Assembly (NCBI GenBank): GCA_918797485.1
Contig: CAKKNE010000005.1
Coordinates: forward strand, 4,402,001 to 4,466,000
Direction: 5' to 3'
Length of the DNA stretch: 64,000 nucleotides
Source: Pelagomonas calceolata
Taxonomy: Eukaryota > Sar > Pelagophyceae > Pelagomonadales > Pelagomonadaceae
The stretch's first letter is position 1. Every line of letters begins with the position of its first letter. A model generated the notes under the pieces. The model did not search any database, was not told the DNA's origin, and was given only the letters and a program-made list of their open reading frames with translations. Shown here one piece after another: positions 1 through 64,000 of this stretch. A program made the translations under genes and the position numbers.

Positions 1-3000
1 ACCGACGACGCGGACGACGCGTGCGGCACGCTCGTCGCGACGCTCGCGGCCTCCGTGACCGTCACCAAGGACGCGGCCTCCTACCCCGTCACGATCCCCA
101 ACGAGATCGACGGCGCGCCCCTCGACGGCACGGGCTACTACCTCGTCATGAGCGTCATCTACGACCGCCGCAAGCTCAGCACCGGCGCGACGTCCTTCGC
201 GACCGGCACCTTCGGCGTCGTGGCCTTCTACCCCACGCCGCGGCCGACGCGCGTGCCCTGGCCCGCGCCGACGGCGCACCCCTCCGTGTCGCCGACCGTG
301 TCGCCGACGCCCGAGCCGACCGAGGGCCCGACGCCGCGGCCGACGCCCAAGCCCACCATGTGGCCCACGGCGGCGCCGACGGCCGAGCGCCTGCCCTTCC
401 AGATCCGGACCCAGGGCACGGCCCAGAACGGCGACTGGACGGACCGCTCGCTCAACTTCGAGGAGCCCGCCCGGACCAAGATCCAGTTCATCCAGGGCGC
501 GGGCTACATCTCCGAGACCGGCTGCGCGCGCGCGTACCCCGGCGTCGACTTCGCCGCCGCCACGTCCTCCGTCGCCACGAAGGACGACTTCCTGGGCCAG
601 TGCGGCCAGCAGGCGCAGTACGGCCCGTTCGTCTTCGACTTCGAGTTCGACGTCCTGCTCGTCGAGGCGGCGACGGACGCCGTCGTCCAGATCCTCTGCT
701 CGGGCTGCCAGTCCGACGGCGAGAACATGTGGACGGGCGACTGGACGCCGGACCGCGCGAAGGTCGACGCCTCCTTGCCGACGACGCTGTACAGAATCAA
801 GGTCGTCGAGTACTCCTACGGCCTCGTGGGCCGCTCGTCGCCCCTGACGGTCCAGGACGGCGTCTTCGACCCGACGCCCCGGCCGACGCCGACGCCGACG
901 CCCGCGCCGACGCCCGAGGCGAGCAACCCGACCTCGGTGCCGATCCCCGCGCCGACGATGCTGCCGACGGAGAACACGCTCTCCATGGAGCTCCACGGCG
1001 CCGACGGCCACCTCGTGCCCCTCTGGAAGAGCGGCGACGGCGGCTACCTCGCGGCGGGCGAGTCCGTGACGGGCACGCTCCGCTTCACGGGCGACGAGGA
1101 CCAGAGCCGGCAGGTCACGATCCGGCTCTGCCGCGGCGAGGCCGTCGCCGGCCCCGACCTGTGCACGGACCGCGACGGCAAGTTCGTGGCCGAGGTCGGG
1201 TTCATGCAGCAGGTCGACTACGACGCCTCGGCGGCCTCCAACGACGGCACGCCGATCAGCTTCTCCGTGCCGACGGGCATCCAGGCCGGCAACAACTACT
1301 TCTTCGTGCTGTTCGCCTACGCGGACGCGCGGCGCAAGATGCTGGACAACGTGTCGCCGGCCGGCACCGCCGCCGCCGAGACGCAGACCTACGTCACGGG
1401 CGCCTTCACGGTCTACGACTACGCGCCGACGCCCGCGCCTTCTCCGTCGCCCTCGACGGCCGCGCCGTCGAACGTCGGGCGGGGCCCGACGCTGAACCCG
1501 ACGTACGAGCCCACGCCCAAGCCCGTGGAGGACATCCCCTGCACGGCCACCGTCGAGTCGGGCATCCCCGACGACAAGGTCTGGGAGTGGGGCCAGGACG
1601 TGGAGCTCAAGATCAAGATGTGCCACTGGTACTCGTACTCGTACGGCGTCGTCGACGTGCTCCTGTACGGCGACGAACCCAACGCGGACCCCGTCGACTC
1701 GCTCGCGCAGTACCAGAGCGTCCACGACAACACGCTTACCGTCAAGTACACGGTGCCCCAGTGCACGGACCAGGACCTCGTGACGGGCGAGTGCACCACG
1801 GATGGCCTCAACTTCCCCGACAACGAAGGCGTCCCGACAACGGGAAGTTCTAGGGACTCGTTCAAGCTCCGCATCATCGAGTACGGCCACGGCCTCGACA
1901 CGGGCGGCTGGACGGCCTCCGGGCAGTGGCCCCGCCAGGACCTCGAGTTCAAGATCCGCACCAAGCACATCCAGGCGCCCACGCCCGAGCCGACGAAGGC
2001 GCCGTCGCAGGACGGCACGATCGACTGCTTCCACACGGCGCTCTTCGCGGGCACTGATATGACGGGCGGCACTGGAAATGTTGCGGCAGGTCAGGTCGAG
2101 ATGAACAAGATCCGCAAGTTCAGCACCTACGGCGACGGCCTCACGGCGCCGCTGGTGCCGGGCGCCGAGATCTTCGCGAACATCGAGTACTGGCCCCTGG
2201 ACCGGTACAGCTCGGGCCGCGGCACGGCCCGGGGCGACGGCACGTTCCGCAAGGCCACGGCCAAGGAGGGCCAGCTGCGGTGGAGCGTCTGCTCCGACGA
2301 CATGACGACCGTGTGTGGCGTCGACGAGGACTGCCCCGCAACCGGGGCCACGTGCGTCGCCGACCCCCTGGGCGGCCGGGGCCGCTTCGTCTACCCGTAC
2401 GTCGACGGCCCGATCGCGAACACGGACGGCGCCCCTGCCGGTGGCGGCACCGCCGACCCCGGCGTCGGCGACGCGTACGCGGGAGAATGCTCTACCGATG
2501 GTGTCCTCGGCGCCGGGTCGGGCACAGACTGCAAAGACGACCTCGACTGCACCGCTGTGCCCGGGGAGACGTGCGTGCCGGTGGCCTACGGCGCAGTCTG
2601 CTCCGACGACATGACGACCGCGTGTGCCGTAAACAACGACTGCACTGCCCCCGCCACATGCGTGCTCAAGCCCACCGACCGGCAGGGGTACCTCACGGAG
2701 CCCGAGCCGATGCACACGTACTGGCCGTTCGGCTACAACCGGACGACCCACGCTTGGACGTACGGGTACTGCCCCCTTGCGCCCGGCTCCGACAAGACGT
2801 GCTGCTGCGAGACCGACTCGGACGCCCCCGGGTACGTCGAGGATTGCGAGACGCGGTACCCCGAATGGGACTGTTCGTCCATGAAAACGGGTGACATGAA
2901 GGTCGTGCCCGTCACGCGCCAGAACGTCACGGTGGCCGCCAAGGCCACGAAGGTGACGCTGCGCCTCTGCCGCGGCGAGTGCCACAACGACAAGAACTTG

Positions 3001-5055
3001 GGGCACGTCTCCGACGCCGGCGACCGCAAGAAGGGCGACAAGGAGTCGGCCGACGCCCACGGCTTCTTCGGCGCGCTCAAGTACGACGTCCAGGTCGACG
3101 CGAACGGCCCGCTCGGGTACGGCACGGACGGCGCGTCGCTCGCGGCCGGCGAGAACGGCCCGTACGAGTCGATTACGCGGGCCGGTGCGGGCGCGTGGAC
3201 GGTCTGGGGCTCGGGGGGCCACCCCAACGCCCAGAGCTACGGCGTCGTCGGCGGCAAGGTCCCGCTGACGCTCCCGACCGACCTCGAGACGGCCGACGAC
3301 TACCGGATCCTCGTGCACGAGGAGTCGACGGGCCTCACGTGCCGGAGCGACTACTTCACCATCGCCAACGCCGGCGAGGTCCCGACGCCCTCGCCCGTCC
3401 GCAAGGCGCCCCCGACGCCGCGGCCGACGGAAGGGGCGACGCACGCGCCGACGCCCGCGCCGACGCCGTCCACGATCACCTTCGTGCCCGAGCCCCAGTT
3501 CTGGCAGAAGGAATCCACCCAGACCGTGGAGATCCGCATCGGCGACGTCGACCAGGCCTACTCCTACGGCTTCGGCGCCGTCGTGGACCTGCTCCTCTAC
3601 GAGGCCGACGGCGCGGACCCCGTCGGCACGCTCGCCGTCTACGCCCAGGTCACGGGCAACAAGCTGAGCGTGGACTACCCCGTCCCGGCCGGCCTCGCGG
3701 GCACCGACTTCCGGCTCCGCGCCATCGAGTACACGCGCGGCCTCGACGTCTACTCGAAGCCGTTCGCCATCGGCGACGCCGCGCCGGTCCCGGCGCCGAC
3801 GGCCAAGCCGTCGACGGCCGCGCCGTCCCTGGCGCCGACGGCGGACACGGTCGTCGTCGAGGTCAGCGGCGTCGACGTCGGCGGCACGCTCGTCAAGGAC
3901 GAGAAGTACGACCTCCAGGTGCGCTTCACGGGCGACACCTTCGACGAGCCGACGACGGTCGTCGTCTGCCGCGAGGAGTCCCTCAAGCACAACCGCTGCC
4001 CGCTGAACCCCGCGGGCGACGGCGCGCAGGACGCCATCGCCAACAACGCGCACGACGGCGACGCCGTCCTCGCCCTCAAGGTCGCGGCGAGCACGACCTT
4101 CGACTACACGCCCGCCGCCACGGGCCGCTACGTCTTCCAGGCGTGGACCGCGACGCAGGGCGCCTTCACGTCGCCGACGTACACGGTCGCGACCACGGCG
4201 CCGGCGGCGGACGCCGCCGCCGCCGCGCCGGCGACGCCGCCGGCGCCGACGGCGCGGCCGACGGACGCGCCCACGGGCAAGGGCCTCCAGGTCTCGGCCG
4301 GCGGCGACTTCTGGGTCGCCGGCGACGCCGCGACGGTGTCGGTGCAGTACACGGGCGTCGCGGCGGGCTCGGACACGGACACGTGCTACTTCGACGTCGT
4401 CCTCATGCAGGGCGACGCGCAGGTGTCCGCGCTCGCGACGGGCGCCGAGAGCCGGAACTGCAAGCTCACGCTGAGCGTCGACACGGGCGCGCTGGCCGAG
4501 GGCACGTACACGATCCAGGCGAGCGAGTACACGCGCGGCTGGGTCGGCGCCTCGGACGACGTCGCGGTCGTCGCGACGGCGCCCGCGCCGTCGCCGACGG
4601 CCGCGCCGGCGCCCGCGCCGACGCCGGCGCCCGTCGCGGCGCCCGTCCCGACGGCCGCGCCGACGCCGTCGGGCATCTCCGTCACGGAGAGCCTCGCGGG
4701 CGCGACGGTCGCCGCCGGGGCCTCGTTCACGGCCGAGCTCGCGTACACGGGCAACCTGAAGAAGGCCGACGGCGTCGTGACCCTCCGGATATGCGAGGGC
4801 TCGGCGACGCCGTACGCGGGCCCGGCGGACGCGTACGACTCCTGCGCCCAGGCGGGCGACAATCTGGCCACGGCCGAGGCGGCGAGCGACGGCAGCTGGG
4901 CCGGCTCCGACCTCGCGCTGCCCGCGGACCTCGCCGCCGGCACGTACTACCTGCGCGCCGACACGATCGCGCGGGACGCGGACGGCGCGACCATCGACCT
5001 GGCCTACGGCGCGAACCGGCTCGCGTACGTCGGCGCGAGCTTCACGGTCGCGTAG
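1..5055 (+). CDS. Giant modular secreted/surface protein, 5' end outside window
   Basis: The frame is open from base 1, so the gene begins upstream; 1684 codons are seen. Eight Pro/Thr-rich linkers (near bases 229-393, 868-975, 1423-1530, 1975-2017, 3379-3474, 3781-3840, 4225-4284, 4579-4674) separate beta-rich modules. Many modules end in a similar strand, for example FKLRIIEYGHGL, FRLRAIEYTRGL and YTIQASEYTRGW. This layout resembles the Kre9/KNH or Ig-like modules of Ser/Thr-rich extracellular proteins, but that match is my inference. Around 2285-2670 lie three Cys-rich repeats containing CSDDMTT-type or CSTDG starts and a DC...TC ending. No membrane segment is visible at the C-terminus (SFTVA), so it is probably secreted or held in a cell coat. 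Function unknown. Confidence 0.85.
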   Translation, partial: TDDADDACGTLVATLAASVTVTKDAASYPVTIPNEIDGAPLDGTGYYLVMSVIYDRRKLSTGATSFATGTFGVVAFYPTPRPTRVPWPAPTAHPSVSPTVSPTPEPTEGPTPRPTPKPTMWPTAAPTAERLPFQIRTQGTAQNGDWTDRSLNFEEPARTKIQFIQGAGYISETGCARAYPGVDFAAATSSVATKDDFLGQCGQQAQYGPFVFDFEFDVLLVEAATDAVVQILCSGCQSDGENMWTGDWTPDRAKVDASLPTTLYRIKVVEYSYGLVGRSSPLTVQDGVFDPTPRPTPTPTPAPTPEASNPTSVPIPAPTMLPTENTLSMELHGADGHLVPLWKSGDGGYLAAGESVTGTLRFTGDEDQSRQVTIRLCRGEAVAGPDLCTDRDGKFVAEVGFMQQVDYDASAASNDGTPISFSVPTGIQAGNNYFFVLFAYADARRKMLDNVSPAGTAAAETQTYVTGAFTVYDYAPTPAPSPSPSTAAPSNVGRGPTLNPTYEPTPKPVEDIPCTATVESGIPDDKVWEWGQDVELKIKMCHWYSYSYGVVDVLLYGDEPNADPVDSLAQYQSVHDNTLTVKYTVPQCTDQDLVTGECTTDGLNFPDNEGVPTTGSSRDSFKLRIIEYGHGLDTGGWTASGQWPRQDLEFKIRTKHIQAPTPEPTKAPSQDGTIDCFHTALFAGTDMTGGTGNVAAGQVEMNKIRKFSTYGDGLTAPLVPGAEIFANIEYWPLDRYSSGRGTARGDGTFRKATAKEGQLRWSVCSDDMTTVCGVDEDCPATGATCVADPLGGRGRFVYPYVDGPIANTDGAPAGGGTADPGVGDAYAGECSTDGVLGAGSGTDCKDDLDCTAVPGETCVPVAYGAVCSDDMTTACAVNNDCTAPATCVLKPTDRQGYLTEPEPMHTYWPFGYNRTTHAWTYGYCPLAPGSDKTCCCETDSDAPGYVEDCETRYPEWDCSSMKTGDMKVVPVTRQNVTVAAKATKVTLRLCRGECHNDKNLGHVSDAGDRKKGDKESADAHGFFGALKYDVQVDANGPLGYGTDGASLAAGENGPYESITRAGAGAWTVWGSGGHPNAQSYGVVGGKVPLTLPTDLETADDYRILVHEESTGLTCRSDYFTIANAGEVPTPSPVRKAPPTPRPTEGATHAPTPAPTPSTITFVPEPQFWQKESTQTVEIRIGDVDQAYSYGFGAVVDLLLYEADGADPVGTLAVYAQVTGNKLSVDYPVPAGLAGTDFRLRAIEYTRGLDVYSKPFAIGDAAPVPAPTAKPSTAAPSLAPTADTVVVEVSGVDVGGTLVKDEKYDLQVRFTGDTFDEPTTVVVCREESLKHNRCPLNPAGDGAQDAIANNAHDGDAVLALKVAASTTFDYTPAATGRYVFQAWTATQGAFTSPTYTVATTAPAADAAAAAPATPPAPTARPTDAPTGKGLQVSAGGDFWVAGDAATVSVQYTGVAAGSDTDTCYFDVVLMQGDAQVSALATGAESRNCKLTLSVDTGALAEGTYTIQASEYTRGWVGASDDVAVVATAPAPSPTAAPAPAPTPAPVAAPVPTAAPTPSGISVTESLAGATVAAGASFTAELAYTGNLKKADGVVTLRICEGSATPYAGPADAYDSCAQAGDNLATAEAASDGSWAGSDLALPADLAAGTYYLRADTIARDADGATIDLAYGANRLAYVGASFTVA

Positions 5056-5161
5056 GCGAGCAATTCCCCCCCTCCCACCCTCCCCCCGCCCCCGCCCCAC
5101 CTCCCCGAACCCGGCCCTAACATGTAGCCAACCTGAAACTTGGAGTGCCCGGGGACAGATA
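5056..5161. other. C-rich convergent gene gap
   Basis: A 106-bp space between two convergent stop codons. Its first half is an almost pure pyrimidine run (5066-5105) on the + strand; nothing else is seen. Confidence 0.6.
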
Positions 5162-5722
5162 TTACGTGGGTGACGCTTCGTCGTCGTCGCCGCCGCCGTC
5201 GATGGCCGCGAGCGCCGCGAGGAGCGCGCGGCAGCGGTCGCCGTCGGAGACGTAGAGCGCGCCGGCGAGGCACTCGAGGCCCGACGCGTCGGCGTAGACG
5301 CTCGCCGCGAGCCGTCGCGGGCCCCGGCGGCCCACGGCGTTCCGCCCGCGGCGGAGCCACGCGTCGTCGGCCTCGGAGAGCGCGAAGCCGCCGACCGGCC
5401 CCCGCCGGAGCCGCGCGACGGCGGCGGCCTGCGCCTCGGCGCGGACCGCCGCGACGACCCGCCGCTGCTGGTCCGCGAGCTTCGCCGGAGGCCAGATGCT
5501 GCGCCCGCGCCAGAAGAGCTCGAGCACCGCGTCGCCGACGTACGCGAGCGCGTTCGGCGACAGCCGCGCGCAGTCGAGCGTGCCGCGCGCGTCGTCGCTC
5601 GCGAGGCGGAAGAGCTCGTCCGCCGGCGCGCTGCGCAGGCGGGTCCGGTGCACCCGTCGCGCGCCTGGCTGCCACCCTGCTGCGACGCCCATGCACGCTG
5701 CGACCATGCTGAGGGCGCGCAT
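5162..5722 (-). CDS. Mini-ribonuclease III-like protein, probably plastid
   Basis: The 186-residue protein carries the Mini-RNase III (MrnC-type) pattern. It has LAYVGDAVLELFWRGR near residues 59-74, then a conserved RRGRNA in the middle, and ASGLECLAGALYV near the C-terminus. The family is a dsRNA-specific RNase III catalytic domain without a dsRNA-binding domain; it matures 23S rRNA in bacteria and processes plastid RNA in plants. The first ~20 residues are hydrophobic and end near GWQPGA, compatible with plastid import. The ATG at 5722 was chosen because the longer reading frame (to 5743) begins without ATG. The acidic catalytic Asp of YVGDAV is present. Confidence 0.8.
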   Translation of the reverse strand: MRALSMVAACMGVAAGWQPGARRVHRTRLRSAPADELFRLASDDARGTLDCARLSPNALAYVGDAVLELFWRGRSIWPPAKLADQQRRVVAAVRAEAQAAAVARLRRGPVGGFALSEADDAWLRRGRNAVGRRGPRRLAASVYADASGLECLAGALYVSDGDRCRALLAALAAIDGGGDDDEASPT

Positions 5723-6027
5723 CGCTGGCCCGACCGTACACACAGCAACGAATGGGCAAGTTTGCCGCTGCTATCTCAGCTTCGAGAGCTTGCTAGTACC
5801 TTACAGCCGCTAGCTCGCACTCCGCCGAGCCCGCATAAATCACTGGCAATTGAGCCCCGAGCCTCCAGAGCTCGCGGGTTTCTACGTCGACAACCATTCC
5901 GGCTAGCCCGGCCGCCTATCGTTCGCACTGACACCAAACAGCTGAGGAGGACCGCTGTGCCAAACCGGGCCAATCCGAGACGCTTTGGCTGCAGGACTCT
6001 GCAGCACCCAAGCGCAGTGCCACGACC
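5723..6027. promoter_or_regulatory. Divergent intergenic region with GCTAG motif
   Basis: 305 bp between two divergent start codons. It holds one copy of the dispersed GCTAG motif at 5791-5814. No coding signal is seen. Confidence 0.6.
5791..5814 (+). repeat. GCTAG palindrome-ended motif, copy 1
   Basis: Reads GCTAGTACCTTACA then GCCGCTAGC, starting at 5792. It lies about 70 bp upstream of the Mini-RNase III start codon. Confidence 0.75.
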
Positions 6028-7110
6028 ATGCCGGCGCGCGTCGTCTGCGCCTTCCTCCTCTGGCGCGCGGCCGGGGCCTTCCGGCCGGGAAACCCGCCCC
6101 GGCCGCGGGCCGCGACGGCGCGCCGCGCCGAGGCCGCGCCCGGGCCGGCGCCCCCGCTCGGCGGCGGCCGCGGCGTGCCGCTCGGCCCGCCGGCGGCGGC
6201 CTCGGAGCCGGGCTACGAGCGCTGGATCAGCTCGCAGCTGCGCACGAACCGCATCCAGGACGCGACGCGGGGCTTGAAGGACAAGGTCGTCGACGCGCTG
6301 CGGCGGCCCGACGCCGAGGCCGAGCTCGCGACCATAGGAAGGGACCTGAACCTCCTCGTCACGAGCGGCAACACGGGCGTCACCGAGCGGGCGCGGTCGA
6401 CGCTGCTCACGCAGCAGCGGGCCTGGGAGGAGCTCCTGCCCGTGCGCGCCGCGTTCCCGCGGTACGCGCGCTTCGTCGCGGCCAAGGACGCCGGCCCGGC
6501 GGCGCGGCCGCCGGGCGCGCGCTTCGCCGCCGTCGCGCCCGTCGCCTTCGAGCGCGAGACGCGGCTCCTGGGCCCGTTCCTGAGCGCGGGCAGCGCCTGG
6601 GACGTGGCCGCCGAGGACGCGGCGACGCTCCGGCTGACGCCGCGCTTCGGCGGCGGCTGGTTCGTGCGGTGCCTCGGCGTGCCGCTGCCGCTGCCGCGCC
6701 TCGGCGCCGCGGCGCCGCGCGAGGTCGTCGTGCTCTACCTCGAGGGCGACGTGCTCGTGGCCGTCGACCGGCGCGGCGGCGGCGACGCGCTCCTCGTCTA
6801 CGCGGCGCCGCGGCTCCGCGGCTTCCGGAGCCCCTTTGGCTTGCGCGCGAAGCTCGCCGCGCTGCGCGTGCGGCGGCGCGAGCGCGCGCGGCGGAACGCG
6901 CGCGTCCGCGCCGCGAAGAAACCCAAGGGCGCGGCGCTCGTCGGCGACGTCGCCTGGCGCGACACCTCGAGCGCCCTCGACGTCGACGAGGCGCGCATGC
7001 AGCGGTTCCTCGACGCGGACCCGCGGCGCCGCGAGAACTTCTCGGTCCAGGACATGCTCGACGGCCGCCTCAGCGCCGAGGACCCGCTCGGGGACCTGAT
7101 CTCGGACTAA
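6028..7110 (+). CDS. PAP/fibrillin-like plastid protein
   Basis: The 360-residue protein starts with a hydrophobic stretch ending in AGAFRPGNPPRP, a good match to the signal-peptide/transit junction (A-F) used by secondary plastids. The body has a helical segment (residues 60-140) followed by a beta-rich region containing GGGWFVRCLG, then VVVLYLEGDVLVAV and a late ALLVYAA strand. That order resembles plastid lipid-associated proteins (PAP/fibrillin), where a lipocalin-like barrel ends in a 'YLD-DLRI' type strand. The C-terminal 90 residues are basic, then acidic. Assignment to the family is moderate; a plastid location is more secure. Confidence 0.6.
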   Translation: MPARVVCAFLLWRAAGAFRPGNPPRPRAATARRAEAAPGPAPPLGGGRGVPLGPPAAASEPGYERWISSQLRTNRIQDATRGLKDKVVDALRRPDAEAELATIGRDLNLLVTSGNTGVTERARSTLLTQQRAWEELLPVRAAFPRYARFVAAKDAGPAARPPGARFAAVAPVAFERETRLLGPFLSAGSAWDVAAEDAATLRLTPRFGGGWFVRCLGVPLPLPRLGAAAPREVVVLYLEGDVLVAVDRRGGGDALLVYAAPRLRGFRSPFGLRAKLAALRVRRRERARRNARVRAAKKPKGAALVGDVAWRDTSSALDVDEARMQRFLDADPRRRENFSVQDMLDGRLSAEDPLGDLISD

Positions 7111-7449
7111 TACATGGCGCGGTTTTTTTTCTTCTTGCTTTGCTTAGAGCTAGGTTGCCTAGCGACCCGGCCGACGGCTCCCTGCGTGACCGGACGCCTA
7201 GACGAACGCCCGCCCCGCCCCCGGCCCTCATACGCCGTCGCCCCGAGTGGTAGCTCGGAGGACCGGGGGCTAGAGCCCCCCGAGGACGCGCTCATCGTAG
7301 CCGGCACGCGCCTCGCCGACCTGCGCGCGGAGAGCACGTAGCGTGCCCAGGCATCCATCCCTAGCTTCTTTAGCCGTTGTTATAGGCATACAAACTTACA
7401 GGTACAGGCCCGCGCGGCGCTTGTGCCGCTAAAGCGGGGGGTCGGCGAG
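7111..7449. other. Intergenic region with a strong hairpin
   Basis: No gene is recognised. At 7267-7283 the sequence GGGGGCTAGAGCCCCC folds into a perfect short hairpin nested inside CTCGG/CCGAG, about 150 bp past the preceding stop codon. It could be a 3' UTR structure. Confidence 0.4.
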
Positions 7450-8232
7450 CTACTCGTCGTAGATCTCATCGACGGCGCCGTCGATGAGCATGGCCGCTGC
7501 CATCAGCGGCGACGACGCGAAGGTCTTCCACTGGTCGGAAGATCCCCGCGCGATAACATGCATGACGCTCGACGGCGTCGCGTCGGACGAGCGCCGCCGT
7601 GCGTACTTGCGCCGCCGTGCGTCCGTACCGTGATGCGGAACGTCCATAGAAGGCGTCGCCCTCGGCGCCTCGCGCGCTGTGCTCCAATCGATGATCGACG
7701 GCATCGCTGGAGGAGGATGTGCCTCCTTGCATCCCAAAATCGCGTCCAGTCTCGGCAATTGTTGCAGCGTCGGAGTTACGACAGCTGCGGGCCGCGTTGC
7801 GGGTGGCGTATTCATCTTTTTGCGCCGTCGCTCGGCTCGAGAAGCACGGCACGCGACCAGCGCCGAGGCTCGCGACAAGGCCTTCGAGCTTCGGCACGCT
7901 TCCGCTTTGGGCACACGTCTACGCCTCCTCCGGCGTCCCACGACCGCTTGTCGGCGCCCGGGACGGCCTCCCGCAGTGCTAGCAGGGACAGGTGGGGCTA
8001 CATGGTGTGCCCGCTTTTGGGCTAATTTGGTGCTGGACCGCTCTCCCCCTGTTCTAGACGTGTCTTGCGATTCGGAATGACGGCTAGCGCGTGATATTAT
8101 GTGATATAGCAGTCTCAGAGCGAGCCAAGAGGTGATGACCGCATCGCATGCGTGGGAGCTGTGCTCCGACACCATATTCAAGCTCAAACGTTGCAACAAA
8201 ACACGAAAACGCGCGGAAGTACCACATTTCAT
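7450..8232 (-). CDS. Possible hypothetical protein, unrecognised
   Basis: An open frame of 260 codons beginning with ATG. I recognise no domain. The N-terminal 130 residues are rich in Arg, Ala and Ser, as expected for chance frames in GC-rich DNA. The last ~120 residues (from MNTPPATRP) look more protein-like and end in DGAVDEIYDE. The 3' end of the frame contains a 24-bp perfect palindrome (7465-7488). It could equally be non-coding, so the call is weak. Confidence 0.25.
   Translation of the reverse strand: MKCGTSARFRVLLQRLSLNMVSEHSSHACDAVITSWLALRLLYHIISRASRHSESQDTSRTGGERSSTKLAQKRAHHVAPPVPASTAGGRPGRRQAVVGRRRRRRRVPKAEACRSSKALSRASALVACRASRAERRRKKMNTPPATRPAAVVTPTLQQLPRLDAILGCKEAHPPPAMPSIIDWSTAREAPRATPSMDVPHHGTDARRRKYARRRSSDATPSSVMHVIARGSSDQWKTFASSPLMAAAMLIDGAVDEIYDE
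7465..7488. repeat. 24-bp perfect palindrome
   Basis: CTCATCGACGGC is followed directly by its exact reverse complement GCCGTCGATGAG, with no spacer. Confidence 0.85.
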
Positions 8233-8337
8233 AATAGGAAGCGTGCGAGCAGCCGAAATCTATAACAGGCGCGCGTTGAAGCGGCAGACAAGCAAGGCGC
8301 TGCCGCTGCACCGGCAAGCCCCCGCGACCGCCCTTTG

Positions 8338-9000
8338 ATGAACTCCCTCTTCTCGCGCATGGGCACAAGCTGGTCCGCGCGCCCCAACGACGCGCCGCCG
8401 CCGCCCGGCGACGGCCCGCGGGCGCCGCCGCCGCCGCCGCTCGGCGCGCCGCAGCCGCCCGGCAAGGACGACGACGTCTACCGGCCGCGCGACCGCAGCC
8501 CCGACTCCGTCATCGAGGACGTGGGCGCCTGGGCGCGCGACGACGGCTCGGACGCGAGCAGCGCGGCGACGCCGCCGCCGCGCGCGCTCGCGCGCGCCGC
8601 GTCCGCGCCGGCCGCCGCGAGCTGCGGCGACCTGCGCGGCATCCTCGCGGACAAGCCGAAGAAGAAACTTCGCAAGTCCGTGTCCTTCCACAGCACGGTC
8701 TCTCTGGTAAGAAGCGAGTCGCTCAGCGACCTGCCCGCCGAGGAGAAGCACCGCATCTGGTACCGCTCCGACGACTACTCGCGCTTCGTCCACTCGGAGC
8801 TCGGCCGCCGCCGCGAGATGGGCGTCACGTCGACGTCCCTCATCATGCCGACGCGCGTCGCGCACTTCGAGGTCGAGGACGACTACGCGAGCGACGGCGA
8901 CGCGCGCATGGACGACTGGCGCGTCGGCTGCGACTCGGACTCGTACTCGGACTCGGACGAGGGCTCCGGCGGCGACGCGCCCGTGCGCGTCGTCGGCTGA
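8338..9000 (+). CDS. RVxF-motif regulatory-type protein
   Basis: The 220-residue protein has a Pro/Gly-rich, disordered N-terminus. In the centre it carries KSVSFHSTVSLVRS, followed about 12 residues later by LSDLPAEEKHRIWYRS and DDYSRF. The combination 'VSF...V..(I/V)...dL..EE...WY...dY..f' recurs in many stramenopile proteins of unknown role, and VSF resembles a PP1-docking RVxF element; both statements come from memory of such families. The C-terminus is an Asp/Ser-rich acidic tail. The start is the ATG at 8338, the second codon of the open frame. No enzyme domain is visible. Confidence 0.65.
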   Translation: MNSLFSRMGTSWSARPNDAPPPPGDGPRAPPPPPLGAPQPPGKDDDVYRPRDRSPDSVIEDVGAWARDDGSDASSAATPPPRALARAASAPAAASCGDLRGILADKPKKKLRKSVSFHSTVSLVRSESLSDLPAEEKHRIWYRSDDYSRFVHSELGRRREMGVTSTSLIMPTRVAHFEVEDDYASDGDARMDDWRVGCDSDSYSDSDEGSGGDAPVRVVG

Positions 9001-9060
9001 GGCCTGCCGCTCCCTCGACCCCCGCGGGCGCAGATCTGCCTAAGGCGGTTCCGATCGGTT

Positions 9061-9165
9061 TGCTAGTGGTCTTCCGCGGCGGGGGCGTGGGCGTGGCGCT
9101 GGAGGTGTGGACCGACGTGTTGATCGAAGCTATTTGCTAGTGTTCTTCCGCGGCGAGGGCGTGGG
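9061..9165 (+). repeat. Tandem pair of GCTAG half-motifs
   Basis: TTTGCTAGTGGTCTTCCGCG (9059 on) and TTTGCTAGTGTTCTTCCGCG (9132 on) are each followed by a GGGCGTGG-rich stretch, 73 bp apart. They share the left half of the dispersed motif but lack the closing CTAGC. Confidence 0.6.
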
Positions 9166-9473
9166 GGGCGCCTCGCGTTGGAGAGGTGTGCTCCGTGCGC
9201 GGCGCGAGGGGCTCCGCTGCAGCCCAAAGTTGGGCTACCCCACCAACTTTATGTAAGTGCACCGCGTGCCAAATTTGGTGGCTTGGGATGGCGTGTGGGC
9301 TGCGCTGGGTGGCATCTTACAAAAAGTGGGATGTGCGGTATACAAGCTCGTAAACCCTCGCTTGTGTAACAGCGAGGAACGTACTCCTCTTATGAGCCAA
9401 ATGGGCGGGAGAGGATGTCGTAAAACCCCAACCCATCGTTCTACTCGATACTTTCTCCCGGCAGGCTCGGAGA

Positions 9474-9497
9474 CCTAGCGCATGTAAGACACTAGGG
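9474..9497 (-). repeat. GCTAG palindrome-ended motif, copy 2
   Basis: CCTAGCGCATGTAAGACAC then TAGGG; inverted ends are CCTAG/CTAGG. It lies about 170 bp upstream of the glycosyltransferase start. Confidence 0.65.
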
Positions 9498-9663
9498 ATG
9501 CCTTCGCAAAGCCAGGGGCGGTGTTTGAGGGTGCGCATATACACTCAGATCTGATTTCTCATATCGACCATCGCGTAGCAACAGCGTCCTGCCTCCTCTC
9601 AGCCGAGACAACCTGCTCCACCTGAGCAAAGGCAGCAAAAGCCTGCTGACTACAATAAAACAA

Positions 9664-11124
9664 ATGCCGCGACGACGCAAGCGCAGCAGGCTCCCGCTGA
9701 TATGCGGCTGCACCATCGCGCTGCTCGTGGGCCTCCAGGTCGGGTTCCACGGCGACGCGGCGCCGCCCGCCGCGGCGCCGCCGCCCGCGGCGCCGCTCCC
9801 GCGCCCGCGGAGCCTCGCGGAGCTGCGGGAAGCGGCGACGTCGCTCGAGCGCAAGCTCGAGGGCCTCGCCGCGCGCGAGGCCGGCGTCGCGCGGCAGGAG
9901 GCGGACGCGGCCTGGCGCGAGCTGCGGCACCTCGGGGACGCGCTCCGCGCGGCGGCGACGCGCGAGGCCGCGGCGGCCGCCGCCGCGCCGCCGGCGCCGC
10001 CGGCGCCGCCAATGCCACCCGTAAAAAAAAGCGCGCCGGCCGCGCCGGCCCCGGGGCTGGGCGCCGAGACGGCGCTGCTCGTCGTCGCGTTCGACCGCGC
10101 CGCGGCGCTGCGGACGTCGCTCGGCGCCGTCGTGCGGCACCACCCCTGCGGCCGCGGCCCGCGTCTCGTAATATCGCAGGACGCGGGCGGCGGGCCGCGC
10201 TGGCGCGAGGCGCGCGCCGAGATCGACGCCGCGGCCGCGGCGCTCGGGCGCAGGTGCCCCTCGTTGGAACGAACGCGGGTCGTGACGCAGCCTGACGACG
10301 GCAAGGGCGGCGACGGCTACCACCGCCTCGCGCGCCACTTCCGGAAGGCGCTGACCGAGGCCTTCGCCGACGCACGCACGGCCCGAGTCATCGTCCTCGA
10401 GGAGGACCTGGAGATAGCGCCGGACTTCTTCGGCTTCTTCGCGGCCGTCGCGCCGGTCGTCGACGGCGACGCGAGTATTTTGGCGGCGTCGGCCTGGAAC
10501 GACAACGGGCAGCGGCGGCATGTTGATGTGACGAAGGATATAGCGCGCGTCGAGCGGAGCGACTTTTTCGGGGGGCTCGGCTGGATGCTCTCGCGACGAA
10601 TCTGGGAGGAACTGGGACCGAAGTGGCCCGAAGCCTACTGGGACGACTGGCTGCGCGAGCCCGAGCAGCGGCGGAACCGGCACGTCGTACGGCCCGTCGT
10701 CTGCCGCACGTTCCACGTCAAAAGCACCCGGGGCACGTCGGGCGGCCAGTACTCGCACTTCCTGAGCGACATTGTTCTGTCGCAGTCGGCCGAGACGGTG
10801 TTCGACGTTGACGATGTGCGGTCGTCGGCCGCGGCGGACGCGCGCCTCTTCGCGCAGTTGGAAGCGGCGCCGCGCGTCGACCTCGGGGAGGTGCTCGCCG
10901 GGAGCGCGCGGGGCACGGTGCGCGTCGAGTACGACGGCTCCTTCGCGGCCTACGCGGCGCTCGCGCGGCGGCTGGGCGCCATGGACAACGAGAAGGCCGG
11001 CGTCCCCCGCGGCGCGTACCGCGGCGTCGTCGAGCTCCGGCGCGGCCCCGTGAGTGTGCTGCTGAGCCCGCCGCTCGATCGCGTGCGCGCGCTCGCGGCC
11101 GGCGCGGCGTACGCGCGGCCGTGA
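9664..11124 (+). CDS. GnT-I (MGAT1, GT13)-like glycosyltransferase
   Basis: The 486-residue type II membrane protein has a basic N-terminus, then one anchor (LPLICGCTIALLVGLQVGF), an Ala/Pro stem and a coiled stretch to about residue 120. The catalytic domain shows GT13 landmarks. These are HRLARHFRKAL, the metal-site segment VIVLEEDLEIAPDF (EED where animal enzymes have EDD), SAWNDNGQ, FFGGLGWMLSRRIWEEL and WDDWLREP. GT13 adds GlcNAc to the alpha-1,3 mannose arm of N-glycans in the Golgi. The length is close to that of animal MGAT1. The ATG at 9664 is the only one upstream of the anchor. Confidence 0.85.
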   Translation: MPRRRKRSRLPLICGCTIALLVGLQVGFHGDAAPPAAAPPPAAPLPRPRSLAELREAATSLERKLEGLAAREAGVARQEADAAWRELRHLGDALRAAATREAAAAAAAPPAPPAPPMPPVKKSAPAAPAPGLGAETALLVVAFDRAAALRTSLGAVVRHHPCGRGPRLVISQDAGGGPRWREARAEIDAAAAALGRRCPSLERTRVVTQPDDGKGGDGYHRLARHFRKALTEAFADARTARVIVLEEDLEIAPDFFGFFAAVAPVVDGDASILAASAWNDNGQRRHVDVTKDIARVERSDFFGGLGWMLSRRIWEELGPKWPEAYWDDWLREPEQRRNRHVVRPVVCRTFHVKSTRGTSGGQYSHFLSDIVLSQSAETVFDVDDVRSSAAADARLFAQLEAAPRVDLGEVLAGSARGTVRVEYDGSFAAYAALARRLGAMDNEKAGVPRGAYRGVVELRRGPVSVLLSPPLDRVRALAAGAAYARP

Positions 11125-11143
11125 GGTGTTGTTGTTAACTTGA

Positions 11144-11205
11144 GTTTTCTTACACAACTACAGCACAAACGTCTCCGGCCGCCACCGCCGGCGGAACTTT
11201 CGGTT
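11144..11205 (-). pseudogene. Fragment: 3' end copy of the oxygenase/sulfotransferase gene
   Basis: These ~62 bp match 12852-12914 with only a few differences. They encode (on -) GNRKFRRRWRP, ETFVL and a stop, against GTFVL in the intact gene, plus ~20 bp beyond the stop. It is a detached copy of the last coding codons and the start of the 3' UTR. Confidence 0.75.
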
Positions 11206-11207
11206 GC

Positions 11208-11230
11208 CTAGTGTCTTACGAGACGCTAGC
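11208..11230 (+). repeat. GCTAG palindrome-ended motif, copy 3
   Basis: CCTAGTGTCTTACGAGACG then CTAGC. It directly abuts the gene fragment at 11144-11205. Confidence 0.7.
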
Positions 11231-11548
11231 CCACAGCCGCGCGTTTTTTACGCTGTTTTTTGACGCGGTAAACTCTCTGCACACACATAACCGCGCACGG
11301 TACGCTGTCGCAGTGCCCCGCGCTGCGGACTTCGTGACGCCACACGCCGCGCAGGCGCTCACGCCGTACAGCGAGCCTGCAGCTCCTTGATCTGGGCCAA
11401 GTTGACAGAGAGAGCTCGAGGATAATAGGCGATTTTGCTTTTGCCGGCCAGCTCGCCGAGCAACCGACCAAGCGCGAGGCCAGCGTCGAACACATTCGCA
11501 CATGCCGTCGCGACGCGCTCACCGTCGCCCCACGTAGGTACTGGGTCG

Positions 11549-12673
11549 ATGGCTCAGCTCTATGCCGACGCGAAAGCGTTGGAAAATGCACGACTGCCGG
11601 GGCGACCGGCACCAGGGCACGGCGGAGACGCAAGAGAAAGGCTACTACGCGTTTTTGGTATAGCGCGCTTTGGAGCACCGAGACAAATTTTCAGCCAGAC
11701 TGTTAAACGAAGTTTACGAAGGCAGTACACTCTGTCACTCTCTCCCACTGCTTCAAGGGAACATGACGGCGGCCAGACACGTTTATTGCGTTCGATGGTA
11801 CCTGGTGCTCTAAATCACGATGATACCTTGGTACTCGCATCGTCGTCAGAGCGACGAGGAGTAGCTATCCTTCGTGATCGAAGCGTCCTGGCGTGGGTGG
11901 TACAACCGGACCACGGGCTTCACTTTACCTTCGGTCCTACTATATTTGTGCTCCGCGGGGGAAGTAACGGCCTGCGCATGGCCAAGACTGGTTGCTATGT
12001 TACCGCTAAAGCTGGAGATTCGTCAGATGTCCAAGTTCACCATGTGTTCGACTTGGGTTACGGTCGACCAAATACGGACACCCTCGTCGCACCAGTAGTT
12101 AGAGATGCAAACGCTTTAGTATCTGGCATGGTCTATGTGGATGAAGATGACCCAGGATTACCTCTTTATGAGAGAGGCAACCGAGCGCTCAGATTGTGTA
12201 CTTGGATGGATGATGTTCAAGGTCGTCGCATCAATCCTTCTGTTTCGGTCGAGAAAAAAGGGCAGAAAGGGAGTGATGCTATTTTTGATGCATTCCTGCC
12301 TCGTGGAACATTGCGTAGATTACTGAAGCCCGCGACCGATGAGCTGCTCGAGGCTGCGGGCCTCCCTGCTGGCGCTGATGCTTGGATGTTCAAGGACGAG
12401 GCCTTGCAGGAGCTGCCGTTTGTTCACCCAAGCACGGTGCTTCTGCACAAGGTCACCCAGCCGAGTGACTCCACCCAGGGCGAGAAGCACCACATGCAGC
12501 TCGTCTACGGTGTTTGTGCGATCACTGGCGTGACCTTCAGGAAAACCGAAGGTGAAAGAATGAAACTAGTCTTACATCACATTGCTTTTCGCACGCAGCA
12601 TATTTTGGTCGGCTTCATCTACAATCAGATCAATACAGGGCTGGGGGCGCTAGGGGATTATAAGTCCAAGTAG
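11549..12673 (+). CDS. Unrecognised protein in a low-GC island
   Basis: An open frame of 374 codons from the ATG at 11549; the frame extends 5' without ATG. I recognise no domain. Base composition drops to about 50 percent GC in much of the frame, and codons with third-position A/T are common (for example around 12000-12300), unlike every neighbouring gene. Segments such as VLHHIAFRTQHILVGFIYNQ near the C-terminus look like folded protein. The island is bordered by fragments of the neighbouring oxygenase/sulfotransferase gene. It could be a transferred gene or part of an unidentified inserted element; I see no transposase motif. Confidence 0.5.
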   Translation: MAQLYADAKALENARLPGRPAPGHGGDARERLLRVFGIARFGAPRQIFSQTVKRSLRRQYTLSLSPTASREHDGGQTRLLRSMVPGALNHDDTLVLASSSERRGVAILRDRSVLAWVVQPDHGLHFTFGPTIFVLRGGSNGLRMAKTGCYVTAKAGDSSDVQVHHVFDLGYGRPNTDTLVAPVVRDANALVSGMVYVDEDDPGLPLYERGNRALRLCTWMDDVQGRRINPSVSVEKKGQKGSDAIFDAFLPRGTLRRLLKPATDELLEAAGLPAGADAWMFKDEALQELPFVHPSTVLLHKVTQPSDSTQGEKHHMQLVYGVCAITGVTFRKTEGERMKLVLHHIAFRTQHILVGFIYNQINTGLGALGDYKSK

Positions 12674-12787
12674 AAGGGTCCCATTTGATGCGCGACTCCT
12701 CGAAGTAGATCGAGCCGATTTTTTATCGGTCCGGCGCCACGAAGTCATCCATTTATATGTTATAATTCTCTCTCTCTCTAATATGAC
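12674..12787. other. Short AT-richer spacer
   Basis: Contains a CT microsatellite at 12769-12780. Nothing else is seen. Confidence 0.5.
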
Positions 12788-12850
12788 CCAGGACGCGCTC
12801 GACGTAGTACGTCATCAGGAGGTCGACGCAGGCCTTCGAGAGGGGCATCA
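12788..12850 (-). pseudogene. Fragment: internal copy of the oxygenase/sulfotransferase gene
   Basis: This matches 14338-14400 with about 6 differences in 60 bp. It encodes (on -) MPLSKACVDLLMTYYVERVL, where the intact gene has MPLSKAGVDRLMTYYVERVL. It sits just 3' of the intact gene's stop codon, in the same orientation. Confidence 0.8.
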
Positions 12851-12865
12851 TTTTCTTACAAACAA

Positions 12866-15739
12866 TTACAGCACAAATGTCCCCGGCCGCCACCGCCGGC
12901 GGAACTTTCGGTTTCCTTCGGGAGGCTTCCGCTTCCGCCAGGCGCGTTCCTCTCGCCGGCGCACGAAGGCGTCCGCTGCGCGGCGCCGCGCGCGTGTCGC
13001 CGCCGCGGCGTTTTCAACGAGGTAACGCCTCTTGGTATCACGCGGCGGCAAGTAGGACGCACAGGTATTCTCGTACCCGAACGCGCGCGCGTCCTCGCCG
13101 TAGACGCGAGCGACGACGTCCGCGGCCCGTCGCGTGTAGCGGCCGCAGTACGACTCGCCACGCGGTCCCCGCGTGTAGAAGGGCCGGCGGTCGCCCGCGT
13201 CCAAACTCGTAAAGGCCAGCGCGGCGTCGATGCCCGCCGCGTGGAAGCCCTCGTAGCGGCGCACGTCGTTGACTAAGACGTCGCCCGTGCGCGGGTCCGA
13301 GACCCAATCCAACGCGGGCAAGAAATGAGCGCAGGCCGTGGCCGCGAGTTCCAAGCCGCCCGATTCCACAAAGTCCGAGAAGTCATCGAAGAGAGTCAGC
13401 CACGTCCCGAAGTATCTATCGGAGGGATGCTTCGATATGTTCGATACCTGTGCACAAATCAGCCAGTGAGTCAGATGCACCACGTCGTCGTGCTGACGTC
13501 GCGTCGAAGGACGCGCCTCGACAATTTGATTTATGCACTGTACGAGACGTTCACGAGGTGGTCGTACGCGCTGACGGCGCGGGCCCAGGGGTCGCGGATG
13601 ATCGCGACGGACCGCTTCCGGTCCCACTCGCGCGTAGCGCAGGCGCGCATCTGCGCCGCGGAGTAGTGTCTCGCTTGCGCGAGTTGCGTCTCGTTGAGGA
13701 CGGATGCGTAGAGGGCGCGCAGCGTCGTGCCAGAGGTCCGCGGCACGTGCACCAGGACCGACGGCGCATGTGACCTGTGTGGAAATCAACCAGTGCGCCG
13801 GGTGCACCCGAAAAATCTTCACTAAGTCATTTCTCGGCGATGGCGCGGCCGTCCTGGCTCGGTCGAGCGGTGAGGAACGAGCACCACGCTATCGAGCAGG
13901 CATCGCGTCGATGGCGTGGAGGACGACGCGACGATTCAGCACGAACGCGCCGTAAAATTTTGATTTCCACACAGCATGTGACCACCGCTCGAGCTCGTCG
14001 ACCGTGAGCGGGCAGACGCGGTCGTCCAAAACGTAGGTCGTGTGGCGCTGCCACCTCAAAACGTCGTCGAGCGACGCCGCGAAGGACGCCGCCGTCGCCT
14101 CGAAGGAGTCCTGGTGCATCGCGGCCAGGGTCCCGCACACGGTCCACTCGGCCTCGGACGCCGCCGCTCTAGAGCCGCAGTGCGTCTGCCGCGACTGGAG
14201 GACCTCGATGGCGAGGCGCCGGTCCCCGGCGGCGTGGAGCGACCGCGCCGTGCACAGCGCGACGGCGTGGGCCGTCGCTCGTTTCGCGGCGGGCGTCTCG
14301 AGCGACGCGGTCGCTTTGGCTTCCTTCCGAGAGCAGGCCAGGACGCGTTCCACGTAGTACGTCATCAGGCGGTCGACGCCGGCCTTCGACAGGGGCATCG
14401 TCACGCACGTCTCGCTCCCGGCAACGACTTCCACGCAGAGCTCGAGCGGCTCCGTTTTGCCCGGCTGCCGCGGCAGCCCGAACAGCAGCGTCAGGTTGAT
14501 GCGGCGGTGCCGGTAGCCCCGCTTGAAGCGAAAGCGGTCCGTCTCGTGGAGCAGCGACGAGTCGAAGATCACCGCGCGGTTCCGCTTGTAAGGCACGCGC
14601 AGCGGCTTTATGCCCGAGTCCCGCTCGAGCTGGTCGAGGTGCGCGCGCATGCGCGCGGCGTGCTCGATGCCGTTCCAGTCGCCCTGGGACCCCCGGAACT
14701 GGCGGTGCACGACGAGGCCGCCCGGCTCCCGGCCCGTGTTGCCGGCGTCCGGCGTGACCCAGAAATTGACGTTGACGGCCGCGGGGTCGGCGTGCACGGC
14801 GATGCCCGTGTTTTGTGGTTGCGAGTCGTACTTGTAGGCCCAGGCCGTCTTCAGGTTCAGGTCGCCGATTATCTGAGGTAGGGCCAGTCTTAGCTCCTCG
14901 ACGACCTGGAGCAGCACTTTCGGAGAGAAGCCGTCGTCGAAGTAGGCGCCCAAATAACCGGGCTTCGCGTCGAACCAGACCGTCGCGTCGAGGCACCACT
15001 CGTAGAGCTCCTCCAAAGCCTCGTCCGAGAGGAAGCCGTCTGCATAAAAGGCCGGCGCGCGGTCGGCCCGCGCGTCCGCGAGGTATGCCGCCTCCAGCCC
15101 CGCCGCCTCCCTCAAAAACCGCGCACCCAGGGCCCGCTTGACGCCGCGTTCCGGCGGGAGGTAGACGAGGGCGTTGTGCGCCCCGAACAGCAGCGCGTGC
15201 TGCGCCGTGCTCAGGAGCTTCTGCGTCATGAACTGGCTCCGTTGCGCCCGCTGGATGCCCCGATAGATAGTCGAGTAGGCGTCCGCGAGGTGCCGAAATG
15301 GGGGGGGCAGCTTCCCCTCCCGCATGAGGTGGCGGAGCTGCTCGCCGTCGTGCTCCAGCTTGAACGCCGCCGCAATAAAAAAGTTGCCCCGCACGTGGAC
15401 CGAGCCGGGGTAGCGCTGCGTCTCGCCCGGCAGCGCCAGCTTGTAGCCCCGCGCCGCGGCCTCGGCGTGCGCCTCTCCTAATCCTATGCGCGCGCGCGCG
15501 CCCACGGTCGCATTCAAATGCTCTAGGTAGGCCTCGGCGCTCTCGTTCGCAGCGTAGGGCGCGCCGCGGTCCTCCACGATGCGCTCGAGATGGATCTCCT
15601 TGAGGACCTGGAGGCAGCCCGGCGCCGCTTGCGCTCTACATAATTCGTCGTGGCTCGGCGTCGTGAAGGCGGCCGCTTGCGTGAGAAGGGCCAGCAGTGC
15701 GATCCTCAGACTCCGCAACGGTGCCGCCGCGCGACGCAT
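12866..15739 (-). CDS. 2OG-Fe(II) oxygenase / sulfotransferase fusion, three exons
   Basis: Exons 15739-13983, 13774-13549 and 13447-12866 join in frame (854 residues); both introns are introner elements. After a hydrophobic N-terminus ending in AAAFTTPS, the first half is an oxygenase: HADPAAVNVNFW (HxD, residue ~313), and further on LLHETDRFRF with RRINLTLLFGL (distal His and a possible 2-oxoglutarate Arg). The second half begins at the exon 1/2 junction. It has VHVPRTSGTTLR (PAPS 5'-phosphate loop, residue ~592) and IIRDPWARAVSAYDHLVN (3'-phosphate motif), typical of Golgi carbohydrate sulfotransferases. A secretory location, with hydroxylation plus sulfation of one substrate class, is inferred. 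Without splicing each half stops early. Confidence 0.85.
13448..13548 (-). mobile_element. Introner-type intron C (diverged)
   Basis: 101-bp intron in the fusion gene. The element ends CAGTGCATAAATCA and TGATTTGTGCACAG are inverted repeats (12 of 14). The flanking 8-mers GTCTCGTA and GTATCGAA match at 6 of 8. Removal gives ...HLVN|VSNISK... in phase 0. Confidence 0.8.
13775..13982 (-). mobile_element. Introner-type intron B
   Basis: 208-bp intron. On the - strand the 8-bp target duplication GTCACATG precedes CTGTGTGGAAATCAA; the other end is TTGATTTCCACACAG followed by GTCACATG. Removal restores ERWSH|APSVLVHVPR in frame. It is strongly similar along its length to intron A at 17794-17996. 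Confidence 0.93.
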
Positions 15740-16149
15740 TTCTACACTATGGACGGCTGCCCCTAAAGCTGCTGCCCAACCCTAGAAGCCGTGGCTGGGC
15801 ACCAGACCGGGGCCGAGCGCCTCATTGGGTCTGATGCTGTTCCGCCCGCGTCCCACCACGCTCTTGTATCAGCGATTTGATCTAAGCTGTCGTAAAATCT
15901 AGTATGTCTATCCGCTAATAACCGCGTTTTTGCAGCTGAAGTGCGTCGCTGGGCAACTTGCGAGTGGAGCCCAGGGGCGTGAAGAGAGCAAATGATTCAT
16001 TTTCCTGGCTGCTGCGCCGGAGCGAAGGCAAGCCGACGGCACATCGCACTAGACTGCAATTGAGCTTGACTGCTAGTGCACGCTGTCGCCGCGACGCCGC
16101 ATCACCGCCGAAAACAAAACATTAGACCAGTCTCAACACCAACGCAGCG
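15740..16149. promoter_or_regulatory. Divergent intergenic region
   Basis: 410 bp between divergent start codons. No gene is seen. A weak relative of the GCTAG motif (CTAGTATGTCTATCCGCTAA) lies at 15899-15918. Confidence 0.5.
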
Positions 16150-18538
16150 ATGCGGTTACTAAACTACGCACTCCTCCTCGCGCTGCGGGCCGGCGGCTTC
16201 ACGACAACAAACCGCGCGCCGCGCCCGCCCAAAGCGACGACGCGAGTGCAAGGCATCGCGAACTTCGGCACGTTCTTCGCGGAGAGTTGGCTGGGCGCCG
16301 GCGCGTGCTCGAGCCGCAAGTGCCCGCCGGCCAAGGACGTTTTTGATCACGTGCTCGTGGACGTGAATCAATATGTTCATACTTCTGCAAGAAGAGCGAC
16401 GTCGCAGGACGACGCCGTCAAGCGGCTGTACGCCGCGCTGGACGGCGTGCTGCGCGTCGCCCGCCCGCGGAAGAGTTTGGTGTTGGCGCTGGACGGCGCG
16501 GCGCCCGTCGCCAAAATCGTCACGCAGCGGAAAAGGAGAGAAGCCAACGTCGCGAAGACGGGCGTCGACCCACACGACGAGGTGCACCCTCTGTTGATCA
16601 CGCCGGGTACTGTATTTATGGACGTGATGTCTGATGCCCTAGAAAGGTACGCCGTCGAGCGCGTGTCGCGAAGGCAGACGCTGGAGAACGTGACGGTCTA
16701 CGCGTCGTGCGTGCGTCATGCTGGAGAAGGTGAGCTCAAGTTGGTGAGGTGGCTCCGATCTTCAGTTTGCGACGGCGGCACCGCCGCGGTCGTGTCCGGC
16801 GACGCGGACGTCGTCCTGCAGGCGTTGGCTGCCTTGGACTGCACGCGCGGGAAATCTTTGGAACCCTTCGTGTTGCGGCCTCTCGTGAAGCCGGACTATG
16901 GGGTCGTGAGCGCGTGGCGTCTGGCGAGAGAGCTGGCGAAGCGCTTTCCCGGAGCCGCGGCTGACCGGAGTAGAGATGATGTCTTGGTGTTACTGTTGCT
17001 GCAGGGCAACGACTACGTCCCGAAGCTACGAGCGGCGCCCTTCCACGCCTGTTTACGGGCCTACGAGCGGGCCGTGCTCGAGGCTTCGGGTGAAGACGAC
17101 GGCGCCCATTTCTTCCATTATACCCAAAACGAGCGGCGAGGCTGGAACGCGCCCTTCGCGGCGACGTTCTTCGAGTATTTACGAAAGTCGCGGCCGCGAA
17201 CGCCGACGCTCTACGACTCCTTCGACCTGCGGGACCTCCACGAGCGCAACCAGACCGAGGACATTTCTGAATTGACCTTTGACCTGAAGGAGGGCGCGGC
17301 GTCGCCCGACGAGTGGCGCTGCGAGGCCGTCTGTAAGGAGATCAAGGAGGCCGCGACGGGCCCGACGAAGCAGAAGGCAAAAAAAAAGGCCGCCGCGCAA
17401 GTCCTGGAAAGGCTCGGCGAGACCGAATGGCCGAACGGCGACCCCATCTGCGCGCTTGGACAAAGAGCGTCGCTCTCGTTCGATAAAGTCAGCGGGAAGC
17501 GCCAGTGGGTCTGCGCCGCGGCGCTGACGAAGGACTCTCAGCCGTTCAACGCGACAGCGGCCGCGGGCTCGAAGCGGGAAGCGCGAGCTCTGGCCGCCAA
17601 GCTGCTGCGGCGGCAGATCGCGCCATCTCCGCAAAGGACGACGACGAGCGACGCCGCTTCTTATATACAAGGCATCGCGTGGTGCCTCGACGCGTACGTC
17701 GAAGGTTATGTGGAGGACGGCTCGTACCGCTACCTGCCGCCGCACGCGCCGTCCTCGAAAGCGCTCAAAGCTTTATTTGAGGCTGGTGTGGATCTGTGTG
17801 GAAATCAAAATTTTACGGCGCGTTCGTGCTGAATCATCGCGTTGTCCTCCACGCCATCGACGCGACGCCTGCTCGATGGCGTGGCGATGCCGGTTCCTCG
17901 CCGCTCGACCGAGCCAGGTCGGCCGCGTCATTGCCGAGAAATGACTTCGTGAAGAATTGTCGGGCGCACCCGACGCACTGGTTGATTTCCACACAGGTGT
18001 GGATGACGAGGTAAGGGTGAAGACGGGCGCGCTCTCGGCGGACGTGCACTGCTGCGCCGTCATGCCGCGCGAGGCCTCTCCTTTATTGCCGGAGCACCTG
18101 CAGCCGCTGCACGCGGCCATCTGCGACGCGCGCGACCAGGGCCTCGACGCGGACGCGCTGCCCTTCCTCGAGGCCCTCGCGTCGACGCTCCACGCCGCGA
18201 ATTCTTTGCTTGGCGGCGGCGACGCGCGGACGTGGACGACGGTGCGGCGCGCGCGCGAGGACGAAATTACGCTCAGTCTGTCGCCGCCGATGCCGCGGCC
18301 GGGAGGCGGCGTCGCGGCGGGCGTCGCCGACGGCGGCGGCGCGCGCGTGGCCGTCGCGCACGACGTGGACCTCGAGCCGGCGCCCGCTCGCGCGTCCTCG
18401 CCCGACGCGGGCGCCACCGCGCGTGCTGCCGCGAATCGAGCTCTGCTGGATCGGCGCTTCTACACGGCCTTCAAGCCGCCTAGAAGGGTCTTCAAGAAGC
18501 GGAAGGCTCGGCCGGCGAACGCGACGCTCGCGACGTAA
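16150..18538 (+). CDS. XRN-family 5'-3' exonuclease with inserted dsRNA-binding domains
   Basis: Exons 16150-17785 and 17997-18538 join in frame (725 residues). The XRN nuclease core is complete: VLVDVNQYVH (~68), LALDGAAPVAKI, ITPGTVFMD, GEGELKLVRWLR (~192), VSGDADVV (~217) and GNDYVPKLR (~286). Two dsRNA-binding-like folds follow (residues ~387-424 with KQKAKKKAAAQVLERLGE, and ~435-491 with KREARALAAKLLRRQI). Then the XRN middle-domain motif SYIQGIAWCLDAYVEGYV appears, so the dsRBDs interrupt the XRN layout. The N-terminus (hydrophobic, then RAGGFTTTNRAP) looks like a secondary-plastid or secretory presequence. The C-terminus is basic. XRNs degrade 5'-monophosphate RNA; a plastid role would be unusual and is only inferred. 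Confidence 0.88.
17786..17996 (+). mobile_element. Introner-type intron A (reference copy)
   Basis: 211-bp intron: target duplication GTGTGGAT (17786-17793), then CTGTGTGGAAATCAA (17794 on) to TTGATTTCCACACAG (ending 17996), then GTGTGGAT again in the exon. It carries an internal hairpin, CCACGCCATCGA (17849) against TCGATGGCGTGG (17873). Removal restores EAG|VDDEVRV; unspliced RNA stops within the element. Confidence 0.95.
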
Positions 18539-18564
18539 CCTATTTCTGTTTCTATCTTACACGA

Positions 18565-19941
18565 TCAAGCTGGCGCGTCTTCGCCGCCTTGTACGCGCGC
18601 GAGGATGTCGCGCAGCGTCTTGACGTGGTCCGGGTCGTCCGTGGCGTTGACGGCCTCCTGGAGCGCGTCGACGAGCGGCGTCTCGCCGCGCGCGTCGGCC
18701 GGGTTTACGGGCGAGTCTGGCGGCGCCGAATGCCTCGGCGCGCGCGCGGGCGCGGGCGCGGCCGGCCGTCGTGGCCGCGTCGTGCGGAGGTAGGGGTGCG
18801 TCGCCGACGGCTTCGGTGCCCCGATTTTCTTCGCGGTGGCCTTGAGGCGCGCGGCGGCGGCGGCGCGGCCCGCGGCGGCGGCCGTGGCGCTCCGCTTCGG
18901 CGCAGCGGCGGTGACGGCGCGGGCGGCTGTGGCGCTCCGCTTTGGCGCGGCGAGGGAGGCGGCGCGGCCCGCGGCGGCCTCCTTCGCACTTATCCGTTTT
19001 GACGCGCCGGCGGCTGCCGTGGCGGCCCGCTTTTTCGGCGGGACCGCCTTCCTCGCCTTGAGCCGCGCCGCAGCGGCGGCGGGGCCAGCGCCAGGCCGCG
19101 TCGGCGCTGGGGCCTTCGACACGGCCTTCTTTGGAGCGGCTTTCGAAACGGCGCGCTTGGGCTTCGCGGCGAGGCGCAGCCGCGGCGGCGGCGGCGGGGA
19201 CGGCGGCGGCGGTGGTGGTAGTGGCGGCGCGGCCGCGGGCGGCTCGCGAGCCTCGCGCGCCGCCCGGAGCTCGTTTTCGAGGTCCTCCACTCTCAACTCC
19301 GCCGCGACCGCGCGCTCGGTCGTCGACGCGAGCCGCGCCGCCAGCGCGTCGTCGCGGCCGGCGCCCGGCGACCGCGCCGCCGCCGCGTCCAAGTCGCCCA
19401 CGGCGCGCGCCTCGGCGCGCGCGAGCCGCGCCCGCAGCGCGTCGGCGCGGTCCCTCAAACCGGCGCATTCCCGCAGCGCGTCGAGCTTGTCGCGCTCCGC
19501 GTCGTCGAGGCCTGCGTGGATATCGCCCGGTGACCTCACGCCGTCGAGCAGCCGGCGTGGGCTTGGATTTCTACACGGATCTCGACGCCGCGTCAGGTCG
19601 TCTCTATCGCGTACCAACCGGCTCTCGCGCAGCTGGAAGGACCGCTCCAGGTCCTCGAGCTGGCGGCTCTGGAGCTCGGACGCGCGCTCGGAGGCCGCCG
19701 ACTGGCCCTCGAAGCGATGGCGGAGCTCCGTTGCCTCGCGCAGGGCGCTGGAGCGCTCCGTCTCGAGGCGCACGATCTTGCGCTGCAGCGCCCGCAGGGC
19801 CTCGAGCACGGCTCGCGCCGAGGACGGCGGCGCGCCGCCCTCGATCGCGTCGAGCGCGCTGCGCGGCGTCCGCGGCGGCGTGTTCGGGTTCGTTCGTACC
19901 GTCAGCTCCTCGCTGCCGCGGGGCGAGGGGGTGGGCGTCAT
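18565..19941 (-). CDS. Coiled-coil protein with histone H1-like basic tail
   Basis: The reading frame is continuous (458 codons), but it contains a likely 75-bp introner intron (19512-19586); spliced it gives 433 residues. The N-terminal third (residues ~40-220) has heptad-rich segments such as LRALQRKIVRLETERSSAL. The removed stretch breaks the coil, while the spliced junction LTRR|LDDAERDKLDAL keeps it. The middle is Pro-rich, and residues ~250-380 are Ala/Lys/Arg/Pro repeats such as PKRSATAA, like linker-histone tails. The C-terminus has ALQEAVNATDDPDHVKTL. Possible chromatin or cytoskeletal role; no family is assigned. Only 26 bp separate it from the convergent XRN gene. Confidence 0.7.
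   Translation of the reverse strand: MTPTPSPRGSEELTVRTNPNTPPRTPRSALDAIEGGAPPSSARAVLEALRALQRKIVRLETERSSALREATELRHRFEGQSAASERASELQSRQLEDLERSFQLRESRLVRDRDDLTRRRDPCRNPSPRRLLDGVRSPGDIHAGLDDAERDKLDALRECAGLRDRADALRARLARAEARAVGDLDAAAARSPGAGRDDALAARLASTTERAVAAELRVEDLENELRAAREAREPPAAAPPLPPPPPPSPPPPPRLRLAAKPKRAVSKAAPKKAVSKAPAPTRPGAGPAAAAARLKARKAVPPKKRAATAAAGASKRISAKEAAAGRAASLAAPKRSATAARAVTAAAPKRSATAAAAGRAAAAARLKATAKKIGAPKPSATHPYLRTTRPRRPAAPAPARAPRHSAPPDSPVNPADARGETPLVDALQEAVNATDDPDHVKTLRDILARVQGGEDAPA
19512..19586 (-). mobile_element. Probable introner-type intron, 75 bp, frame-neutral
   Basis: On the - strand it starts GTCGAGAT then CCGTGTAGAAATCC and ends GCGATATCCACGCAG before GCCTCGAC. The ends resemble the introner repeats, but the duplication is weak (4 of 8). 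The length is divisible by three, so retention leaves the frame open. Confidence 0.6.
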
Positions 19942-20463
19942 AGCTTATGGAGTTGACGACGCGTCGAGCTGATCACGGATGGCAGCTTATTTGATTCGGC
20001 CTGAAACGCGCCCCTAGCCCTGCGAGCTGCCGGATTTCGATTCGGAGCTGGGAGTGGGCCTCGAGGGAACTCGCGCGCAGTTTTTGGTCCGATTCGAGCG
20101 TCGTGGGGCTTATATCCAGCCAATTTTTGCTAAAATCGAGCGCGCCCGCGCGAACCGATTAAAACGGGTTTACGTCCGCAAAACTCCGCGAAATCGTGGA
20201 CAAACGCGGCTACTGAACGCGTAAGGCTTGCACAGGACGAGCGCTTCGAAAGGACGAGCGCTGCGCGCGAATCCCACGCGGCGCCAGCCGGCCTTAGAGC
20301 CAGAGCAGCCGAGAGCTGCCGAGGACGCATCCGAGGCCGAATCCGCGGAGCGAGCGCGGCCGCGGAGCGAGGCAGACAGAAAAGCGGAGCGGGAGCGCGG
20401 CCGCGGGGCGCCGCCGCGGAGTTGGCATACAACTAGAGCCGCGGCGCGCGACGCGAAAGACGG
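19942..20463. promoter_or_regulatory. Divergent intergenic region
   Basis: 522 bp between divergent starts. It holds two copies of a GC-rich block, GCGGAGCGAGCGCGGCCGCG (20335 on) and GCGGAGCGGGAGCGCGGCCG (20384 on), upstream of the GTPase gene. No coding signal. Confidence 0.5.
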
Positions 20464-21081
20464 ATGGCCGACTTCTCGCAGCCGACGAACGCCGCCGACG
20501 AGGGCCAGCGCAACGCCGTCGTCTTGAAAGTGGGCATGGTCGGCGACGCGCGCGTCGGCAAGACGACGCTCATGGTCAAGTATGTGGAGAACAAGCTGGA
20601 TGAGGATTATATACAAACACTGGGCGTGAATTTCCTCGAGAAAACCGTGACGCTGCGGAACAACGACATCACCTTTAGTATCTGGGATCTAGGAGGGCAC
20701 CGCGAATTTCTATCAATGCTCCCTCTGGTGGTCAATGATGCGCGCGCGTTGCTGTTCATGTTCGACCTGTCGAGGAGAGATACACTAGCCTCAATAAAAG
20801 AATGGTACCGCCAGTGCCGCGGCTTGAATCGGACGGCCCACGCCATCTTGGTGGGCACGAAGTACGACATCTTCATCACACTGCCGCCGGAAGAGCGCGA
20901 GGCGATAGATAGAGATGCGCGGCGCTTCGCGCGGGCCATGAAGGCGCCCGTCGTCTTTACCTCCTCGACCGAGTCCATCAACGTGCTCAAGCTCTTCAAG
21001 GTCATCCTGGCGCGGTCGTTCGGTTTGAACTGCACGATCCCGCAGCTTACGGAGGTCGGCGAGCCGCTGCTGATCTTCTAG
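20464..21081 (+). CDS. Spg1/Tem1-like small GTPase
   Basis: The 205-residue protein has the Ras-fold motifs: GDARVGKTTL (G1), then TLGVNFLEK in the switch I region, IWDLGGHREFLSMLP (G3), GTKYD (G4, replacing NKxD) and FTSST near G5. The block WDLGG.REF.NMLP, with VVNDARALLFMFDLSRRDTL and the later KEWYRQCRGLN, is characteristic of the Spg1/Tem1 GTPases that control the septation/mitotic-exit network in fungi and have relatives in protists. The usual catalytic Gln after GG is His here, which would be expected to slow intrinsic GTP hydrolysis. No C-terminal Cys is present (ends PLLIF), so it is not prenylated, as in Spg1. Confidence 0.88.
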   Translation: MADFSQPTNAADEGQRNAVVLKVGMVGDARVGKTTLMVKYVENKLDEDYIQTLGVNFLEKTVTLRNNDITFSIWDLGGHREFLSMLPLVVNDARALLFMFDLSRRDTLASIKEWYRQCRGLNRTAHAILVGTKYDIFITLPPEEREAIDRDARRFARAMKAPVVFTSSTESINVLKLFKVILARSFGLNCTIPQLTEVGEPLLIF

Positions 21082-21188
21082 CTCGAATTCGTACCCCCGG
21101 GTAATCCTGATTTTGTGACACCGGTTTGTTGCGGCAACGTCGTGTTGCGGCGACGACGTGCGGCGGCGTCGTGCCAAGCTGAGGCTAG

Positions 21189-21257
21189 TCGATGTTACGG
21201 TGCTAGGACTAGTGGGCGGAGCCCCTGGGGGGGAGACACCGCGCGTCGCCGATTCAT
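21189..21257 (+). repeat. 69-bp dispersed repeat, copy 1
   Basis: Begins TCGATGTTACGGTGCTAGG and ends CGCCGATTCAT, and contains CCCCTGGGGGGG. It matches 26576-26644 in inverted orientation with one difference. Confidence 0.9.
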
Positions 21258-21389
21258 CGGCGGCGGGCGCGGGCCGCTTCTTTCATAACAGCGTACCTCC
21301 TTCTAAGCTGAACCGCCTCGGCAAACCCCCCCGAACAATGTGCAACGTTCGCCCGTTCAATCAACTTGTCCAGCTGAGGCTAGCCAAAC

Positions 21390-21416
21390 GCTAGTGCCTT
21401 ACAGAGGCCTGCTAGC
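21390..21416 (+). repeat. GCTAG palindrome-ended motif, copy 4
   Basis: GCTAGTGCCTTACAGAGGCC then TGCTAGC; about 150 bp upstream of the methyltransferase start. Confidence 0.75.
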
Positions 21417-21563
21417 TCGATGTGCTCACTTTAGCACAGGTGGTTACGTGCCTTATGGTTGCATGCAAGTGTTGTAATTGATGCTAGACGTCGTCGCCTT
21501 GCAAAGCTGCCGCAGCTCACAGCACAGGAGCGCCGCTAGTGCAGTGCACAATCGAGAGCACTG

Positions 21564-22280
21564 ATGCGCAGACTGATGCGCTCATTACTCGTCGCGCGCT
21601 TAGCGCGCGCATTGTCGTCGCGTGCGGGCCCGCTGCAGTCGCACCTCAGCCTCGCGCACAGCCTCTGGCGCGCAACACTACGACAAGGAGACATCGCAGT
21701 GGACGCGACGGCCGGCGTCGGCCACGACGCGGCAATACTCGCGTCGCTCGTCGGGCCGCGCGGCACGCTCCATGCGCTGGACGTCGACGCGGCCGCGCTG
21801 GAGGCCTGCGCCCGGCGCGTCCGAGACGAGGCTGGCGAGGCCAATGCCGCCTGCCTCCGGACGAGCGCCCAGTCGCACGCCGCGCCGCCCCCGGGCCTGG
21901 CGCCGCGATCAGCGACGGTCGTCGCGTTTAACCTCGGCTTTCTCCCGACGCGCGCCCGGAGCGACGAGGCGCCGCCGACGACGGACGCGGAGACGACGGT
22001 CGAGGCGCTGGCCTCGTGGGCCCTCGGCAGTGTCAAGCCCGGCGGCCACGTGTCCGTGGCCATTTATCCCGGGCATCCGGCGGGCGCGCGGGAGGCCGTC
22101 GCGCTCCGCGCCTTCGCGGAGCGGCTCCCGTCGAGCGCGTGGCGCGCCACCTCTCATGCGCCCGTCAACCACGAGCCGAGCGCGCCTCTACTCCTCTCGC
22201 TCCACCGGCTCTACCGCGAGCCGCCCTTCAAATATGCAGAGGACGACTTCGCCGAGTCCATAAAGGCCAGTAATGTGTGA
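21564..22280 (+). CDS. YtqB/MnmM-like class I methyltransferase, probably organellar
   Basis: The 238-residue protein has a short basic N-terminus (MRRLMRSLLVARLARALSSR), as in organelle presequences. A class I SAM-dependent methyltransferase follows: VDATAGVGHDAAILASLVG (SAM loop), LHALDVDAAAL (acidic loop), then VVAFNLGFLPTR, TTVEALASWALGSVKPGGH and VAIYPGHPAG. The pair FNLG.LP and YPGH.AG is the hallmark of the 'rRNA_methylase'/YtqB family. As I recall, it includes MnmM, which finishes the wobble-uridine modification of tRNA in bacteria and plastids. The gene ends 20 bp from the convergent Myb gene. Confidence 0.8.
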   Translation: MRRLMRSLLVARLARALSSRAGPLQSHLSLAHSLWRATLRQGDIAVDATAGVGHDAAILASLVGPRGTLHALDVDAAALEACARRVRDEAGEANAACLRTSAQSHAAPPPGLAPRSATVVAFNLGFLPTRARSDEAPPTTDAETTVEALASWALGSVKPGGHVSVAIYPGHPAGAREAVALRAFAERLPSSAWRATSHAPVNHEPSAPLLLSLHRLYREPPFKYAEDDFAESIKASNV

Positions 22281-22299
22281 CAAAATAGCTTAGTAGACC

Positions 22300-23346
22300 T
22301 CAGTTCGCGTCGCCCGCGTCCGCCTCGGCCTTGACCGGCGGCTCGGCGGGCAGGGGCGTGCCGTGGGCGATGGGCTCCGTCGGCGCCGTCGAGCAGACGA
22401 TCTGGCCCGTCGCCGGGTCGAACCAGAAGCTGCTGTTGGGGTCCGCCCCCAGCGGCGGCCCCGGCGCGGCGGCCAGCTGCGCGAGGACGCGCATCTGGTA
22501 GGCCTGGGGGTCCGTCGCGTAGAGCCGCTGCTGCTCCTCGGGCGTCATCGGCGGCGGCGCCGGCGCGGCCGGCGCCGCCGCCGTCCAGGGCGCCGCCGCG
22601 GCCGCCGCCGCGTTCGGGTCGTTGGGCATGGCCGCGAAGGGCAGGTAGTTGTAGTACGGCTGCTGGGCCGCGCCGGGCTGCGGCGGCACCATGTAGGGGT
22701 AGGGGTAGCCGCCCTGGCCGTAGTACGGCTGCTGCGGCGGCCCCGGCAGCGCGACGCCCTGCGCTAATAGCGCGGACGGCACGCCGGCCTCGTCGGACGA
22801 CGGCTGCTCGTAGGCCGGCGTTTCGACCTTTCGCCGCTTCTGCTTCTTGCGCTCGGGCTTCGGGTACTGGGCCTCGGCCGGGGCGGCCCCTTCGCCCTTC
22901 GCGGCCTTCTCCAGCCGATTCAGGCGCAGAAAGTGCTTCTGCGCGTGCGAGCGGACCTGCGGCTCCGACCGCGTCCGCATGCACTGCGAGATCTTCGTCC
23001 AGCTCCTCCCATACTTCGTCATCAAGCTCAAAAACTGCGTGTGCTCCTCCTCGGTCCAGCGCCCGTGTCTCTGGTGGGGGTTGTTCGCGTCCTTGCCCTT
23101 CGGCTTCGGGCGAGGCGGCGCGGCGGCCGCGAGGGCCGCGTTGTACTGGGCGACCTGGTAGGACTGGTAGGCCCGGGCGTTCGCGTCTCCGGGCGTCTGT
23201 TGTGTGGATTGACTGGCGTGCTGCGCGTAGTGCTGTTGCAACGACGCGGCGTAGGCGACCGGGAGGCTCGCGTAGCCGGGCGCCGGCGCCGCGGCCGGCT
23301 TCTCGGTCTCTTCCTCTGTGTCCTTCTCGGCGGCCTTCTTGGCCAT
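22300..23346 (-). CDS. SHAQKYF-class Myb-related transcription factor
   Basis: The 348-residue protein has one Myb repeat at residues ~95-150. It runs GRWTEEEHTQFLSLMTKYG, then RSWTKISQCMRTRSEPQVRS, then HAQKHFLRLNRLEKA. This is the SHAQKYF type of plants and stramenopiles (His replaces Tyr). These factors bind short DNA sites as single-repeat Mybs; members include circadian and stress regulators. The rest is Ala/Pro/Gln/Tyr-rich and disordered, as in activation regions. The ATG at 23346 was chosen because the longer frame starts without ATG. It is divergent from the VOC gene. Confidence 0.85.
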   Translation of the reverse strand: MAKKAAEKDTEEETEKPAAAPAPGYASLPVAYAASLQQHYAQHASQSTQQTPGDANARAYQSYQVAQYNAALAAAAPPRPKPKGKDANNPHQRHGRWTEEEHTQFLSLMTKYGRSWTKISQCMRTRSEPQVRSHAQKHFLRLNRLEKAAKGEGAAPAEAQYPKPERKKQKRRKVETPAYEQPSSDEAGVPSALLAQGVALPGPPQQPYYGQGGYPYPYMVPPQPGAAQQPYYNYLPFAAMPNDPNAAAAAAAPWTAAAPAAPAPPPMTPEEQQRLYATDPQAYQMRVLAQLAAAPGPPLGADPNSSFWFDPATGQIVCSTAPTEPIAHGTPLPAEPPVKAEADAGDAN

Positions 23347-23995
23347 GGTTTGCGACTGCCTGGCCACCAAGCCGGCGCGGGGTCTGCCTGACCGCTTTGC
23401 TTTGCTATTCGGCTGTTGGGGCAGTTCCCTCCCGAACGCTGCAGCGGTGCCGCGGCCGGTGCTTCGATGGCTGCCCCCTATTTAATGGAGGGTCGCGGGC
23501 CTCGCTCGCGGGCGCGCGCACGCGCGGCCGGGTCGACGGAGCGCCGCCGCGAGCAACCACCACGGCTCGGCCTTGAGCCCGTACGCTCGTCGAGCGCACC
23601 CATGTGCCGCGGGGGCGATGCCGCAGGCTTGTCCGGGACGCTTCCGTCCGCGTGAGCTCTAAAAAACAAAACTCGTAAATTGCCAAGGTGGACGCCATCG
23701 TGCGTCAAATCGACTTTTCCCGTCGATAATTGCTCGTGTGGCCTTGCTCGTTGCAGATAATTGATACCACGCTGCATCGTGCGCGAATCGCATAGCTGTT
23801 TGCAATCGAGCACGAGTGGCAGAGCCTCGACACTGTGTAGAGTGGCAGACGCACTGCTGCAACGCCGTCGCATCGCTACAGCAACCTCAGCTGAGCAAAC
23901 GGACGCTGTTGCGCAACGCCGTCGCACAATCGCTACAGCAGTAACGCCTTCAAGCGCTACAGCAGCAACGCATTCGCACAATCGCTACGGCAACG
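23347..23995. promoter_or_regulatory. Divergent promoter/5' UTR region with CGCTACAGCA repeats
   Basis: 649 bp without a gene. The proximal 130 bp before the VOC start contain repeated ATCGCTACAGCA-like units, near 23873, 23930, 23957 and 23983 (the last is CGCTACGGCA). GC is lower from 23650 to 23830. Confidence 0.55.
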
Positions 23996-24997
23996 ATGCC
24001 GCGCCTCCTCGCCATCCTAGCAACGACGCACGCGTTAATAGCGCCGCCGAGCCAGCGACACGGCACGGCCCAACGAGCTATAAAAATAGTCGACCACGTC
24101 AATATGAATCACGAAAAGGGCCGCCACGACCTCCTGAAGGCCTTTTACTTCGATTTACTGGGTTTTGCGGTCGACCCGCGAAAGATGGAGAACCTCGACA
24201 AGGGCAAGAAGACGCTCTGGGCCAACGCCGGCATCGCGCAGCTGCACCTGCCCGAGGGTAAACCGGAAGCGCAGCCGTTGGATGGGCGGCTGACGCTCGC
24301 GTACGCGGACCTAGATCGCTTCGACGAGGCACGGTTAAATGCCGCGCACGAGGCTCTGGAAGGGACGAAGTTCCAGATGCGCGCGAACGCGGATGGGTTC
24401 GACGTGAGTTGCCCCTGGGGCACGCCCATGACGATCAAAATTGACGGAGAGGCCGCGGACCCGCGCGGCGTCCAGGACGGCGAGGCCTCGGCGCCGCTGC
24501 ACATGACGGACATCGCGCTGCACGTGTCGCGCGGCGCGGACCTCGCGGGCGTGCAGCGCTTCTACACTAGCGTCATGGGCGTGCCCGAGGGCGACTGCAC
24601 ATTGGTCGCGGACCAGCTCCTGCAACTGAAGATCGGCCCGGCCCAGACGCTGAGCTTCGTCGCGAAGCCTTTCGGGAAGGCGAACCACGCCGAATTGGGT
24701 GAGGACGAGGAAGGCCGCCCGACGAACGGCGGCGTCCACATCTCCATGTATGTTGATGATTTGGGAGCGGTCTACGACCGGGCCGACGCGCTCGACCTTG
24801 CCTACGTGAACTACCGATTTAAAAGAAGGGCGCACACCAAGGACGAGGCCCTGGACCAGTGCATGTTCCGCGTGCTGGACGTGATCGACCCCGATGCGCC
24901 GGAGAACGGTGCGATAGTACAGGTGGAGCACGAAATTCGGTCCTGCGTCAAGCCGGACGGGTCGAAGTACAAGTCCTGCCCGCTGCGGGAGGTATAG
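23996..24997 (+). CDS. VOC (glyoxalase/dioxygenase fold) protein, probably plastid
   Basis: The 333-residue protein starts with a hydrophobic presequence ending ALIAPPSQRHG, compatible with plastid targeting. Two VOC half-modules follow. The first has KIVDHVNMNHEKG with FYFDLLGFAVDPR and ends with PWGTPMTIKI. The second has MTDIALHVSRGADLAGVQRF with YTSVMGVPEG, and later NGGVHISMYVDDL and MFRVLDVID. The paired beta-alpha-beta3 layout, with His/Glu at metal-like positions (HVNMNH; VEHEI), fits the vicinal-oxygen-chelate superfamily. The substrate cannot be told. It ends 10 bp before the stop of the convergent membrane protein. Confidence 0.7.
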   Translation: MPRLLAILATTHALIAPPSQRHGTAQRAIKIVDHVNMNHEKGRHDLLKAFYFDLLGFAVDPRKMENLDKGKKTLWANAGIAQLHLPEGKPEAQPLDGRLTLAYADLDRFDEARLNAAHEALEGTKFQMRANADGFDVSCPWGTPMTIKIDGEAADPRGVQDGEASAPLHMTDIALHVSRGADLAGVQRFYTSVMGVPEGDCTLVADQLLQLKIGPAQTLSFVAKPFGKANHAELGEDEEGRPTNGGVHISMYVDDLGAVYDRADALDLAYVNYRFKRRAHTKDEALDQCMFRVLDVIDPDAPENGAIVQVEHEIRSCVKPDGSKYKSCPLREV

Positions 24998-25006
24998 GTT
25001 AATTCA

Positions 25007-25549
25007 TTACACAGCTGTATACTTCGGGTCCTCTCGGTCGTGGCCTAGGCAAAACTCGCGGAAGCGAGCCATGTCCGCGGCGTAGTCGCCTCCGCTAATG
25101 ATGTTCGGGTAGACGTCGCTTTTGTATTTCACGCGGCCGTAGACAATGACAAACGCGTCCAGGACCAGGCTCCAGCTCTCGACGTAGCTGAAACAAACGG
25201 CAGCGGCGCCGCACCAGAGCGGAATGTGGAGAATCGCGGCGTCCTTCGCCAGCGGCCAGAACGCGATGATCGTGCCCAGCCACAGCGAGTGCGCTAATAG
25301 TATAATCTCGAGCTCGATCGTCGACACCTCATTGATAATCAGCGCGTTCAGCACGACGAAGAGGACCAGCAATGCACCGACGCCATGCAGCATCTCGCCG
25401 CTGTGCAGGACGAGCCAGGCGACGCGGTTGCTCGAGAGGTGCTCGAGCTGCTTCGTGTTCGCGCACGCCAGGTAATGATGTAATGCAAACGGTCCAAAAA
25501 TCACGCATTCGACGACGAAGAAGCACTTGATGAGGGCCGGGATGCCCAT
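25007..25549 (-). CDS. Multi-pass membrane protein of unknown function
   Basis: From the ATG at 25549 the frame gives 180 residues with about four hydrophobic segments. They lie around ALIKCFFVVECVIFGPFAL, VGALLVLFVVLNALII, IILLAHSLWLGTIIAFW and LHIPLWCGAAAVCFSYV. The tail is soluble and ends DPKYTAV. The open frame continues upstream to 25918, but that part reads as composition-driven and has Met codons in poor contexts, so I treat it as 5' region. I recognise no family; the size and segment layout are loosely like the partial protein at 63738. Confidence 0.6.
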   Translation of the reverse strand: MGIPALIKCFFVVECVIFGPFALHHYLACANTKQLEHLSSNRVAWLVLHSGEMLHGVGALLVLFVVLNALIINEVSTIELEIILLAHSLWLGTIIAFWPLAKDAAILHIPLWCGAAAVCFSYVESWSLVLDAFVIVYGRVKYKSDVYPNIISGGDYAADMARFREFCLGHDREDPKYTAV

Positions 25550-26152
25550 GCCTCCAGTTTGAATTGCTCTGCCGACTGGCTGCTGCAGCGCCTCGATAGA
25601 TGGGGCAGCCCCTGGCGTTGCGCAGCGTGATAGGTGGGACCCCGCGAGCCAACGCAATGTAATGGGTCCCAAAGGTGTTCGAAACGATGCCTTGCTGCTC
25701 TCTCGCGTGGAGGAGCTGGGCTTTAAAGCAGGGATTTGGTGCTGGCAGGAGCTGTGCCCCGCACGATGCCTGGCTGGCATTACAGCGGCCTGCAGGCATC
25801 CGAGTTTCTTATAAGATGTTGTAATGTCAATTAGACCGCTCGCAGCTAGCGTGAGTGGACATACTAGAGACATCAACGAGGTGTGTCCTGACTGTGACCT
25901 GTCCGGCTTAATCCGCACTTGTGCAGCGTCTGGAGCTGGGAGGCGCCGTCCGACGATAAATATAGTCGCCGCAACGCCGCGCTGTGACTTTTCGCTTCCC
26001 GCTCATGTCTATCACTCTCTCTGCAGCGAGGCTGAAACTCCTCCGTGCGCGAGCGCAGGAGAGAGCGACGCGTCATTGCGTAGACGTCGTAGACGTCGCC
26101 CGGCATGAGTGGACCACGCACCGCCCGCGCAGGCTCCAAAAAGACCAAAAAA
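25550..26152. promoter_or_regulatory. Divergent intergenic region
   Basis: About 600 bp without a recognised gene. It contains a 9-bp tandem (GTAGACGTC twice) at 26080-26097. Confidence 0.45.
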
Positions 26153-26476
26153 ATGGCCCGCGCGTTCCTCCTCGCCGCCGCGACGCTGGCCTGCGCCGCC
26201 GCGCTCGCCCCCCCGAAGACGCACGTCGCGCCGGTCTCCGCCGGCCCCGTGCCCGCGGCGATCGCCGCCGCCGTGCCGGCCGTCGCCGCGCAGCCCGCCT
26301 CGGCGGCCATCCTCGGCATCAAGGCCCCGCTCCTGGGCCAGGCCGGCGTCGTCTTCGCGCCCGTGCTCCTCGTCGCGGTCCCGATCGTGCTCATCGTGAT
26401 CGGCAACGGCGCGATCCAGCAGGTAAAACGCGTCCTCTCCGGCGAGGGCCAGAAGTACTCGCAGAACGAGAACTAG
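26153..26476 (+). CDS. Small plastid membrane protein
   Basis: From the ATG at 26153 the protein has 107 residues; an in-frame ATG at 26105 would add 16 basic residues. It starts MARAFLLAAATLACAAALAP (signal peptide), then a transit-like stretch, then an Ala-rich second hydrophobic region (AAIAAAVPAVAAQPASAA), as in thylakoid-directed tripartite presequences. The mature part has one membrane span, GVVFAPVLLVAVPIVLIVIG, and a short polar tail ending QKYSQNEN. The design suits a small photosystem-type subunit, but I cannot match it to a named one. Confidence 0.65.
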   Translation: MARAFLLAAATLACAAALAPPKTHVAPVSAGPVPAAIAAAVPAVAAQPASAAILGIKAPLLGQAGVVFAPVLLVAVPIVLIVIGNGAIQQVKRVLSGEGQKYSQNEN

Positions 26477-26726
26477 GCTGTGTAACTTCCGTCGAATTAG
26501 CATCTCCCGGGTTTGACTCGGAGGTCCTCCACGTGGTCCTCCTAGTACTACTAGTACTAATAGTCCCACTGGGCAATGAATCGGCGATGCGCGGTGTCTC
26601 CCCCCCAGGGGCTCCGCCCACTAGTCCTAGCACCGTAACATCGATAACCCACTGGGCCAGGAGTGCCGAATAACATACCCCGTCGACCGTGACGGGATAT
26701 GAGTGAAAATCAACACACCAGTAAAC
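26477..26726. other. Intergenic region with the 69-bp repeat
   Basis: 250 bp. It contains a near-palindromic CTAGTACTACTAGTACTAAT at 26542 and the inverted 69-bp repeat copy. Confidence 0.5.
26576..26644 (-). repeat. 69-bp dispersed repeat, copy 2 (inverted)
   Basis: Reverse complement of 21189-21257 with one mismatch. It lies about 100 bp downstream of the small plastid protein's stop. Confidence 0.9.
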
Positions 26727-29000
26727 TTAAGCGGGGAACGCGAACCCCACGCTCCGCTTGTCGCTCTTCGCCCGCCGCCGCCGCGCGGGCGACCCCGCGC
26801 CAGATGCCTCGTCCTCGTCCTCGGTGGAGCTCTCCGCCGGCGGCGGCACGGGGAGCTCCGGGGCGTCGTCGCTCGCGGCGTCGAGCGCCGCGGGCACGTG
26901 AAGCGCCTCCTCTAGGTCTCGCAGCGCGTGCTGGCGCGCGAGCGCCTTATATCTCCGCGGCCGGTCCCGGTGCAGACGAAACAACTCCGCCGCGAGGCGG
27001 TCCGCCTGGCGTTTCACTCTCAAGTCGTTGCCCAGCGGCTGCGTGCCCCGCGCGCCCGCCTCGTCGTCAATACCGCCGTCGCCGTCCTCGTCGCCGTCCC
27101 TAGCTAACGCGTTCTCGGGCCGCGCCGCGGCCGGAACCAAATCAGGCTCCGGCTCCCTCAGGAGCTGGACGATGCGATCCAGGAGCCACTTGACGTCGCA
27201 CATACCACTCCACGTGTTTAGTAATTGCGACACGAAGGTCTCGCCGGAAGGCGCGACGTCGAAATTTAGGTGTATGACCCGGCGTGTAAAGGCGACGCGC
27301 GGCGGCGACACGGGGTAGCAGTGGTCGCCCGAAATCCTCAGTCTTAGTAAGCGGCCCTCGTACGGCGTCCCAACCAGCACTTCACCTAAAAACGTCGCCT
27401 CCAGGGAGGGAAAGGGCTTCGTCGCGTGCAGCGTCAAGTCCGAGACTCCATGAGGCAGGTTCTTGTACCCCAGCTTCCGCCCATGTTGATCCGTCGCCTC
27501 CCGCACCAATTCATCCACCTGCTTCTTGATCTTCTCCAGCCCCAACGACCCCTTGAAGGCACCTTGTAGTACCGACGTCCCGACATTAAACTGTCCATCT
27601 TCACATTTGCCCATGAGCTGGCAGAACTCCCCAAAATCGATCTCGAAGTTCCTATTCTTGTCGACCTGGCCCAGTACACTTTTGAACTCGTCGTCCGTCA
27701 AATCATGGCCCAAGTTGCGCATGGCTGTCGAGAACTCGTCGAGGTCGAGTAATCCATCACCACTCGTATCAAACTGACCGAAGGCTACGGTCAATGAGGC
27801 GACTGTTTCATCATCCAGATCCAATTGCGAGCGCAATTTATCGGAGAGGACATACTTCGTGACCCGTTTTTTCACTATTTTGTCGCCCACCCGTAGATCA
27901 TCTAACATCCCACAGAACTCGTCGAAGTCCAAAAAGCCGCCGCCATCGGCGTCGTATCTCTGGAAAACTTCTTCGACTTCCTCGAGAGGCATCGGTAAAC
28001 CATGAGACTCCAAGCATTCGGTCGTACCGGGTAGCGTGACACCAGCTTGGTTGTGGCCGACTAACCCTTTCCAGACGGCGTACATCTGTCGGAGTTCCGG
28101 TGTGAGCGCGTTGACTTGCTGTGGGGAGAGAGCGGCAGAGCAAACATTGCAGGCGGGATTATCACAACAAGCAGGCAAAGGGATGAACCGTCGACCGACG
28201 TCGCCGAAGGGTCTCTTGGACGTCCTTAACTGCTTGATCCGTTCGCGCGCGATCCACTCGCACACTTTTGGATACGTACAATGTTTCATGGAAGTACAAC
28301 CCAAATCCTCGCGGCAATACCTAGCTTTCGCCGACGCCACGATCGGGTTCTCGAAGGCGCACTCCATCAAAGTAGTCACATGTTTACGTTCACAGATGCC
28401 CCTTTTTAACTCAGAACCGGCCTCCCTTAACTTTTGGAGCGTCGGCGCGTCGATGGCCGCGGCCGTATGGGCTGGTAAGTACAAGGGGTCGTTGTGCGCC
28501 ATGCCGACGCAACCGACTTGCGCCGCCCGGCGTTGCACGGCGACCTTGTGGCTCCGGAAGAGCGGGCGGACATCGACAGTGCCTTCTTCCTTGTTTGAAC
28601 GGGGAGGAAAGTTATTCTGGTGGTACGCGTCCCATACTGGCGTCCGTTCTGCGGGCCGTCTCACCACGGCCGTCGTCGGCGCCCAGTCCTTCAGCGCGAC
28701 GGCGGCCGGCTTCACATGGGAAGGCTCGTACGCGTCGAAGGAGGCCCGTTTTCGGTCATTTATTATAGTCCCTCGAGACCGCTCGGCCTTCGTCGGGCTC
28801 GTCGGCGGGCTCAGGGGCGCGACCTTGCGGCGGCTGACCTGGCGCGGCAGTTTGCGCTCCGTCGGGAGCGGTGTCGGCTCGGGGCTCCGCGGCGTCGGCT
28901 CCGGCGACGGGACGGGCGACGGGATGTAGACGGCGCGCTGCGGCGGGCCGCCGTCGAGCGTGCGGGCGATGCGGTTCCCGCTGGCGTCGACGGCGGGCAT
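26727..29000 (-). CDS. EF-hand / E2-like (UEV-type) fusion protein
   Basis: The 757-residue protein has a Pro-rich N-terminus. A Cys-bearing region follows (~200-280, including HCTYPKVCEW and CCDNPACNVC). Three EF-hand loops come next: DADGGGFLDFDEF (~349), DTSGDGLLDLDEF (~408) and DKNRNFEIDFGEF (~445). Residues ~535-620 fold like a ubiquitin-conjugating domain: FLGEVLVGTPYEGRLLRLRI, CYPVSPPRVAFT, VIHLNFDVAPSGETFV, and LLNTWSGMCDVKWLLDRIV. Where active E2s have the catalytic Cys (HPN...GxICL), this reads GETFV, so it should not form a ubiquitin thioester. It would thus be a calcium-responsive UEV-like adaptor; that role is inferred. The tail is acidic, then basic. Confidence 0.82.
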   Translation of the reverse strand: MPAVDASGNRIARTLDGGPPQRAVYIPSPVPSPEPTPRSPEPTPLPTERKLPRQVSRRKVAPLSPPTSPTKAERSRGTIINDRKRASFDAYEPSHVKPAAVALKDWAPTTAVVRRPAERTPVWDAYHQNNFPPRSNKEEGTVDVRPLFRSHKVAVQRRAAQVGCVGMAHNDPLYLPAHTAAAIDAPTLQKLREAGSELKRGICERKHVTTLMECAFENPIVASAKARYCREDLGCTSMKHCTYPKVCEWIARERIKQLRTSKRPFGDVGRRFIPLPACCDNPACNVCSAALSPQQVNALTPELRQMYAVWKGLVGHNQAGVTLPGTTECLESHGLPMPLEEVEEVFQRYDADGGGFLDFDEFCGMLDDLRVGDKIVKKRVTKYVLSDKLRSQLDLDDETVASLTVAFGQFDTSGDGLLDLDEFSTAMRNLGHDLTDDEFKSVLGQVDKNRNFEIDFGEFCQLMGKCEDGQFNVGTSVLQGAFKGSLGLEKIKKQVDELVREATDQHGRKLGYKNLPHGVSDLTLHATKPFPSLEATFLGEVLVGTPYEGRLLRLRISGDHCYPVSPPRVAFTRRVIHLNFDVAPSGETFVSQLLNTWSGMCDVKWLLDRIVQLLREPEPDLVPAAARPENALARDGDEDGDGGIDDEAGARGTQPLGNDLRVKRQADRLAAELFRLHRDRPRRYKALARQHALRDLEEALHVPAALDAASDDAPELPVPPPAESSTEDEDEASGAGSPARRRRAKSDKRSVGFAFPA

Positions 29001-29395
29001 GGTTCCAGGACCGAAGCGTCGGCGTCCAACGTGTTAGGGTCGCGTTCGACGTGCTAGGGCGCACCCTCACTAGTAAGCCAGGCAGAGATTCCACCGACCC
29101 GTCGACGGCGTCGAGGGCTCCGGCGTCGGCCCCGTCAGCTGAGGGAGCAGCCCTCACCCGTTCGGACGCTCTGAGGCTGCCCCGGCGCCTGGCTGCCCGG
29201 AGCTTGACAACGCCGTGTTTGCTAGTGCCTTACATGCCGCTAGCTAATCTTGCCCATCACGGCCGCAACTGGCTCTCTTGCAGGCGTTAGGATTTGGTAA
29301 TCGCTGCAGAGCATCTTCGGCAACCCCCCGAGCATGCGCTTCATCGGTGTGGCATTATCATAGCAGCTGGCCGACACTGCACGCTGCACACTGCT
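29001..29395. promoter_or_regulatory. Divergent intergenic region
   Basis: 395 bp between divergent starts, with a GCTAG motif at 29221-29243. No coding signal. Confidence 0.55.
29221..29243 (+). repeat. GCTAG palindrome-ended motif, copy 5
   Basis: GCTAGTGCCTTACATGCCG then CTAGC; 153 bp upstream of the hydroxylase-like gene. Confidence 0.8.
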
Positions 29396-30148
29396 ATGGC
29401 AGACAGCGACCTGCCCCCATCCCGCATCAGTGCCGCGGATGCTCAGGCGACTCCCGTGGTGCGGCTGCCAGCATTTCTCAGTTCGGAAGAGATCGTAGAG
29501 ATCGATGCGTTTCACGCGGCTCAATCACACGCGTGCGGACGCCTCGCCAAAGCTAGTTGCGCGGTCACGGGAGCCGCGCTCTGGACCACAACATACCTTT
29601 CCACTGATCGACGATTCAACGCGCGGTTCCCGGGGCTACTCGCCCGCATGCTCGCTGCGGCGCGGGCAGCGGACAGAGCGCATTTCGGAGATTATGCGTC
29701 GCGAGTGGATGTCGTACCACGAGTTGTAGAATACCACACAGTCACGCCCGGTGGCGCGCTAAAACATGAGCAGCACTACGATAGCGGTAGCATATACACG
29801 TTTGACGTCATGCTCGCGCGGCCCGGCGACGACTTCGACGGAGGCGAGTTCGTGGCCCCCGACGCCGGCGACGAGGAGCCCTTTTTTGTTAATTCTGGCG
29901 ACGCGATTGTGTTTTGTTCACACCGCCACCACAGCGTGCGCCCCGTCACGCGCGGCACGCGGCGCGTCCTCGTCGTCGAGTTCTGGGAGGGCGAGGAGCG
30001 CGCCTGTGGCCATAGATGCGAACGCGCAAGCGGCCCCTGCCGCGTGCGACCGCTCCGCGCGATGGTCGAGGAGAGCCTCGGGGAGATGTCCGAGGACGAC
30101 CGCGCCGCCGCCGAGCGATTCCTCCGCGGCAGGACTGTGTTGTCTTAG
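29396..30148 (+). CDS. Prolyl-4-hydroxylase-like 2OG-Fe(II) oxygenase
   Basis: From the ATG at 29396 the protein has 250 residues. The double-stranded beta-helix core shows EYHTVTPGGALKHEQHYDSG with the HxD metal pair (H-Y-D, ~residue 125). The distal segment is DAIVFCSHRHHSVRPV, and after it TRGTRRVLVVEFW supplies the Arg/Lys that would bind 2-oxoglutarate. No signal peptide is seen, so it may act in cytosol or nucleus on proteins, like P4H-domain or OGFOD-type enzymes. The substrate is unknown. The stop is only 2 bp from the stop of the convergent CEP104-like gene. Confidence 0.8.
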   Translation: MADSDLPPSRISAADAQATPVVRLPAFLSSEEIVEIDAFHAAQSHACGRLAKASCAVTGAALWTTTYLSTDRRFNARFPGLLARMLAAARAADRAHFGDYASRVDVVPRVVEYHTVTPGGALKHEQHYDSGSIYTFDVMLARPGDDFDGGEFVAPDAGDEEPFFVNSGDAIVFCSHRHHSVRPVTRGTRRVLVVEFWEGEERACGHRCERASGPCRVRPLRAMVEESLGEMSEDDRAAAERFLRGRTVLS

Positions 30149-30150
30149 TA

Positions 30151-33100
30151 TTACTTCTTCTTACGCGAGAAAAACCCTCCCTTCTTCTTGGCGGCCTTCG
30201 CGGGCTTCGCGTCGGCGGGGTGGACCTTGCCCGAGGGTTTTGATGACGCCTTCGCCGCCGCTTGCGCAGCTTCGCGCTTCTGCTTTTCCGCGTCGAGGGC
30301 CGCCTGGGCCGCCTGCGCGGCCTTGTCCGCGTCGAGCGCATTCGCGTGGAACTCGCTGCATTGGTCCTTCACATTCCTGATATCCAGTCGCGCGACGCTC
30401 GCCGCCGCCTGGTCAGCCGCGGCCTTCGCCGCCTCGAACGCCTTTCGTGACGCCACGCGGTACTTCGCCTGCGTCCGCACCCGAAACCCGGCCTTCCAGA
30501 CGACCTGCAGCTTCCGCGAGGAGACCGCATTCAATATAGCTTCGAGCCGGCGCGTCTTGTCGTCCTTTTCTCCGCTCCTACCCACGCGACACGCCTCGAC
30601 CGCCGAGCGCACGGCCTCGGCGGCCGCTTGGGCGGCCTTCCGCGCCGCGGTCGCCGCGTCGCTGGCGGCGTTCGATCGCGCCGCGGCATGGCGAGCGGCG
30701 GCCTTCTTCAATCGTTTCGCCTCGGCAGCGACGGACGGCGCCGACCCGTGCCGCCGCGCCATCTCCGCGTCGACGCGCGCGAGTGCACGTCTTAAGCGAG
30801 CATCGTCGTCCGCGATCGTATGGAGGTCATCGGCCAGCGTCTCCGACGGCATGATCGACGGAGATCCAAAGGCCTTGAGGATGTTCCGCCTCCTCAGTAT
30901 TTCTTGACCCACATTCCTCATCTTCGCGTCCACCGCCCAGTCGTCGGCCGAGGCCCACCGACTGTCGCCCGTCTTTTCGTCCAGGATGTACTCGTGGCCG
31001 GTCTCCGGGTCCGTGTACCTCACGAGCCCGCTCTTTCTCGAGGGGGACAGGATGGACGACGTCCTGTTTTGAAAGGCTCTTCTGAGCTTCCGGCGAGCGT
31101 CCCTATTACAAGCTACCAAAGAAAAGTCCTTGCCCGACGACACGCGCGCGACGGCCGCCGCATCTACCAGAGCCGCATACAACGCGCCTATTAACGAAGC
31201 GGCGGCGCGACAGACCTCTTGTCTTGGATCTTGACGGAGTACCGCTTCCGCTAGAGATGCAATATCGCGCGCATCCAACACCGAATCGTCGCGCGCGCCG
31301 AAGCGCGCCACCAGCAAGGCCAACGTCCGTAGTCTCGCAGCCGCCAATTTCGCGGGCTGCGACGGGTGGCCCAAAACCGCGGCCGCGTGTCTCCTGGAAT
31401 CGGTCTCCTCCATGACGTGCGCGCCGACGGGCGGCGGTCTCGGTAAAACGGCGGCGGCAACTAATGGTGCCCCTAACCAAGGCGTCCTCGCTAGCCTCGA
31501 CACGCAGCGCGCCGCGACTCGCGCCGCGCGCCGAGAAGCGGCGTGTGAGCTCCGTTCGTCGGTGTCGCTGCAGTGGCGCGCGCAGCGCTGACATACGAGG
31601 GGTAGCAACGCCCGCAACGCCGCCAAGGCGTCCTTCAGCGGCGCGCCTTTTCTACAAATACCTCGTCGTAATAACGTCGTCGGCGCCAGGACGTCATCAC
31701 CATCATCTCCCGGATCACTCCGTATCGTTTGATAGGTCGGGCTCTCGGCGATGGTCGAGTGCGACACGTTCCGATCCAGGCGCTTCTTCTTGCCGCGGAA
31801 AAGATCAACCAATAACCGACAAGCCTCCGCGAAGACGTCCGCGCTTTCGGACGAGAGGCCCTGTTGTAATAAAGCGCAGAGGGCCGCGAATAGCAAACGC
31901 CGCCGCTTCCATCCCTCTTCCCATTGTAGGATTCCAGCGGCCTCCGCCAAAGCTTCGGTATCGATGCGCGACCGGCCGTCGCGCACCAGCACCAAAACCT
32001 GCCGTCTCATCAACCAGTTGCCCTGGCACGCAAAGGCCAACGCTAACGGCCCGATGGTGGCCTTTAAAGCTTTCGAGACGGCCTCTCTCTTGACAGAAGT
32101 GGACTTGTACAACAAGAGCGAGAGGTCATCGTCGTCCGGTGGTGGTGGACACCCACCGGGCGGCGCTGAAGGTGGAGATAACCGGACCGCATGCATCTGC
32201 GCGAGAGCGTCCGCGACGCCGTCGACGTCCGCCACGCCTTCATGGGCCATCCAGCGTACGAGTCTCGAGGAAACACTTTCCGTATGTAATAACCTCTCAC
32301 AATGATTGCGCGCTCGGTCCCTCCTCGCTTCTTCTTCTTCAGACAATCTAGCTGGAGTTGGCGGTCGGGCGACGTCTTCGTCGTCACTCAGGTCCAAGTC
32401 CAGCGGCCTTTTCAGCGTCTCGAGGGGGTATTCGTCGAAGCCCCACCAGCCCCTATCTGATGAGGACGGCATGGCCGCCTCAGAAATGTATGACCAGTCC
32501 TGGGCGCCACTAATCGGCGACTTGAGTGTAGCCATCGGGTCGATCGTCTGGTCGTTCTCGTCGTCACTGGACGCCTGGTCGTCCGATTCCGAGGAGGATG
32601 CATACGAATCTTCATCAAACACGTCTCGCTGCGATTGGTCTCGCGCGCGTCTTCTCGCCGCGACTCTTGCGGCAGCCGCCACGTCCGCGACAGCGTCCGC
32701 GGCGTCGCGTTCCCGCGCCTTCTCCAATTGTTGCGCGTCGAGGAACATGTCCCCGTCGTCGTCCGGTAATAGCAGGTCCGTGTCAGGAGACGTCACCCAC
32801 TTGTGACAGAAGACGCTGCCCTCTTTACCTGAAGAGGACGCCTTCCGGTCCGAGAGGTGGATGACGTCGTCGTGCGTCGCCAAGGATCTCGCAGCATCAG
32901 TACGACGCTGCTTTCTGAGGGTTTGCGTCTCGGCCTTGGCCGTGCGCGCGGCGTCGAAATCTTCCCTTTGTACAGCGTTATGCTGCCGTTCTTGTGATCT
33001 TCTGATATCCTCGTCGGCCCTCACAGCTGTTACTTCGGCCTGCTTCAAGGCTTCGGCCGCTTCTTTGCGATGTTTTTTACGTGCGCGGTGCTGCGCCGTC

Positions 33101-33906
33101 GCCAAGGCCGCGAGCACAGCGTCGTCCTCCGCTCTCCCGGTCTCGGCCGCGGCGTCGAGCTCGCCCTGTCGCGCTTGTTGGATCGTTTTTGCGGTTTCCT
33201 CCTCGTCGTCGTTATCGCTATCAACAGATGTTGTTCGATGGGACAGCCGCATTAACGCCAGCGACTTCACTACGTCCGTGGCCACGCCAGCTTTACTTAA
33301 TTCTTCTTCGGCCGCGTCCCAGCGTATCTTCGAGATTACAGGTAAGTGTCGACATTCCATGGACTTGCCTAATAATGCTACGCGAGCAAAGCCCACTCTC
33401 GACCCATCGCCATTCCGATCGCCCGGCAATGGAGCTCTAACCGGCTCGTGGATCACGAGTCGCACGAACTTCGTGCGCTTCGCACTACGAGCCAGCCGCG
33501 CCACCTTCCTTTCCCTAGCGTCGGAGCCCTTCCTTGCCAGATTATTTTCGCCGAACGTGATGGACCCGCACCGCGTAAAGACCGCCGCGCAATATTCTGA
33601 AAGCCATTTCTTGCGTTTTTCGTCGGTCACGACGTCGTCTGCAGTTTTTGAGAGGAAGGCATCATCCAGAGGGTCCCCTGCTGTAGTAGCGTCATTTCCA
33701 GGAGCCGCGAAGACCTCGACTTTCGTCGGAGCCCGGTCGCCCGGCGCCACCAAGCGCAACCCGTCGAGCGTGCAGTCGCCGACCCATAACCCTAGCTCGA
33801 CGGGCCAGCGATGCCGCGCGTCGCTCGTCCAGCCTCCTCTTGGTGTCTCCAGGCCCCTCGCGTCCTCGCCTAGGATGACGACGAAGGGCAGTTCTCCTGA
33901 GGCCAT
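30151..33906 (-). CDS. CEP104-like ciliary/centrosomal protein with WW-like motif
   Basis: The 1251-residue single-exon gene begins with a beta-rich domain (residues ~1-190, with ITFGENNLARK, KFVRLVIHEPV and VGFARVALLGK) like the jelly-roll of CEP104. Then comes a coiled coil containing the family-like HNAVQREDFDAARTAKAE. Next are acidic linkers and a helical-repeat region (~600-900), compatible with a TOG domain. A WW-like motif follows (YTDPETGHEYILDEKTG then DSRWAS, ~965-990). The end is a long Ala/Lys coiled coil with a basic tail (KKKGGFFSRKKK). CEP104 tracks microtubule plus ends at ciliary tips. Orthology is inferred from the domain order; the WW-like part is not in the animal protein as I know it. 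Confidence 0.6.
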   Translation of the reverse strand: MASGELPFVVILGEDARGLETPRGGWTSDARHRWPVELGLWVGDCTLDGLRLVAPGDRAPTKVEVFAAPGNDATTAGDPLDDAFLSKTADDVVTDEKRKKWLSEYCAAVFTRCGSITFGENNLARKGSDARERKVARLARSAKRTKFVRLVIHEPVRAPLPGDRNGDGSRVGFARVALLGKSMECRHLPVISKIRWDAAEEELSKAGVATDVVKSLALMRLSHRTTSVDSDNDDEEETAKTIQQARQGELDAAAETGRAEDDAVLAALATAQHRARKKHRKEAAEALKQAEVTAVRADEDIRRSQERQHNAVQREDFDAARTAKAETQTLRKQRRTDAARSLATHDDVIHLSDRKASSSGKEGSVFCHKWVTSPDTDLLLPDDDGDMFLDAQQLEKARERDAADAVADVAAAARVAARRRARDQSQRDVFDEDSYASSSESDDQASSDDENDQTIDPMATLKSPISGAQDWSYISEAAMPSSSDRGWWGFDEYPLETLKRPLDLDLSDDEDVARPPTPARLSEEEEARRDRARNHCERLLHTESVSSRLVRWMAHEGVADVDGVADALAQMHAVRLSPPSAPPGGCPPPPDDDDLSLLLYKSTSVKREAVSKALKATIGPLALAFACQGNWLMRRQVLVLVRDGRSRIDTEALAEAAGILQWEEGWKRRRLLFAALCALLQQGLSSESADVFAEACRLLVDLFRGKKKRLDRNVSHSTIAESPTYQTIRSDPGDDGDDVLAPTTLLRRGICRKGAPLKDALAALRALLPLVCQRCARHCSDTDERSSHAASRRAARVAARCVSRLARTPWLGAPLVAAAVLPRPPPVGAHVMEETDSRRHAAAVLGHPSQPAKLAAARLRTLALLVARFGARDDSVLDARDIASLAEAVLRQDPRQEVCRAAASLIGALYAALVDAAAVARVSSGKDFSLVACNRDARRKLRRAFQNRTSSILSPSRKSGLVRYTDPETGHEYILDEKTGDSRWASADDWAVDAKMRNVGQEILRRRNILKAFGSPSIMPSETLADDLHTIADDDARLRRALARVDAEMARRHGSAPSVAAEAKRLKKAAARHAAARSNAASDAATAARKAAQAAAEAVRSAVEACRVGRSGEKDDKTRRLEAILNAVSSRKLQVVWKAGFRVRTQAKYRVASRKAFEAAKAAADQAAASVARLDIRNVKDQCSEFHANALDADKAAQAAQAALDAEKQKREAAQAAAKASSKPSGKVHPADAKPAKAAKKKGGFFSRKKK

Positions 33907-34480
33907 CGTGTCCGTTCTGCGTCCTTTGCCTTTTTCTGCGCGTAAAGGCGCTCGTTCTTGCAGCCGGCTTCGCGAGGTGTGGCTAGCTAACCAACTGTGT
34001 CTTGGACGAGGACCCGTCGCGCGGGGCAGTGCGTGCGTGGCGGTGCGGGTGTCCCGGTCGCTGCTCAGCAGGGCTGCCCCATCGTTGCTCGTTTTTCAAG
34101 CCGCAGTTGTACGAGTCGTTGGCTGGGCTGCCCTGCGCCGGACATCGACCTCGCGGCCTGCTCTGGAGCCGTTCTGGAGTGCTCGGGAGGGGTACGATGC
34201 CTATGTGAAGCTGTTACGACGTGTCTTTTTGTTTGCTAGTGTCTTTCCAGTTCGCTAGCCTGTCTTTAACATTTGCTCGTGGCGCTTGTCGCGCGCTCTG
34301 TGGAGCGAAGCGCTCGTAAATTAGGCGCTGGGAGAAGCGGTGTTGCTGCCGTCTCGGCGCCGCGCCGTTGCACGCGTCCAGAAACGCCACACGGCTAACA
34401 GGGTGCCACCCGAAAAATATCGATTTTGGCGCGGTCAGTACGACCGCAGCGGCTCTCGGCAGAGCGGAACTGCTACAGAC
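33907..34480. promoter_or_regulatory. Divergent intergenic region
   Basis: 574 bp between divergent starts. One GCTAG motif at 34235-34259; no coding signal. Confidence 0.5.
34235..34259 (+). repeat. GCTAG palindrome-ended motif, copy 6
   Basis: GCTAGTGTCTTTCCAGTTCG then CTAGC; 222 bp upstream of the HVA22-like start. Confidence 0.75.
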
Positions 34481-35431
34481 ATGCTCTCGGTGGTGGTGGC
34501 GGCCTGGGGCGGCTGGCTCAGCTTCCAAGCGCTTAAAGCGCGCAAAGCGCGCGACGACGTCGAGGCCGAGGACGCGGCCGTGCGCAAGGTCCTGCGCTTC
34601 TGGGCGTGCTACGCGTTCCTGCTGGCCTACGACGCCTACGGCTGCTTGACCTGGGTCCCGGGCCACAGCCTCGCGCGCGCGGCCGCCGTCGGGTTCGTCT
34701 TCTTGCTCCCGCCGGCCTGGGGCGCCACTGAAGTCGCGTTCTTCGTCGGCCTCCTCCCGACAGCTCATGCGAGCTGGGCCGTCGCGCACGGTGCCGTGTT
34801 CTCGGTGCTGGCAGTCGCGCACGACCTGGCGGCGGAGTGCGCGCGGCCCGGACTGTTTTCGCCGAAGGGCCGCGCGCCAAAAACGCCTCTGAAAACGCCA
34901 CCGGCGCGCGACGCGCGGCGGCGCATCGCTGAGCTCCTGCGCGACTCGGACGACAGCGACGACGAAGAGCCGGCCTCGTGCGTGGCCGAGCCGGGAACCC
35001 CACGCGTCCGGCCGACGCCGCGCGACCCGTGCGAGTCTCTGGATTCTGTCGCGTCCGCGCCGTCGTCGCCCGGACTGCTGCGCGGCTGGTCGCGCGAGGT
35101 CTCGTCGGACGACGACTTCGACGCGGACGCCGCGACGCGTGCGGCGAAGAAGCTGAGGGTCGCGGAGCTGCGCGCGGCGCTGGAAGCCGCGGGAGCGGAT
35201 TCGAAGGGCCTGAAGCCTGCGCTCGTCGAGCGGCTCGTGGGCGTCCGGCGACGAGCCGCGTCGGGTCCGACGCTGTCGCCCGTCGCCTTTAGCGAGACGG
35301 ACGATGATCCTCCGCCTCGGGCGTCGCCCGCGAAGCGGGTGTGGGGCCTGCGACGGCGGTTCTCGCCGCGGAAACTGCGGACTCGGCGGCCCCGCGCTGC
35401 AGCGCTCTCCCCCGGGGAACCGTCCCAGTGA
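34481..35431 (+). CDS. HVA22/REEP (TB2/DP1)-like membrane protein with SAP motif
   Basis: From the ATG at 34481 the protein has 316 residues. The N-terminal ~110 residues have a TB2/DP1/HVA22-like hairpin pattern: VLRFWACYAFLLAYDAYG, then WVPGHSLARAAAVGFVFLLP and WGATEVAFFVGLLP. In that family these wedge into and curve ER membranes. A Ser/Asp-rich linker follows. Residues ~220-260 match a SAP motif: KKLRVAELRAALEAAGADSK then GLKPALVERLVG. SAP motifs usually bind DNA, which is unexpected on a reticulon-like protein. The tail is Arg-rich. The family assignment of the membrane part is moderate, the SAP part good. Confidence 0.65.
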   Translation: MLSVVVAAWGGWLSFQALKARKARDDVEAEDAAVRKVLRFWACYAFLLAYDAYGCLTWVPGHSLARAAAVGFVFLLPPAWGATEVAFFVGLLPTAHASWAVAHGAVFSVLAVAHDLAAECARPGLFSPKGRAPKTPLKTPPARDARRRIAELLRDSDDSDDEEPASCVAEPGTPRVRPTPRDPCESLDSVASAPSSPGLLRGWSREVSSDDDFDADAATRAAKKLRVAELRAALEAAGADSKGLKPALVERLVGVRRRAASGPTLSPVAFSETDDDPPPRASPAKRVWGLRRRFSPRKLRTRRPRAAALSPGEPSQ

Positions 35432-35618
35432 TGAGTATGTTTGTTGAAAGTATATTTCTCCTCCCGGGAACCGTCGTCGGGGGGTCGCGTTCGGGTGTAG
35501 CGGCCCAGGAAGATACCCTCATGCCTCCCGGAACACGCCGGCAGAGCGGGAATTAAGCTCTGAACTTCACTATCGGGGGTCAGTCGGAGAGGTCTGTTTT
35601 CAAAAGCCATCCGCCTAG

Positions 35619-35668
35619 GCCTGTATACATGCATATGTATATACATACATATATATATTATATATACG
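35619..35668. repeat. AT-rich microsatellite
   Basis: Alternating TATA/CATA units around TATACATGCATATGTATATA and ATATATATTATATATAC. Confidence 0.8.
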
Positions 35669-36002
35669 GATTCCTAGTGTGTCGATACGCTAGATCACCA
35701 GGTCTTGCGGCTCGCCAAAATACACCAGCGATTGACAGTGCCTTCTACCGTCCAAATGATACATCATATCAACTCCAGCCCAGTTTTCATACACATTCGA
35801 CGGAACCGGAGCCGACGGCCCGCGCTCGGAAGGCGGGAAAAGAATTCTACTAGACAACTCCCGAGTTTATGTTCGTTTCCTTCCATTTGTTAGGGGTAGA
35901 GTCCATCTAACCCGCATCAGCGACCACTGAGCTAGTTTAGATGCTCCGTTAGAGCCGCGCGAAACGGCGACTTTGAGACCCCGCGTTTACGTGAAAACAA
36001 GC

Positions 36003-36382
36003 AGAAGACCCAGACCCGCGAGTATCAGCGACGCCACCATCCAGATGGACCATAACGCCGTCGTTCTATTCACAATCGACCGACTTGCCCGTTCTCCGCG
36101 GACGACGGTGCGTACGCGGGGCACTGGATTGGCCCCAGACCGGTGGTTTATAAAATAAATTCGCGTTTGAGGCGCTTCAGTTGTAGGACGGGCCATCCGA
36201 ACCGCCTGAGCGGTCACACATTTGATTTACTGTTCCGAAGGCTCCCGGCGGCTCGTCTCTCTCGCGGCCCCAGGATCTCGTTTAAATGGGCACCAGGCCC
36301 AGACCTGCGACCATCAGCCCGTGTACCATCACCATGGACCATGACGCGACCATTTGCTCCATGACCGACCGACTTGCGCGAG
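36003..36382 (-). repeat. Diverged direct duplication with membrane-like coding look
   Basis: About 90 bp at 36003-36092 recur near 36290-36382, sharing blocks such as TGGACCAT.ACGC and GACCGACTTGC. On the - strand both copies can be read as a hydrophobic segment, one ending MVASLILAGLGLLLVFT, the other MVHGLMVAGLGLVP. Confidence 0.55.
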
Positions 36383-36996
36383 GTCCAGATGCAGATGTTC
36401 ACGTCCCGAGCGTGGGCAGCCAAAAGTACCCTTCTTATAATGTAGATGTCATATACTTGTAATTGACTATCGCTGGGGTAGTATGGGGTCCAACGAGACC
36501 GCTACGGCGACTACTGGGGGCCCTCGGGTAATTGACGTTTTTGACGGGAACGGGGCGCCATCGGGTCCAAATTAGTTACTTTTTTCGGGGGCAGATCGAC
36601 TCCTGGAGGTCTCTCGGGGTAGGTCTGGTTGTGGGTAAGCGCCTGTACCGCATACGCCGGCGCTGGGGCCCACCGAGGGCTTCTGGAAGCCATTGCCAAG
36701 TAATTCATGCACAAGTGGGTTGGATGGTTGAGAGAATTGGCCGAAATATGCTGGAAGCGGCCACGCATGCGCTGTAGTCGCCTAGCCATGTATACTTCGA
36801 CCCTAAGCGACCCCGGGGAGACCTCAGGACCACGGATTGACAGGATTCCACTGGCGTGGCCGCCTTGTGGCGTCCTCAGCCGGGCCGCCGCGAATTAAAT
36901 ATATTCCATTTTTGGCCCCCAGGAAGTGTCTCATTGATCTCTTTGGACCATTAGCGAACGGAACGGTACTCAAACAGCTGCATGTCGTTTGCTTTT

Positions 36997-37020
36997 GCTA
37001 GTATCTTACATGCCGCTAGC
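36997..37020 (+). repeat. GCTAG palindrome-ended motif, copy 7
   Basis: GCTAGTATCTTACATGCCG then CTAGC; 208 bp upstream of the ankyrin gene start. Confidence 0.8.
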
Positions 37021-37227
37021 CCACGCGATTTTGGCAAAGCGGCCATTCATTGCATTGCTGCGACCTGGCACGCATCCAGCGAGTCACCACATTTGCTTGA
37101 CTTATATCCTTGCATTGCTGCGACCGGTAGGGCATTAGCGTTTGCATAGCTGACTCCCAGCACGACCATATCATTTGCATCGCTGCTGAGGCGGCAGTGG
37201 TTCTGCATTCTGTAAAACTGGTGAGCA

Positions 37228-38563
37228 ATGGCTAACTCGTACCAACAAAGAGTCCTGCGGCGCCAGCTGTCGGCAGCTGACTACCTCGGTTCGAGGGGCG
37301 CCGATGGCATAGATGCGTTGCGGAGATTAGTGGCCGAGACGGAGGCTAGCGATGGCGAGGCGCTCGTCGCACTGCCAAGAAATTGGCAGTGCGCCATCCC
37401 GCTCAAGGGCGCGTGCATGAACGGCCACGTGCGGACGCTGGCGTACCTCGTGGACGCCTGCCGGGCGGACGTCGACTTGGTGGATGAAGAGACTGGTGAC
37501 ACGGCGGCGCACGTCGCGGTGTCGTGGGGCCGGCTCGACGCCGTCGCGTGGCTGCTGGTGCCTGTGTGGAAATCGAATTTACGGCGCGTTCGCAGCACCC
37601 CGACACACTGGTTGATTTCCACGCAGGCTCGCGAGGGGCGCGCGCCACGACGTCCGCGACCGCGCGGGCCTCACGCTCGCCGGCGCGGCGCGGCGGCGGC
37701 TCGAGCTGCTGGATAGAGGCGACATCGACGCTGAACGATTGCGGGCGCGAGGCATGGACATCGACGCGCTGCGCGACGAGGGCGCGCAGCTCGCGAAGCT
37801 GCTCGGGGCCGTGGAGAGGGCGGGCGGCTGGTCGGCATTCGCGGCCAAGTTCCCGCAGCGGCCACGCGTGCGCCGCGCCGCGCCGTGGCTCGGCGCCGCG
37901 TCGGACCGCGCGGCGCTCGCCGTTTGCTTTGCGAATGCGGTGCGCGCCAAAGATGTGGTTAAAGTTGTTGAAGTGAAGACGACGGCGGCGCAGCAGCGCA
38001 AGCGGGCGAACGCGTTAAGTAAACGCATCGCCGCCGCGGAGTACGCCGCCGCGACGGCCGCGAAAGCATCAATACGAGCCGACGACCCGCCGCTGGAGGT
38101 CGCCCTACTCAATGCGGGCCTGACGTCCTCGGCGCCGGGCGAACATAATCTCGTCGACCCGGTGTTTCCCCGCGCGCTGCGCTGGCTGAACGCGACGACT
38201 GTGGATGATGTGCGAAGTTTAGAACGGGAAGAAGTCTCGCAGGTCGACGGGCCGTCGTCGGCCGACCGGCGGAAGCTGTGGCTGTTTTGCGTCGCGCAGC
38301 GCGAGGCGCTCGAGACCGCCGTCACGGAAGCGACGAAAACTGCGGTGGCCGAGGTGCGCGAGCTCGAGGCGGTCAAAAGGGCGGCCTCGCGGCCCGTGGA
38401 CCCGCGCGCGGCCATCGCGTTCCGCGTGCCGGAGGCGTGCTTCGTGCGGATCGCGCGGTTCCTCTACCACGCGCCGCGGCCGCCGCCGACGCCTCCTCCG
38501 CTCGACGCCGAAATTCTTGGGCTGCTGGAGGGGTTCGTGCGGCGGCCGCCTCCTCCTGGTTAA
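37228..38563 (+). CDS. Ankyrin-repeat protein, two exons (GC-AG introner intron)
   Basis: Exons 37228-37553 and 37627-38563 join to 420 residues. Residues ~60-150 carry ankyrin-type repeats. Across the junction the protein reads VAVSWGRLDAVAWL|LARG and then ARHDVRDRAGLTLAG, a near-perfect ankyrin consensus. This fixes the splice site at a GC donor. Without splicing, the first frame stops at about 37716. After the ankyrins come helical, basic segments (KTTAAQQRKRANALSKRIAA) and a region with FRVPEACFVRIARFLYHAP, then a Pro-rich end. No enzymatic domain is seen; a scaffold role is inferred. Confidence 0.82.
37554..37626 (+). mobile_element. Introner-type intron D, 73 bp, GC-AG
   Basis: GCTGGTGC, then CTGTGTGGAAATCGAATTTA to TTGATTTCCACGCAG, then GCTCGCGA (5 of 8 with the left 8-mer). 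Internally shortened relative to introns A and B: ACGGCGCGTTCG joins almost directly to CACACTGG. Confidence 0.88.
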
Positions 38564-38903
38564 TGTTATTTTTGTTGCTCGGGGTTTCGATTGATTTTCT
38601 GAGGAAATACCGTCGGGGAGCGGCTACGACGGCACCCATGCTGTAGGAAATCGCGCTAGCGGCCTGTAAGACACTAGCAAGCAGGACGCTGCACATCCGA
38701 CAGCAGTTAATCGTCGCTAGTTGCAATACCAATACCCTCAGTCTGTCAACAGCGTCGAAATTATACACAGAGTCGTAAGCTGTCGCAAAAACGCATCTAT
38801 CTATGCACCGAGAGGCAGGAAAACATGAAAGCCGATAGGAACATGTATAAGCTCCGCTGCGTCAACGAGCCTCTTCCTCTCCGCAGCGGTTACCACCGTG
38901 TGC
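38564..38903. promoter_or_regulatory. Intergenic region
   Basis: 340 bp, no gene; GCTAG motif at 38655-38678. Confidence 0.5.
38655..38678 (-). repeat. GCTAG palindrome-ended motif, copy 8
   Basis: GCTAGCGGCCTGTAAGACAC then TAGC, followed by AAGC; 226 bp upstream of the next start. Confidence 0.82.
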
Positions 38904-39344
38904 ATGCCTGTAATTGAAGCCCTCGGCCTAGACAAGGCGTCCGTCGGCGCGTGGATTGCCGTTTGCATCGTCCTCGGCAAGCTCTCGAAGACGGGGCATC
39001 TCAACAAGTGGGTCGCTCCGACGCTCGCCATCGCGTTGGGCCTGGCTGATACCTTCTTCACGGAGGCGCACTACAAGTTATACGGCCTCGACACGATGTC
39101 GCCGTTCTCGCGCATGTTTGCCCAGTTATTGGGCTCGTGCCTCCTCTCAGGCGGCACGTACGTCGCGGTGCTCGCGAAGGGCGACTCGCAGGAAAAGGCG
39201 TTCGGCTACGGCTACGCCGTCATCGCGGCCGCGGCGCTGAAGGCCGGACTCGTGAACGCCGGCGAGGTCGGGATGGGAAAGGCGCCGTTCTTCGTCTGGG
39301 GAGCCATTGCGTCGTACATCGCGTACAGGGCGCTTGACGAGTGA
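38904..39344 (+). CDS. Small multi-pass membrane protein, unknown
   Basis: From the ATG at 38904 the protein has 146 residues with about four hydrophobic segments: VGAWIAVCIVLGKL, WVAPTLAIALGLADTFF, FAQLLGSCLLSGGTYVAVL and FGYGYAVIAAAALKAGLV, plus APFFVWGAIASYIAY at the end. The first helix lacks a cleavable look. I recognise no family. Codon use and third-position GC match the neighbours, which supports a real gene. Confidence 0.6.
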   Translation: MPVIEALGLDKASVGAWIAVCIVLGKLSKTGHLNKWVAPTLAIALGLADTFFTEAHYKLYGLDTMSPFSRMFAQLLGSCLLSGGTYVAVLAKGDSQEKAFGYGYAVIAAAALKAGLVNAGEVGMGKAPFFVWGAIASYIAYRALDE

Positions 39345-39431
39345 ACGCTATCCTGCGAGGCGCCCCGCCTAAGATTACTACAGCAGATAAACCGAACCCG
39401 TCGATACGGACATAGACACAGATTACTATCA

Positions 39432-40115
39432 TCATCCCCCACGCCTCCGACGCCTCCGCTTTTGGTTGTTGCGCGCCGGCTTTGGCGCCGATTCTGGCTC
39501 CGGCGCCGGCTCCGGCTCGGTGGCCTTCACAGGCTCCGGCTCAGCCTTCACAGACTCCACAGGCACCTCACCACCCCGCCGCGCCTTCAACCACCGAGAA
39601 GCCCGCGGCGTGTACGCGATGACCGCCGGCAGCCGGACCGGCTCGACCCACGCGTTGAGCTCGAGCGCGATGAACGCGTTCACCAAATCCTTGTGGATTG
39701 TATTGATGAAGGACAGATCATAAGTGATCTCCAATTGGTCCGCCGCCCAGAGGATGAGCTCCGGGCCGTCCACACCACCAATGGTCAATGCGCCGAAGAT
39801 GGGGATGAAAGTCACGACGTTCGCGCCGACGTACAGCGCGCCGAAGGCCACGCCGTGCTCCCGAAAGAGTTGTTGTAATTTCTCCCAGCGCGACGGCTCC
39901 TTTTCCTTCGTGCGGTCGTCGCCACTTGCGGTGGCGAAGGCTCGGGCTGGCTTCTGCGCGAACGCTCGCGAACCGGTGGTGAGGCTGCGCGGCGACGGGC
40001 GTGCTGCGGACGTATGTGCTGCAGGCGTGCGGCTGCAGGCACCAGCTGTGATGCTGTGGTGAGCCCTTGTATTGGCCCGCAGCAGTGAAAGCTGTGCTCG
40101 CCTGGCGAGCAGCAT
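39432..40115 (-). CDS. FAM210/DUF1279-like mitochondrial protein
   Basis: The 227-residue protein has a long Arg/Ser/Ala-rich N-terminus without acidic residues (to ~65), typical of mitochondrial import. The DUF1279 core follows: WEKLQQLFREHGVAFGALYV, then GANVVTFIPIFGALTIGG, and later NAFIALELNAWVEPVRLPAV with IAYTPRASRWLKAR. Family members (FAM210A/B) are mitochondrial membrane proteins affecting organelle translation and metabolism. The C-terminus is a Pro/Glu repeat (EPEPAPEPESAP), then a strongly basic end (KRRRRRRGG). The start ATG at 40115 gives a complete presequence. Confidence 0.75.
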   Translation of the reverse strand: MLLARRAQLSLLRANTRAHHSITAGACSRTPAAHTSAARPSPRSLTTGSRAFAQKPARAFATASGDDRTKEKEPSRWEKLQQLFREHGVAFGALYVGANVVTFIPIFGALTIGGVDGPELILWAADQLEITYDLSFINTIHKDLVNAFIALELNAWVEPVRLPAVIAYTPRASRWLKARRGGEVPVESVKAEPEPVKATEPEPAPEPESAPKPARNNQKRRRRRRGG

Positions 40116-40279
40116 CGCGGTATTGCAAAATAAAGACTATGTATGCTCGTCGCTGTCGCAGACGCACTCGCTGGCCAAAAAGCGGACGAGCAGAGCTAGC
40201 GTACTCGGCCTCTAGCGTATCGGCCTCTCCGCTTTTTTTCAGGCACGTCTCGGCAGCAAACTTTCGTGCACAAGCAAGC

Positions 40280-40950
40280 ATGGTTCGCCTGGCATTACTC
40301 TCCGCAGCACTCTCGGCCGCTGTGGCAGCAGCCGAGCCCAAAGTAACGAACAAGGTGCGAGATCCAGTGCCAGACAGCCGTGACCTTCCAGCTGTCCCGC
40401 GACCGTCCGACGCGCGAGAGGCAAAACTGCACGCAAAACGCAGGTCTTCTTCGACATCTCGATCGGCGGCGCGCCGGCCGGCCGCGTCGTCATGGGCCTC
40501 TACGGCGACGTCGTGCCAAAGACGGTGGAGAACTTCCGCGCGCTCTGCACGGGCGAGAAGGGCGTGGGCAAGAGCGGCAAGCCGCTCCACTACAAGGGCT
40601 CCAAGTTCCACCGCGTCATCCCGAACTTCATGCTCCAGGGCGGCGACTTCACGCGGGGCGACGGCACGGGCGGCGAGTCGATTTATGGAGAGAAGTTCGC
40701 CGACGAGAACTTCGAGCTCAAGCACACGGGCGCCGGCGTCTTATCGATGGCGAACGCGGGCCCCGGCACGAACGGGTCGCAGTTCTTCATCTGCACGGTG
40801 AAAACCGCCTGGCTCGACGGGCGCCACGTCGTCTTCGGGGGCGTCCTCGAGGGCATGGACGTCGTCAAGGCCGTCGAGAAGGTCGGCTCCGGCGGCGGCA
40901 AGACGACGAAGACGGTCGAGATCACGGACTCGGGCGAGCTCGAGCTGTAG
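40280..40950 (+). CDS. Secretory-pathway cyclophilin (peptidyl-prolyl isomerase), two exons
   Basis: Exons 40280-40354 and 40444-40950 join to 193 residues. Exon 1 encodes a signal peptide ([18 protein letters not shown]) and EPKVTNK. Exon 2 continues [20 protein letters not shown], giving the exact N-terminal strand expected of cyclophilin B-type enzymes. Active-site residues are all present: [23 protein letters not shown] and [10 protein letters not shown] (Arg, Phe, Gln, Trp, His). The product folds proteins in the ER. There is no KDEL-type end (GELEL), so retention is uncertain. The 89-bp intron (GTGCGAGA...AAACGCAG) shows no clear introner ends. Confidence 0.92.
40355..40443 (+). other. 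Ordinary spliceosomal intron of the cyclophilin gene
   Basis: GT...AG, 89 bp. Removal joins VTNK and VFFDIS. No terminal inverted repeat or target duplication is visible. Confidence 0.85.
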
Positions 40951-41180
40951 GGGGGGTCCCCGGGATGCTAAGATTTAACATTTCAAGTTCACGGGTTGGT
41001 GTGGTGTATATCGATGGCTTATACAGGAGTAATGTACAGCACGCCGGCGGTTGATGTCGATAAAACGGCTGGCGATAGAGAAAGGGTCGACGAGGCGACC
41101 GTGGTCTCCGGCAGGTAGGCCGGTCTCCGGCAGGTAGGCCGGGTGGGGCGCGGGCCTGGGGCCCCGCGCCCGTGTTTTTT

Positions 41181-42479
41181 TCAACCGAGGCTGCCGCGCG
41201 GCTGCGGCGAGACGACGCGCCCCTCCCGGGGCGGCGGCGCGGCCTCGAGGATCGCGTCGGGCGGCGGCGTGACCTTGCGCACGAAGGGCGGCTTCGCGGC
41301 GTCCGCGGGCGCCGGCGCCGCGGCGGCCGCCGCCAAAGCGGCACTGGACCCCCGCAGCGTCTGCGCTTTGCTCCGCGCCCTATGCTTCGCGGGCTTTTCG
41401 CCCGCCGAGGGCCGCGAGTGGTCGAAGGTCAAGCGCAGGAGCGACGCCTGGTCGGGGCCGCCCCGCATGAGCTCGAACCATTCTTCATGACACAGCTCTT
41501 CGACGGTTTTTCGGCGCTCGGGCACGACCTCCAGCAAACCGTTGAGCAAAGCCTGGAGGGGCGGCTCCAGAGGCGGCCGTTCATTCGACCCGCAGCGCAC
41601 TCTCGCCACCGCATCTGCTATGGCCGCGGCGAAGCGATCTACCTTCAATAAATCCTCGTATGCCGGGTACCAGACGGCCCCGAAGAAATCATGCCCAAAA
41701 ATCAGCTCGACCATGACCGCGCCCAACGAGAATAAGTCAGCTCTAGCGCCGTCGTACGCCGGCCGTTGCAACAGTTCCGGCGCGAAGAAGCCCGGGCTGC
41801 CCACGAAGTCCTGGAGCAGCGCGCCGTCCTCCGGGATGTCCGCACACAATCCGAAATCGCATAATTTAACAATGCCGGCGTCGGGGTTCTGGTGCCACGT
41901 GTGCGGGTCGCCGCACACGAGGATGTTCTCGGGCTTGATATCCCTATGAGCGATCTTCGCGTTGTGGCAATGGCGCAACGCTAAGACCAAGATCCGCGTC
42001 GCGCTCTTCACCACATTCTCGGGGCAGCCGCCCGGGTAGTCGTCTATCAATGCATACAAGTCCCGGTCGCCCTTCTCCAGCACGAGGTAGATGTGCGACG
42101 GCGTCTGCATCACGTCGAACAACCGACAGATCCCCGCGTGGTTCGCCGCGCGCATGGCCCTGACTTCCCGATTGACGCGGCTGATGTTCCGCTTCGATTT
42201 CAGTATCGACGAGTGCCTCTGGACCTTGGCCTTGCCGATGACCTTGAGCGCGTACGTCTCGGGATTGTCCGCCTTCCTACACTCCACGACCGTCGAAAAC
42301 TCGCCGTCGCCCAGCCGCCTCAGCACCTCGTACGGCCCGACGCACGTCTCCGTCAGCAGTTTATCCGCGGCCACGGACGGCGGCAGGGCCTCCTGCTGGG
42401 CCCAGGTGGACTCCAGGTCCGTGGGGCTGCCCGTGGCCTGCAGCGCCCGCGGCAGGATCTTTTTGAGTATATTGCTCAT
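41181..42479 (-). CDS. CAMK-like serine/threonine protein kinase
   Basis: The 432-residue protein is a complete kinase. It has the glycine loop RRLGDGEFSTVVE (~residue 53), YALKVIGKAKVQ with the ATP-site Lys, IAHRDIKPENILV (catalytic loop), KLCDFGLCADI (DFG), GSPGFFAPELL (activation-loop end), and the GAVMVELIFG helix. In place of VAIK it has YALK, as in CAMK-group enzymes. Short N- and C-terminal tails are Pro/Ala/Arg-rich and lack calmodulin-site or EF-hand signatures. The substrate is unknown. The start is the only ATG close to the kinase fold. Confidence 0.88.
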   Translation of the reverse strand: MSNILKKILPRALQATGSPTDLESTWAQQEALPPSVAADKLLTETCVGPYEVLRRLGDGEFSTVVECRKADNPETYALKVIGKAKVQRHSSILKSKRNISRVNREVRAMRAANHAGICRLFDVMQTPSHIYLVLEKGDRDLYALIDDYPGGCPENVVKSATRILVLALRHCHNAKIAHRDIKPENILVCGDPHTWHQNPDAGIVKLCDFGLCADIPEDGALLQDFVGSPGFFAPELLQRPAYDGARADLFSLGAVMVELIFGHDFFGAVWYPAYEDLLKVDRFAAAIADAVARVRCGSNERPPLEPPLQALLNGLLEVVPERRKTVEELCHEEWFELMRGGPDQASLLRLTFDHSRPSAGEKPAKHRARSKAQTLRGSSAALAAAAAAPAPADAAKPPFVRKVTPPPDAILEAAPPPREGRVVSPQPRGSLG

Positions 42480-42699
42480 GCTGGGTCAAGGGGGTGGGAT
42501 CGCCCGCACAGGCAGCCCCGGCGGCGTGCCTGGTCCCTGCACCACTTGGTGTGATTCTTGGCGCCCGGGCGCGCCCGCTGCGCCGGCGTCGGGCCGCCGT
42601 GCGTACGCAGCGCGTCGCTCGAGTTTGGCTGTGTGTCGGAGGGATTTAGCAGATGAGGAACTTGAAGGTCACCTTAGCTCTGACTCCCACGCAGGAGCT

Positions 42700-42795
42700 A
42701 TGAGTGCAGTACTCGGTATGCTACGAGATTCAGACCAATTCTCCCGCGAACAAGCGAAGGCTCTACTGAAGAAATTGGCCAAAGAAATGGGCTGA
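42700..42795 (+). CDS. Possible micro-ORF or last exon
   Basis: ATG at 42700 gives 31 residues (MSAVLGMLRDSDQFSREQAK to KEMG). The same frame upstream reads DEELEGHLSSDSHAGA. The composition is protein-like rather than GC-driven. CCCACGCAG just upstream could be a 3' splice site. No family known. Confidence 0.25.
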   Translation: MSAVLGMLRDSDQFSREQAKALLKKLAKEMG

Positions 42796-42881
42796 GGTCA
42801 ACCGGACTGTCCAAATATATCGGAGGCGTCTTGGCTATGCCTCTTGGCGAGCCGTCGGCCCGAGGACCTGCGCGAGAGGAG

Positions 42882-42902
42882 CTAGTATCTCTGTGGCTAG
42901 CT
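42882..42902 (+). repeat. GCTAG palindrome-ended motif, copy 9 (short)
   Basis: GCTAGTATCTCTGTGGCTAG then C; spacer shortened. 85 bp upstream of the DHAR-like start. Confidence 0.6.
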
Positions 42903-42986
42903 TGGCTCTCCCTAATTACAATGCTAATTAGCTAACTCGACACGTCCGGCCCGCTGCATTCAGTACAGAGTGCGTACATCTCTCGA

Positions 42987-43712
42987 ATGAGACCAGCACT
43001 CGCACCCCTGCTACTCGCAGCATCGACTAGCCTGTCAGTCCGCCGCATCACTGCAAAAATGTCTGCGCAAGGCGTGCTCATGACCAAAGCTGGCAAGGAC
43101 GGCGCCCAGGGCGATTGCCCTTTCACGCAGTACGCGGCAATGTCAATGCAACTCGCCGGCGCGACCTACCAATTGCGACCGACGCCGCAAGCGGAAAAGC
43201 CGGCGTGGCACCTCGACGCGCACGGCGGGTCCATGCCCTGCTGGGCGCCAAATGGCTTTGAGGACGGCGCCGACGCGATCGCGGACAGCGGCGGCATCGC
43301 GAAGCACTTCCTGGCACCCTCGGCCACCGACACCGCAGTCCTTGAGTCCGTAGGCGGTCTGTTCAAGGGCATCGCGATGTTACTGAAGAACACCGACGAC
43401 GCGAAGGATGACGAGCTCCTGGCGGGGCTGGCCGAGCAGCTCGACGCGCTCGAAGCCTGCGCCTTCGCGCCGTACCTGTCCGGCGCGGCGCCGGGCCTCG
43501 CCGACGCCTTCGTCGCGACGAAGCTGTACGTGCTCCTCGTCGCCGGCGGTCACTACAAGGGCTTCGTGCTGCCGGAGAGGTATCCGAAGGTTGCGCGCTA
43601 CTGGGCCGCGGTCTCGGCGCACCCGGCCTTCTACAGGACGCGCTACCCCGAGGCGGAGATGCTCCACGGCTGGGGCGAGGCGCGGGGCGAGGGGCCGGGC
43701 TGTGCCGTTTAA
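42987..43712 (+). CDS. Dehydroascorbate reductase/CLIC-like GST-fold protein
   Basis: The 241-residue protein has a short N-terminal hydrophobic stretch (MRPALAPLLLAASTSLS). Then VLMTKAGKDGAQGDCPFTQY carries the GDCPF(S/T)Q active-site Cys motif of plant dehydroascorbate reductases and animal CLICs. The C-terminal all-helical GST domain has ALEACAFAPYLSG, GLADAFVATKLYVLLVAGG and YPKVARYWAAVSAHPAF. DHARs regenerate ascorbate with glutathione; the presequence suggests export or plastid use. The insert after the thioredoxin-like half is somewhat divergent. Confidence 0.78.
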   Translation: MRPALAPLLLAASTSLSVRRITAKMSAQGVLMTKAGKDGAQGDCPFTQYAAMSMQLAGATYQLRPTPQAEKPAWHLDAHGGSMPCWAPNGFEDGADAIADSGGIAKHFLAPSATDTAVLESVGGLFKGIAMLLKNTDDAKDDELLAGLAEQLDALEACAFAPYLSGAAPGLADAFVATKLYVLLVAGGHYKGFVLPERYPKVARYWAAVSAHPAFYRTRYPEAEMLHGWGEARGEGPGCAV

Positions 43713-43939
43713 CTGTGTCTGTCCCTATATATAAAGTTCACTTGAGAGAGCTCCGCGATGCGCGTGCGAGTCCTGCTCGGAGCAGAAGCTTCTCCCACTA
43801 GCATGGCAATTCTTCTGGCTCTCGAGCTGCGCCGAGCCTGCGGCTGCCCCGGCGTCGCTCCGGTGTCATTGACGCCGCGAGACTGGCTGCCTGCACGGCT
43901 GCCGCGTAATTCTGCACCCATACTACCGCTCAGTATTGA
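43713..43939. other. Short intergenic region
   Basis: 227 bp, no signal seen. Confidence 0.4.
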
Positions 43940-44335
43940 ATGGCGCATTACGGCAGGCGCGTCCTCCAACCGGCGCTGACGGCGTCGTTCAGACGGCAAC
44001 AGATACGGCGGATCCGCGGTCCCGTACGCCGTATTGATCTCCCGGGAGCCAAACTCAAGCGCCCCAAGACGTTCGGTGAAAAGCTTTATGACTGGGCGTT
44101 TCCCGCCGAAACGCCGGACGAGCAGCGATGGCGGGACTACCGGCGCCAACTGGCGGACGACTTCCTGGGACAAACCGACGAAATCATGAGTCTCCACTAC
44201 GGCGGGAAGGGCGACAGAATGGCCCAAGACAACAAACTTATGGGGGAGATAGGCAAGCACGGGAAGACCGAGGAGGAAGCGTGGCGAAACTATTGCGCGA
44301 AATTATTTGATCGTGACCCCAAGGATTTTAAGTAG
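43940..44335 (+). CDS. Small hypothetical protein, possibly mitochondrial
   Basis: 131 residues from the ATG at 43940. The basic N-terminus (ALTASFRRQQIRRIRGPVRR) could be an import signal. The rest is polar and helical, with KTFGEKLYDWAFPAETPDEQ, WRDYRRQLADDFLGQTDEI and EEEAWRNYCAKLFDRDPKDF. No domain is recognised, but amino-acid composition and intact length favour a real gene. Confidence 0.55.
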   Translation: MAHYGRRVLQPALTASFRRQQIRRIRGPVRRIDLPGAKLKRPKTFGEKLYDWAFPAETPDEQRWRDYRRQLADDFLGQTDEIMSLHYGGKGDRMAQDNKLMGEIGKHGKTEEEAWRNYCAKLFDRDPKDFK

Positions 44336-44389
44336 GACCACGACTAGCCAGAGTCTGGCATCTTCTTTCCCGTTTCCCATTTTCCAACA

Positions 44390-44956
44390 TCACAATTCCT
44401 TATGCTTGTACCGCGCCCCGTCGAGCGCGGCCACGTCCGCGCCGAGGGACCGCATGTCCGCGTCGACGTGGCTCGCCAGGGCGTAGCCGAGGGGCGCCGC
44501 GGCGGCGCAGGCGGCGACGAGCGCCCTCCGGCCGTCCGACCAAGCGGGCTGCACACAAAGAGCCGGCACGGCCGCGGCGGCGCACGCGAGCACGTGGCGG
44601 AGCCGGCTCGCCTCCGCGGGCGCGGACACGCGGACCGCGGCGCGCAGCAGGACGGCCGCCGTGGCGGCGTACATCATCAGGAGCCGGTCGCGAGGGAGCC
44701 CAAGGACCCGCTGGTGCGCTAATGAATATGCGACCGTCGGCTCGCCGGGCGCGGCGATCGTGTCCGGCGCCAGCGCGGCGGCAACGAAGCAGAAGATGGC
44801 CGCGAACGCCATGAAAATCAACGTGATCGTGGCCGCGAGGCGCATCTGTCGCTCGAGCTGCTTCGCGTCGGCGTCGAGCTCGGCCACCAACGCCTCCTGC
44901 TCGTCCTCGTCGAGGAGCTCCGGCTCCTCCTTCTCCGCTGCGGGGCGGCGGCGCAT
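44390..44956 (-). CDS. Multi-pass membrane protein, unknown
   Basis: 188 residues from the ATG at 44956; the longer frame starts without ATG. The acidic N-terminus (EEPELLDEDEQEALVAELDA) has a short coil. Hydrophobic segments follow: ITLIFMAFAAIFCFVAAAL, LLMMYAATAAVLLRAAV, HVLACAAAAVPALCV and ALVAACAAAAPLGYALA. No family is recognised. Confidence 0.55.
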   Translation of the reverse strand: MRRRPAAEKEEPELLDEDEQEALVAELDADAKQLERQMRLAATITLIFMAFAAIFCFVAAALAPDTIAAPGEPTVAYSLAHQRVLGLPRDRLLMMYAATAAVLLRAAVRVSAPAEASRLRHVLACAAAAVPALCVQPAWSDGRRALVAACAAAAPLGYALASHVDADMRSLGADVAALDGARYKHKEL

Positions 44957-45117
44957 TGCTGCCGATGCTCTCAAAGCAGCTCACCGCAGGTGCTCGATAG
45001 CGCTCGCGCAGCGGGCCGGCGCAGTACAGAGCTAGTTTCAAAGTGTGCGCGGGATAATGGAGTAGCTCTGTTTCAGCGCTGCAGCCCGAAGGGCTGGCGC
45101 AAAGCAAAGGCGAGGTA

Positions 45118-45140
45118 GCTAGCGCCAGTAAGACACTAGC
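45118..45140 (-). repeat. GCTAG palindrome-ended motif, copy 10
   Basis: GCTAGCGCCAGTAAGACACT then AGC, followed by AAGC; 162 bp upstream of the membrane-protein gene at 44956. Confidence 0.8.
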
Positions 45141-45208
45141 AAGCACTCGATCGACGCGATCAGAGGAGGAAAGTCTTTACGCGAGAGACTATAAAGGGGG
45201 AAGGGGAT

Positions 45209-45718
45209 CTAGACGACGCCCGGCACGAAGACGTAGGGCACGCGTTTGATATAAGTGTCCCAGTCGGCGCCGTACTTCTCCGCGCAGCGCGCGTCGTCGC
45301 GGACGGCTCTATGGATGATCATGGGCACGAAGAAGCAGACGTACCAGTAGGGCAGCAGGACCTCGAAGCCGCAGATCAGGCCCCAGCATAACGCCTGCAA
45401 TATGTCGGCCATGTAGTGGGGCTTCCTACAATACTGATACCAGCCGTCTACTAGTAGAGTGCCGCCGTTCGACGTCTTGAGGAACTGCGGGTCCTTGAGG
45501 ATCGCCCAGGGCAGCTGCGGGAAGGCTACTCTATCAATCACGACGCCGGCCCTTCTAAGTCGGAACTCGTTCTTTTGGCTGTTCGCTTGGTCAAAGACGA
45601 CGTAGGCCCCTATGAGTAGGGAGAAGCACAGCAACGTGTAGGCCGTCGAGTGTTTTAGAGGTACGCCGTCGTGCGTATCAGGGTATGATGAAACCGCTGG
45701 CTGGGAATTCTAATAATC
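45209..45718 (-). pseudogene. 3' part of an ERG24/ERG4/DHCR7-type sterol reductase
   Basis: The open frame runs from 45706 (after an in-frame TAG at 45707-45709) to 45209. It encodes only the C-terminal ~165 residues of a protein family usually over 400 long. Hallmarks are YVVFDQANSQKNEFRLR, WYQYCRKPHYMADILQALCW and VRDDARCAEKYGADWDTYIK then RVPYVFVPG, which form the NADPH/sterol end of the reductase. No ATG opens the frame. A TTATTAG just upstream could be a 3' splice site. However, I find no upstream exon before the next gene (46143), so it is either a truncated copy or has an exon I cannot see. Confidence 0.7.
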
Positions 45719-46142
45719 CGCCGGTCTGACGCGGTTTCGCGGTAGCGGCGGCGTTAACGTAAAGTAATGAGACTTTGGTGGCGCCCGGTGGGTCCAAACT
45801 TTGCCGATGGGCCGCGTGGACTGAGTCGCGTGGCTCGATATCTCACTAATCCCGTGCTAGCTAGCGGCCTGTAAGACACTAGGCAGCAAGCCAGACAACT
45901 CCCTGGACGTTTCATGCGGGTCTTTATCGCCGCTGATTCGCTCGACGACGTGCCGCCCATGATTCGGGCCTAGATGTACCGGGACGGGCCGCCGCGAACG
46001 TGAAGGAGTCAGAAGGACGTCCATGCAGCCATGGCCAGGACCTTGCTCTTCCATGCTCTATCTGCTGGGGTGTTCGGTGCCGAGACAGTCGCGAAGGTGA
46101 AGGAAGAAGGAAGGGAGACAGTACCAAGACGAGCGGCCGAAC
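45719..46142. other. Intergenic region
   Basis: About 420 bp, no gene; GCTAG motif at 45860-45883. No N-terminal sterol-reductase sequence is seen in any frame. Confidence 0.5.
45860..45883 (-). repeat. GCTAG palindrome-ended motif, copy 11
   Basis: GCTAGCGGCCTGTAAGACAC then TAGG. Confidence 0.8.
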
Positions 46143-48050
46143 TTACACCCCGGCGGCGCGCGCCACGAAGTCGGGATAAGACAGGTCCAGGTCGAGCGCC
46201 TCGGACGCGCGATCAGAAACGTGCGCCGCGAGCGTCTTGGGCTTGGGCACGCGCTGCTTCGCCGGCACGCCGCAGACGCGCCGGAGCATGGCCGCGTCCG
46301 CGCGCTGCAGGCGCATGAGCGCCGCCTTGGCCGCCCGGCGCTCGGCGTCGTCGGCCGCCGCGCGCGCGTTCAATGCAGCGACGAGGGCGGGCACGTCGTC
46401 CAGCAAAGCGAACTTGGAGCCCGGGAGGAGCGCCGCCGCCCGCCGCACGCCCGCCCAGCCGCCGCTCGCGTTCACCGCTTGTGTCACTGTAGAGTCGCCG
46501 AGGAACCGCCGCGCGAAGCGTCGCGCCGCGCACGCCTCTAAACTGCGCGCGTGGGGCGCGACGGCCGCGTCCGCCTCCGCGACGGCGCGCGCGAACGCGT
46601 CGCCCTTCGTCGAGGGCGGCGTCGGCGGCGGCGGCGTCTCATTACTACAGTGGTCGAGCGCGCGCGACACGAGCACGGCGAGCGACCGGTCTAAGGCCGA
46701 CTCGGCGACGGCGACGCAGTCCGGCACGAGCGACACCGGTGAGACTGTTCTTGGTGATCGCAAAGCCGCCGCGCGCTCCAGCGCCGCGGGCGTCGAGATC
46801 GGGTCCCGCGGCGGGTTCAGGAGCCGCCGCATCTCGTAGCGCGCCAGGTCGTCGGCGAGCGCCACGGCGCGCTCGCCGAGCTCGCCCGGTTCGCCCATTA
46901 ATGCAGCGTCGAGCTCGCGCGCGTGGAACGCCGCCGCGGCGGTGGTTTGAGAGCGCAGCGCGTCCCTTAATGCCGCGGCGTCGGCGGGCGATTCCTTCAC
47001 GAGAGCGTCGCGCGCCTCGACGAGGGCCTTGACGGCCGCGGCGACGCCGGCCCGGTTCGCCTTGGCCGACCCGCCCGCGCTGAAGTCGTGGTCCGCCCAG
47101 GCCAGGCGCTTCGTCGCAACCGGTGGACTCTGGACGCCGACGCGCTGCGCGGCCTCGGCCCCTTCTATCGCTTGAGCCCAGGCCGCCGCCGCGCCTGACG
47201 TCGCCCCCGACGAGGCCAGCGCCGCCGCCGCGGCCGCCGCGCCCGTCCCGTCATTCACCGAAATCTCGACGGTCTCCGCCTCGGCGTTCGCGCCGAGCTC
47301 AACGGTCTCGTCCTCAGCGTTGTTGGGCTCGTCGTCGCTCCACGCCGCCAGCACGACGCGCGCCTTCTCGGGCGGCGAGTCGTCGCCCAGCAAGCAGCGC
47401 GCGTCCACCGTCCGCCTCCTTCTTCGAGCTTTAAATGACGCGGCCGCGCGGCGCCGCTCCTCGGGCGAGTCCACCAGAGGCTCGTCGTTCTCCTTGTTGT
47501 CCGCTGATGAAACCGGCGCGTCCTCGGCCGACGCCTCGCTCGCGCTCGACGTGCGTTGTTGGATACGCTCCGACCGCCGCGGCGGCTCCTCGTCCTCGTC
47601 CTCGTCGTCGAGCGACATGTCCGAGACGTTGCTCGTCCGCGCCGGGCCTTGTTGGTCTTCCGCCGGCGCCGGTTCAGTTTGTGCGGCCGGCGCTTGCTGT
47701 GGCGGTTCGGCCGGCGTCGGCGCAAACGTCACGGACGGCGTCTGTAGTACCGGCTCGGCCTTCGGTGGCGACCGCCGCGGCGACCGGCGCAGGGGCTTCG
47801 GAGGCGGCGGCGGCGTCGCCCGCGCGGTCTTGAAGGCGTCTTCCGGCTCGGGCCGCCGCGCCGGCGTCGCCTCGACCGGCAGCAGGGCGTCGGGCCTCGG
47901 CGGCAGCGCGGCTGCATCGGGGGCCTCGGCGAGCGCGGCGACGCGGCAGAGGAGCGTCGCCGCTTCGGCTGTCTTGGGCGACACTTCGCCCTCCAGCAGG
48001 GAGAGCGCGGCGCGCGCGAGGACGCTGATTTCGGAGAGTTTGGCCTCCAT
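46143..48050 (-). CDS. Large hypothetical protein, Pro/Ala-rich then helical
   Basis: 635 residues in one frame from the ATG at 48050. Residues 1-40 look helical (MEAKLSEISVLARAALSLLE). Residues ~60-240 are Pro-, Ser- and Asp/Glu-rich with basic patches (PPKPLRRSPRRSPPKAEP; SFKARRRRRTVDARCLLGDD). Residues ~330-635 are Ala-rich helices (EARDALVKESPADAAALRDA; AALMRLQRADAAMLRRVCGV). No domain is recognised. SP/TP-rich acidic blocks suggest phosphoregulation. A structural or nuclear role is only a guess. Confidence 0.6.
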   Translation of the reverse strand: MEAKLSEISVLARAALSLLEGEVSPKTAEAATLLCRVAALAEAPDAAALPPRPDALLPVEATPARRPEPEDAFKTARATPPPPPKPLRRSPRRSPPKAEPVLQTPSVTFAPTPAEPPQQAPAAQTEPAPAEDQQGPARTSNVSDMSLDDEDEDEEPPRRSERIQQRTSSASEASAEDAPVSSADNKENDEPLVDSPEERRRAAASFKARRRRRTVDARCLLGDDSPPEKARVVLAAWSDDEPNNAEDETVELGANAEAETVEISVNDGTGAAAAAAALASSGATSGAAAAWAQAIEGAEAAQRVGVQSPPVATKRLAWADHDFSAGGSAKANRAGVAAAVKALVEARDALVKESPADAAALRDALRSQTTAAAAFHARELDAALMGEPGELGERAVALADDLARYEMRRLLNPPRDPISTPAALERAAALRSPRTVSPVSLVPDCVAVAESALDRSLAVLVSRALDHCSNETPPPPTPPSTKGDAFARAVAEADAAVAPHARSLEACAARRFARRFLGDSTVTQAVNASGGWAGVRRAAALLPGSKFALLDDVPALVAALNARAAADDAERRAAKAALMRLQRADAAMLRRVCGVPAKQRVPKPKTLAAHVSDRASEALDLDLSYPDFVARAAGV

Positions 48051-48463
48051 CGTTAGCTACGCGCGCGCATTTCACGTGCAACGTGTGAACGACGCGCAGG
48101 AGCAGTTGCCCGGTTAGCTACTTCGCAGCGCGCCGCCCGCTCCCGCTACGAGGAAAGCTATATGTAGGCGTTATATGCGCAGCGTGTCACGTGCCAGTTG
48201 TGTCTCACAGGGGAGTAAACAGGCTCTAAAATTCACGTTTGCGCTGGGCCGAAAAACCCGTTTTTTAGGCCCGTTTTTGGCGCTCGCGCCTTGAGGACTC
48301 TTCAGCGGGCGATTCATACACCAAGGAGAGGCCTGGAGACCTTTTGGTGATCTATGCGATTTTCAAGACCGGCGCGCCAGGCTGGTCCAAATGCAGTCTG
48401 ACTGGCGCGTAGCGCTGCGTTTCTGAGCCAGTCGCTTGTTTATCATACATCAATCACTGTGCC
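48051..48463. promoter_or_regulatory. Divergent intergenic region
   Basis: 413 bp between divergent starts; no repeat or coding signal noticed. Confidence 0.45.
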
Positions 48464-49962
48464 ATGAGCGCTGCTGGCAGCAATTGGTGGCAGCAGGCCA
48501 AGAAAAGCCACTCCAAGCTGCAGAGCGCTGCCCGCCACAGCGCGCCACTGAGCGCTACCAATGCGGAGGAGGGCTCGCGCTTCGTCGAGTGCCCGGCCTG
48601 CGGCGCATCAATGCACAAAAATAGTTTGAATCACCACCTTGATCTGGACTGCCCGGTACTGCACGGTTACGACGACGGTCCGCGCGCCAGCGACGCCAGC
48701 TCGACGGCCCGCAGCAGCATCCAGTCCGGGCCGCGCGAGAGCGACGCCGCGGCGCCAGCGCGGCCATCCGACGCCTCGCGCTACGCCGCGTGTCCCGTGT
48801 GCTCTGAGTCCGTGCTCCTGAGCGACATGAACTATCACCTCGAGCTGCGGTGCCGCGGGGCTGCCGCGGAGGCACCTGCGGCGCCGGCCGCGGAGGAACT
48901 CGTGGCGGCCGACGCCATCGGCGCGTGCCCGCTCTGCGATCAGAAGATGCCTCTTACTGAAATCGCGGATCACATCGACGCCGGCTGCCCGCCGCGAGCT
49001 GCGGCGGCGCCCTCGCCGCCGCGTGAGAGCCGCGTCCTGGAGGACTTACGCCAGGGCGCGTCGTGTCCCTTATGCATGGACGTGCTTGCTGCGTAGAAAA
49101 CAATTTCGCGGCGCTTCTCGTCGAGGCGACGCCTGCGCGATGGCGTGTGATTTCCACACAGGTCCTCGACGACCCGCACTGCCTCCCGTGCGCCCACGCT
49201 TTTTGCAAGGATTGCATCCTGCGCGCCTTCGAGACGACGCGGCCCGGTCACGGCCACGAGTGCCCAGTCTGTCGCGCGCCGTGCCGAAAGCGCTCGATCC
49301 AGCCGGCGGCGCAGCTTCGCGCATTGGTGGACATCGTGCGCCGAGCGGAGGCCGCATCGGCCCCGGCCGATGCGTCGGACGACGCCGAGGAGGCCGAGGC
49401 CGAGGACGAGGAGGAGGCAGTGCAAGCTCCACCGTCGCCCGCGCCGCCGTCGCCTTCGCCGCCTGCCGCGGCGCCGTCGCCGGTGGCCGCGGCGCCGTCG
49501 CATCCGCCGTCGCCCCTGCCATCTCCTGTGAGATCGCCTGAGGAGGAGGCGACCCTCGCGCGCGTCCGGGGCAACCTGGCGCGGGCGCTCGCCGCCGAGC
49601 CGCCCCTTGCGACGTCGCCGGCGGCCCCGGCATCACCGGTGGCCGCGGCCTCGCCGGTGGCACCGGCATCACCGGTGGCCGCGGCCTCGCCGTCGCCACC
49701 AGTGGAATCGTCGCCGCCCGCGGAGTCGCTGCTCGCGCGCCGGCGCGCCGCCCAGGGCGCTCCGGACGAGGACTCTTCTCCCCCGGCCGCGGAGCCGTCG
49801 CCGGAGCCATCGCCAGAGCCGTCGCCGTCGCCGAGCCCGGAGCCGCTCGCGCGCCGGCGGCCGCGCCGGGCCGCGGCGCAGTCGTCGGACGCGGCGCTCG
49901 CCCGGCGGCTCCAGGACTCGGCCGTCGAGGCGGCGACGCGGAAGAGGACGCGTCGGAGATAG
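48464..49962 (+). CDS. UBZ-type zinc finger / RING E3 ligase-like protein, two exons
   Basis: Exons 48464-49081 and 49162-49962 join in phase 0 (472 residues). Three C2HC (UBZ4/RAD18-like) fingers occur at residues ~43-64, ~110-130 and ~155-176. Each starts C-x2-C (CPACG, CPVCS, CPLCD) and ends with H-x3-C or H-x4-C. A C3HC4 RING follows. Its first pair CPLC (residue ~201) lies in exon 1, and the rest (CLPCAHAFCKDC ... ECPVC) in exon 2, so only the spliced mRNA encodes a RING. Acidic, then Pro/Ala/Ser repeats (SPVAAASPVAPASPVAA; PSPEPSPEPSPSP) and a basic C-terminus complete it. UBZ plus RING recalls RAD18 in DNA-damage tolerance, but the order is reversed. A ubiquitin-ligase role is inferred. 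Confidence 0.87.
49082..49161 (+). mobile_element. Introner-type intron E, 80 bp
   Basis: GTGCTTG, then CTGCGTAGAAAACAATTTCG to GTGATTTCCACACAG, then GTCCTCGA in the exon. Removal restores CPLCMD|VLDDPHCLPC. A stop codon (TAG at 49094) ends the unspliced frame. Confidence 0.9.
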
Positions 49963-49982
49963 TAATAGTGTGTCTTAATGAG

Positions 49983-51299
49983 CTACTGGGGCGGGACGGG
50001 CAACCCGCTCCGCTCGGCATCCAACGCGGCCTTGATCGACGCGGCCGTCACCCGACCGCTTGCCGTCGCACGGGCCACGACCGCGTCCACCTCCGCCGAC
50101 GCGGCCCCGGCCTGGACCGCGAGGTTCTTCGCGTGGAGTTTCATGTGCCCCTGTTGGATGCCCACCGTCGCCAGCGCTCGTAAGGCACCGAGGTTCTGGG
50201 CGATGCCCGCCGCGGCCAACACCGTACCTAGCTCCGTGGCCGTTTTCACGCCCAGAAGCTTGACGCACGCGCGCGCGCACGGATGTACTCTAGCTGCCCC
50301 ACCGATCAAACCGACGGGTGCCGGCATCTCAATATACCCAACCAAGTCGCCGTCACCATTCCGCGACCACGCCACGAACGGCGCGACGCGCCCGTGCTTA
50401 TAAGACGCGTACGAGTGGCAGCCGGCTTCGACGGCGCGCCAGTCCTGGCCCGTCGCGACGGCGATCGGCGAGATGGCGTTCATGACGCCTTTGTTGTTCG
50501 TCGCCGCGCGGAACGGGTCCGCCTTGGCGAAGGCGTACGCATCCAGGATCCCATTTATTATGGACCGGCCCTCTTCCTCATCACCGGACGTTGACAACTC
50601 TTTGGCGGTAAAAACACCGTTGACCCGCGCCAAGCGATGCACGGCCAAGTTGGAAATGATCTTCAGCACCACAACACCTTTGCAGAGCTCCCCAACTTCG
50701 GGTCCGATCGTCTCGCACATCGTATTGACGGCGTTCGCGCCCATCGCGTCGCGGCAGTCGACCAGTAAATGGACAATGAGCATGGTGCCGGCGTCCGTTT
50801 CCAGCACGCGCGCCTCCACGTCCCGACACCCACCTCCAAACTTCACTAATATAGGGTCGACACTGTTGGCCATTTCGATCAGCTTCGTTTTGTTCGCTAG
50901 AATGGCGTTTCTCGCTACTTGTGCATCGATCTTCAACCGACACACTTGGATCTGGCCGATCATGACCGGCGGCGTGCAGTCCGACGTGAAGCCGCCCCGC
51001 GCGTGGCAGCGCTTGGCCATGTTCGACGCGGCGGCGACGACCGACGGCTCCTCCAGCGCCATCGGCACGACGTAGTGCTTGCCGTCGATGATGAAATTGG
51101 TAGCTACTCCTAACGGTAGGGAGTAGGTCCCGATGACGTTCTCGATGATGCGGTCCGCGGCCTCATCGCTCAGTTCGCCGGCGGCCGCGACCGCCTCCCT
51201 TTCTTCGTCGTTCAAGCCGGCGAGGTCGCAGACCGTGGTCCGGCGCTCCTCTACGGACTTCTTGAAGAAGCCGGGGAGGCGCGAGCTCGTGACTGGCAT
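49983..51299 (-). CDS. mvaA: Class II (bacterial-type) HMG-CoA reductase
   Basis: 438 residues from the ATG at 51299. Class II signatures run throughout: IENVIGTYSLPLGVATNFII (catalytic Glu), MALEEPSVVAAASNMAKR, GGGCRDVEAR, LLVDCRDAMGANAVNTMCE (catalytic Asp region), FRAATNNKGVMN (catalytic Lys), and GHMKLHAKNLAVQAG (catalytic His near the C-terminus). The protein lacks the membrane-spanning N-terminus of eukaryotic class I enzymes. It interconverts HMG-CoA and mevalonate; class II enzymes are mostly bacterial and some work in the degradative direction. Absence of introns and of a presequence, with host-like GC, suggests an old bacterial transfer now adapted to the host. It ends 20 bp from the convergent UBZ-RING gene. 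Confidence 0.92.
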   Translation of the reverse strand: MPVTSSRLPGFFKKSVEERRTTVCDLAGLNDEEREAVAAAGELSDEAADRIIENVIGTYSLPLGVATNFIIDGKHYVVPMALEEPSVVAAASNMAKRCHARGGFTSDCTPPVMIGQIQVCRLKIDAQVARNAILANKTKLIEMANSVDPILVKFGGGCRDVEARVLETDAGTMLIVHLLVDCRDAMGANAVNTMCETIGPEVGELCKGVVVLKIISNLAVHRLARVNGVFTAKELSTSGDEEEGRSIINGILDAYAFAKADPFRAATNNKGVMNAISPIAVATGQDWRAVEAGCHSYASYKHGRVAPFVAWSRNGDGDLVGYIEMPAPVGLIGGAARVHPCARACVKLLGVKTATELGTVLAAAGIAQNLGALRALATVGIQQGHMKLHAKNLAVQAGAASAEVDAVVARATASGRVTAASIKAALDAERSGLPVPPQ

Positions 51300-51762
51300 G
51301 GCTGCTTCTTTTTTTGGCTGAGTGCTGTGCAGTAATCTCTCCACGCGCGCAGCGACAGCGAAATTTGGCTTGGCAGGTTTGCAGAAGCAGTGATGCGAAC
51401 CTGTGGACAGCTTTCGCGCAACTGTGGCTATGTATGTCGCGTGTTTTGAGGCTTTGGCGCGGGCCGCAAACTTCTCAAACCCGATTTAAGTGCGCACGCA
51501 AAAAACAGAAGATCCTTACAAAACGACAATCACGCTTCGAAAGGACTCCAATCAGCTCGAATGCGGAGCCGGGGCCGGCCGGGGCCGGACAAGTTCTCCC
51601 ACTCTGGAGCTGCTGCTGTGTGAAGCGCTGCAAGAAATCAATCGCCGCGCGACCGCGGGAGGCTGCCCCAACACCACGAACGCCGCGTCGCAACGTGCCC
51701 CCACGCGTGAACGCAACCAGCACCAAACACCAACACAAAAGCACAGCAGCCCAAACACCACT
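51300..51762. promoter_or_regulatory. Divergent intergenic region
   Basis: 463 bp between divergent starts. It includes a GGGGCCGGCCGGGGCCGG block (51570-51587). The open frame upstream of 51763 has no ATG. Confidence 0.5.
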
Positions 51763-53544
51763 ATGCCGGCCCGCCGCGACGAGGATCGAAGTCCAGCGAC
51801 GACGCCGCGCAACTCCGTCGAGACGCCGCCGCCGCCGCGCTCCCGAGCTCTCTCAATGCCGGCGACGCCGCGGTCCGCGTCCGCGCCGGCCATCCCTCCG
51901 GCGACGCCAACCGGGAAAGTGAAAAAGGCAAGGCAGAAGCTCCGCAACCTCGTAAGAAAGCACCTCGATCGAATAAGAGCGAAGACGTCCGGGCGGTCGC
52001 CCCGTAACTCACGCGATTCGGACAGTGACGAAGACCTCCCCAAAGTGCGGAAGTACGAAAGATTGGAGCGAGCGGTGCGGAAGCAGCTCGCCAAGGGCCG
52101 GGCGGCGCGGCGGAAGCTGTATGAGTTGAGACACACCATAGAACGAAGAAAAAATCGGAAACGCGCGCGGGCGGCGGAAAAAGCTGCAGCAAGGGCGTCA
52201 TTGTTAGCCGGCTACGCGTCGGAAGGAGATCGGTTATCTCCACCGGGCACGCCGCCCTTCAAGGCGCGGCAGCGCGAGTTCGCGACGGCGTCGCCGCTGC
52301 ACCGACGGAGCGGCTCCGTGTCTTCTGTGGATGTTTCGTCGGACGACTCGTCCGACGACGAAGTAATGGACCCTTTACAACAAGCGCTACAAGGTGTTGA
52401 TAGAGCGGCGATGGCGTCTCATTTATCATTGGTGACGTTAGGGCTGGTGGGCTACGATCTCATACAGAGCGAGGACTATTCTTTCAGAAGACTCGCGACG
52501 CTCGCTATTGCAATAGCGTGCTGGCTCTGCCACGCCGGCGAGGTGAAGAAGGCGGCGCTCAAGGCGGCGACGGCTGTATTAGATGTGCCGGAGACGCCCC
52601 TACCTACAAGGCGAGAGCCGCCCCGGCGCATGCGCACGATGCTCGAGGACGTCCCGCGGTGGACCGTGCCGCGGGAAGAAACGGAGCCGACGCCGAACAC
52701 GTGGCGCCACAGTCCGGCAGATACGTTTCAATTAAGAGGAGGATCGTATCTGCGCGATCGGGTGAAAATAAAATCTAGCAAGGCGACGTACGAGGTCGTG
52801 GACGTGCGAGTTCTGAGAAGCCCGGAGGGCGCCATGCCCGACTTGTTGACGCATCATCCGTCGTTACGAGGCGGTGAGACGAGAATGTTGAATGGCCTGC
52901 CCGAAACGCTGGCGCTGAACATCGCCGCGCCGTGCGAGGCGCCGTCGATCAGCGGCTGGCGGCCGGCGTCGCCGTGCTGGATTTTGTTGTTGGTCCTGAA
53001 AATAGCCGACCATGCTAGAGTAATAGCGACGGACGAGCCCGACGTGAGCAAATGGCCTCCCGGATTAAGGCTGTGTCGGAGGTGGCTGCGCGACGCGCCA
53101 AACGACCCATACTTGTGTGCTCGGCTGAAGGGCGTGTTCCAGGTCCGCGCGTTGGACGGCGAGCAGCTGCCCCGCGTCTTCGCGAAGTGGTCGGGCAAGC
53201 CGGTCCTCATGGCGGCGGCCGGCGCTCTCTCGAGAAGACATGGTTTGGCGAAGTTCTCGGGCGGAAGTGGTTACGTCGAGGTCCATTTGGACATCGGCGA
53301 GTCCTTCAGCTACATGGGCCGGGGAGCGGTCTACCTCATGATGTCCAAACTCTCGACGCTCGACGCGGACGTCTGCTTCACGCTTGAAGGTAGGGCGGAC
53401 GACGAATTACCGGAGGTCGTCTTCGGCGCGGCGTCGTTCACGGCGCTGGACCTCGAGAAGAAGTTCAAGCAACTACGCCAGCGCGCTCTAGACTCGCTCC
53501 CCTCCGGCGAATTTGCGGGCCTTTTCGATGATGATATAAGTTGA
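51763..53544 (+). CDS. EDR2_C/DUF1336 domain protein
   Basis: 593 residues from the ATG at 51763. The N-terminal ~200 residues are basic and disordered, with a coiled region (KVRKYERLERAVRKQLAKG). A hydrophobic stretch is near ~230-260 (TLGLVGYDLIQ; LAIAIACWLCHAG). The C-terminal domain (~325-575) matches EDR2_C: FQLRGGSYLRDRVKIKSSKA, LALNIAAPCE, ARLKGVFQVR, KFSGGSGYVEVHLDIGESF and DDELPEVVFGAASF. Plant EDR2 relatives act in lipid-linked signalling at membranes. A lipid-transfer or lipid-binding role is plausible here. The stop codon TGA is shared with a duplicated piece of the next gene. Confidence 0.82.
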   Translation: MPARRDEDRSPATTPRNSVETPPPPRSRALSMPATPRSASAPAIPPATPTGKVKKARQKLRNLVRKHLDRIRAKTSGRSPRNSRDSDSDEDLPKVRKYERLERAVRKQLAKGRAARRKLYELRHTIERRKNRKRARAAEKAAARASLLAGYASEGDRLSPPGTPPFKARQREFATASPLHRRSGSVSSVDVSSDDSSDDEVMDPLQQALQGVDRAAMASHLSLVTLGLVGYDLIQSEDYSFRRLATLAIAIACWLCHAGEVKKAALKAATAVLDVPETPLPTRREPPRRMRTMLEDVPRWTVPREETEPTPNTWRHSPADTFQLRGGSYLRDRVKIKSSKATYEVVDVRVLRSPEGAMPDLLTHHPSLRGGETRMLNGLPETLALNIAAPCEAPSISGWRPASPCWILLLVLKIADHARVIATDEPDVSKWPPGLRLCRRWLRDAPNDPYLCARLKGVFQVRALDGEQLPRVFAKWSGKPVLMAAAGALSRRHGLAKFSGGSGYVEVHLDIGESFSYMGRGAVYLMMSKLSTLDADVCFTLEGRADDELPEVVFGAASFTALDLEKKFKQLRQRALDSLPSGEFAGLFDDDIS

Positions 53545-53587
53545 GTTCTCCATCGCTTACGCCTTTTCTCCTGGCCAAATGCGCCGC
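53542..53587 (+). repeat. Truncated copy of the MYND gene's first codons
   Basis: 46 bp match 53790-53835 with 4 differences, beginning exactly at the TGA stop of the preceding gene. It reads SSPSLTPFLLAKCAA in the frame of the MYND gene. Confidence 0.85.
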
Positions 53588-53788
53588 TCAAGCAATTACG
53601 GGGGCGGGCGGCGACGGTCGGGCAGGAGTACCTTCTTGTAATTTCCCTGTTATTCTTGCCCGTGGTAAGGCTTAGTGGTAAGTTATCATAGCTTGGAAAA
53701 CCCGTTTTGACAGAGCAACAACTTGGACGCTCCGCGCGACTCGCGGGCGAATTAACAGGCTCTACCGCGCATATCAATATAGATAATT

Positions 53789-54220
53789 ATGAGTTCTCAA
53801 TCACTTACGCCGTTTCTCCTGACCAAATGCGCCGCCTGTGCGGCTCCCCTTCAGACTGGCATCAAGCGGTGCTCGCGATGCAAGACGCGCTATTGCTCCG
53901 CGGCGTGCCAGCGCGAGCATTGGCGCCGCGGAGGCCACAAGGCGACCTGCGCGAAGATTGCCTCTCGCGGTGGCGCAGAATCATATCACGCGACTGAGGA
54001 GGCTAAGGAGGCCTTGGATGTTGCGGTGCAAGCGTGTAGATATGACCCCAAGAGAGAGTACTTGGACCCCATAGAGGGCGCGACGTGCCGCATCTGCGGG
54101 AAGGAAAAAGCCGAGGAATCCGACGAGGGTCTCGTGCGCGGGTGCTCGTGTCATATGGCGCTACGCGCAAGCTATTTATCGTCACCATTTCTTTGGCCAT
54201 GTTCATGGCGCTCGATTTGA
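53789..54220 (+). pseudogene. MYND-finger / RINGv family protein, truncated
   Basis: The frame starts MSSQSLTPFLLTKCAACAAP. It has an intact MYND zinc finger (residues ~14-55: CAACAAPLQTGIKRCSRCKT then RYCSAACQREHWRRGGHKATC). It then begins a RINGv-like domain (ATCRICGKEKAEE ... LVRGCSCH). From memory, pelagophytes have a large family with MYND, RINGv and kinesin-light-chain-like TPRs, about 400 residues long. Here the RINGv is cut off after CSCH and the frame ends 22 residues later in unrelated sequence. Hence this is a 3'-truncated or rearranged copy; it may still be expressed as a small MYND protein. Confidence 0.7.
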
Positions 54221-54441
54221 TGGCGCTGGAATTGAGAGAGTAGTTGGCTTCCGAGCTGAGCTACTTCATTCCATCTATCTTCACGTAACTATCCTGGATC
54301 GCTCGCGGTTTGTCCTCGGAAGGCATCACCCGTTACTGGTAAAAGTCCGCGCGTCCATCAAACTGTGCTTCGCGGAACAGCTCGACTGGACGTTGGACGA
54401 CTTCCCTGAAGACCTTCGCGAAATTGCCGATAGGTATCTCT
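54156..54441 (+). other. Coding-like segment without a start
   Basis: A different frame from the MYND gene is open across this stretch and ends at a TAG. It reads WRYAQAIYRHHFFGHVHGAR, then further on VVGFRAELLHSIYLHVTILD and WTLDDFPEDLREIADRYL. The residue mix looks like genuine protein. It may be an exon or a detached fragment of another gene; I do not recognise it. Confidence 0.4.
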
Positions 54442-54480
54442 AGGTAAGGCTGAATTTTTTTCATGTCAAAGGTTAGGCTA

Positions 54481-55386
54481 CTAGATCGTCGGGAACCCGT
54501 CGACAACCCCTCCGCCGCCGCCGCCATCGCCACCCCCGCCGAACAAGACGTTCTGGGCGACGATCGTGACGAGCGCGAGCCCCACGCCGACGCCGAAGAG
54601 ACCGAGCCCTTCTCCAGCCTCGAGCTCGTCCTCGCGCTCCCGGAACGACTGCGGCGCGGCCGCCCGCGTCTCGATGTCCGCGACCTCGGTCTCGAGGCTC
54701 GCGAGCAGCGCCGCCGTGAGCCACCTTTCCGCGGCGTCCGCGCCGGCCGTCTCCTGGAGCTTGTTCAGCTCGAGCAGCTGGCCGCCGTCCGCTTTATTCC
54801 TCGTATTCGCGGCGGCCTTGAGGACCGGCGACAGCGCCGTCGCGACCGCCCGCGACAGCGCGGGCGAGGCGTCCGCGGATTCCACCTCGCCCTTGACGAT
54901 GGATTGCTGAAATTCCCGCTGCTGCTCGCTCTGGACGACGGCGGCGTCCCAGGCGCCCTCGTCCTGGAGCCGGTCGCGCTCTTCAATAACCTTGGTCCAT
55001 CGCGGCAGAAGTTCGCTCGGCGTGGCGTTGCGGAAGCGTCGCCGGATCTGGAGCTCGTCCGCGTCGTACAATTCGAGCGCGCGCGCCACGTCGACGAGCT
55101 TTTCCTGCGCCGCGGCGCGCGACCGCTTGCCGCTCGGTAAAACGCCGTCGCACTCGCCGGCCTGCCAGGCGGCGCGCACGTCGAGGATTTCTAGGGTACG
55201 TTTCCATTTGGCGCCGTGCGCCTGCCAGTATTCTTCCAGTTCGTCCAGTGGATCAAGAGCGCGCGTCTTGGCGCGCAGCCGCGTCGTCCCGGCCGCGTGT
55301 CGCGGCGGTCGATGGAAACCGTTTGGTCGTTGAAAGCCGTCGGCAGGCGCAGCGATGCCCACCAGAATTGAGGCGACGAGGAGCAT
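54481..55386 (-). CDS. Plastid-targeted helical protein with C-terminal membrane span
   Basis: 301 residues from the ATG at 55386. The N-terminus MLLVASILVGIAAPADGFQR has a signal peptide and the A/G-F junction typical of secondary plastids, followed by an Arg/Pro-rich transit part. Residues ~45-250 are mostly helical and charged (LDELEEYWQAHGAKWKRTLE; RRFRNATPSELLPRWTKVIE; LELNKLQETAGADAAERWL). A membrane span (GLGLFGVGVGLALVTIVAQN) and a Gly-rich end follow. No family is recognised. A thylakoid or envelope location is inferred. Confidence 0.6.
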   Translation of the reverse strand: MLLVASILVGIAAPADGFQRPNGFHRPPRHAAGTTRLRAKTRALDPLDELEEYWQAHGAKWKRTLEILDVRAAWQAGECDGVLPSGKRSRAAAQEKLVDVARALELYDADELQIRRRFRNATPSELLPRWTKVIEERDRLQDEGAWDAAVVQSEQQREFQQSIVKGEVESADASPALSRAVATALSPVLKAAANTRNKADGGQLLELNKLQETAGADAAERWLTAALLASLETEVADIETRAAAPQSFREREDELEAGEGLGLFGVGVGLALVTIVAQNVLFGGGGDGGGGGGVVDGFPTI

Positions 55387-55567
55387 TTATGCGATTGCGC
55401 TGGCAGTGAGAGCTTTTGATGCTCTCTCAATGGTAGGGTTTACGCACGTTGTGTGGCCTGCCGCTCGGGCCCAGCTTTTGTACGCCAAGAAACCGTCCAC
55501 GCGCACGTGTCTGGCCCAGAATTAGTCGCCAGCACCGCGAGCTGGCAGCGTTTGCACCGATCATCGA

Positions 55568-55593
55568 GCTAGCGCGACTTGTAACACACTAGC
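55568..55593 (-). repeat. GCTAG palindrome-ended motif, copy 12
   Basis: GCTAGCGCGACTTGTAACAC then ACTAGC; 182 bp upstream of the start at 55386. Confidence 0.75.
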
Positions 55594-55655
55594 AACAAGT
55601 CGAAACGCACGCGAAAACGCCAGTCGACGCGAGAAAGAAGATAGACAAGCTCGCC

Positions 55656-56345
55656 TTACGCCACCGCGCAATAACTACCTTCCTCCGCGTCCGGCGCGAA
55701 GACGTCCGCGGGCCGGAACCGCGCGTTCTCGCCCACTTTATGGTCGATGTTGTACTCGTCATCCAAGATCTTCTCCGCGAGACAGCGGGCGCACGTGTCC
55801 ACATTAAAACCCGTTTTGGCACTGACGTCGAACCATCCGTAAAAGCCGTGGTCCGCGCAGAAGCGGTCTAATTCTGCGGTATCTGCCGAGGCCGTCTCCA
55901 AGTCGCACTTGGCGCCCACCAACAACACGGGTGGCGCCTCGCCCGTCGGCAGGATCATCCTTTCGTCGATGTCGCGCTTCCAATCTAGTACTGTGTCGAA
56001 GGTCGTCGGTCTTGTAATATCATAAACTAACAAAGCTCCGAAGGCGTCCTGGTAGTAGACGTCGGGCACTTCGCCTCGTCGCGCGTGTTCTCCGGACGCG
56101 TCCCAGACCTGGAGTCTTGCTGTCCGGCCATCGACTTCGAACTCTTTTAACGCGAAGTCGACGCCCTTGCTCGGCTTGTAGCCCTTCTTGAAGCAATCGG
56201 ATGGTACCGATTGCTTGCCGGCCTCTCCTAGTAAACCCTGGCCTCGTACCAATCGTCTTACGTACGCCGTCTTGCCTACTGCTGGATCTCCGAGCACGAG
56301 GACTTTGAGGGGGAGGGCCACTTCGGCGGCGTCGTCGTCGTCCAT
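55656..56345 (-). CDS. Rab32/38-like small GTPase
   Basis: 229 residues from the ATG at 56345. The motifs are GDPAVGKTAYVRRLV (G1), then KGVDFALKEFEVDGRTARLQ, VWDASGEHARR (G3, Glu where Gln is usual) and VYYQDAFGALLVYDITRPTT. G4 is GAKCDLE (first residue Ala instead of Asn), followed by CADHGFYGWFDVSAKTGFNV. The WDxSGxE-type G3, the GVDFALK switch and HGF.GWF.tSAK are features of the Rab32 group, which acts on lysosome-related organelles and mitochondria. An insert lies between G1 and switch I. The end is CAVA, a CaaX-like box with a single Cys, unlike the usual Rab CC or CxC. Confidence 0.85.
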   Translation of the reverse strand: MDDDDAAEVALPLKVLVLGDPAVGKTAYVRRLVRGQGLLGEAGKQSVPSDCFKKGYKPSKGVDFALKEFEVDGRTARLQVWDASGEHARRGEVPDVYYQDAFGALLVYDITRPTTFDTVLDWKRDIDERMILPTGEAPPVLLVGAKCDLETASADTAELDRFCADHGFYGWFDVSAKTGFNVDTCARCLAEKILDDEYNIDHKVGENARFRPADVFAPDAEEGSYCAVA

Positions 56346-56896
56346 CGCTTTCACCTTTTGCTTGGCTGCCGACGCTTTGCTTTTTAGTGGCTGCCTGCCA
56401 GTGTGTGAGGGCAGAGGTTGTACGCGTCGACAGCGCTGGCTTTGCTTTGTCCACTGGTTGCTCGGCTGGAGCCGATGTCTTTGAGCGTCCTTATGGCAAT
56501 GCGCACGATCTATGTGCTCAGCCCAGCGCGCTGCCAAAGCCGAGGAAAGCACAAAGTGCCGGGTTTTTGCGAGATTTGGGTTTTCGAGCTAGAGTCTCTT
56601 TCACGCGTCTTTCCCAGTGTCGATTGGCCCAGAGGAGCCCCCGAGGCCGCTCTTGCCTTTTTTGCCTGCTAGCGGCGGTAAGACACTAGGACAGAATACA
56701 CGCCTGCAAAAAAAGTCGGCTGAACCGCCGTTGCGCTGTTCACCGACGAGCGAGGTTAAGTAACACATTTCAGAGGGTTCAGCACCGTCATTGTACCTCA
56801 ACTGCAGCGCCGCGGAGCCTACGGAGCCGTCGCTAGCGCTGTCCGAGTCGAAGTGTTCTTGGTGAGGGGACACGTAAGAAACGCAAAACGAGCACA
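56346..56896. promoter_or_regulatory. Divergent intergenic region
   Basis: 551 bp between divergent starts; GCTAG motif at 56668-56690. Confidence 0.5.
56668..56690 (-). repeat. GCTAG palindrome-ended motif, copy 13
   Basis: GCTAGCGGCGGTAAGACACT then AGG; 207 bp upstream of the phosphoglycerate mutase start. Confidence 0.78.
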
Positions 56897-58096
56897 ATGG
56901 CGGCCTACACAACGACCCAGTCCAGTCCAGGCCTCCTCGACACCCTGCGCAACACCTGGGGCTCCCGCGGCAACGCCAAGCCGGCGCTCGGCCTCGACCT
57001 CGAGCGGTCCTTTGAAGAACTCCAGACGCAGCGACCGAAGAAGGGTTTTCTGAGAAGCGTCGTGGCGAGCTTCTGCCTCGCGCCGGCCGTGCACGGCGAG
57101 CGCACTAACCCGAAACTGACCGATGGCCTCACCGACGACGAGGAAGATGCAGATTCAGAAGCGACCACCGAAGTCGCTCCTCCTCTCTCATTACGCTACA
57201 CCGGCTTAGGACAGCCCTGGAACATGAAAAGAGAGGAAGCATTCCGGGCGAGGTTAGACAAGTGCCGCCGGTCGGGCGCGGTGCTCGTGCTGCTGCGGCA
57301 TGGTGAGTCCGACTGGAACGCCAAGGACCAGTTTACGGGCTGGGCGGATGTTGGGATGACGGACGAAGGCCGGAAGCAGGCCGTCAACGCCGGGCACCGG
57401 CTGGCGGCGTCCGGTGTGCGTCGATTCGACGACTTGCACTCGTCCGCGTTGAAGCGGACGGTCGACACGCTGTCCGTCGTGTTGGAGGCGTTGTCTGGTG
57501 CCTCGTTGCCCAAGGGGCCTAGAGGTACGGTATCGAGGAGCGAGATGCCTCGGGGCACGCGCGACCAATCCACCCATTGTAGAGCGTGGCAGCTCAACGA
57601 GCGCCACTACGGCGCGCTGACGGGCGTGAATAAAAATGATGCCAGAGAGCAATACGGCGAGGCCCAGGTCAAGGCCTGGCGGCGGAGCTGGGCCTGCTCG
57701 CCGCCGCCCATGAGTGACGACCACCCGTGCTACGCGGCTTTGCAGAGCGCGTACCGCGACGCCGGCGGCGACCCGGACGAGCTGCCGCGCTCCGAGTCCC
57801 TCTCCGCTTGTGAGAAGCGAACCACAGCCTACTACGAGAACGTGATACGACCGCAGTTAGAAAGGGGGCGGAGCGTGCTGGTCGCGGCGCACAACAACGT
57901 CATCCGCACGCTCATGCATCATCTCGATCGGCGCGGCTTCGGCGAGGTCGATCAGGGATTGGTCGCGGAGCTGTCCGCGTTGGACATCCCCTACGCGACG
58001 CCGCTCGTCTACACGTTCTCGCGCGACGGTGGGCGTTTGGCGCCCTTCGCCGATAACGCCGGTCACGGCGCGATCCGCGGCACGTTCCTCACGTGA
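56897..58096 (+). CDS. Cofactor-dependent phosphoglycerate mutase (dPGM)
   Basis: 399 residues. The C-terminal ~290 are a complete dPGM: VLVLLRHGESDWNAKDQFTG with the phospho-acceptor His, WADVGMTDEGRKQAV, HSSALKRTVDT, WQLNERHYGALTGVNK (with the acid/base Glu), and VLVAAHNNVIRTLMHHL (second catalytic His). The family converts 3- and 2-phosphoglycerate in glycolysis. The N-terminal ~110 residues are extra, including an acidic stretch (TDDEEDADSEATTEV); no obvious organelle signal. A ~30-residue insert after VLEALSGASLPK differs from bacterial GpmA. The start ATG at 56897 is in an ACA-ATG-G context. Confidence 0.9.
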   Translation: MAAYTTTQSSPGLLDTLRNTWGSRGNAKPALGLDLERSFEELQTQRPKKGFLRSVVASFCLAPAVHGERTNPKLTDGLTDDEEDADSEATTEVAPPLSLRYTGLGQPWNMKREEAFRARLDKCRRSGAVLVLLRHGESDWNAKDQFTGWADVGMTDEGRKQAVNAGHRLAASGVRRFDDLHSSALKRTVDTLSVVLEALSGASLPKGPRGTVSRSEMPRGTRDQSTHCRAWQLNERHYGALTGVNKNDAREQYGEAQVKAWRRSWACSPPPMSDDHPCYAALQSAYRDAGGDPDELPRSESLSACEKRTTAYYENVIRPQLERGRSVLVAAHNNVIRTLMHHLDRRGFGEVDQGLVAELSALDIPYATPLVYTFSRDGGRLAPFADNAGHGAIRGTFLT

Positions 58097-58497
58097 TTCC
58101 CATGTCCACTACCGTTGTTGTGGTGTCCCCAAGAAGACTAAGAACCCTGTCCCCTACTTTCGCGTCGACGGCGTTTGGGGTGAAAACTAGTTTTAGGGCC
58201 GGCGATTCTGCTGATCGTCGTACTGGCCCTGGACGGCGTGTCGCTCCGAGAGGGGCGCAGTGAAGCGGACCGCGGGCTCACGGCGGCGCCGCCTTTTCGG
58301 CGCCGGCTCGACGGCGACGCGAGACAGCCCGGACGCCAGGACGTCCTCGTCGCGCCACGCGCCGTCGTTCGCGTTTACGTCATCGAAGACGAGGCGATGG
58401 ACGCAGCCGTCGCGGCGCGGCCGTCGTGTGCCCGGCGGCGCCGGAGTATCGGGGCGCGTCGCGGAGACGGCGGTCGGCGACGCCGCCTACGCGGGGA

Positions 58498-58805
58498 CCC
58501 TTGGCGATCTACGGCGCTTCGAAGAAGCCAAGTCGCTGATGCTCCAAAGTATACCCGTGGCGCGGCGTGTATTCGGCGATAATGATGAGACCACGCTCAA
58601 GATGAGGACGATTTACGCGGAGGCGCTCTACAGGGACGACGTTGCCACGCTCGACGATCTCCGCGAGGCCGTGAGGACGCTCGAGGACACGGCGCGGATC
58701 GCACGGCGCGTGCTCGGAGGCGCGCACCCGGTCACAATGGGGATTGAGAGCGAACTGCAAAAGTCTCGAGCGGCGCTCGGGGGGAGTTCTAAGGGAAGCA
58801 ACTAA
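58498..58805 (+). pseudogene. 5'-truncated TPR part of the MYND/RINGv/TPR family
   Basis: The frame encodes TLGDLRRFEEAKSLMLQSIP, then VARRVFGDNDETTLKMRTIY, then LREAVRTLEDTARIARRVLG and GAHPVTMGIESEL. This is the kinesin-light-chain-like TPR end that I associate with the pelagophyte MYND/RINGv family. No MYND or RINGv part lies upstream; the open frame before 58498 looks non-homologous. It is therefore an isolated C-terminal fragment, about 4 kb from the N-terminal fragment at 53789. Confidence 0.7.
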
Positions 58806-58807
58806 TC

Positions 58808-61800
58808 TTAGAACTGAGAGAACGTCGCCGTCGTCGCCGCCGCGTCGACGGGCGGGTGCGACTCCTTGACCTGGGGCGACATGGCCGGCGAGGACGGCGC
58901 GGAGAACTCCAGGGGCGGCGCCGCGCCCGTGAGCAGCACGGCGCCGCAGGCCGCCTCCCACTGCGAGGCGGACGGCGCCTCGTCGGGGCGCGCCGTGGCG
59001 ACCACGGTAGCGTCCGCGAGGCACCAGGCCCAGTGGGGCCCGAGCGCGGGCCCGCTCTCCCTAAATTCTATCGAAGCCCCAGACGCCGCGCAGTACCGCG
59101 GCCTTCCGTTTAATGAGCCGCGCTGGTGGTAGAGGCCTCCTAACCTCGAATCGCCGCCGGGGCCCGCCACGCAGGCCGGTTGTGGTGGCGGTGTCAAAGC
59201 GGCAACAACGTCCTCGAATCCCTTGTCCTCGTCCCAGGCGTTGCCGTGCGTCTTCAGGTCGTTCAGGTAGACGTTGATCGGTACCACGGACGCGATGGTG
59301 GGCTCGGCCCCCTTCAACGCGTTCTTCGAGAGGTCTATGGACGATAGGGAAGGACCTCTAAATAATGCAGCATCAACGTACCCGGTCAGCGCGTTGCTCG
59401 ACAAATCAAGTCGTTTGAGCTTCGGGAACCGCGACCCGTCCCCAAAATAACTTGGTAATTCACCCTCGAGCTGGCACTGTCTTAATGTAAGGGCTTGCAA
59501 GGCCGGGAAGACCCGTTCCAGGTCCTTGGGGAGCTTGCCAAACCCTCGGCACGACGAGCAGACCAGCGATTGCATACTATTCGCGAACTGGAGCAAGTCG
59601 AAGGGGCCGCGCGCGCCGCGCAAGCGCACCGCCCGCAGCCGCTTTAATGATGAAAGGTCGGGGATCGGCCCCAGGTCCTTGCCGCCCACCGATAGCTCTT
59701 CCAGACACTGTGACAATGACACTAGTGATTCAGGCGTCAAGACAACCTCCAAAAACCCGTTCAGGCCGTCGATGCGCAAAGCACGTAACCGGACGAACGG
59801 CGAACATAACGACCTTCTAAGCTCATCTCTAGCGGGAAATGGCGTCGAGGCGTCCGCTTTCAGACTTAGTGAAGTGAGCTGCCCCGTCGACACCCGCTCG
59901 GCTAAACAAAGGGGTCTCGCTTCGTCGGCCGGGCAGCGCGCCGCCGCTCGAGATGCCCAGCCCGCGGCGCTCGACACGTGATTGCTGTTGTCGGCGAAGT
60001 GGATCATGCGAGACGCCTCGTAGCACGCGTGGCCCGACGATTCCTTGAGGTCTACCATCGAAGCGAGGTTGATTTGTACTTCCGCGATGCAACCATCATT
60101 TATTTCAACATTGCAGAGCACGTCGCGATAGCCGTCTCCAGCAATGTGAGCAGGATCAAACCGATTCTTCACCCTCGATACCTTAAATCGGTGAGACTGG
60201 GCCAAGGCTCGCACGCACTTCTCGACGACGTCAAGCGAGTCGCACTGTAACGTACCCCTTATTAAATCGGTCAAGCCATCATATCTGCCGCCGTACTTCT
60301 CGTGGACCTTGGCGAAGGCCCGGCCTAGCGACTTGACCGGTGCTAGCAACACGGTGGCGCCGCTCTCGGCGCCGATGCGCTTCAATTCGGCGTCAAAATC
60401 TGGTTTATGATCAGTAGCATCCTTCAGCAACCCCAAGGCGAATCGGACGTCATAAGCATCCACGGTCTGCTGCGAGGTTCTGGAGGTAGCGAAGCCGAAG
60501 CGCAGGGCGTTTGTGGAGAGCCGTTGCCTTAACTTTTTATCTGAGGTTGAGAGTTTAGTACAGATGGACCGCAAACTCACGAGTGTTTCCACCTCAGTAT
60601 TTTTGAGGGATCTAAATAAGGCGTCGTAGCGCTTCGACGTTTCCGTCAAATCAGGTGCTATATCAGAACACGTCGCGACGAAGACCTGGTCGGCGAGGCG
60701 TCGTAGGGCGGCGTCGCGCGACGCCTTCACGACATCTCGCTGATTCTCAAGCTGTTTTTTGGTGGCGCCGTCGCAGGACCCATCCTGTAACTGCGCGTCG
60801 AGGCGCAAGACGGACAGCGATTCTAGAGCCACGGCTCTTTGCAACGCGTCGACCTCCATCAGCCTTAGGGATAGGGGCGCGGGGTATTCTTTACGTTTGT
60901 CCTCGTAGTCTAGTTGTTGTAGAGTCCAGTTCGCATCGGTGTCGCCGTCGCTATTGACCCACTCGGTTTGAGGTGGGACGAGGGCGTCGGTCGTCGACGC
61001 GCATAATACATTGCCATCTACACTAGACCAGGTCCACCGTTCATTCGCGTAGGCTAAAGTGCCTGAAGAGCCAGCATAGACGGCTCTCCCTTCGCGCGTG
61101 GCGCCCGTCGGTTCGAAGCGAGCACCGTCCGGAGCGACGAACGCGACAGGTTCATCTTCCTTTCGCGACTCCTCTACTAGTCTGAGGTAGTCCGAGGCCG
61201 ACGTCCGGAAAGCGGCCGCGCGCGACGCGTCGTCATTCGCAAGCAGCTCGGACGTGATCCTCAGTGCATCCTCGTCAGAAGCTGATGCGAGCTCCGATCT
61301 TAAAGTGCGCCCCCAGCGCTGTTCATCCGATAGTTCGGATGGCGCCAGCGTCGACGTCAACGCCTTCTCGCGCGCGTCGAGCTCCTGCTCCCTTCTCAAA
61401 TTCCGCGCCTCGACGGCCGAAGCCTTGTCCAACACGGCTCGCAGCCGAGCTCGCGTCTCGTCGATCTCGTTCTGGACCTTCTGGCGGCCGAAGCGCTCGA
61501 GCGAGTCGCCCTTTTGCTTGTACCTGCGTTGCGTCGGACCGTGTGAGTACTCTGCTCGACGGCGTGGGGCTGGGGCTGCTCTGTGGTAGTGTGGTGTCCC
61601 TGCTCGATGGCGTGGAGGTTCACAAGTACCACCAGGACGCAAACAATCGCTCTCCACGCCATCGACGCGACTCATTCTCCGCAAGGACACGGGACACGCA
61701 CCACTCGCGCCACTTCAAGTTTTCGTTCCGCAGCTTGTCGATGACGTCCGCGGCCTTCTCGTGCTGCTGCTTGTGGTAGCTTGCCGCTCCCTTGAGCTGC

Positions 61801-62987
61801 GCGTGCAACGCCATGAGTTCGAGCCGCGCGTCGTTTCTTTCCCTTTCTAGTTTCTGTCGCACCAACCGCTCGGTCGTCGCGTTCTCGGGCGCCTGGCGGT
61901 TCATGCGTCGGACCCGGTCTCTCTCGATCTGCTCCTCGCGCTTCCGGCGCTCCTCGCAAATTTCGTCGTACGCTTTCTTCACTTTATTGAATCTCGCCCG
62001 CGCGACGTCCCGCTCGGCCTTGACGTGTTCGAGGTCGCGATCTAACCTTGCGGTAGCTCGCTCGGGCACGGCGTCGTCCTCGCCGCGCGCCGTTAAGGCC
62101 TCCGCGACGGCGCCGCGAACGGCCGCCACCACCACATCGTCGTTCTGCGCCGTTCTAGCGGCCTTCTCGGCATCTTCATGCGTCCAGGCATCTCTAAATC
62201 TCGCTTCAATCGCGTCGGCGGCGGTGTGCGCTCTAGCTGCGACGCGGCGCCAGGCGTCGACCTCGCGCGACGCGTTGACTTCTGGAGCCGTTCTCGGTCT
62301 TATGGGTGACGCGGACCTTCTACGCCTTCCACGCGACGACGACGGCGAGCGCGGAGAACGAGCGCCGCCCGGTCCCAGTCTCGCTCTTCTACGAGCCCTT
62401 TTCCTCCCACTGGTATTCCTTCTCGCGTTATACTTCTCGATGACCACCACCACGCCCTCGGCGTGCAGTCTCCTCTCGCGAGCTTCCTCGGAGGCCCCCG
62501 GGCCGTGGTGCCTTCTCTGACCCGATCGCGCTGCGGCCTTCCTCGCCAACCCCAGGACTTGCTCGCCACGAGCATTGACCGCCCCGACATCCGCACCACC
62601 CCTAAGACAGGCTTCGACCGTGTCCTTGTGGGCATCATTTCTAACCAACAGATGTAACAGTGTATCTCCTTCGACGACCATGCACTGGTCTCCAAAAACG
62701 GCCCCGCCGAACCTTCTCACATCCCCACAGAGCCGCGCGATGGTGCCCGCCGTGTCCTCCGGCTTGCCGCCCCGCATCTTCTTGTCGGCCATCTGCTGCG
62801 CACACAGGTAGCGGTTGCAGTTGACCATCGACGCGCGCGCGTCCTCGTGGAACGCGTCCGCGGACAATTCTACCGTGCGCACGGCGGCGTCCTCGAAGGG
62901 CGTGCCCGTGGACCGCATCTTCCGCTTCGTCGGCGTCGGCGTGAAGGCCGTTTTTTGCTTGCCCGGTTCTACGACTAGGACGGGCAT
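58808..62987 (-). CDS. Ankyrin / coiled-coil / RelA-SpoT-like / LRR protein, two exons
   Basis: Exons 62987-61702 and 61523-58808 join in frame (1333 residues); the coiled coil continues as LKWREW|YKQKGDSLERF across the junction. Order: an ankyrin-like unit (GDTLLHLLVRNDAHKDTVEA, ~100-135), a basic coiled coil (~310-500), and a RelA/SpoT-like nucleotidyltransferase fold at ~790-920. That fold has LLAPVKSLGRAFAKVHEKYG, GLTDLIRGTLQCDSL, VKNRFDP, GDGYRDVLCNVEIN and AEVQINLAS. Leucine-rich repeats follow (~1000-1140: LKRLDLSSNALTGYV), then a Trp/Cys-rich end. RelA/SpoT folds make or break (p)ppGpp-type alarmones or modify RNA; which activity is present here is unknown. The start is the ATG at 62987; the frame opens 47 codons earlier without ATG. 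Confidence 0.82.
61524..61701 (-). mobile_element. Intron F with introner core hairpin in inverted order
   Basis: 178 bp, GTGCGTGT...CAACGCAG on the - strand. It contains TCGATGGCGTGG (61604-61615, + strand) and CCACGCCATCGA (61654-61665). These are the same two arms as in introns A and B but in opposite order, 38 bp apart. End repeats are not clear. Confidence 0.7.
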
Positions 62988-63246
62988 ACTTGTTGCTGTT
63001 TGTTGCTGCTTCGTTCGCTCTTGTTTGCGGTGGCACCGGCTGCCCCTCGGCGCCGCGCGGGATACGCTGTCGTTTGGTACCTTCCCAGTGCTTCGGCAGT
63101 GGGGACTGCGGCTTTTACGCGCCTTCACGCTCGCTTGGCGTTATGAGAGCACCCCACTAGGCGTGGCCGCCTCTCCGGGCGGCTCGCGAGTCCTGCTACC
63201 CTCTTGAAGCGGTGGCGAGGGGTGCGGCGAGAGATGCGTCGTGCTT

Positions 63247-63270
63247 GCTAGTGTCTTACAGGCCGCTAGC
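63247..63270 (+). repeat. GCTAG palindrome-ended motif, copy 14
   Basis: GCTAGTGTCTTACAGGCCG then CTAGC; this copy matches the consensus exactly. Confidence 0.85.
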
Positions 63271-63580
63271 CGGGCTCTCGATTCCACAGTTAAAATTAGC
63301 CACGTGGTGCGCGGCGCAGTGATATTTATGTTCAAATCCGGGCGTGGTCGGTGGTTCCTGACTTCACTCGCAAGCGCTCGTATCGAAGACGCAGCGAAAT
63401 CTGAGCCAGCGGCCGCGCATGAGGCATTTCCGAGGCTACTGACCTGGAATATGGCTCTCCAAGCACGCCCCGCGAAGCTCCGCCTATCGGCGCGCGCTCA
63501 TTTCGCTGCGCACAGCCCTCCTGTCGCGTTTGCGCTCTTCCTTGCTGGTTATGCTTCGTTTTCTCGCCTGGCCGCCCGCG

Positions 63581-63619
63581 GCCGACCCACACTTGGAGGG
63601 GACCCACACTTGGAGGGTG
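63581..63619 (+). repeat. 17-bp tandem duplication
   Basis: GACCCACACTTGGAGGG occurs twice in direct succession. Confidence 0.85.
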
Positions 63620-63737
63620 ACGCCGTCGAGGCGCGACGATGGTCTGGCGAGGGTCAGCTTCGAGAGTTCCAGCACGCCATCGACGCGACGTCTCGGTACC
63701 CGCGCAGACTCACATCACCTCGCTCCTCTCCATCACC

Positions 63738-64000
63738 ATGGCCCTCGTCGAACCCGAGCTCTTCATCAAGATATTCTGCGTCGTTATGGGTATGTACGGC
63801 CTCCAGATGCTCGCCGTGCCGGCGAAGATGGTCACGGACCACTTCGACGCGCCGGCGACGCCGCTCCTCCAGTTCTGGATCCGGGGCTCATCGTGCGCCT
63901 TCCTCACGATCGTCTACCTCGTCAAGTTCAAGCTCGCCACGGAGGACGCCGTCCCCGTCGCCCTGGCCATGAGCGTCGCGTGCGGCGCGCTCTACCCGTG
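63738..64000 (+). CDS. Membrane protein, 3' end outside window
   Basis: From the ATG at 63738 there are 87 codons to the window end. Hydrophobic segments are FIKIFCVVMGMYGLQMLAV, CAFLTIVYLVKF and VAVALAMSV-like (VPVALAMSVACGALYP). The ATG is preceded by CATCACC, a good start context. No family is recognised; the protein is at least three-span. Confidence 0.65.
   Translation, partial: MALVEPELFIKIFCVVMGMYGLQMLAVPAKMVTDHFDAPATPLLQFWIRGSSCAFLTIVYLVKFKLATEDAVPVALAMSVACGALYP

What the first reader, a model, noticed from the sequence alone, without database searches (positions are those of the whole stretch)
5791..63270. Dispersed 24-bp palindrome-ended motif upstream of genes
GCTAGTGTCTTACA, a few variable bases, then CGCTAGC, or its reverse, occurs at least 14 times in 64 kb (5791, 9474, 11208, 21390, 29221, 34235, 36997, 38655, 42882, 45118, 45860, 55568, 56668, 63247). 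None lies inside a gene; 13 lie upstream of a start, often by 70-330 bp, including several divergent promoters. Both orientations occur. The core TGTCTTAC/GTAAGACA is kept together with the GCTAG ends, so selection or recent copying must act. It could be a promoter element with a dedicated binding protein, a tiny mobile repeat, or an RNA hairpin in 5' UTRs. I know no named element like it.
Basis: seen in the sequence. Interest (0 to 1): 0.8.

Follow-up and report, generated by a model that had tools for sequence, protein, structure and literature searches.

The report
Promoter-centre DNA motif in Pelagomonas
A 23-letter DNA sign sits, nearly always once, in the middle of the control region at about half of the promoters examined in what is almost certainly the ocean alga Pelagomonas calceolata, and is most likely the docking site of an unidentified protein that keeps promoters open.

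Summary
The motif, TTGCTAGTGTCTTACA, a short spacer, CGCTAGC, is real and genome-wide: CTAGTGTCTTACN{1,8}CGCTAG occurs 2,050 times against 0 for the reversed control, CTAGTGN{4,16}CGCTAG 4,133 against 58. The genome matches published Pelagomonas calceolata RCC100 in size, contigs and GC. In 254 contiguous kb 46 sites were found: none in predicted coding sequence (77% of the DNA), none in 40 convergent gaps, all in gaps facing a predicted gene 5' side; 44 of 89 such gaps have one, only two a second (8-9 expected). In 27 of 51 divergent gaps the site is near the midpoint. CTAG letters are hardly ever changed (2 of 328), the others often (46 of 451). Missing compensation and mixed orientation speak against an RNA hairpin; mostly unshared flanks against a recent mobile repeat. 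Best reading: binding site of an unidentified general promoter factor, comparable to yeast Reb1/Abf1 or human ZNF143. Against: a variant form is partly carried by an interspersed repeat (window ~35537-37020), whose right edge coincides with the motif, so spread by mobile DNA is not excluded. Protein binding, nucleosomes and expression could not be tested.

The parts
5792..5814 (+). motif GCTAGTACCTTACA-GC-CGCTAGC, divergent gap
9474..9496 (-). motif, same-strand gap, pointing against the gene (GNT-I-like)
11207..11230 (+). motif, same-strand gap
21390..21416 (+). motif with 6-bp spacer, 159 bp before a predicted start (rRNA methylase-like gene)
25845..25868 (-). weak motif-like site in a divergent gap (score 11.9; may be chance)
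29221..29244 (+). motif, divergent gap
34235..34259 (+). motif, divergent gap
35673..35694 (+). variant motif CTAGTGTGTCGATACGCTAG inside an interspersed repeat
35537..37020 (+). interspersed repeat; right edge of its alignments coincides with the motif at 36997-37020; left edge approximate
36997..37020 (+). motif, 207 bp before a predicted start
38655..38678 (-). motif, same-strand gap, pointing against the gene
45118..45140 (-). motif, same-strand gap
45860..45883 (-). motif, same-strand gap, upstream of an ERG4/ERG24-like gene
55568..55593 (-). motif, same-strand gap
56668..56690 (-). motif, divergent gap (Ras-like / histidine phosphatase-like genes)
63247..63270 (+). motif, divergent gap

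Best explanation
The motif is a promoter element, present nearly always once at about half of the promoters in the 254 kb examined. It is most likely the binding site of an unidentified, sequence-specific general promoter factor. Two outer half-sites (CTAGTG and CGCTAG, facing each other with 12-14 bp between the CTAGs in most copies) and an inner TCTTACA box are read together. The bound factor marks the middle of the promoter and probably keeps nucleosomes away, so that RNA polymerase II can start on one or both sides. Shown here: abundance, placement, one per promoter, letter-specific constraint; polarity at most mild. Inferred: the protein, nucleosome clearing, the effect on transcription.
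For: Genome-wide excess: 2,050 v 0, 4,133 v 58. 0 of 46 in predicted coding sequence, 0 in 40 convergent gaps. In 27 of 51 divergent gaps (some ends being predicted acceptors), relative position mean 0.51, sd 0.14, against 0.29 for uniform; 0 of 20,000 simulations as central. 54 of 104 genes with a predicted ATG start and at least 120 bp upstream carry it within 700 bp, median 194 bp from the start. One per promoter: 44 of 89 5' gaps have a site and only 2 have two; P at most 0.0004 in 5,000 simulations. Letter-specific constraint: CTAG letters changed in 2 of 328, others in 46 of 451, p = 1e-9, in a search that weighted all letters alike, with 0 control hits. On contig C1 the motif lies outside predicted exons in 16 of 16 distinct loci. 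Of the ten most over-represented 8-letter words of intergenic DNA, the first and five others come from the motif. Genes beside it in the window are varied.
Against: No transcription start, chromatin or expression data could be used. Gene models come from my own predictor on 254 kb (under 1% of the genome); many exons begin at predicted splice acceptors. Information content, about 34-36 bits, is far above the 11-14 bits needed to find about 5,000 sites, odd for a single factor. The spacer length varies. Carriers and non-carriers do not differ in coding score (p = 0.17), so no expression link was seen. An interspersed repeat carries the variant motif and abuts the main one, and a few other sites share short stretches near the motif. 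The named strand can fold as an RNA hairpin.
Confidence: 0.68

Rival explanations
1. A very short mobile repeat, or the terminus of a larger mobile element, that inserts into open promoter DNA; its placement reflects insertion preference, not function.
For: Window ~35537-37020 is an interspersed repeat (40 scored matches, itself included, of 179 candidates for its left part; the others 79-90% identical) with a variant motif near its left end and the motif at its right end. Two further copies (C5:4296072-4297405 and L046) also end at a motif. At least 10 of the 18 exact variant copies in the list lie in repeat copies. Short shared stretches lie near other sites: 129 bp at 99%, 27-51 bp away (254-kb position 171389 and L002), and 50 bp at 84%, 8-15 bp away (52399 and 144327). 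Aureococcus introners are reported to insert between nucleosomes (PMC9860276, passages).
Against: Of 62 motif sites compared only 3 share flanks that run up to the motif; otherwise letters are specific to about 2 bp before and 1 bp after it. Change is concentrated in particular letters while CTAG stays fixed. One per promoter where random placement gives 8-9 gaps with two or more. I recognised no target duplication by eye, though a fixed CTAG duplication could hide.
Confidence: 0.15
2. An RNA hairpin in the 5' leader of mRNAs (CUAGUG...CGCUAG with a G-U wobble).
For: On the named strand the arms pair with a U-G wobble in 41 of 46 sites; predicted RNA energy is better on that strand in 5 of 5 sites folded, and below shuffles by more than 2 sd in 3 of those 5. 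Distance to the start is tighter for the gene the motif points at (MAD 22 v 70).
Against: Outer pair broken in 17 of 46 with 2 compensated, and next-to-loop pair broken in 7 of 46. 8 of 25 one-sided sites point against the gene (hand tally). As single-stranded DNA 5 of 6 folds lie within 2 sd of shuffles (the sixth, the variant, z -2.2).
Confidence: 0.09
3. A directional core promoter element fixed relative to the transcription start (initiator- or PSE-like), not an orientation-free factor site.
For: 14 of 18 one-sided sites in the 254 kb point at the gene (hand tally); sense distances lie at 113-221 bp in 25 of 30.
Against: The tighter spread is significant (p about 0.003) only after two sense distances over 400 bp are dropped; with them p = 0.43. 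On C1 only 3 of 7 one-sided loci point at the gene (hand tally). No core within 3 mismatches upstream of the U2 or U6 gene in the fetched 3-kb loci.
Confidence: 0.08

Closest known systems
Human ZNF143 promoter motif (PMC11118474, start of abstract in the listing and passages)
   Same: Long degenerate motif (29 bases), thousands of sites (4,682 peaks). The passages report enrichment of a group of initiation-type factor motifs in bidirectional promoters; that ZNF143's is among them I infer.
   Different: Sequence unrelated by eye; no ZNF143-like protein was sought here; binding here is not shown.
Yeast general regulatory factor sites, Reb1/Abf1/Cbf1 (PMC2897762, passages)
   Same: Promoter motifs tied to nucleosome-free regions; the repertoire changes between lineages.
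   Different: Those motifs are shorter (recalled); nucleosome depletion is measured there and unknown here.
Oomycete INR+FPR core promoter block (PMC3599244, abstract)
   Same: Stramenopile promoter motif of 16-19 nt; no TATA box detected.
   Different: That block lies near the transcription start and the combined form is in about 13% of genes; this one lies about 190 bp before the ATG, at about half of promoters examined, in both orientations.
S. pombe Sap1 sites used by retrotransposon Tf1 (PMC5741268, passages)
   Same: A 21-bp motif (5,000 best matches used); mobile DNA inserts at fixed offsets beside it at promoters, recalling the repeat that abuts the motif here.
   Different: The repeat here has no ORF of 100 aa or more and it is not shown that it targets the motif.
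Bacterial REP elements (recalled, not searched)
   Same: Short imperfect palindromes, intergenic, many copies, both orientations.
   Different: No RAYT-like gene was sought; one per promoter and promoter midpoint are not REP traits as I recall them.

Membership tests
General promoter factor site (GRF-like) | Sequence motif concentrated in promoters and absent from coding DNA | tested here: met
   0 of 46 in predicted coding sequence; 46 of 46 in gaps facing a predicted 5' side, 41 with an ATG start and 5 with an acceptor only
General promoter factor site (GRF-like) | Works in either orientation, often between divergent genes | tested here: inconclusive
   occurrence in both orientations is shown: 27 of 51 divergent gaps near midpoint; 14 for and 4 against in one-sided gaps, 3 and 4 on C1. 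That it works both ways is not shown
General promoter factor site (GRF-like) | Bound by a dedicated protein and depleted of nucleosomes | not testable with these tools
   no chromatin or binding data at hand
Transposable element copy | Shared sequence with homologous copies beyond the motif | tested here: not met
   3 of 62 sites share flanks running up to the motif; a few more share short stretches nearby. Met for the variant inside the repeat
Transposable element copy | Empty sites or target-site duplications | not tested
   needs other strains or the duplicated chromosome ends, which were not fetched
RNA hairpin element | Compensatory changes in the stem | tested here: not met
   outer pair: 29 of 46 paired, about what independence gives; 2 CG against 10 CC. 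CTAG pairs hardly vary and say nothing
RNA hairpin element | Fixed orientation to the gene | tested here: not met
   8 of 25 one-sided sites point against the gene (hand tally); rests on my gene models
snRNA-type promoter element (PSE-like) | Present upstream of snRNA genes | tested here: not met
   no core within 3 mismatches upstream of U2 or U6 in the fetched loci; one partial core lies downstream of U2
Pelagophyte introner | About 200-bp intron-like element with inverted ends and splice sites | tested here: not met
   introner-like ends GTGTGGAAATC / GATTTCCACAC are different sequences; of the 14 GTGGAAATC outside coding 1 shares a gap with the motif

The most novel reading that the evidence does not exclude
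The promoter sign was spread by mobile DNA: a family of interspersed repeats carrying the motif at or near both ends, or inserting exactly beside it, seeded ready-made promoter centres through the genome, and host selection then kept one per promoter, which would explain why the site holds more than twice the information needed to find it.
Probability: 0.13. Interest if true: 0.82.

Novelty: new member of a known kind. Interest (0 to 1): 0.56.

Why it matters
Pelagomonas calceolata is an ocean phytoplankter with a chromosome-scale genome (PMC9481584, start of abstract in the listing and passages), but in the listings I saw no promoter element is described for it or for other pelagophyte algae. 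A motif at about half of the promoters examined gives a way to mark promoters, to look for the factor that reads it, to build reporter constructs, and to ask how general promoter factors change between eukaryotic lineages. The excess of information, and the repeat that carries a form of the motif, make an origin of promoter elements from mobile DNA testable.

Tried and rejected
Considered and set aside. (1) Introner ends: different sequence. (2) snRNA-type PSE: not upstream of U2 or U6. (3) Viral origin: 0 exact matches in viral contigs with two patterns. Rfam: no match in the window at gathering scores. (4) Cross-species evidence: the one hit in bacterial and archaeal genomes is a chimeric contig of a spirochaete MAG. 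ORFs on it have bacterial relatives, and a stretch of about 1.6 kb is 90-96% identical to G000 contig C1. There the CTAG-to-CTAG motif is identical while a 3-bp indel adjoins it and substitutions lie nearby; one locus only, so weak. (5) Link to expression by coding score: none seen, p = 0.17. (6) Literature: the listings of searches show no description of the motif; one search lists 20 of 856 papers, and neither 13-letter string occurs in those 20. In the main text of PMC9481584 the word motif does not occur; in PMC12054182 promoter and motif do not occur; PMC5917014 passages concern a viral promoter motif. Supplements were not readable.

A left edge at the variant motif in 8 of the 40 repeat matches is probably an alignment stop at the TA-rich tract beside it, so I did not use it.

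Rows dropped and slips: flank statistics use 41 of 46 sites (score over 15), and its flank table is offset by one base between strands, so I quote flank letters. The Levene test was run with and without two sense distances over 400 bp, the Ansari test only without. In one search exons of 120 bp or less were not printed; L044 repeats L008. labels the promoter share 23% but the script used 17%.
Full report
WHERE IT IS. The window is G000:C5:4402001-4466000 of a 32.4-Mb genome in 8 contigs; GC 65% in the window. The published Pelagomonas calceolata RCC100 assembly has six nuclear contigs of 32.4 Mb plus one plastid and one mitochondrial contig, mean nuclear GC 63%, 16,667 genes and 0.45 introns per gene (PMC9481584, passages).

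THE OBSERVATION. All 14 places carry the paired CTAG ends. Exact TGTCTTAC occurs 7 times in the window, 0.42 expected by shuffling. Genome-wide, GTGTCTTACA occurs 821 + 843 times against 8 + 5 for the reversed control; CTAGTGTCTTAC with up to 2 mismatches 2,569 + 2,484 against 418 + 382; CTAGTGTCTTACN{1,8}CGCTAG 1,031 + 1,019 against 0 + 0; CTAGTGN{4,16}CGCTAG 2,086 + 2,047 against 33 + 25. The symmetric version CTAGTGN{4,16}CACTAG is at only 153 places (control 15), so the asymmetry TG/CG is a real property. A second form, CTAGTGTGTCN{2,8}CGCTAG, has 149 + 136 against 1 + 1.

THE MOTIF. I fetched 190 kb beside the window and worked on 254 contiguous kb. A position-weight model with a variable spacer gives 46 sites; three dinucleotide shuffles give 0, 0 and 1, the reversed sequence 1. 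Five of the 46 score under 13 and may be chance. Spacing between the arms is sharply peaked: for CTAG[TC][GA]N{n}[CT][GA]CTAG both strands together give 44 at n = 10, 20 at 9, 12 at 8, and at most 4 at any other n from 0 to 39 (each place counts on both strands). Outside GCTAG...CTAGC, letters are specific for about 2 bp before (TT) and 1 bp after (T). CTAG itself is rarer than base composition predicts (513 seen, 840 expected).

WHERE IT SITS. I wrote a simple coding predictor trained on the long ORFs. Of 46 sites, 0 overlap predicted coding sequence, which covers 77% of the DNA; 0 are in the 40 convergent gaps (4.6 kb in all, 21 of them of at least 60 bp). All 46 are in gaps facing a gene 5' side, 41 with a predicted ATG start and 5 with a predicted acceptor only. 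44 of 89 such gaps have a site, two have two; random placement gives 8-9 gaps with two or more, P at most 0.0004. In divergent gaps the site is near the midpoint: 27 of 51 gaps, relative position 0.51, sd 0.14; 0 of 20,000 uniform simulations were as central. Of 104 genes with a predicted ATG start and at least 120 bp upstream, 54 carry it within 700 bp, median 194 bp from the ATG, middle half 146-221. On C1, in 16 of 16 distinct loci (15 fetched by core or variant pattern, one, L030, by similarity) the central motif is outside predicted exons. Genes beside model-recovered sites in the window are varied: GNT-I-like, rRNA methylase-like, ERG4/ERG24-like, Ras-like, histidine phosphatase-like, one with EF hands and a ubiquitin-conjugating domain; a kinase gene and a GST-like gene flank the degenerate site at 42882.

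POLARITY. In one-sided gaps 14 of 18 sites point at the gene (hand tally); on C1 3 of 7 (hand tally). Distances to the gene it points at are tighter than to the other (MAD 22 v 70), but the Levene test reaches p about 0.003 only without two distances over 400 bp; with them p = 0.43. I count polarity as unproven.

FUNCTION OR DECAYING COPIES. A search that treats all 19 fixed letters alike (up to 4 mismatches) gives 41 sites and 0 in the reversed control. The 8 CTAG letters are changed in 2 of 328 (both in one site), the other 11 in 46 of 451 (p = 1e-9). At up to 5 mismatches it gives 60 against 18, at up to 6 168 against 128, so few clear decayed copies exist. Neutral decay of a repeat would not spare the CTAGs. 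The one-per-promoter pattern also speaks for function.

RNA OR DNA. The arms pair on the named strand with a U-G wobble in 41 of 46; RNA energies are better on that strand in 5 of 5 sites, with z below -2 in 3 of the 5. But the outermost pair is lost in 17 of 46 with only two compensated, the inner pair is lost in 7 of 46, and 8 of 25 one-sided sites point against the gene. I rate a transcribed hairpin as unlikely, not excluded.

EXCESS INFORMATION. Net of spacer entropy the sites hold about 34-36 bits, while 4,100-6,000 sites in this genome need about 13.4-13.9 bits, or about 11 if only 17% of the DNA counts. The estimate leans high because sites were picked by similarity. PMC2680408 (passages) discusses over-specified motifs such as LexA and the suggestion that binding of other proteins explains the excess at T7 promoters. 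Here a composite site read by two proteins, or an origin by copying, would fit.

THE REPEAT. Window 35400-36000 matched 40 scored places (itself included) of 179 candidates in the genome, the others 79-90% identical over up to about 460 bp of the query. Window ~35704-37020 aligns at 84% with C5:4296072-4297405, and parts align with L051 and L046. The variant motif at 35673-35694 lies in it; of the 18 exact CTAGTGTGTCGATACGCTAG places among the 100 listed, at least 10 fall in repeat copies listed, so that form is at least largely carried by the repeat. In the three copies whose right end is held (window, C5:4296072-4297405, L046) the alignment ends at the last letter or so of a motif, which lies 207, 131 and about 207 bp before a predicted start. 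The motif's own likeness extends such alignments, so the true edge may lie a few bases earlier. Either the repeat carries the motif at its right end or it inserts beside existing motifs, as Tf1 does at -9 and +19 of the 21-bp Sap1 motif (PMC5741268, passages). No ORF of 100 aa or more lies between 35646 and 37228. I only observed it. Other shared stretches near motifs: 129 bp at 99% near window 21390 and in L002, and 50 bp at 84% after the sites at 254-kb positions 52399 and 144327.

OUTSIDE EVIDENCE. Viral contigs: 0. Bacterial and archaeal genomes: one hit, a chimeric contig with about 1.6 kb of Pelagomonas-like DNA, in which the motif is unchanged next to an indel. No other pelagophyte genome was at hand.

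WHAT IT WORKS LIKE. The nearest functional parallels are ZNF143 (29-base motif, 4,682 peaks; PMC11118474, passages) and the yeast general regulatory factors, whose repertoire turns over between species (PMC2897762, passages). The oomycete INR+FPR block (PMC3599244, abstract) is the nearest stramenopile motif in print that I saw and differs in place and frequency. Membership in the class of general promoter factor sites is met for location, inconclusive for orientation and untestable here for protein and chromatin.

VERDICT. A real, strong, genome-wide promoter element, not found described in the listings seen, of a known kind.

Noticed in passing
window 35537-37020; C5:4296072-4297405; L046; L051: Interspersed repeat without a long ORF, probably mobile DNA, in tens of copies or more, carrying the variant motif and abutting the main one.
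   Followed up: partly
U2 gene C3:2456627-2456820 (L050): Inside the U2 gene near its 3' end the letters CCTAGTGCCTTGCACAACCGCCTAG resemble the motif; possibly chance from a CTAG-stemmed hairpin.
   Followed up: no
L050 and L052 upstream of U2 and U6; many gaps in the 254 kb: GGGCAGCC / GGCTGCCC recurs upstream of both U2 and U6 and is over-represented in intergenic DNA: a second candidate promoter motif.
   Followed up: partly
window 17798-17996 (between two predicted exons of the XRN-like gene); other places: An intron-like stretch with inverted ends GTGGAAATC / GATTTCCACACAG, with CGATGGCGT inside such stretches: looks like the known introner elements.
   Followed up: partly
window 21209-21337 and L002 1342-1470: A 129-bp GC-rich stretch 99% identical at two places, with shorter matches elsewhere: a recent short repeat.
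   Followed up: partly
254-kb positions about 52431-52478 and 144365-144414 (C5:4304431 and C5:4396365 onward): After two motif sites a shared stretch AAAAAAGC.AGCCTAGATTGACAGTCT.GCC, itself with near-palindromic CTAG-like ends.
   Followed up: no
C1:2.72-3.00 Mb and elsewhere: CTAGTGGCGCAAAACTCACTAG recurs several times in a small region: another repeat with CTAG ends.
   Followed up: no
L009 (contig CAJWEZ010000013.1): A spirochaete MAG contig contains about 1.6 kb of Pelagomonas-like DNA between bacterial genes: likely a chimeric assembly.
   Followed up: yes
window 22300-23346: Gene with a Myb-like DNA-binding domain; no link to the motif shown.
   Followed up: no
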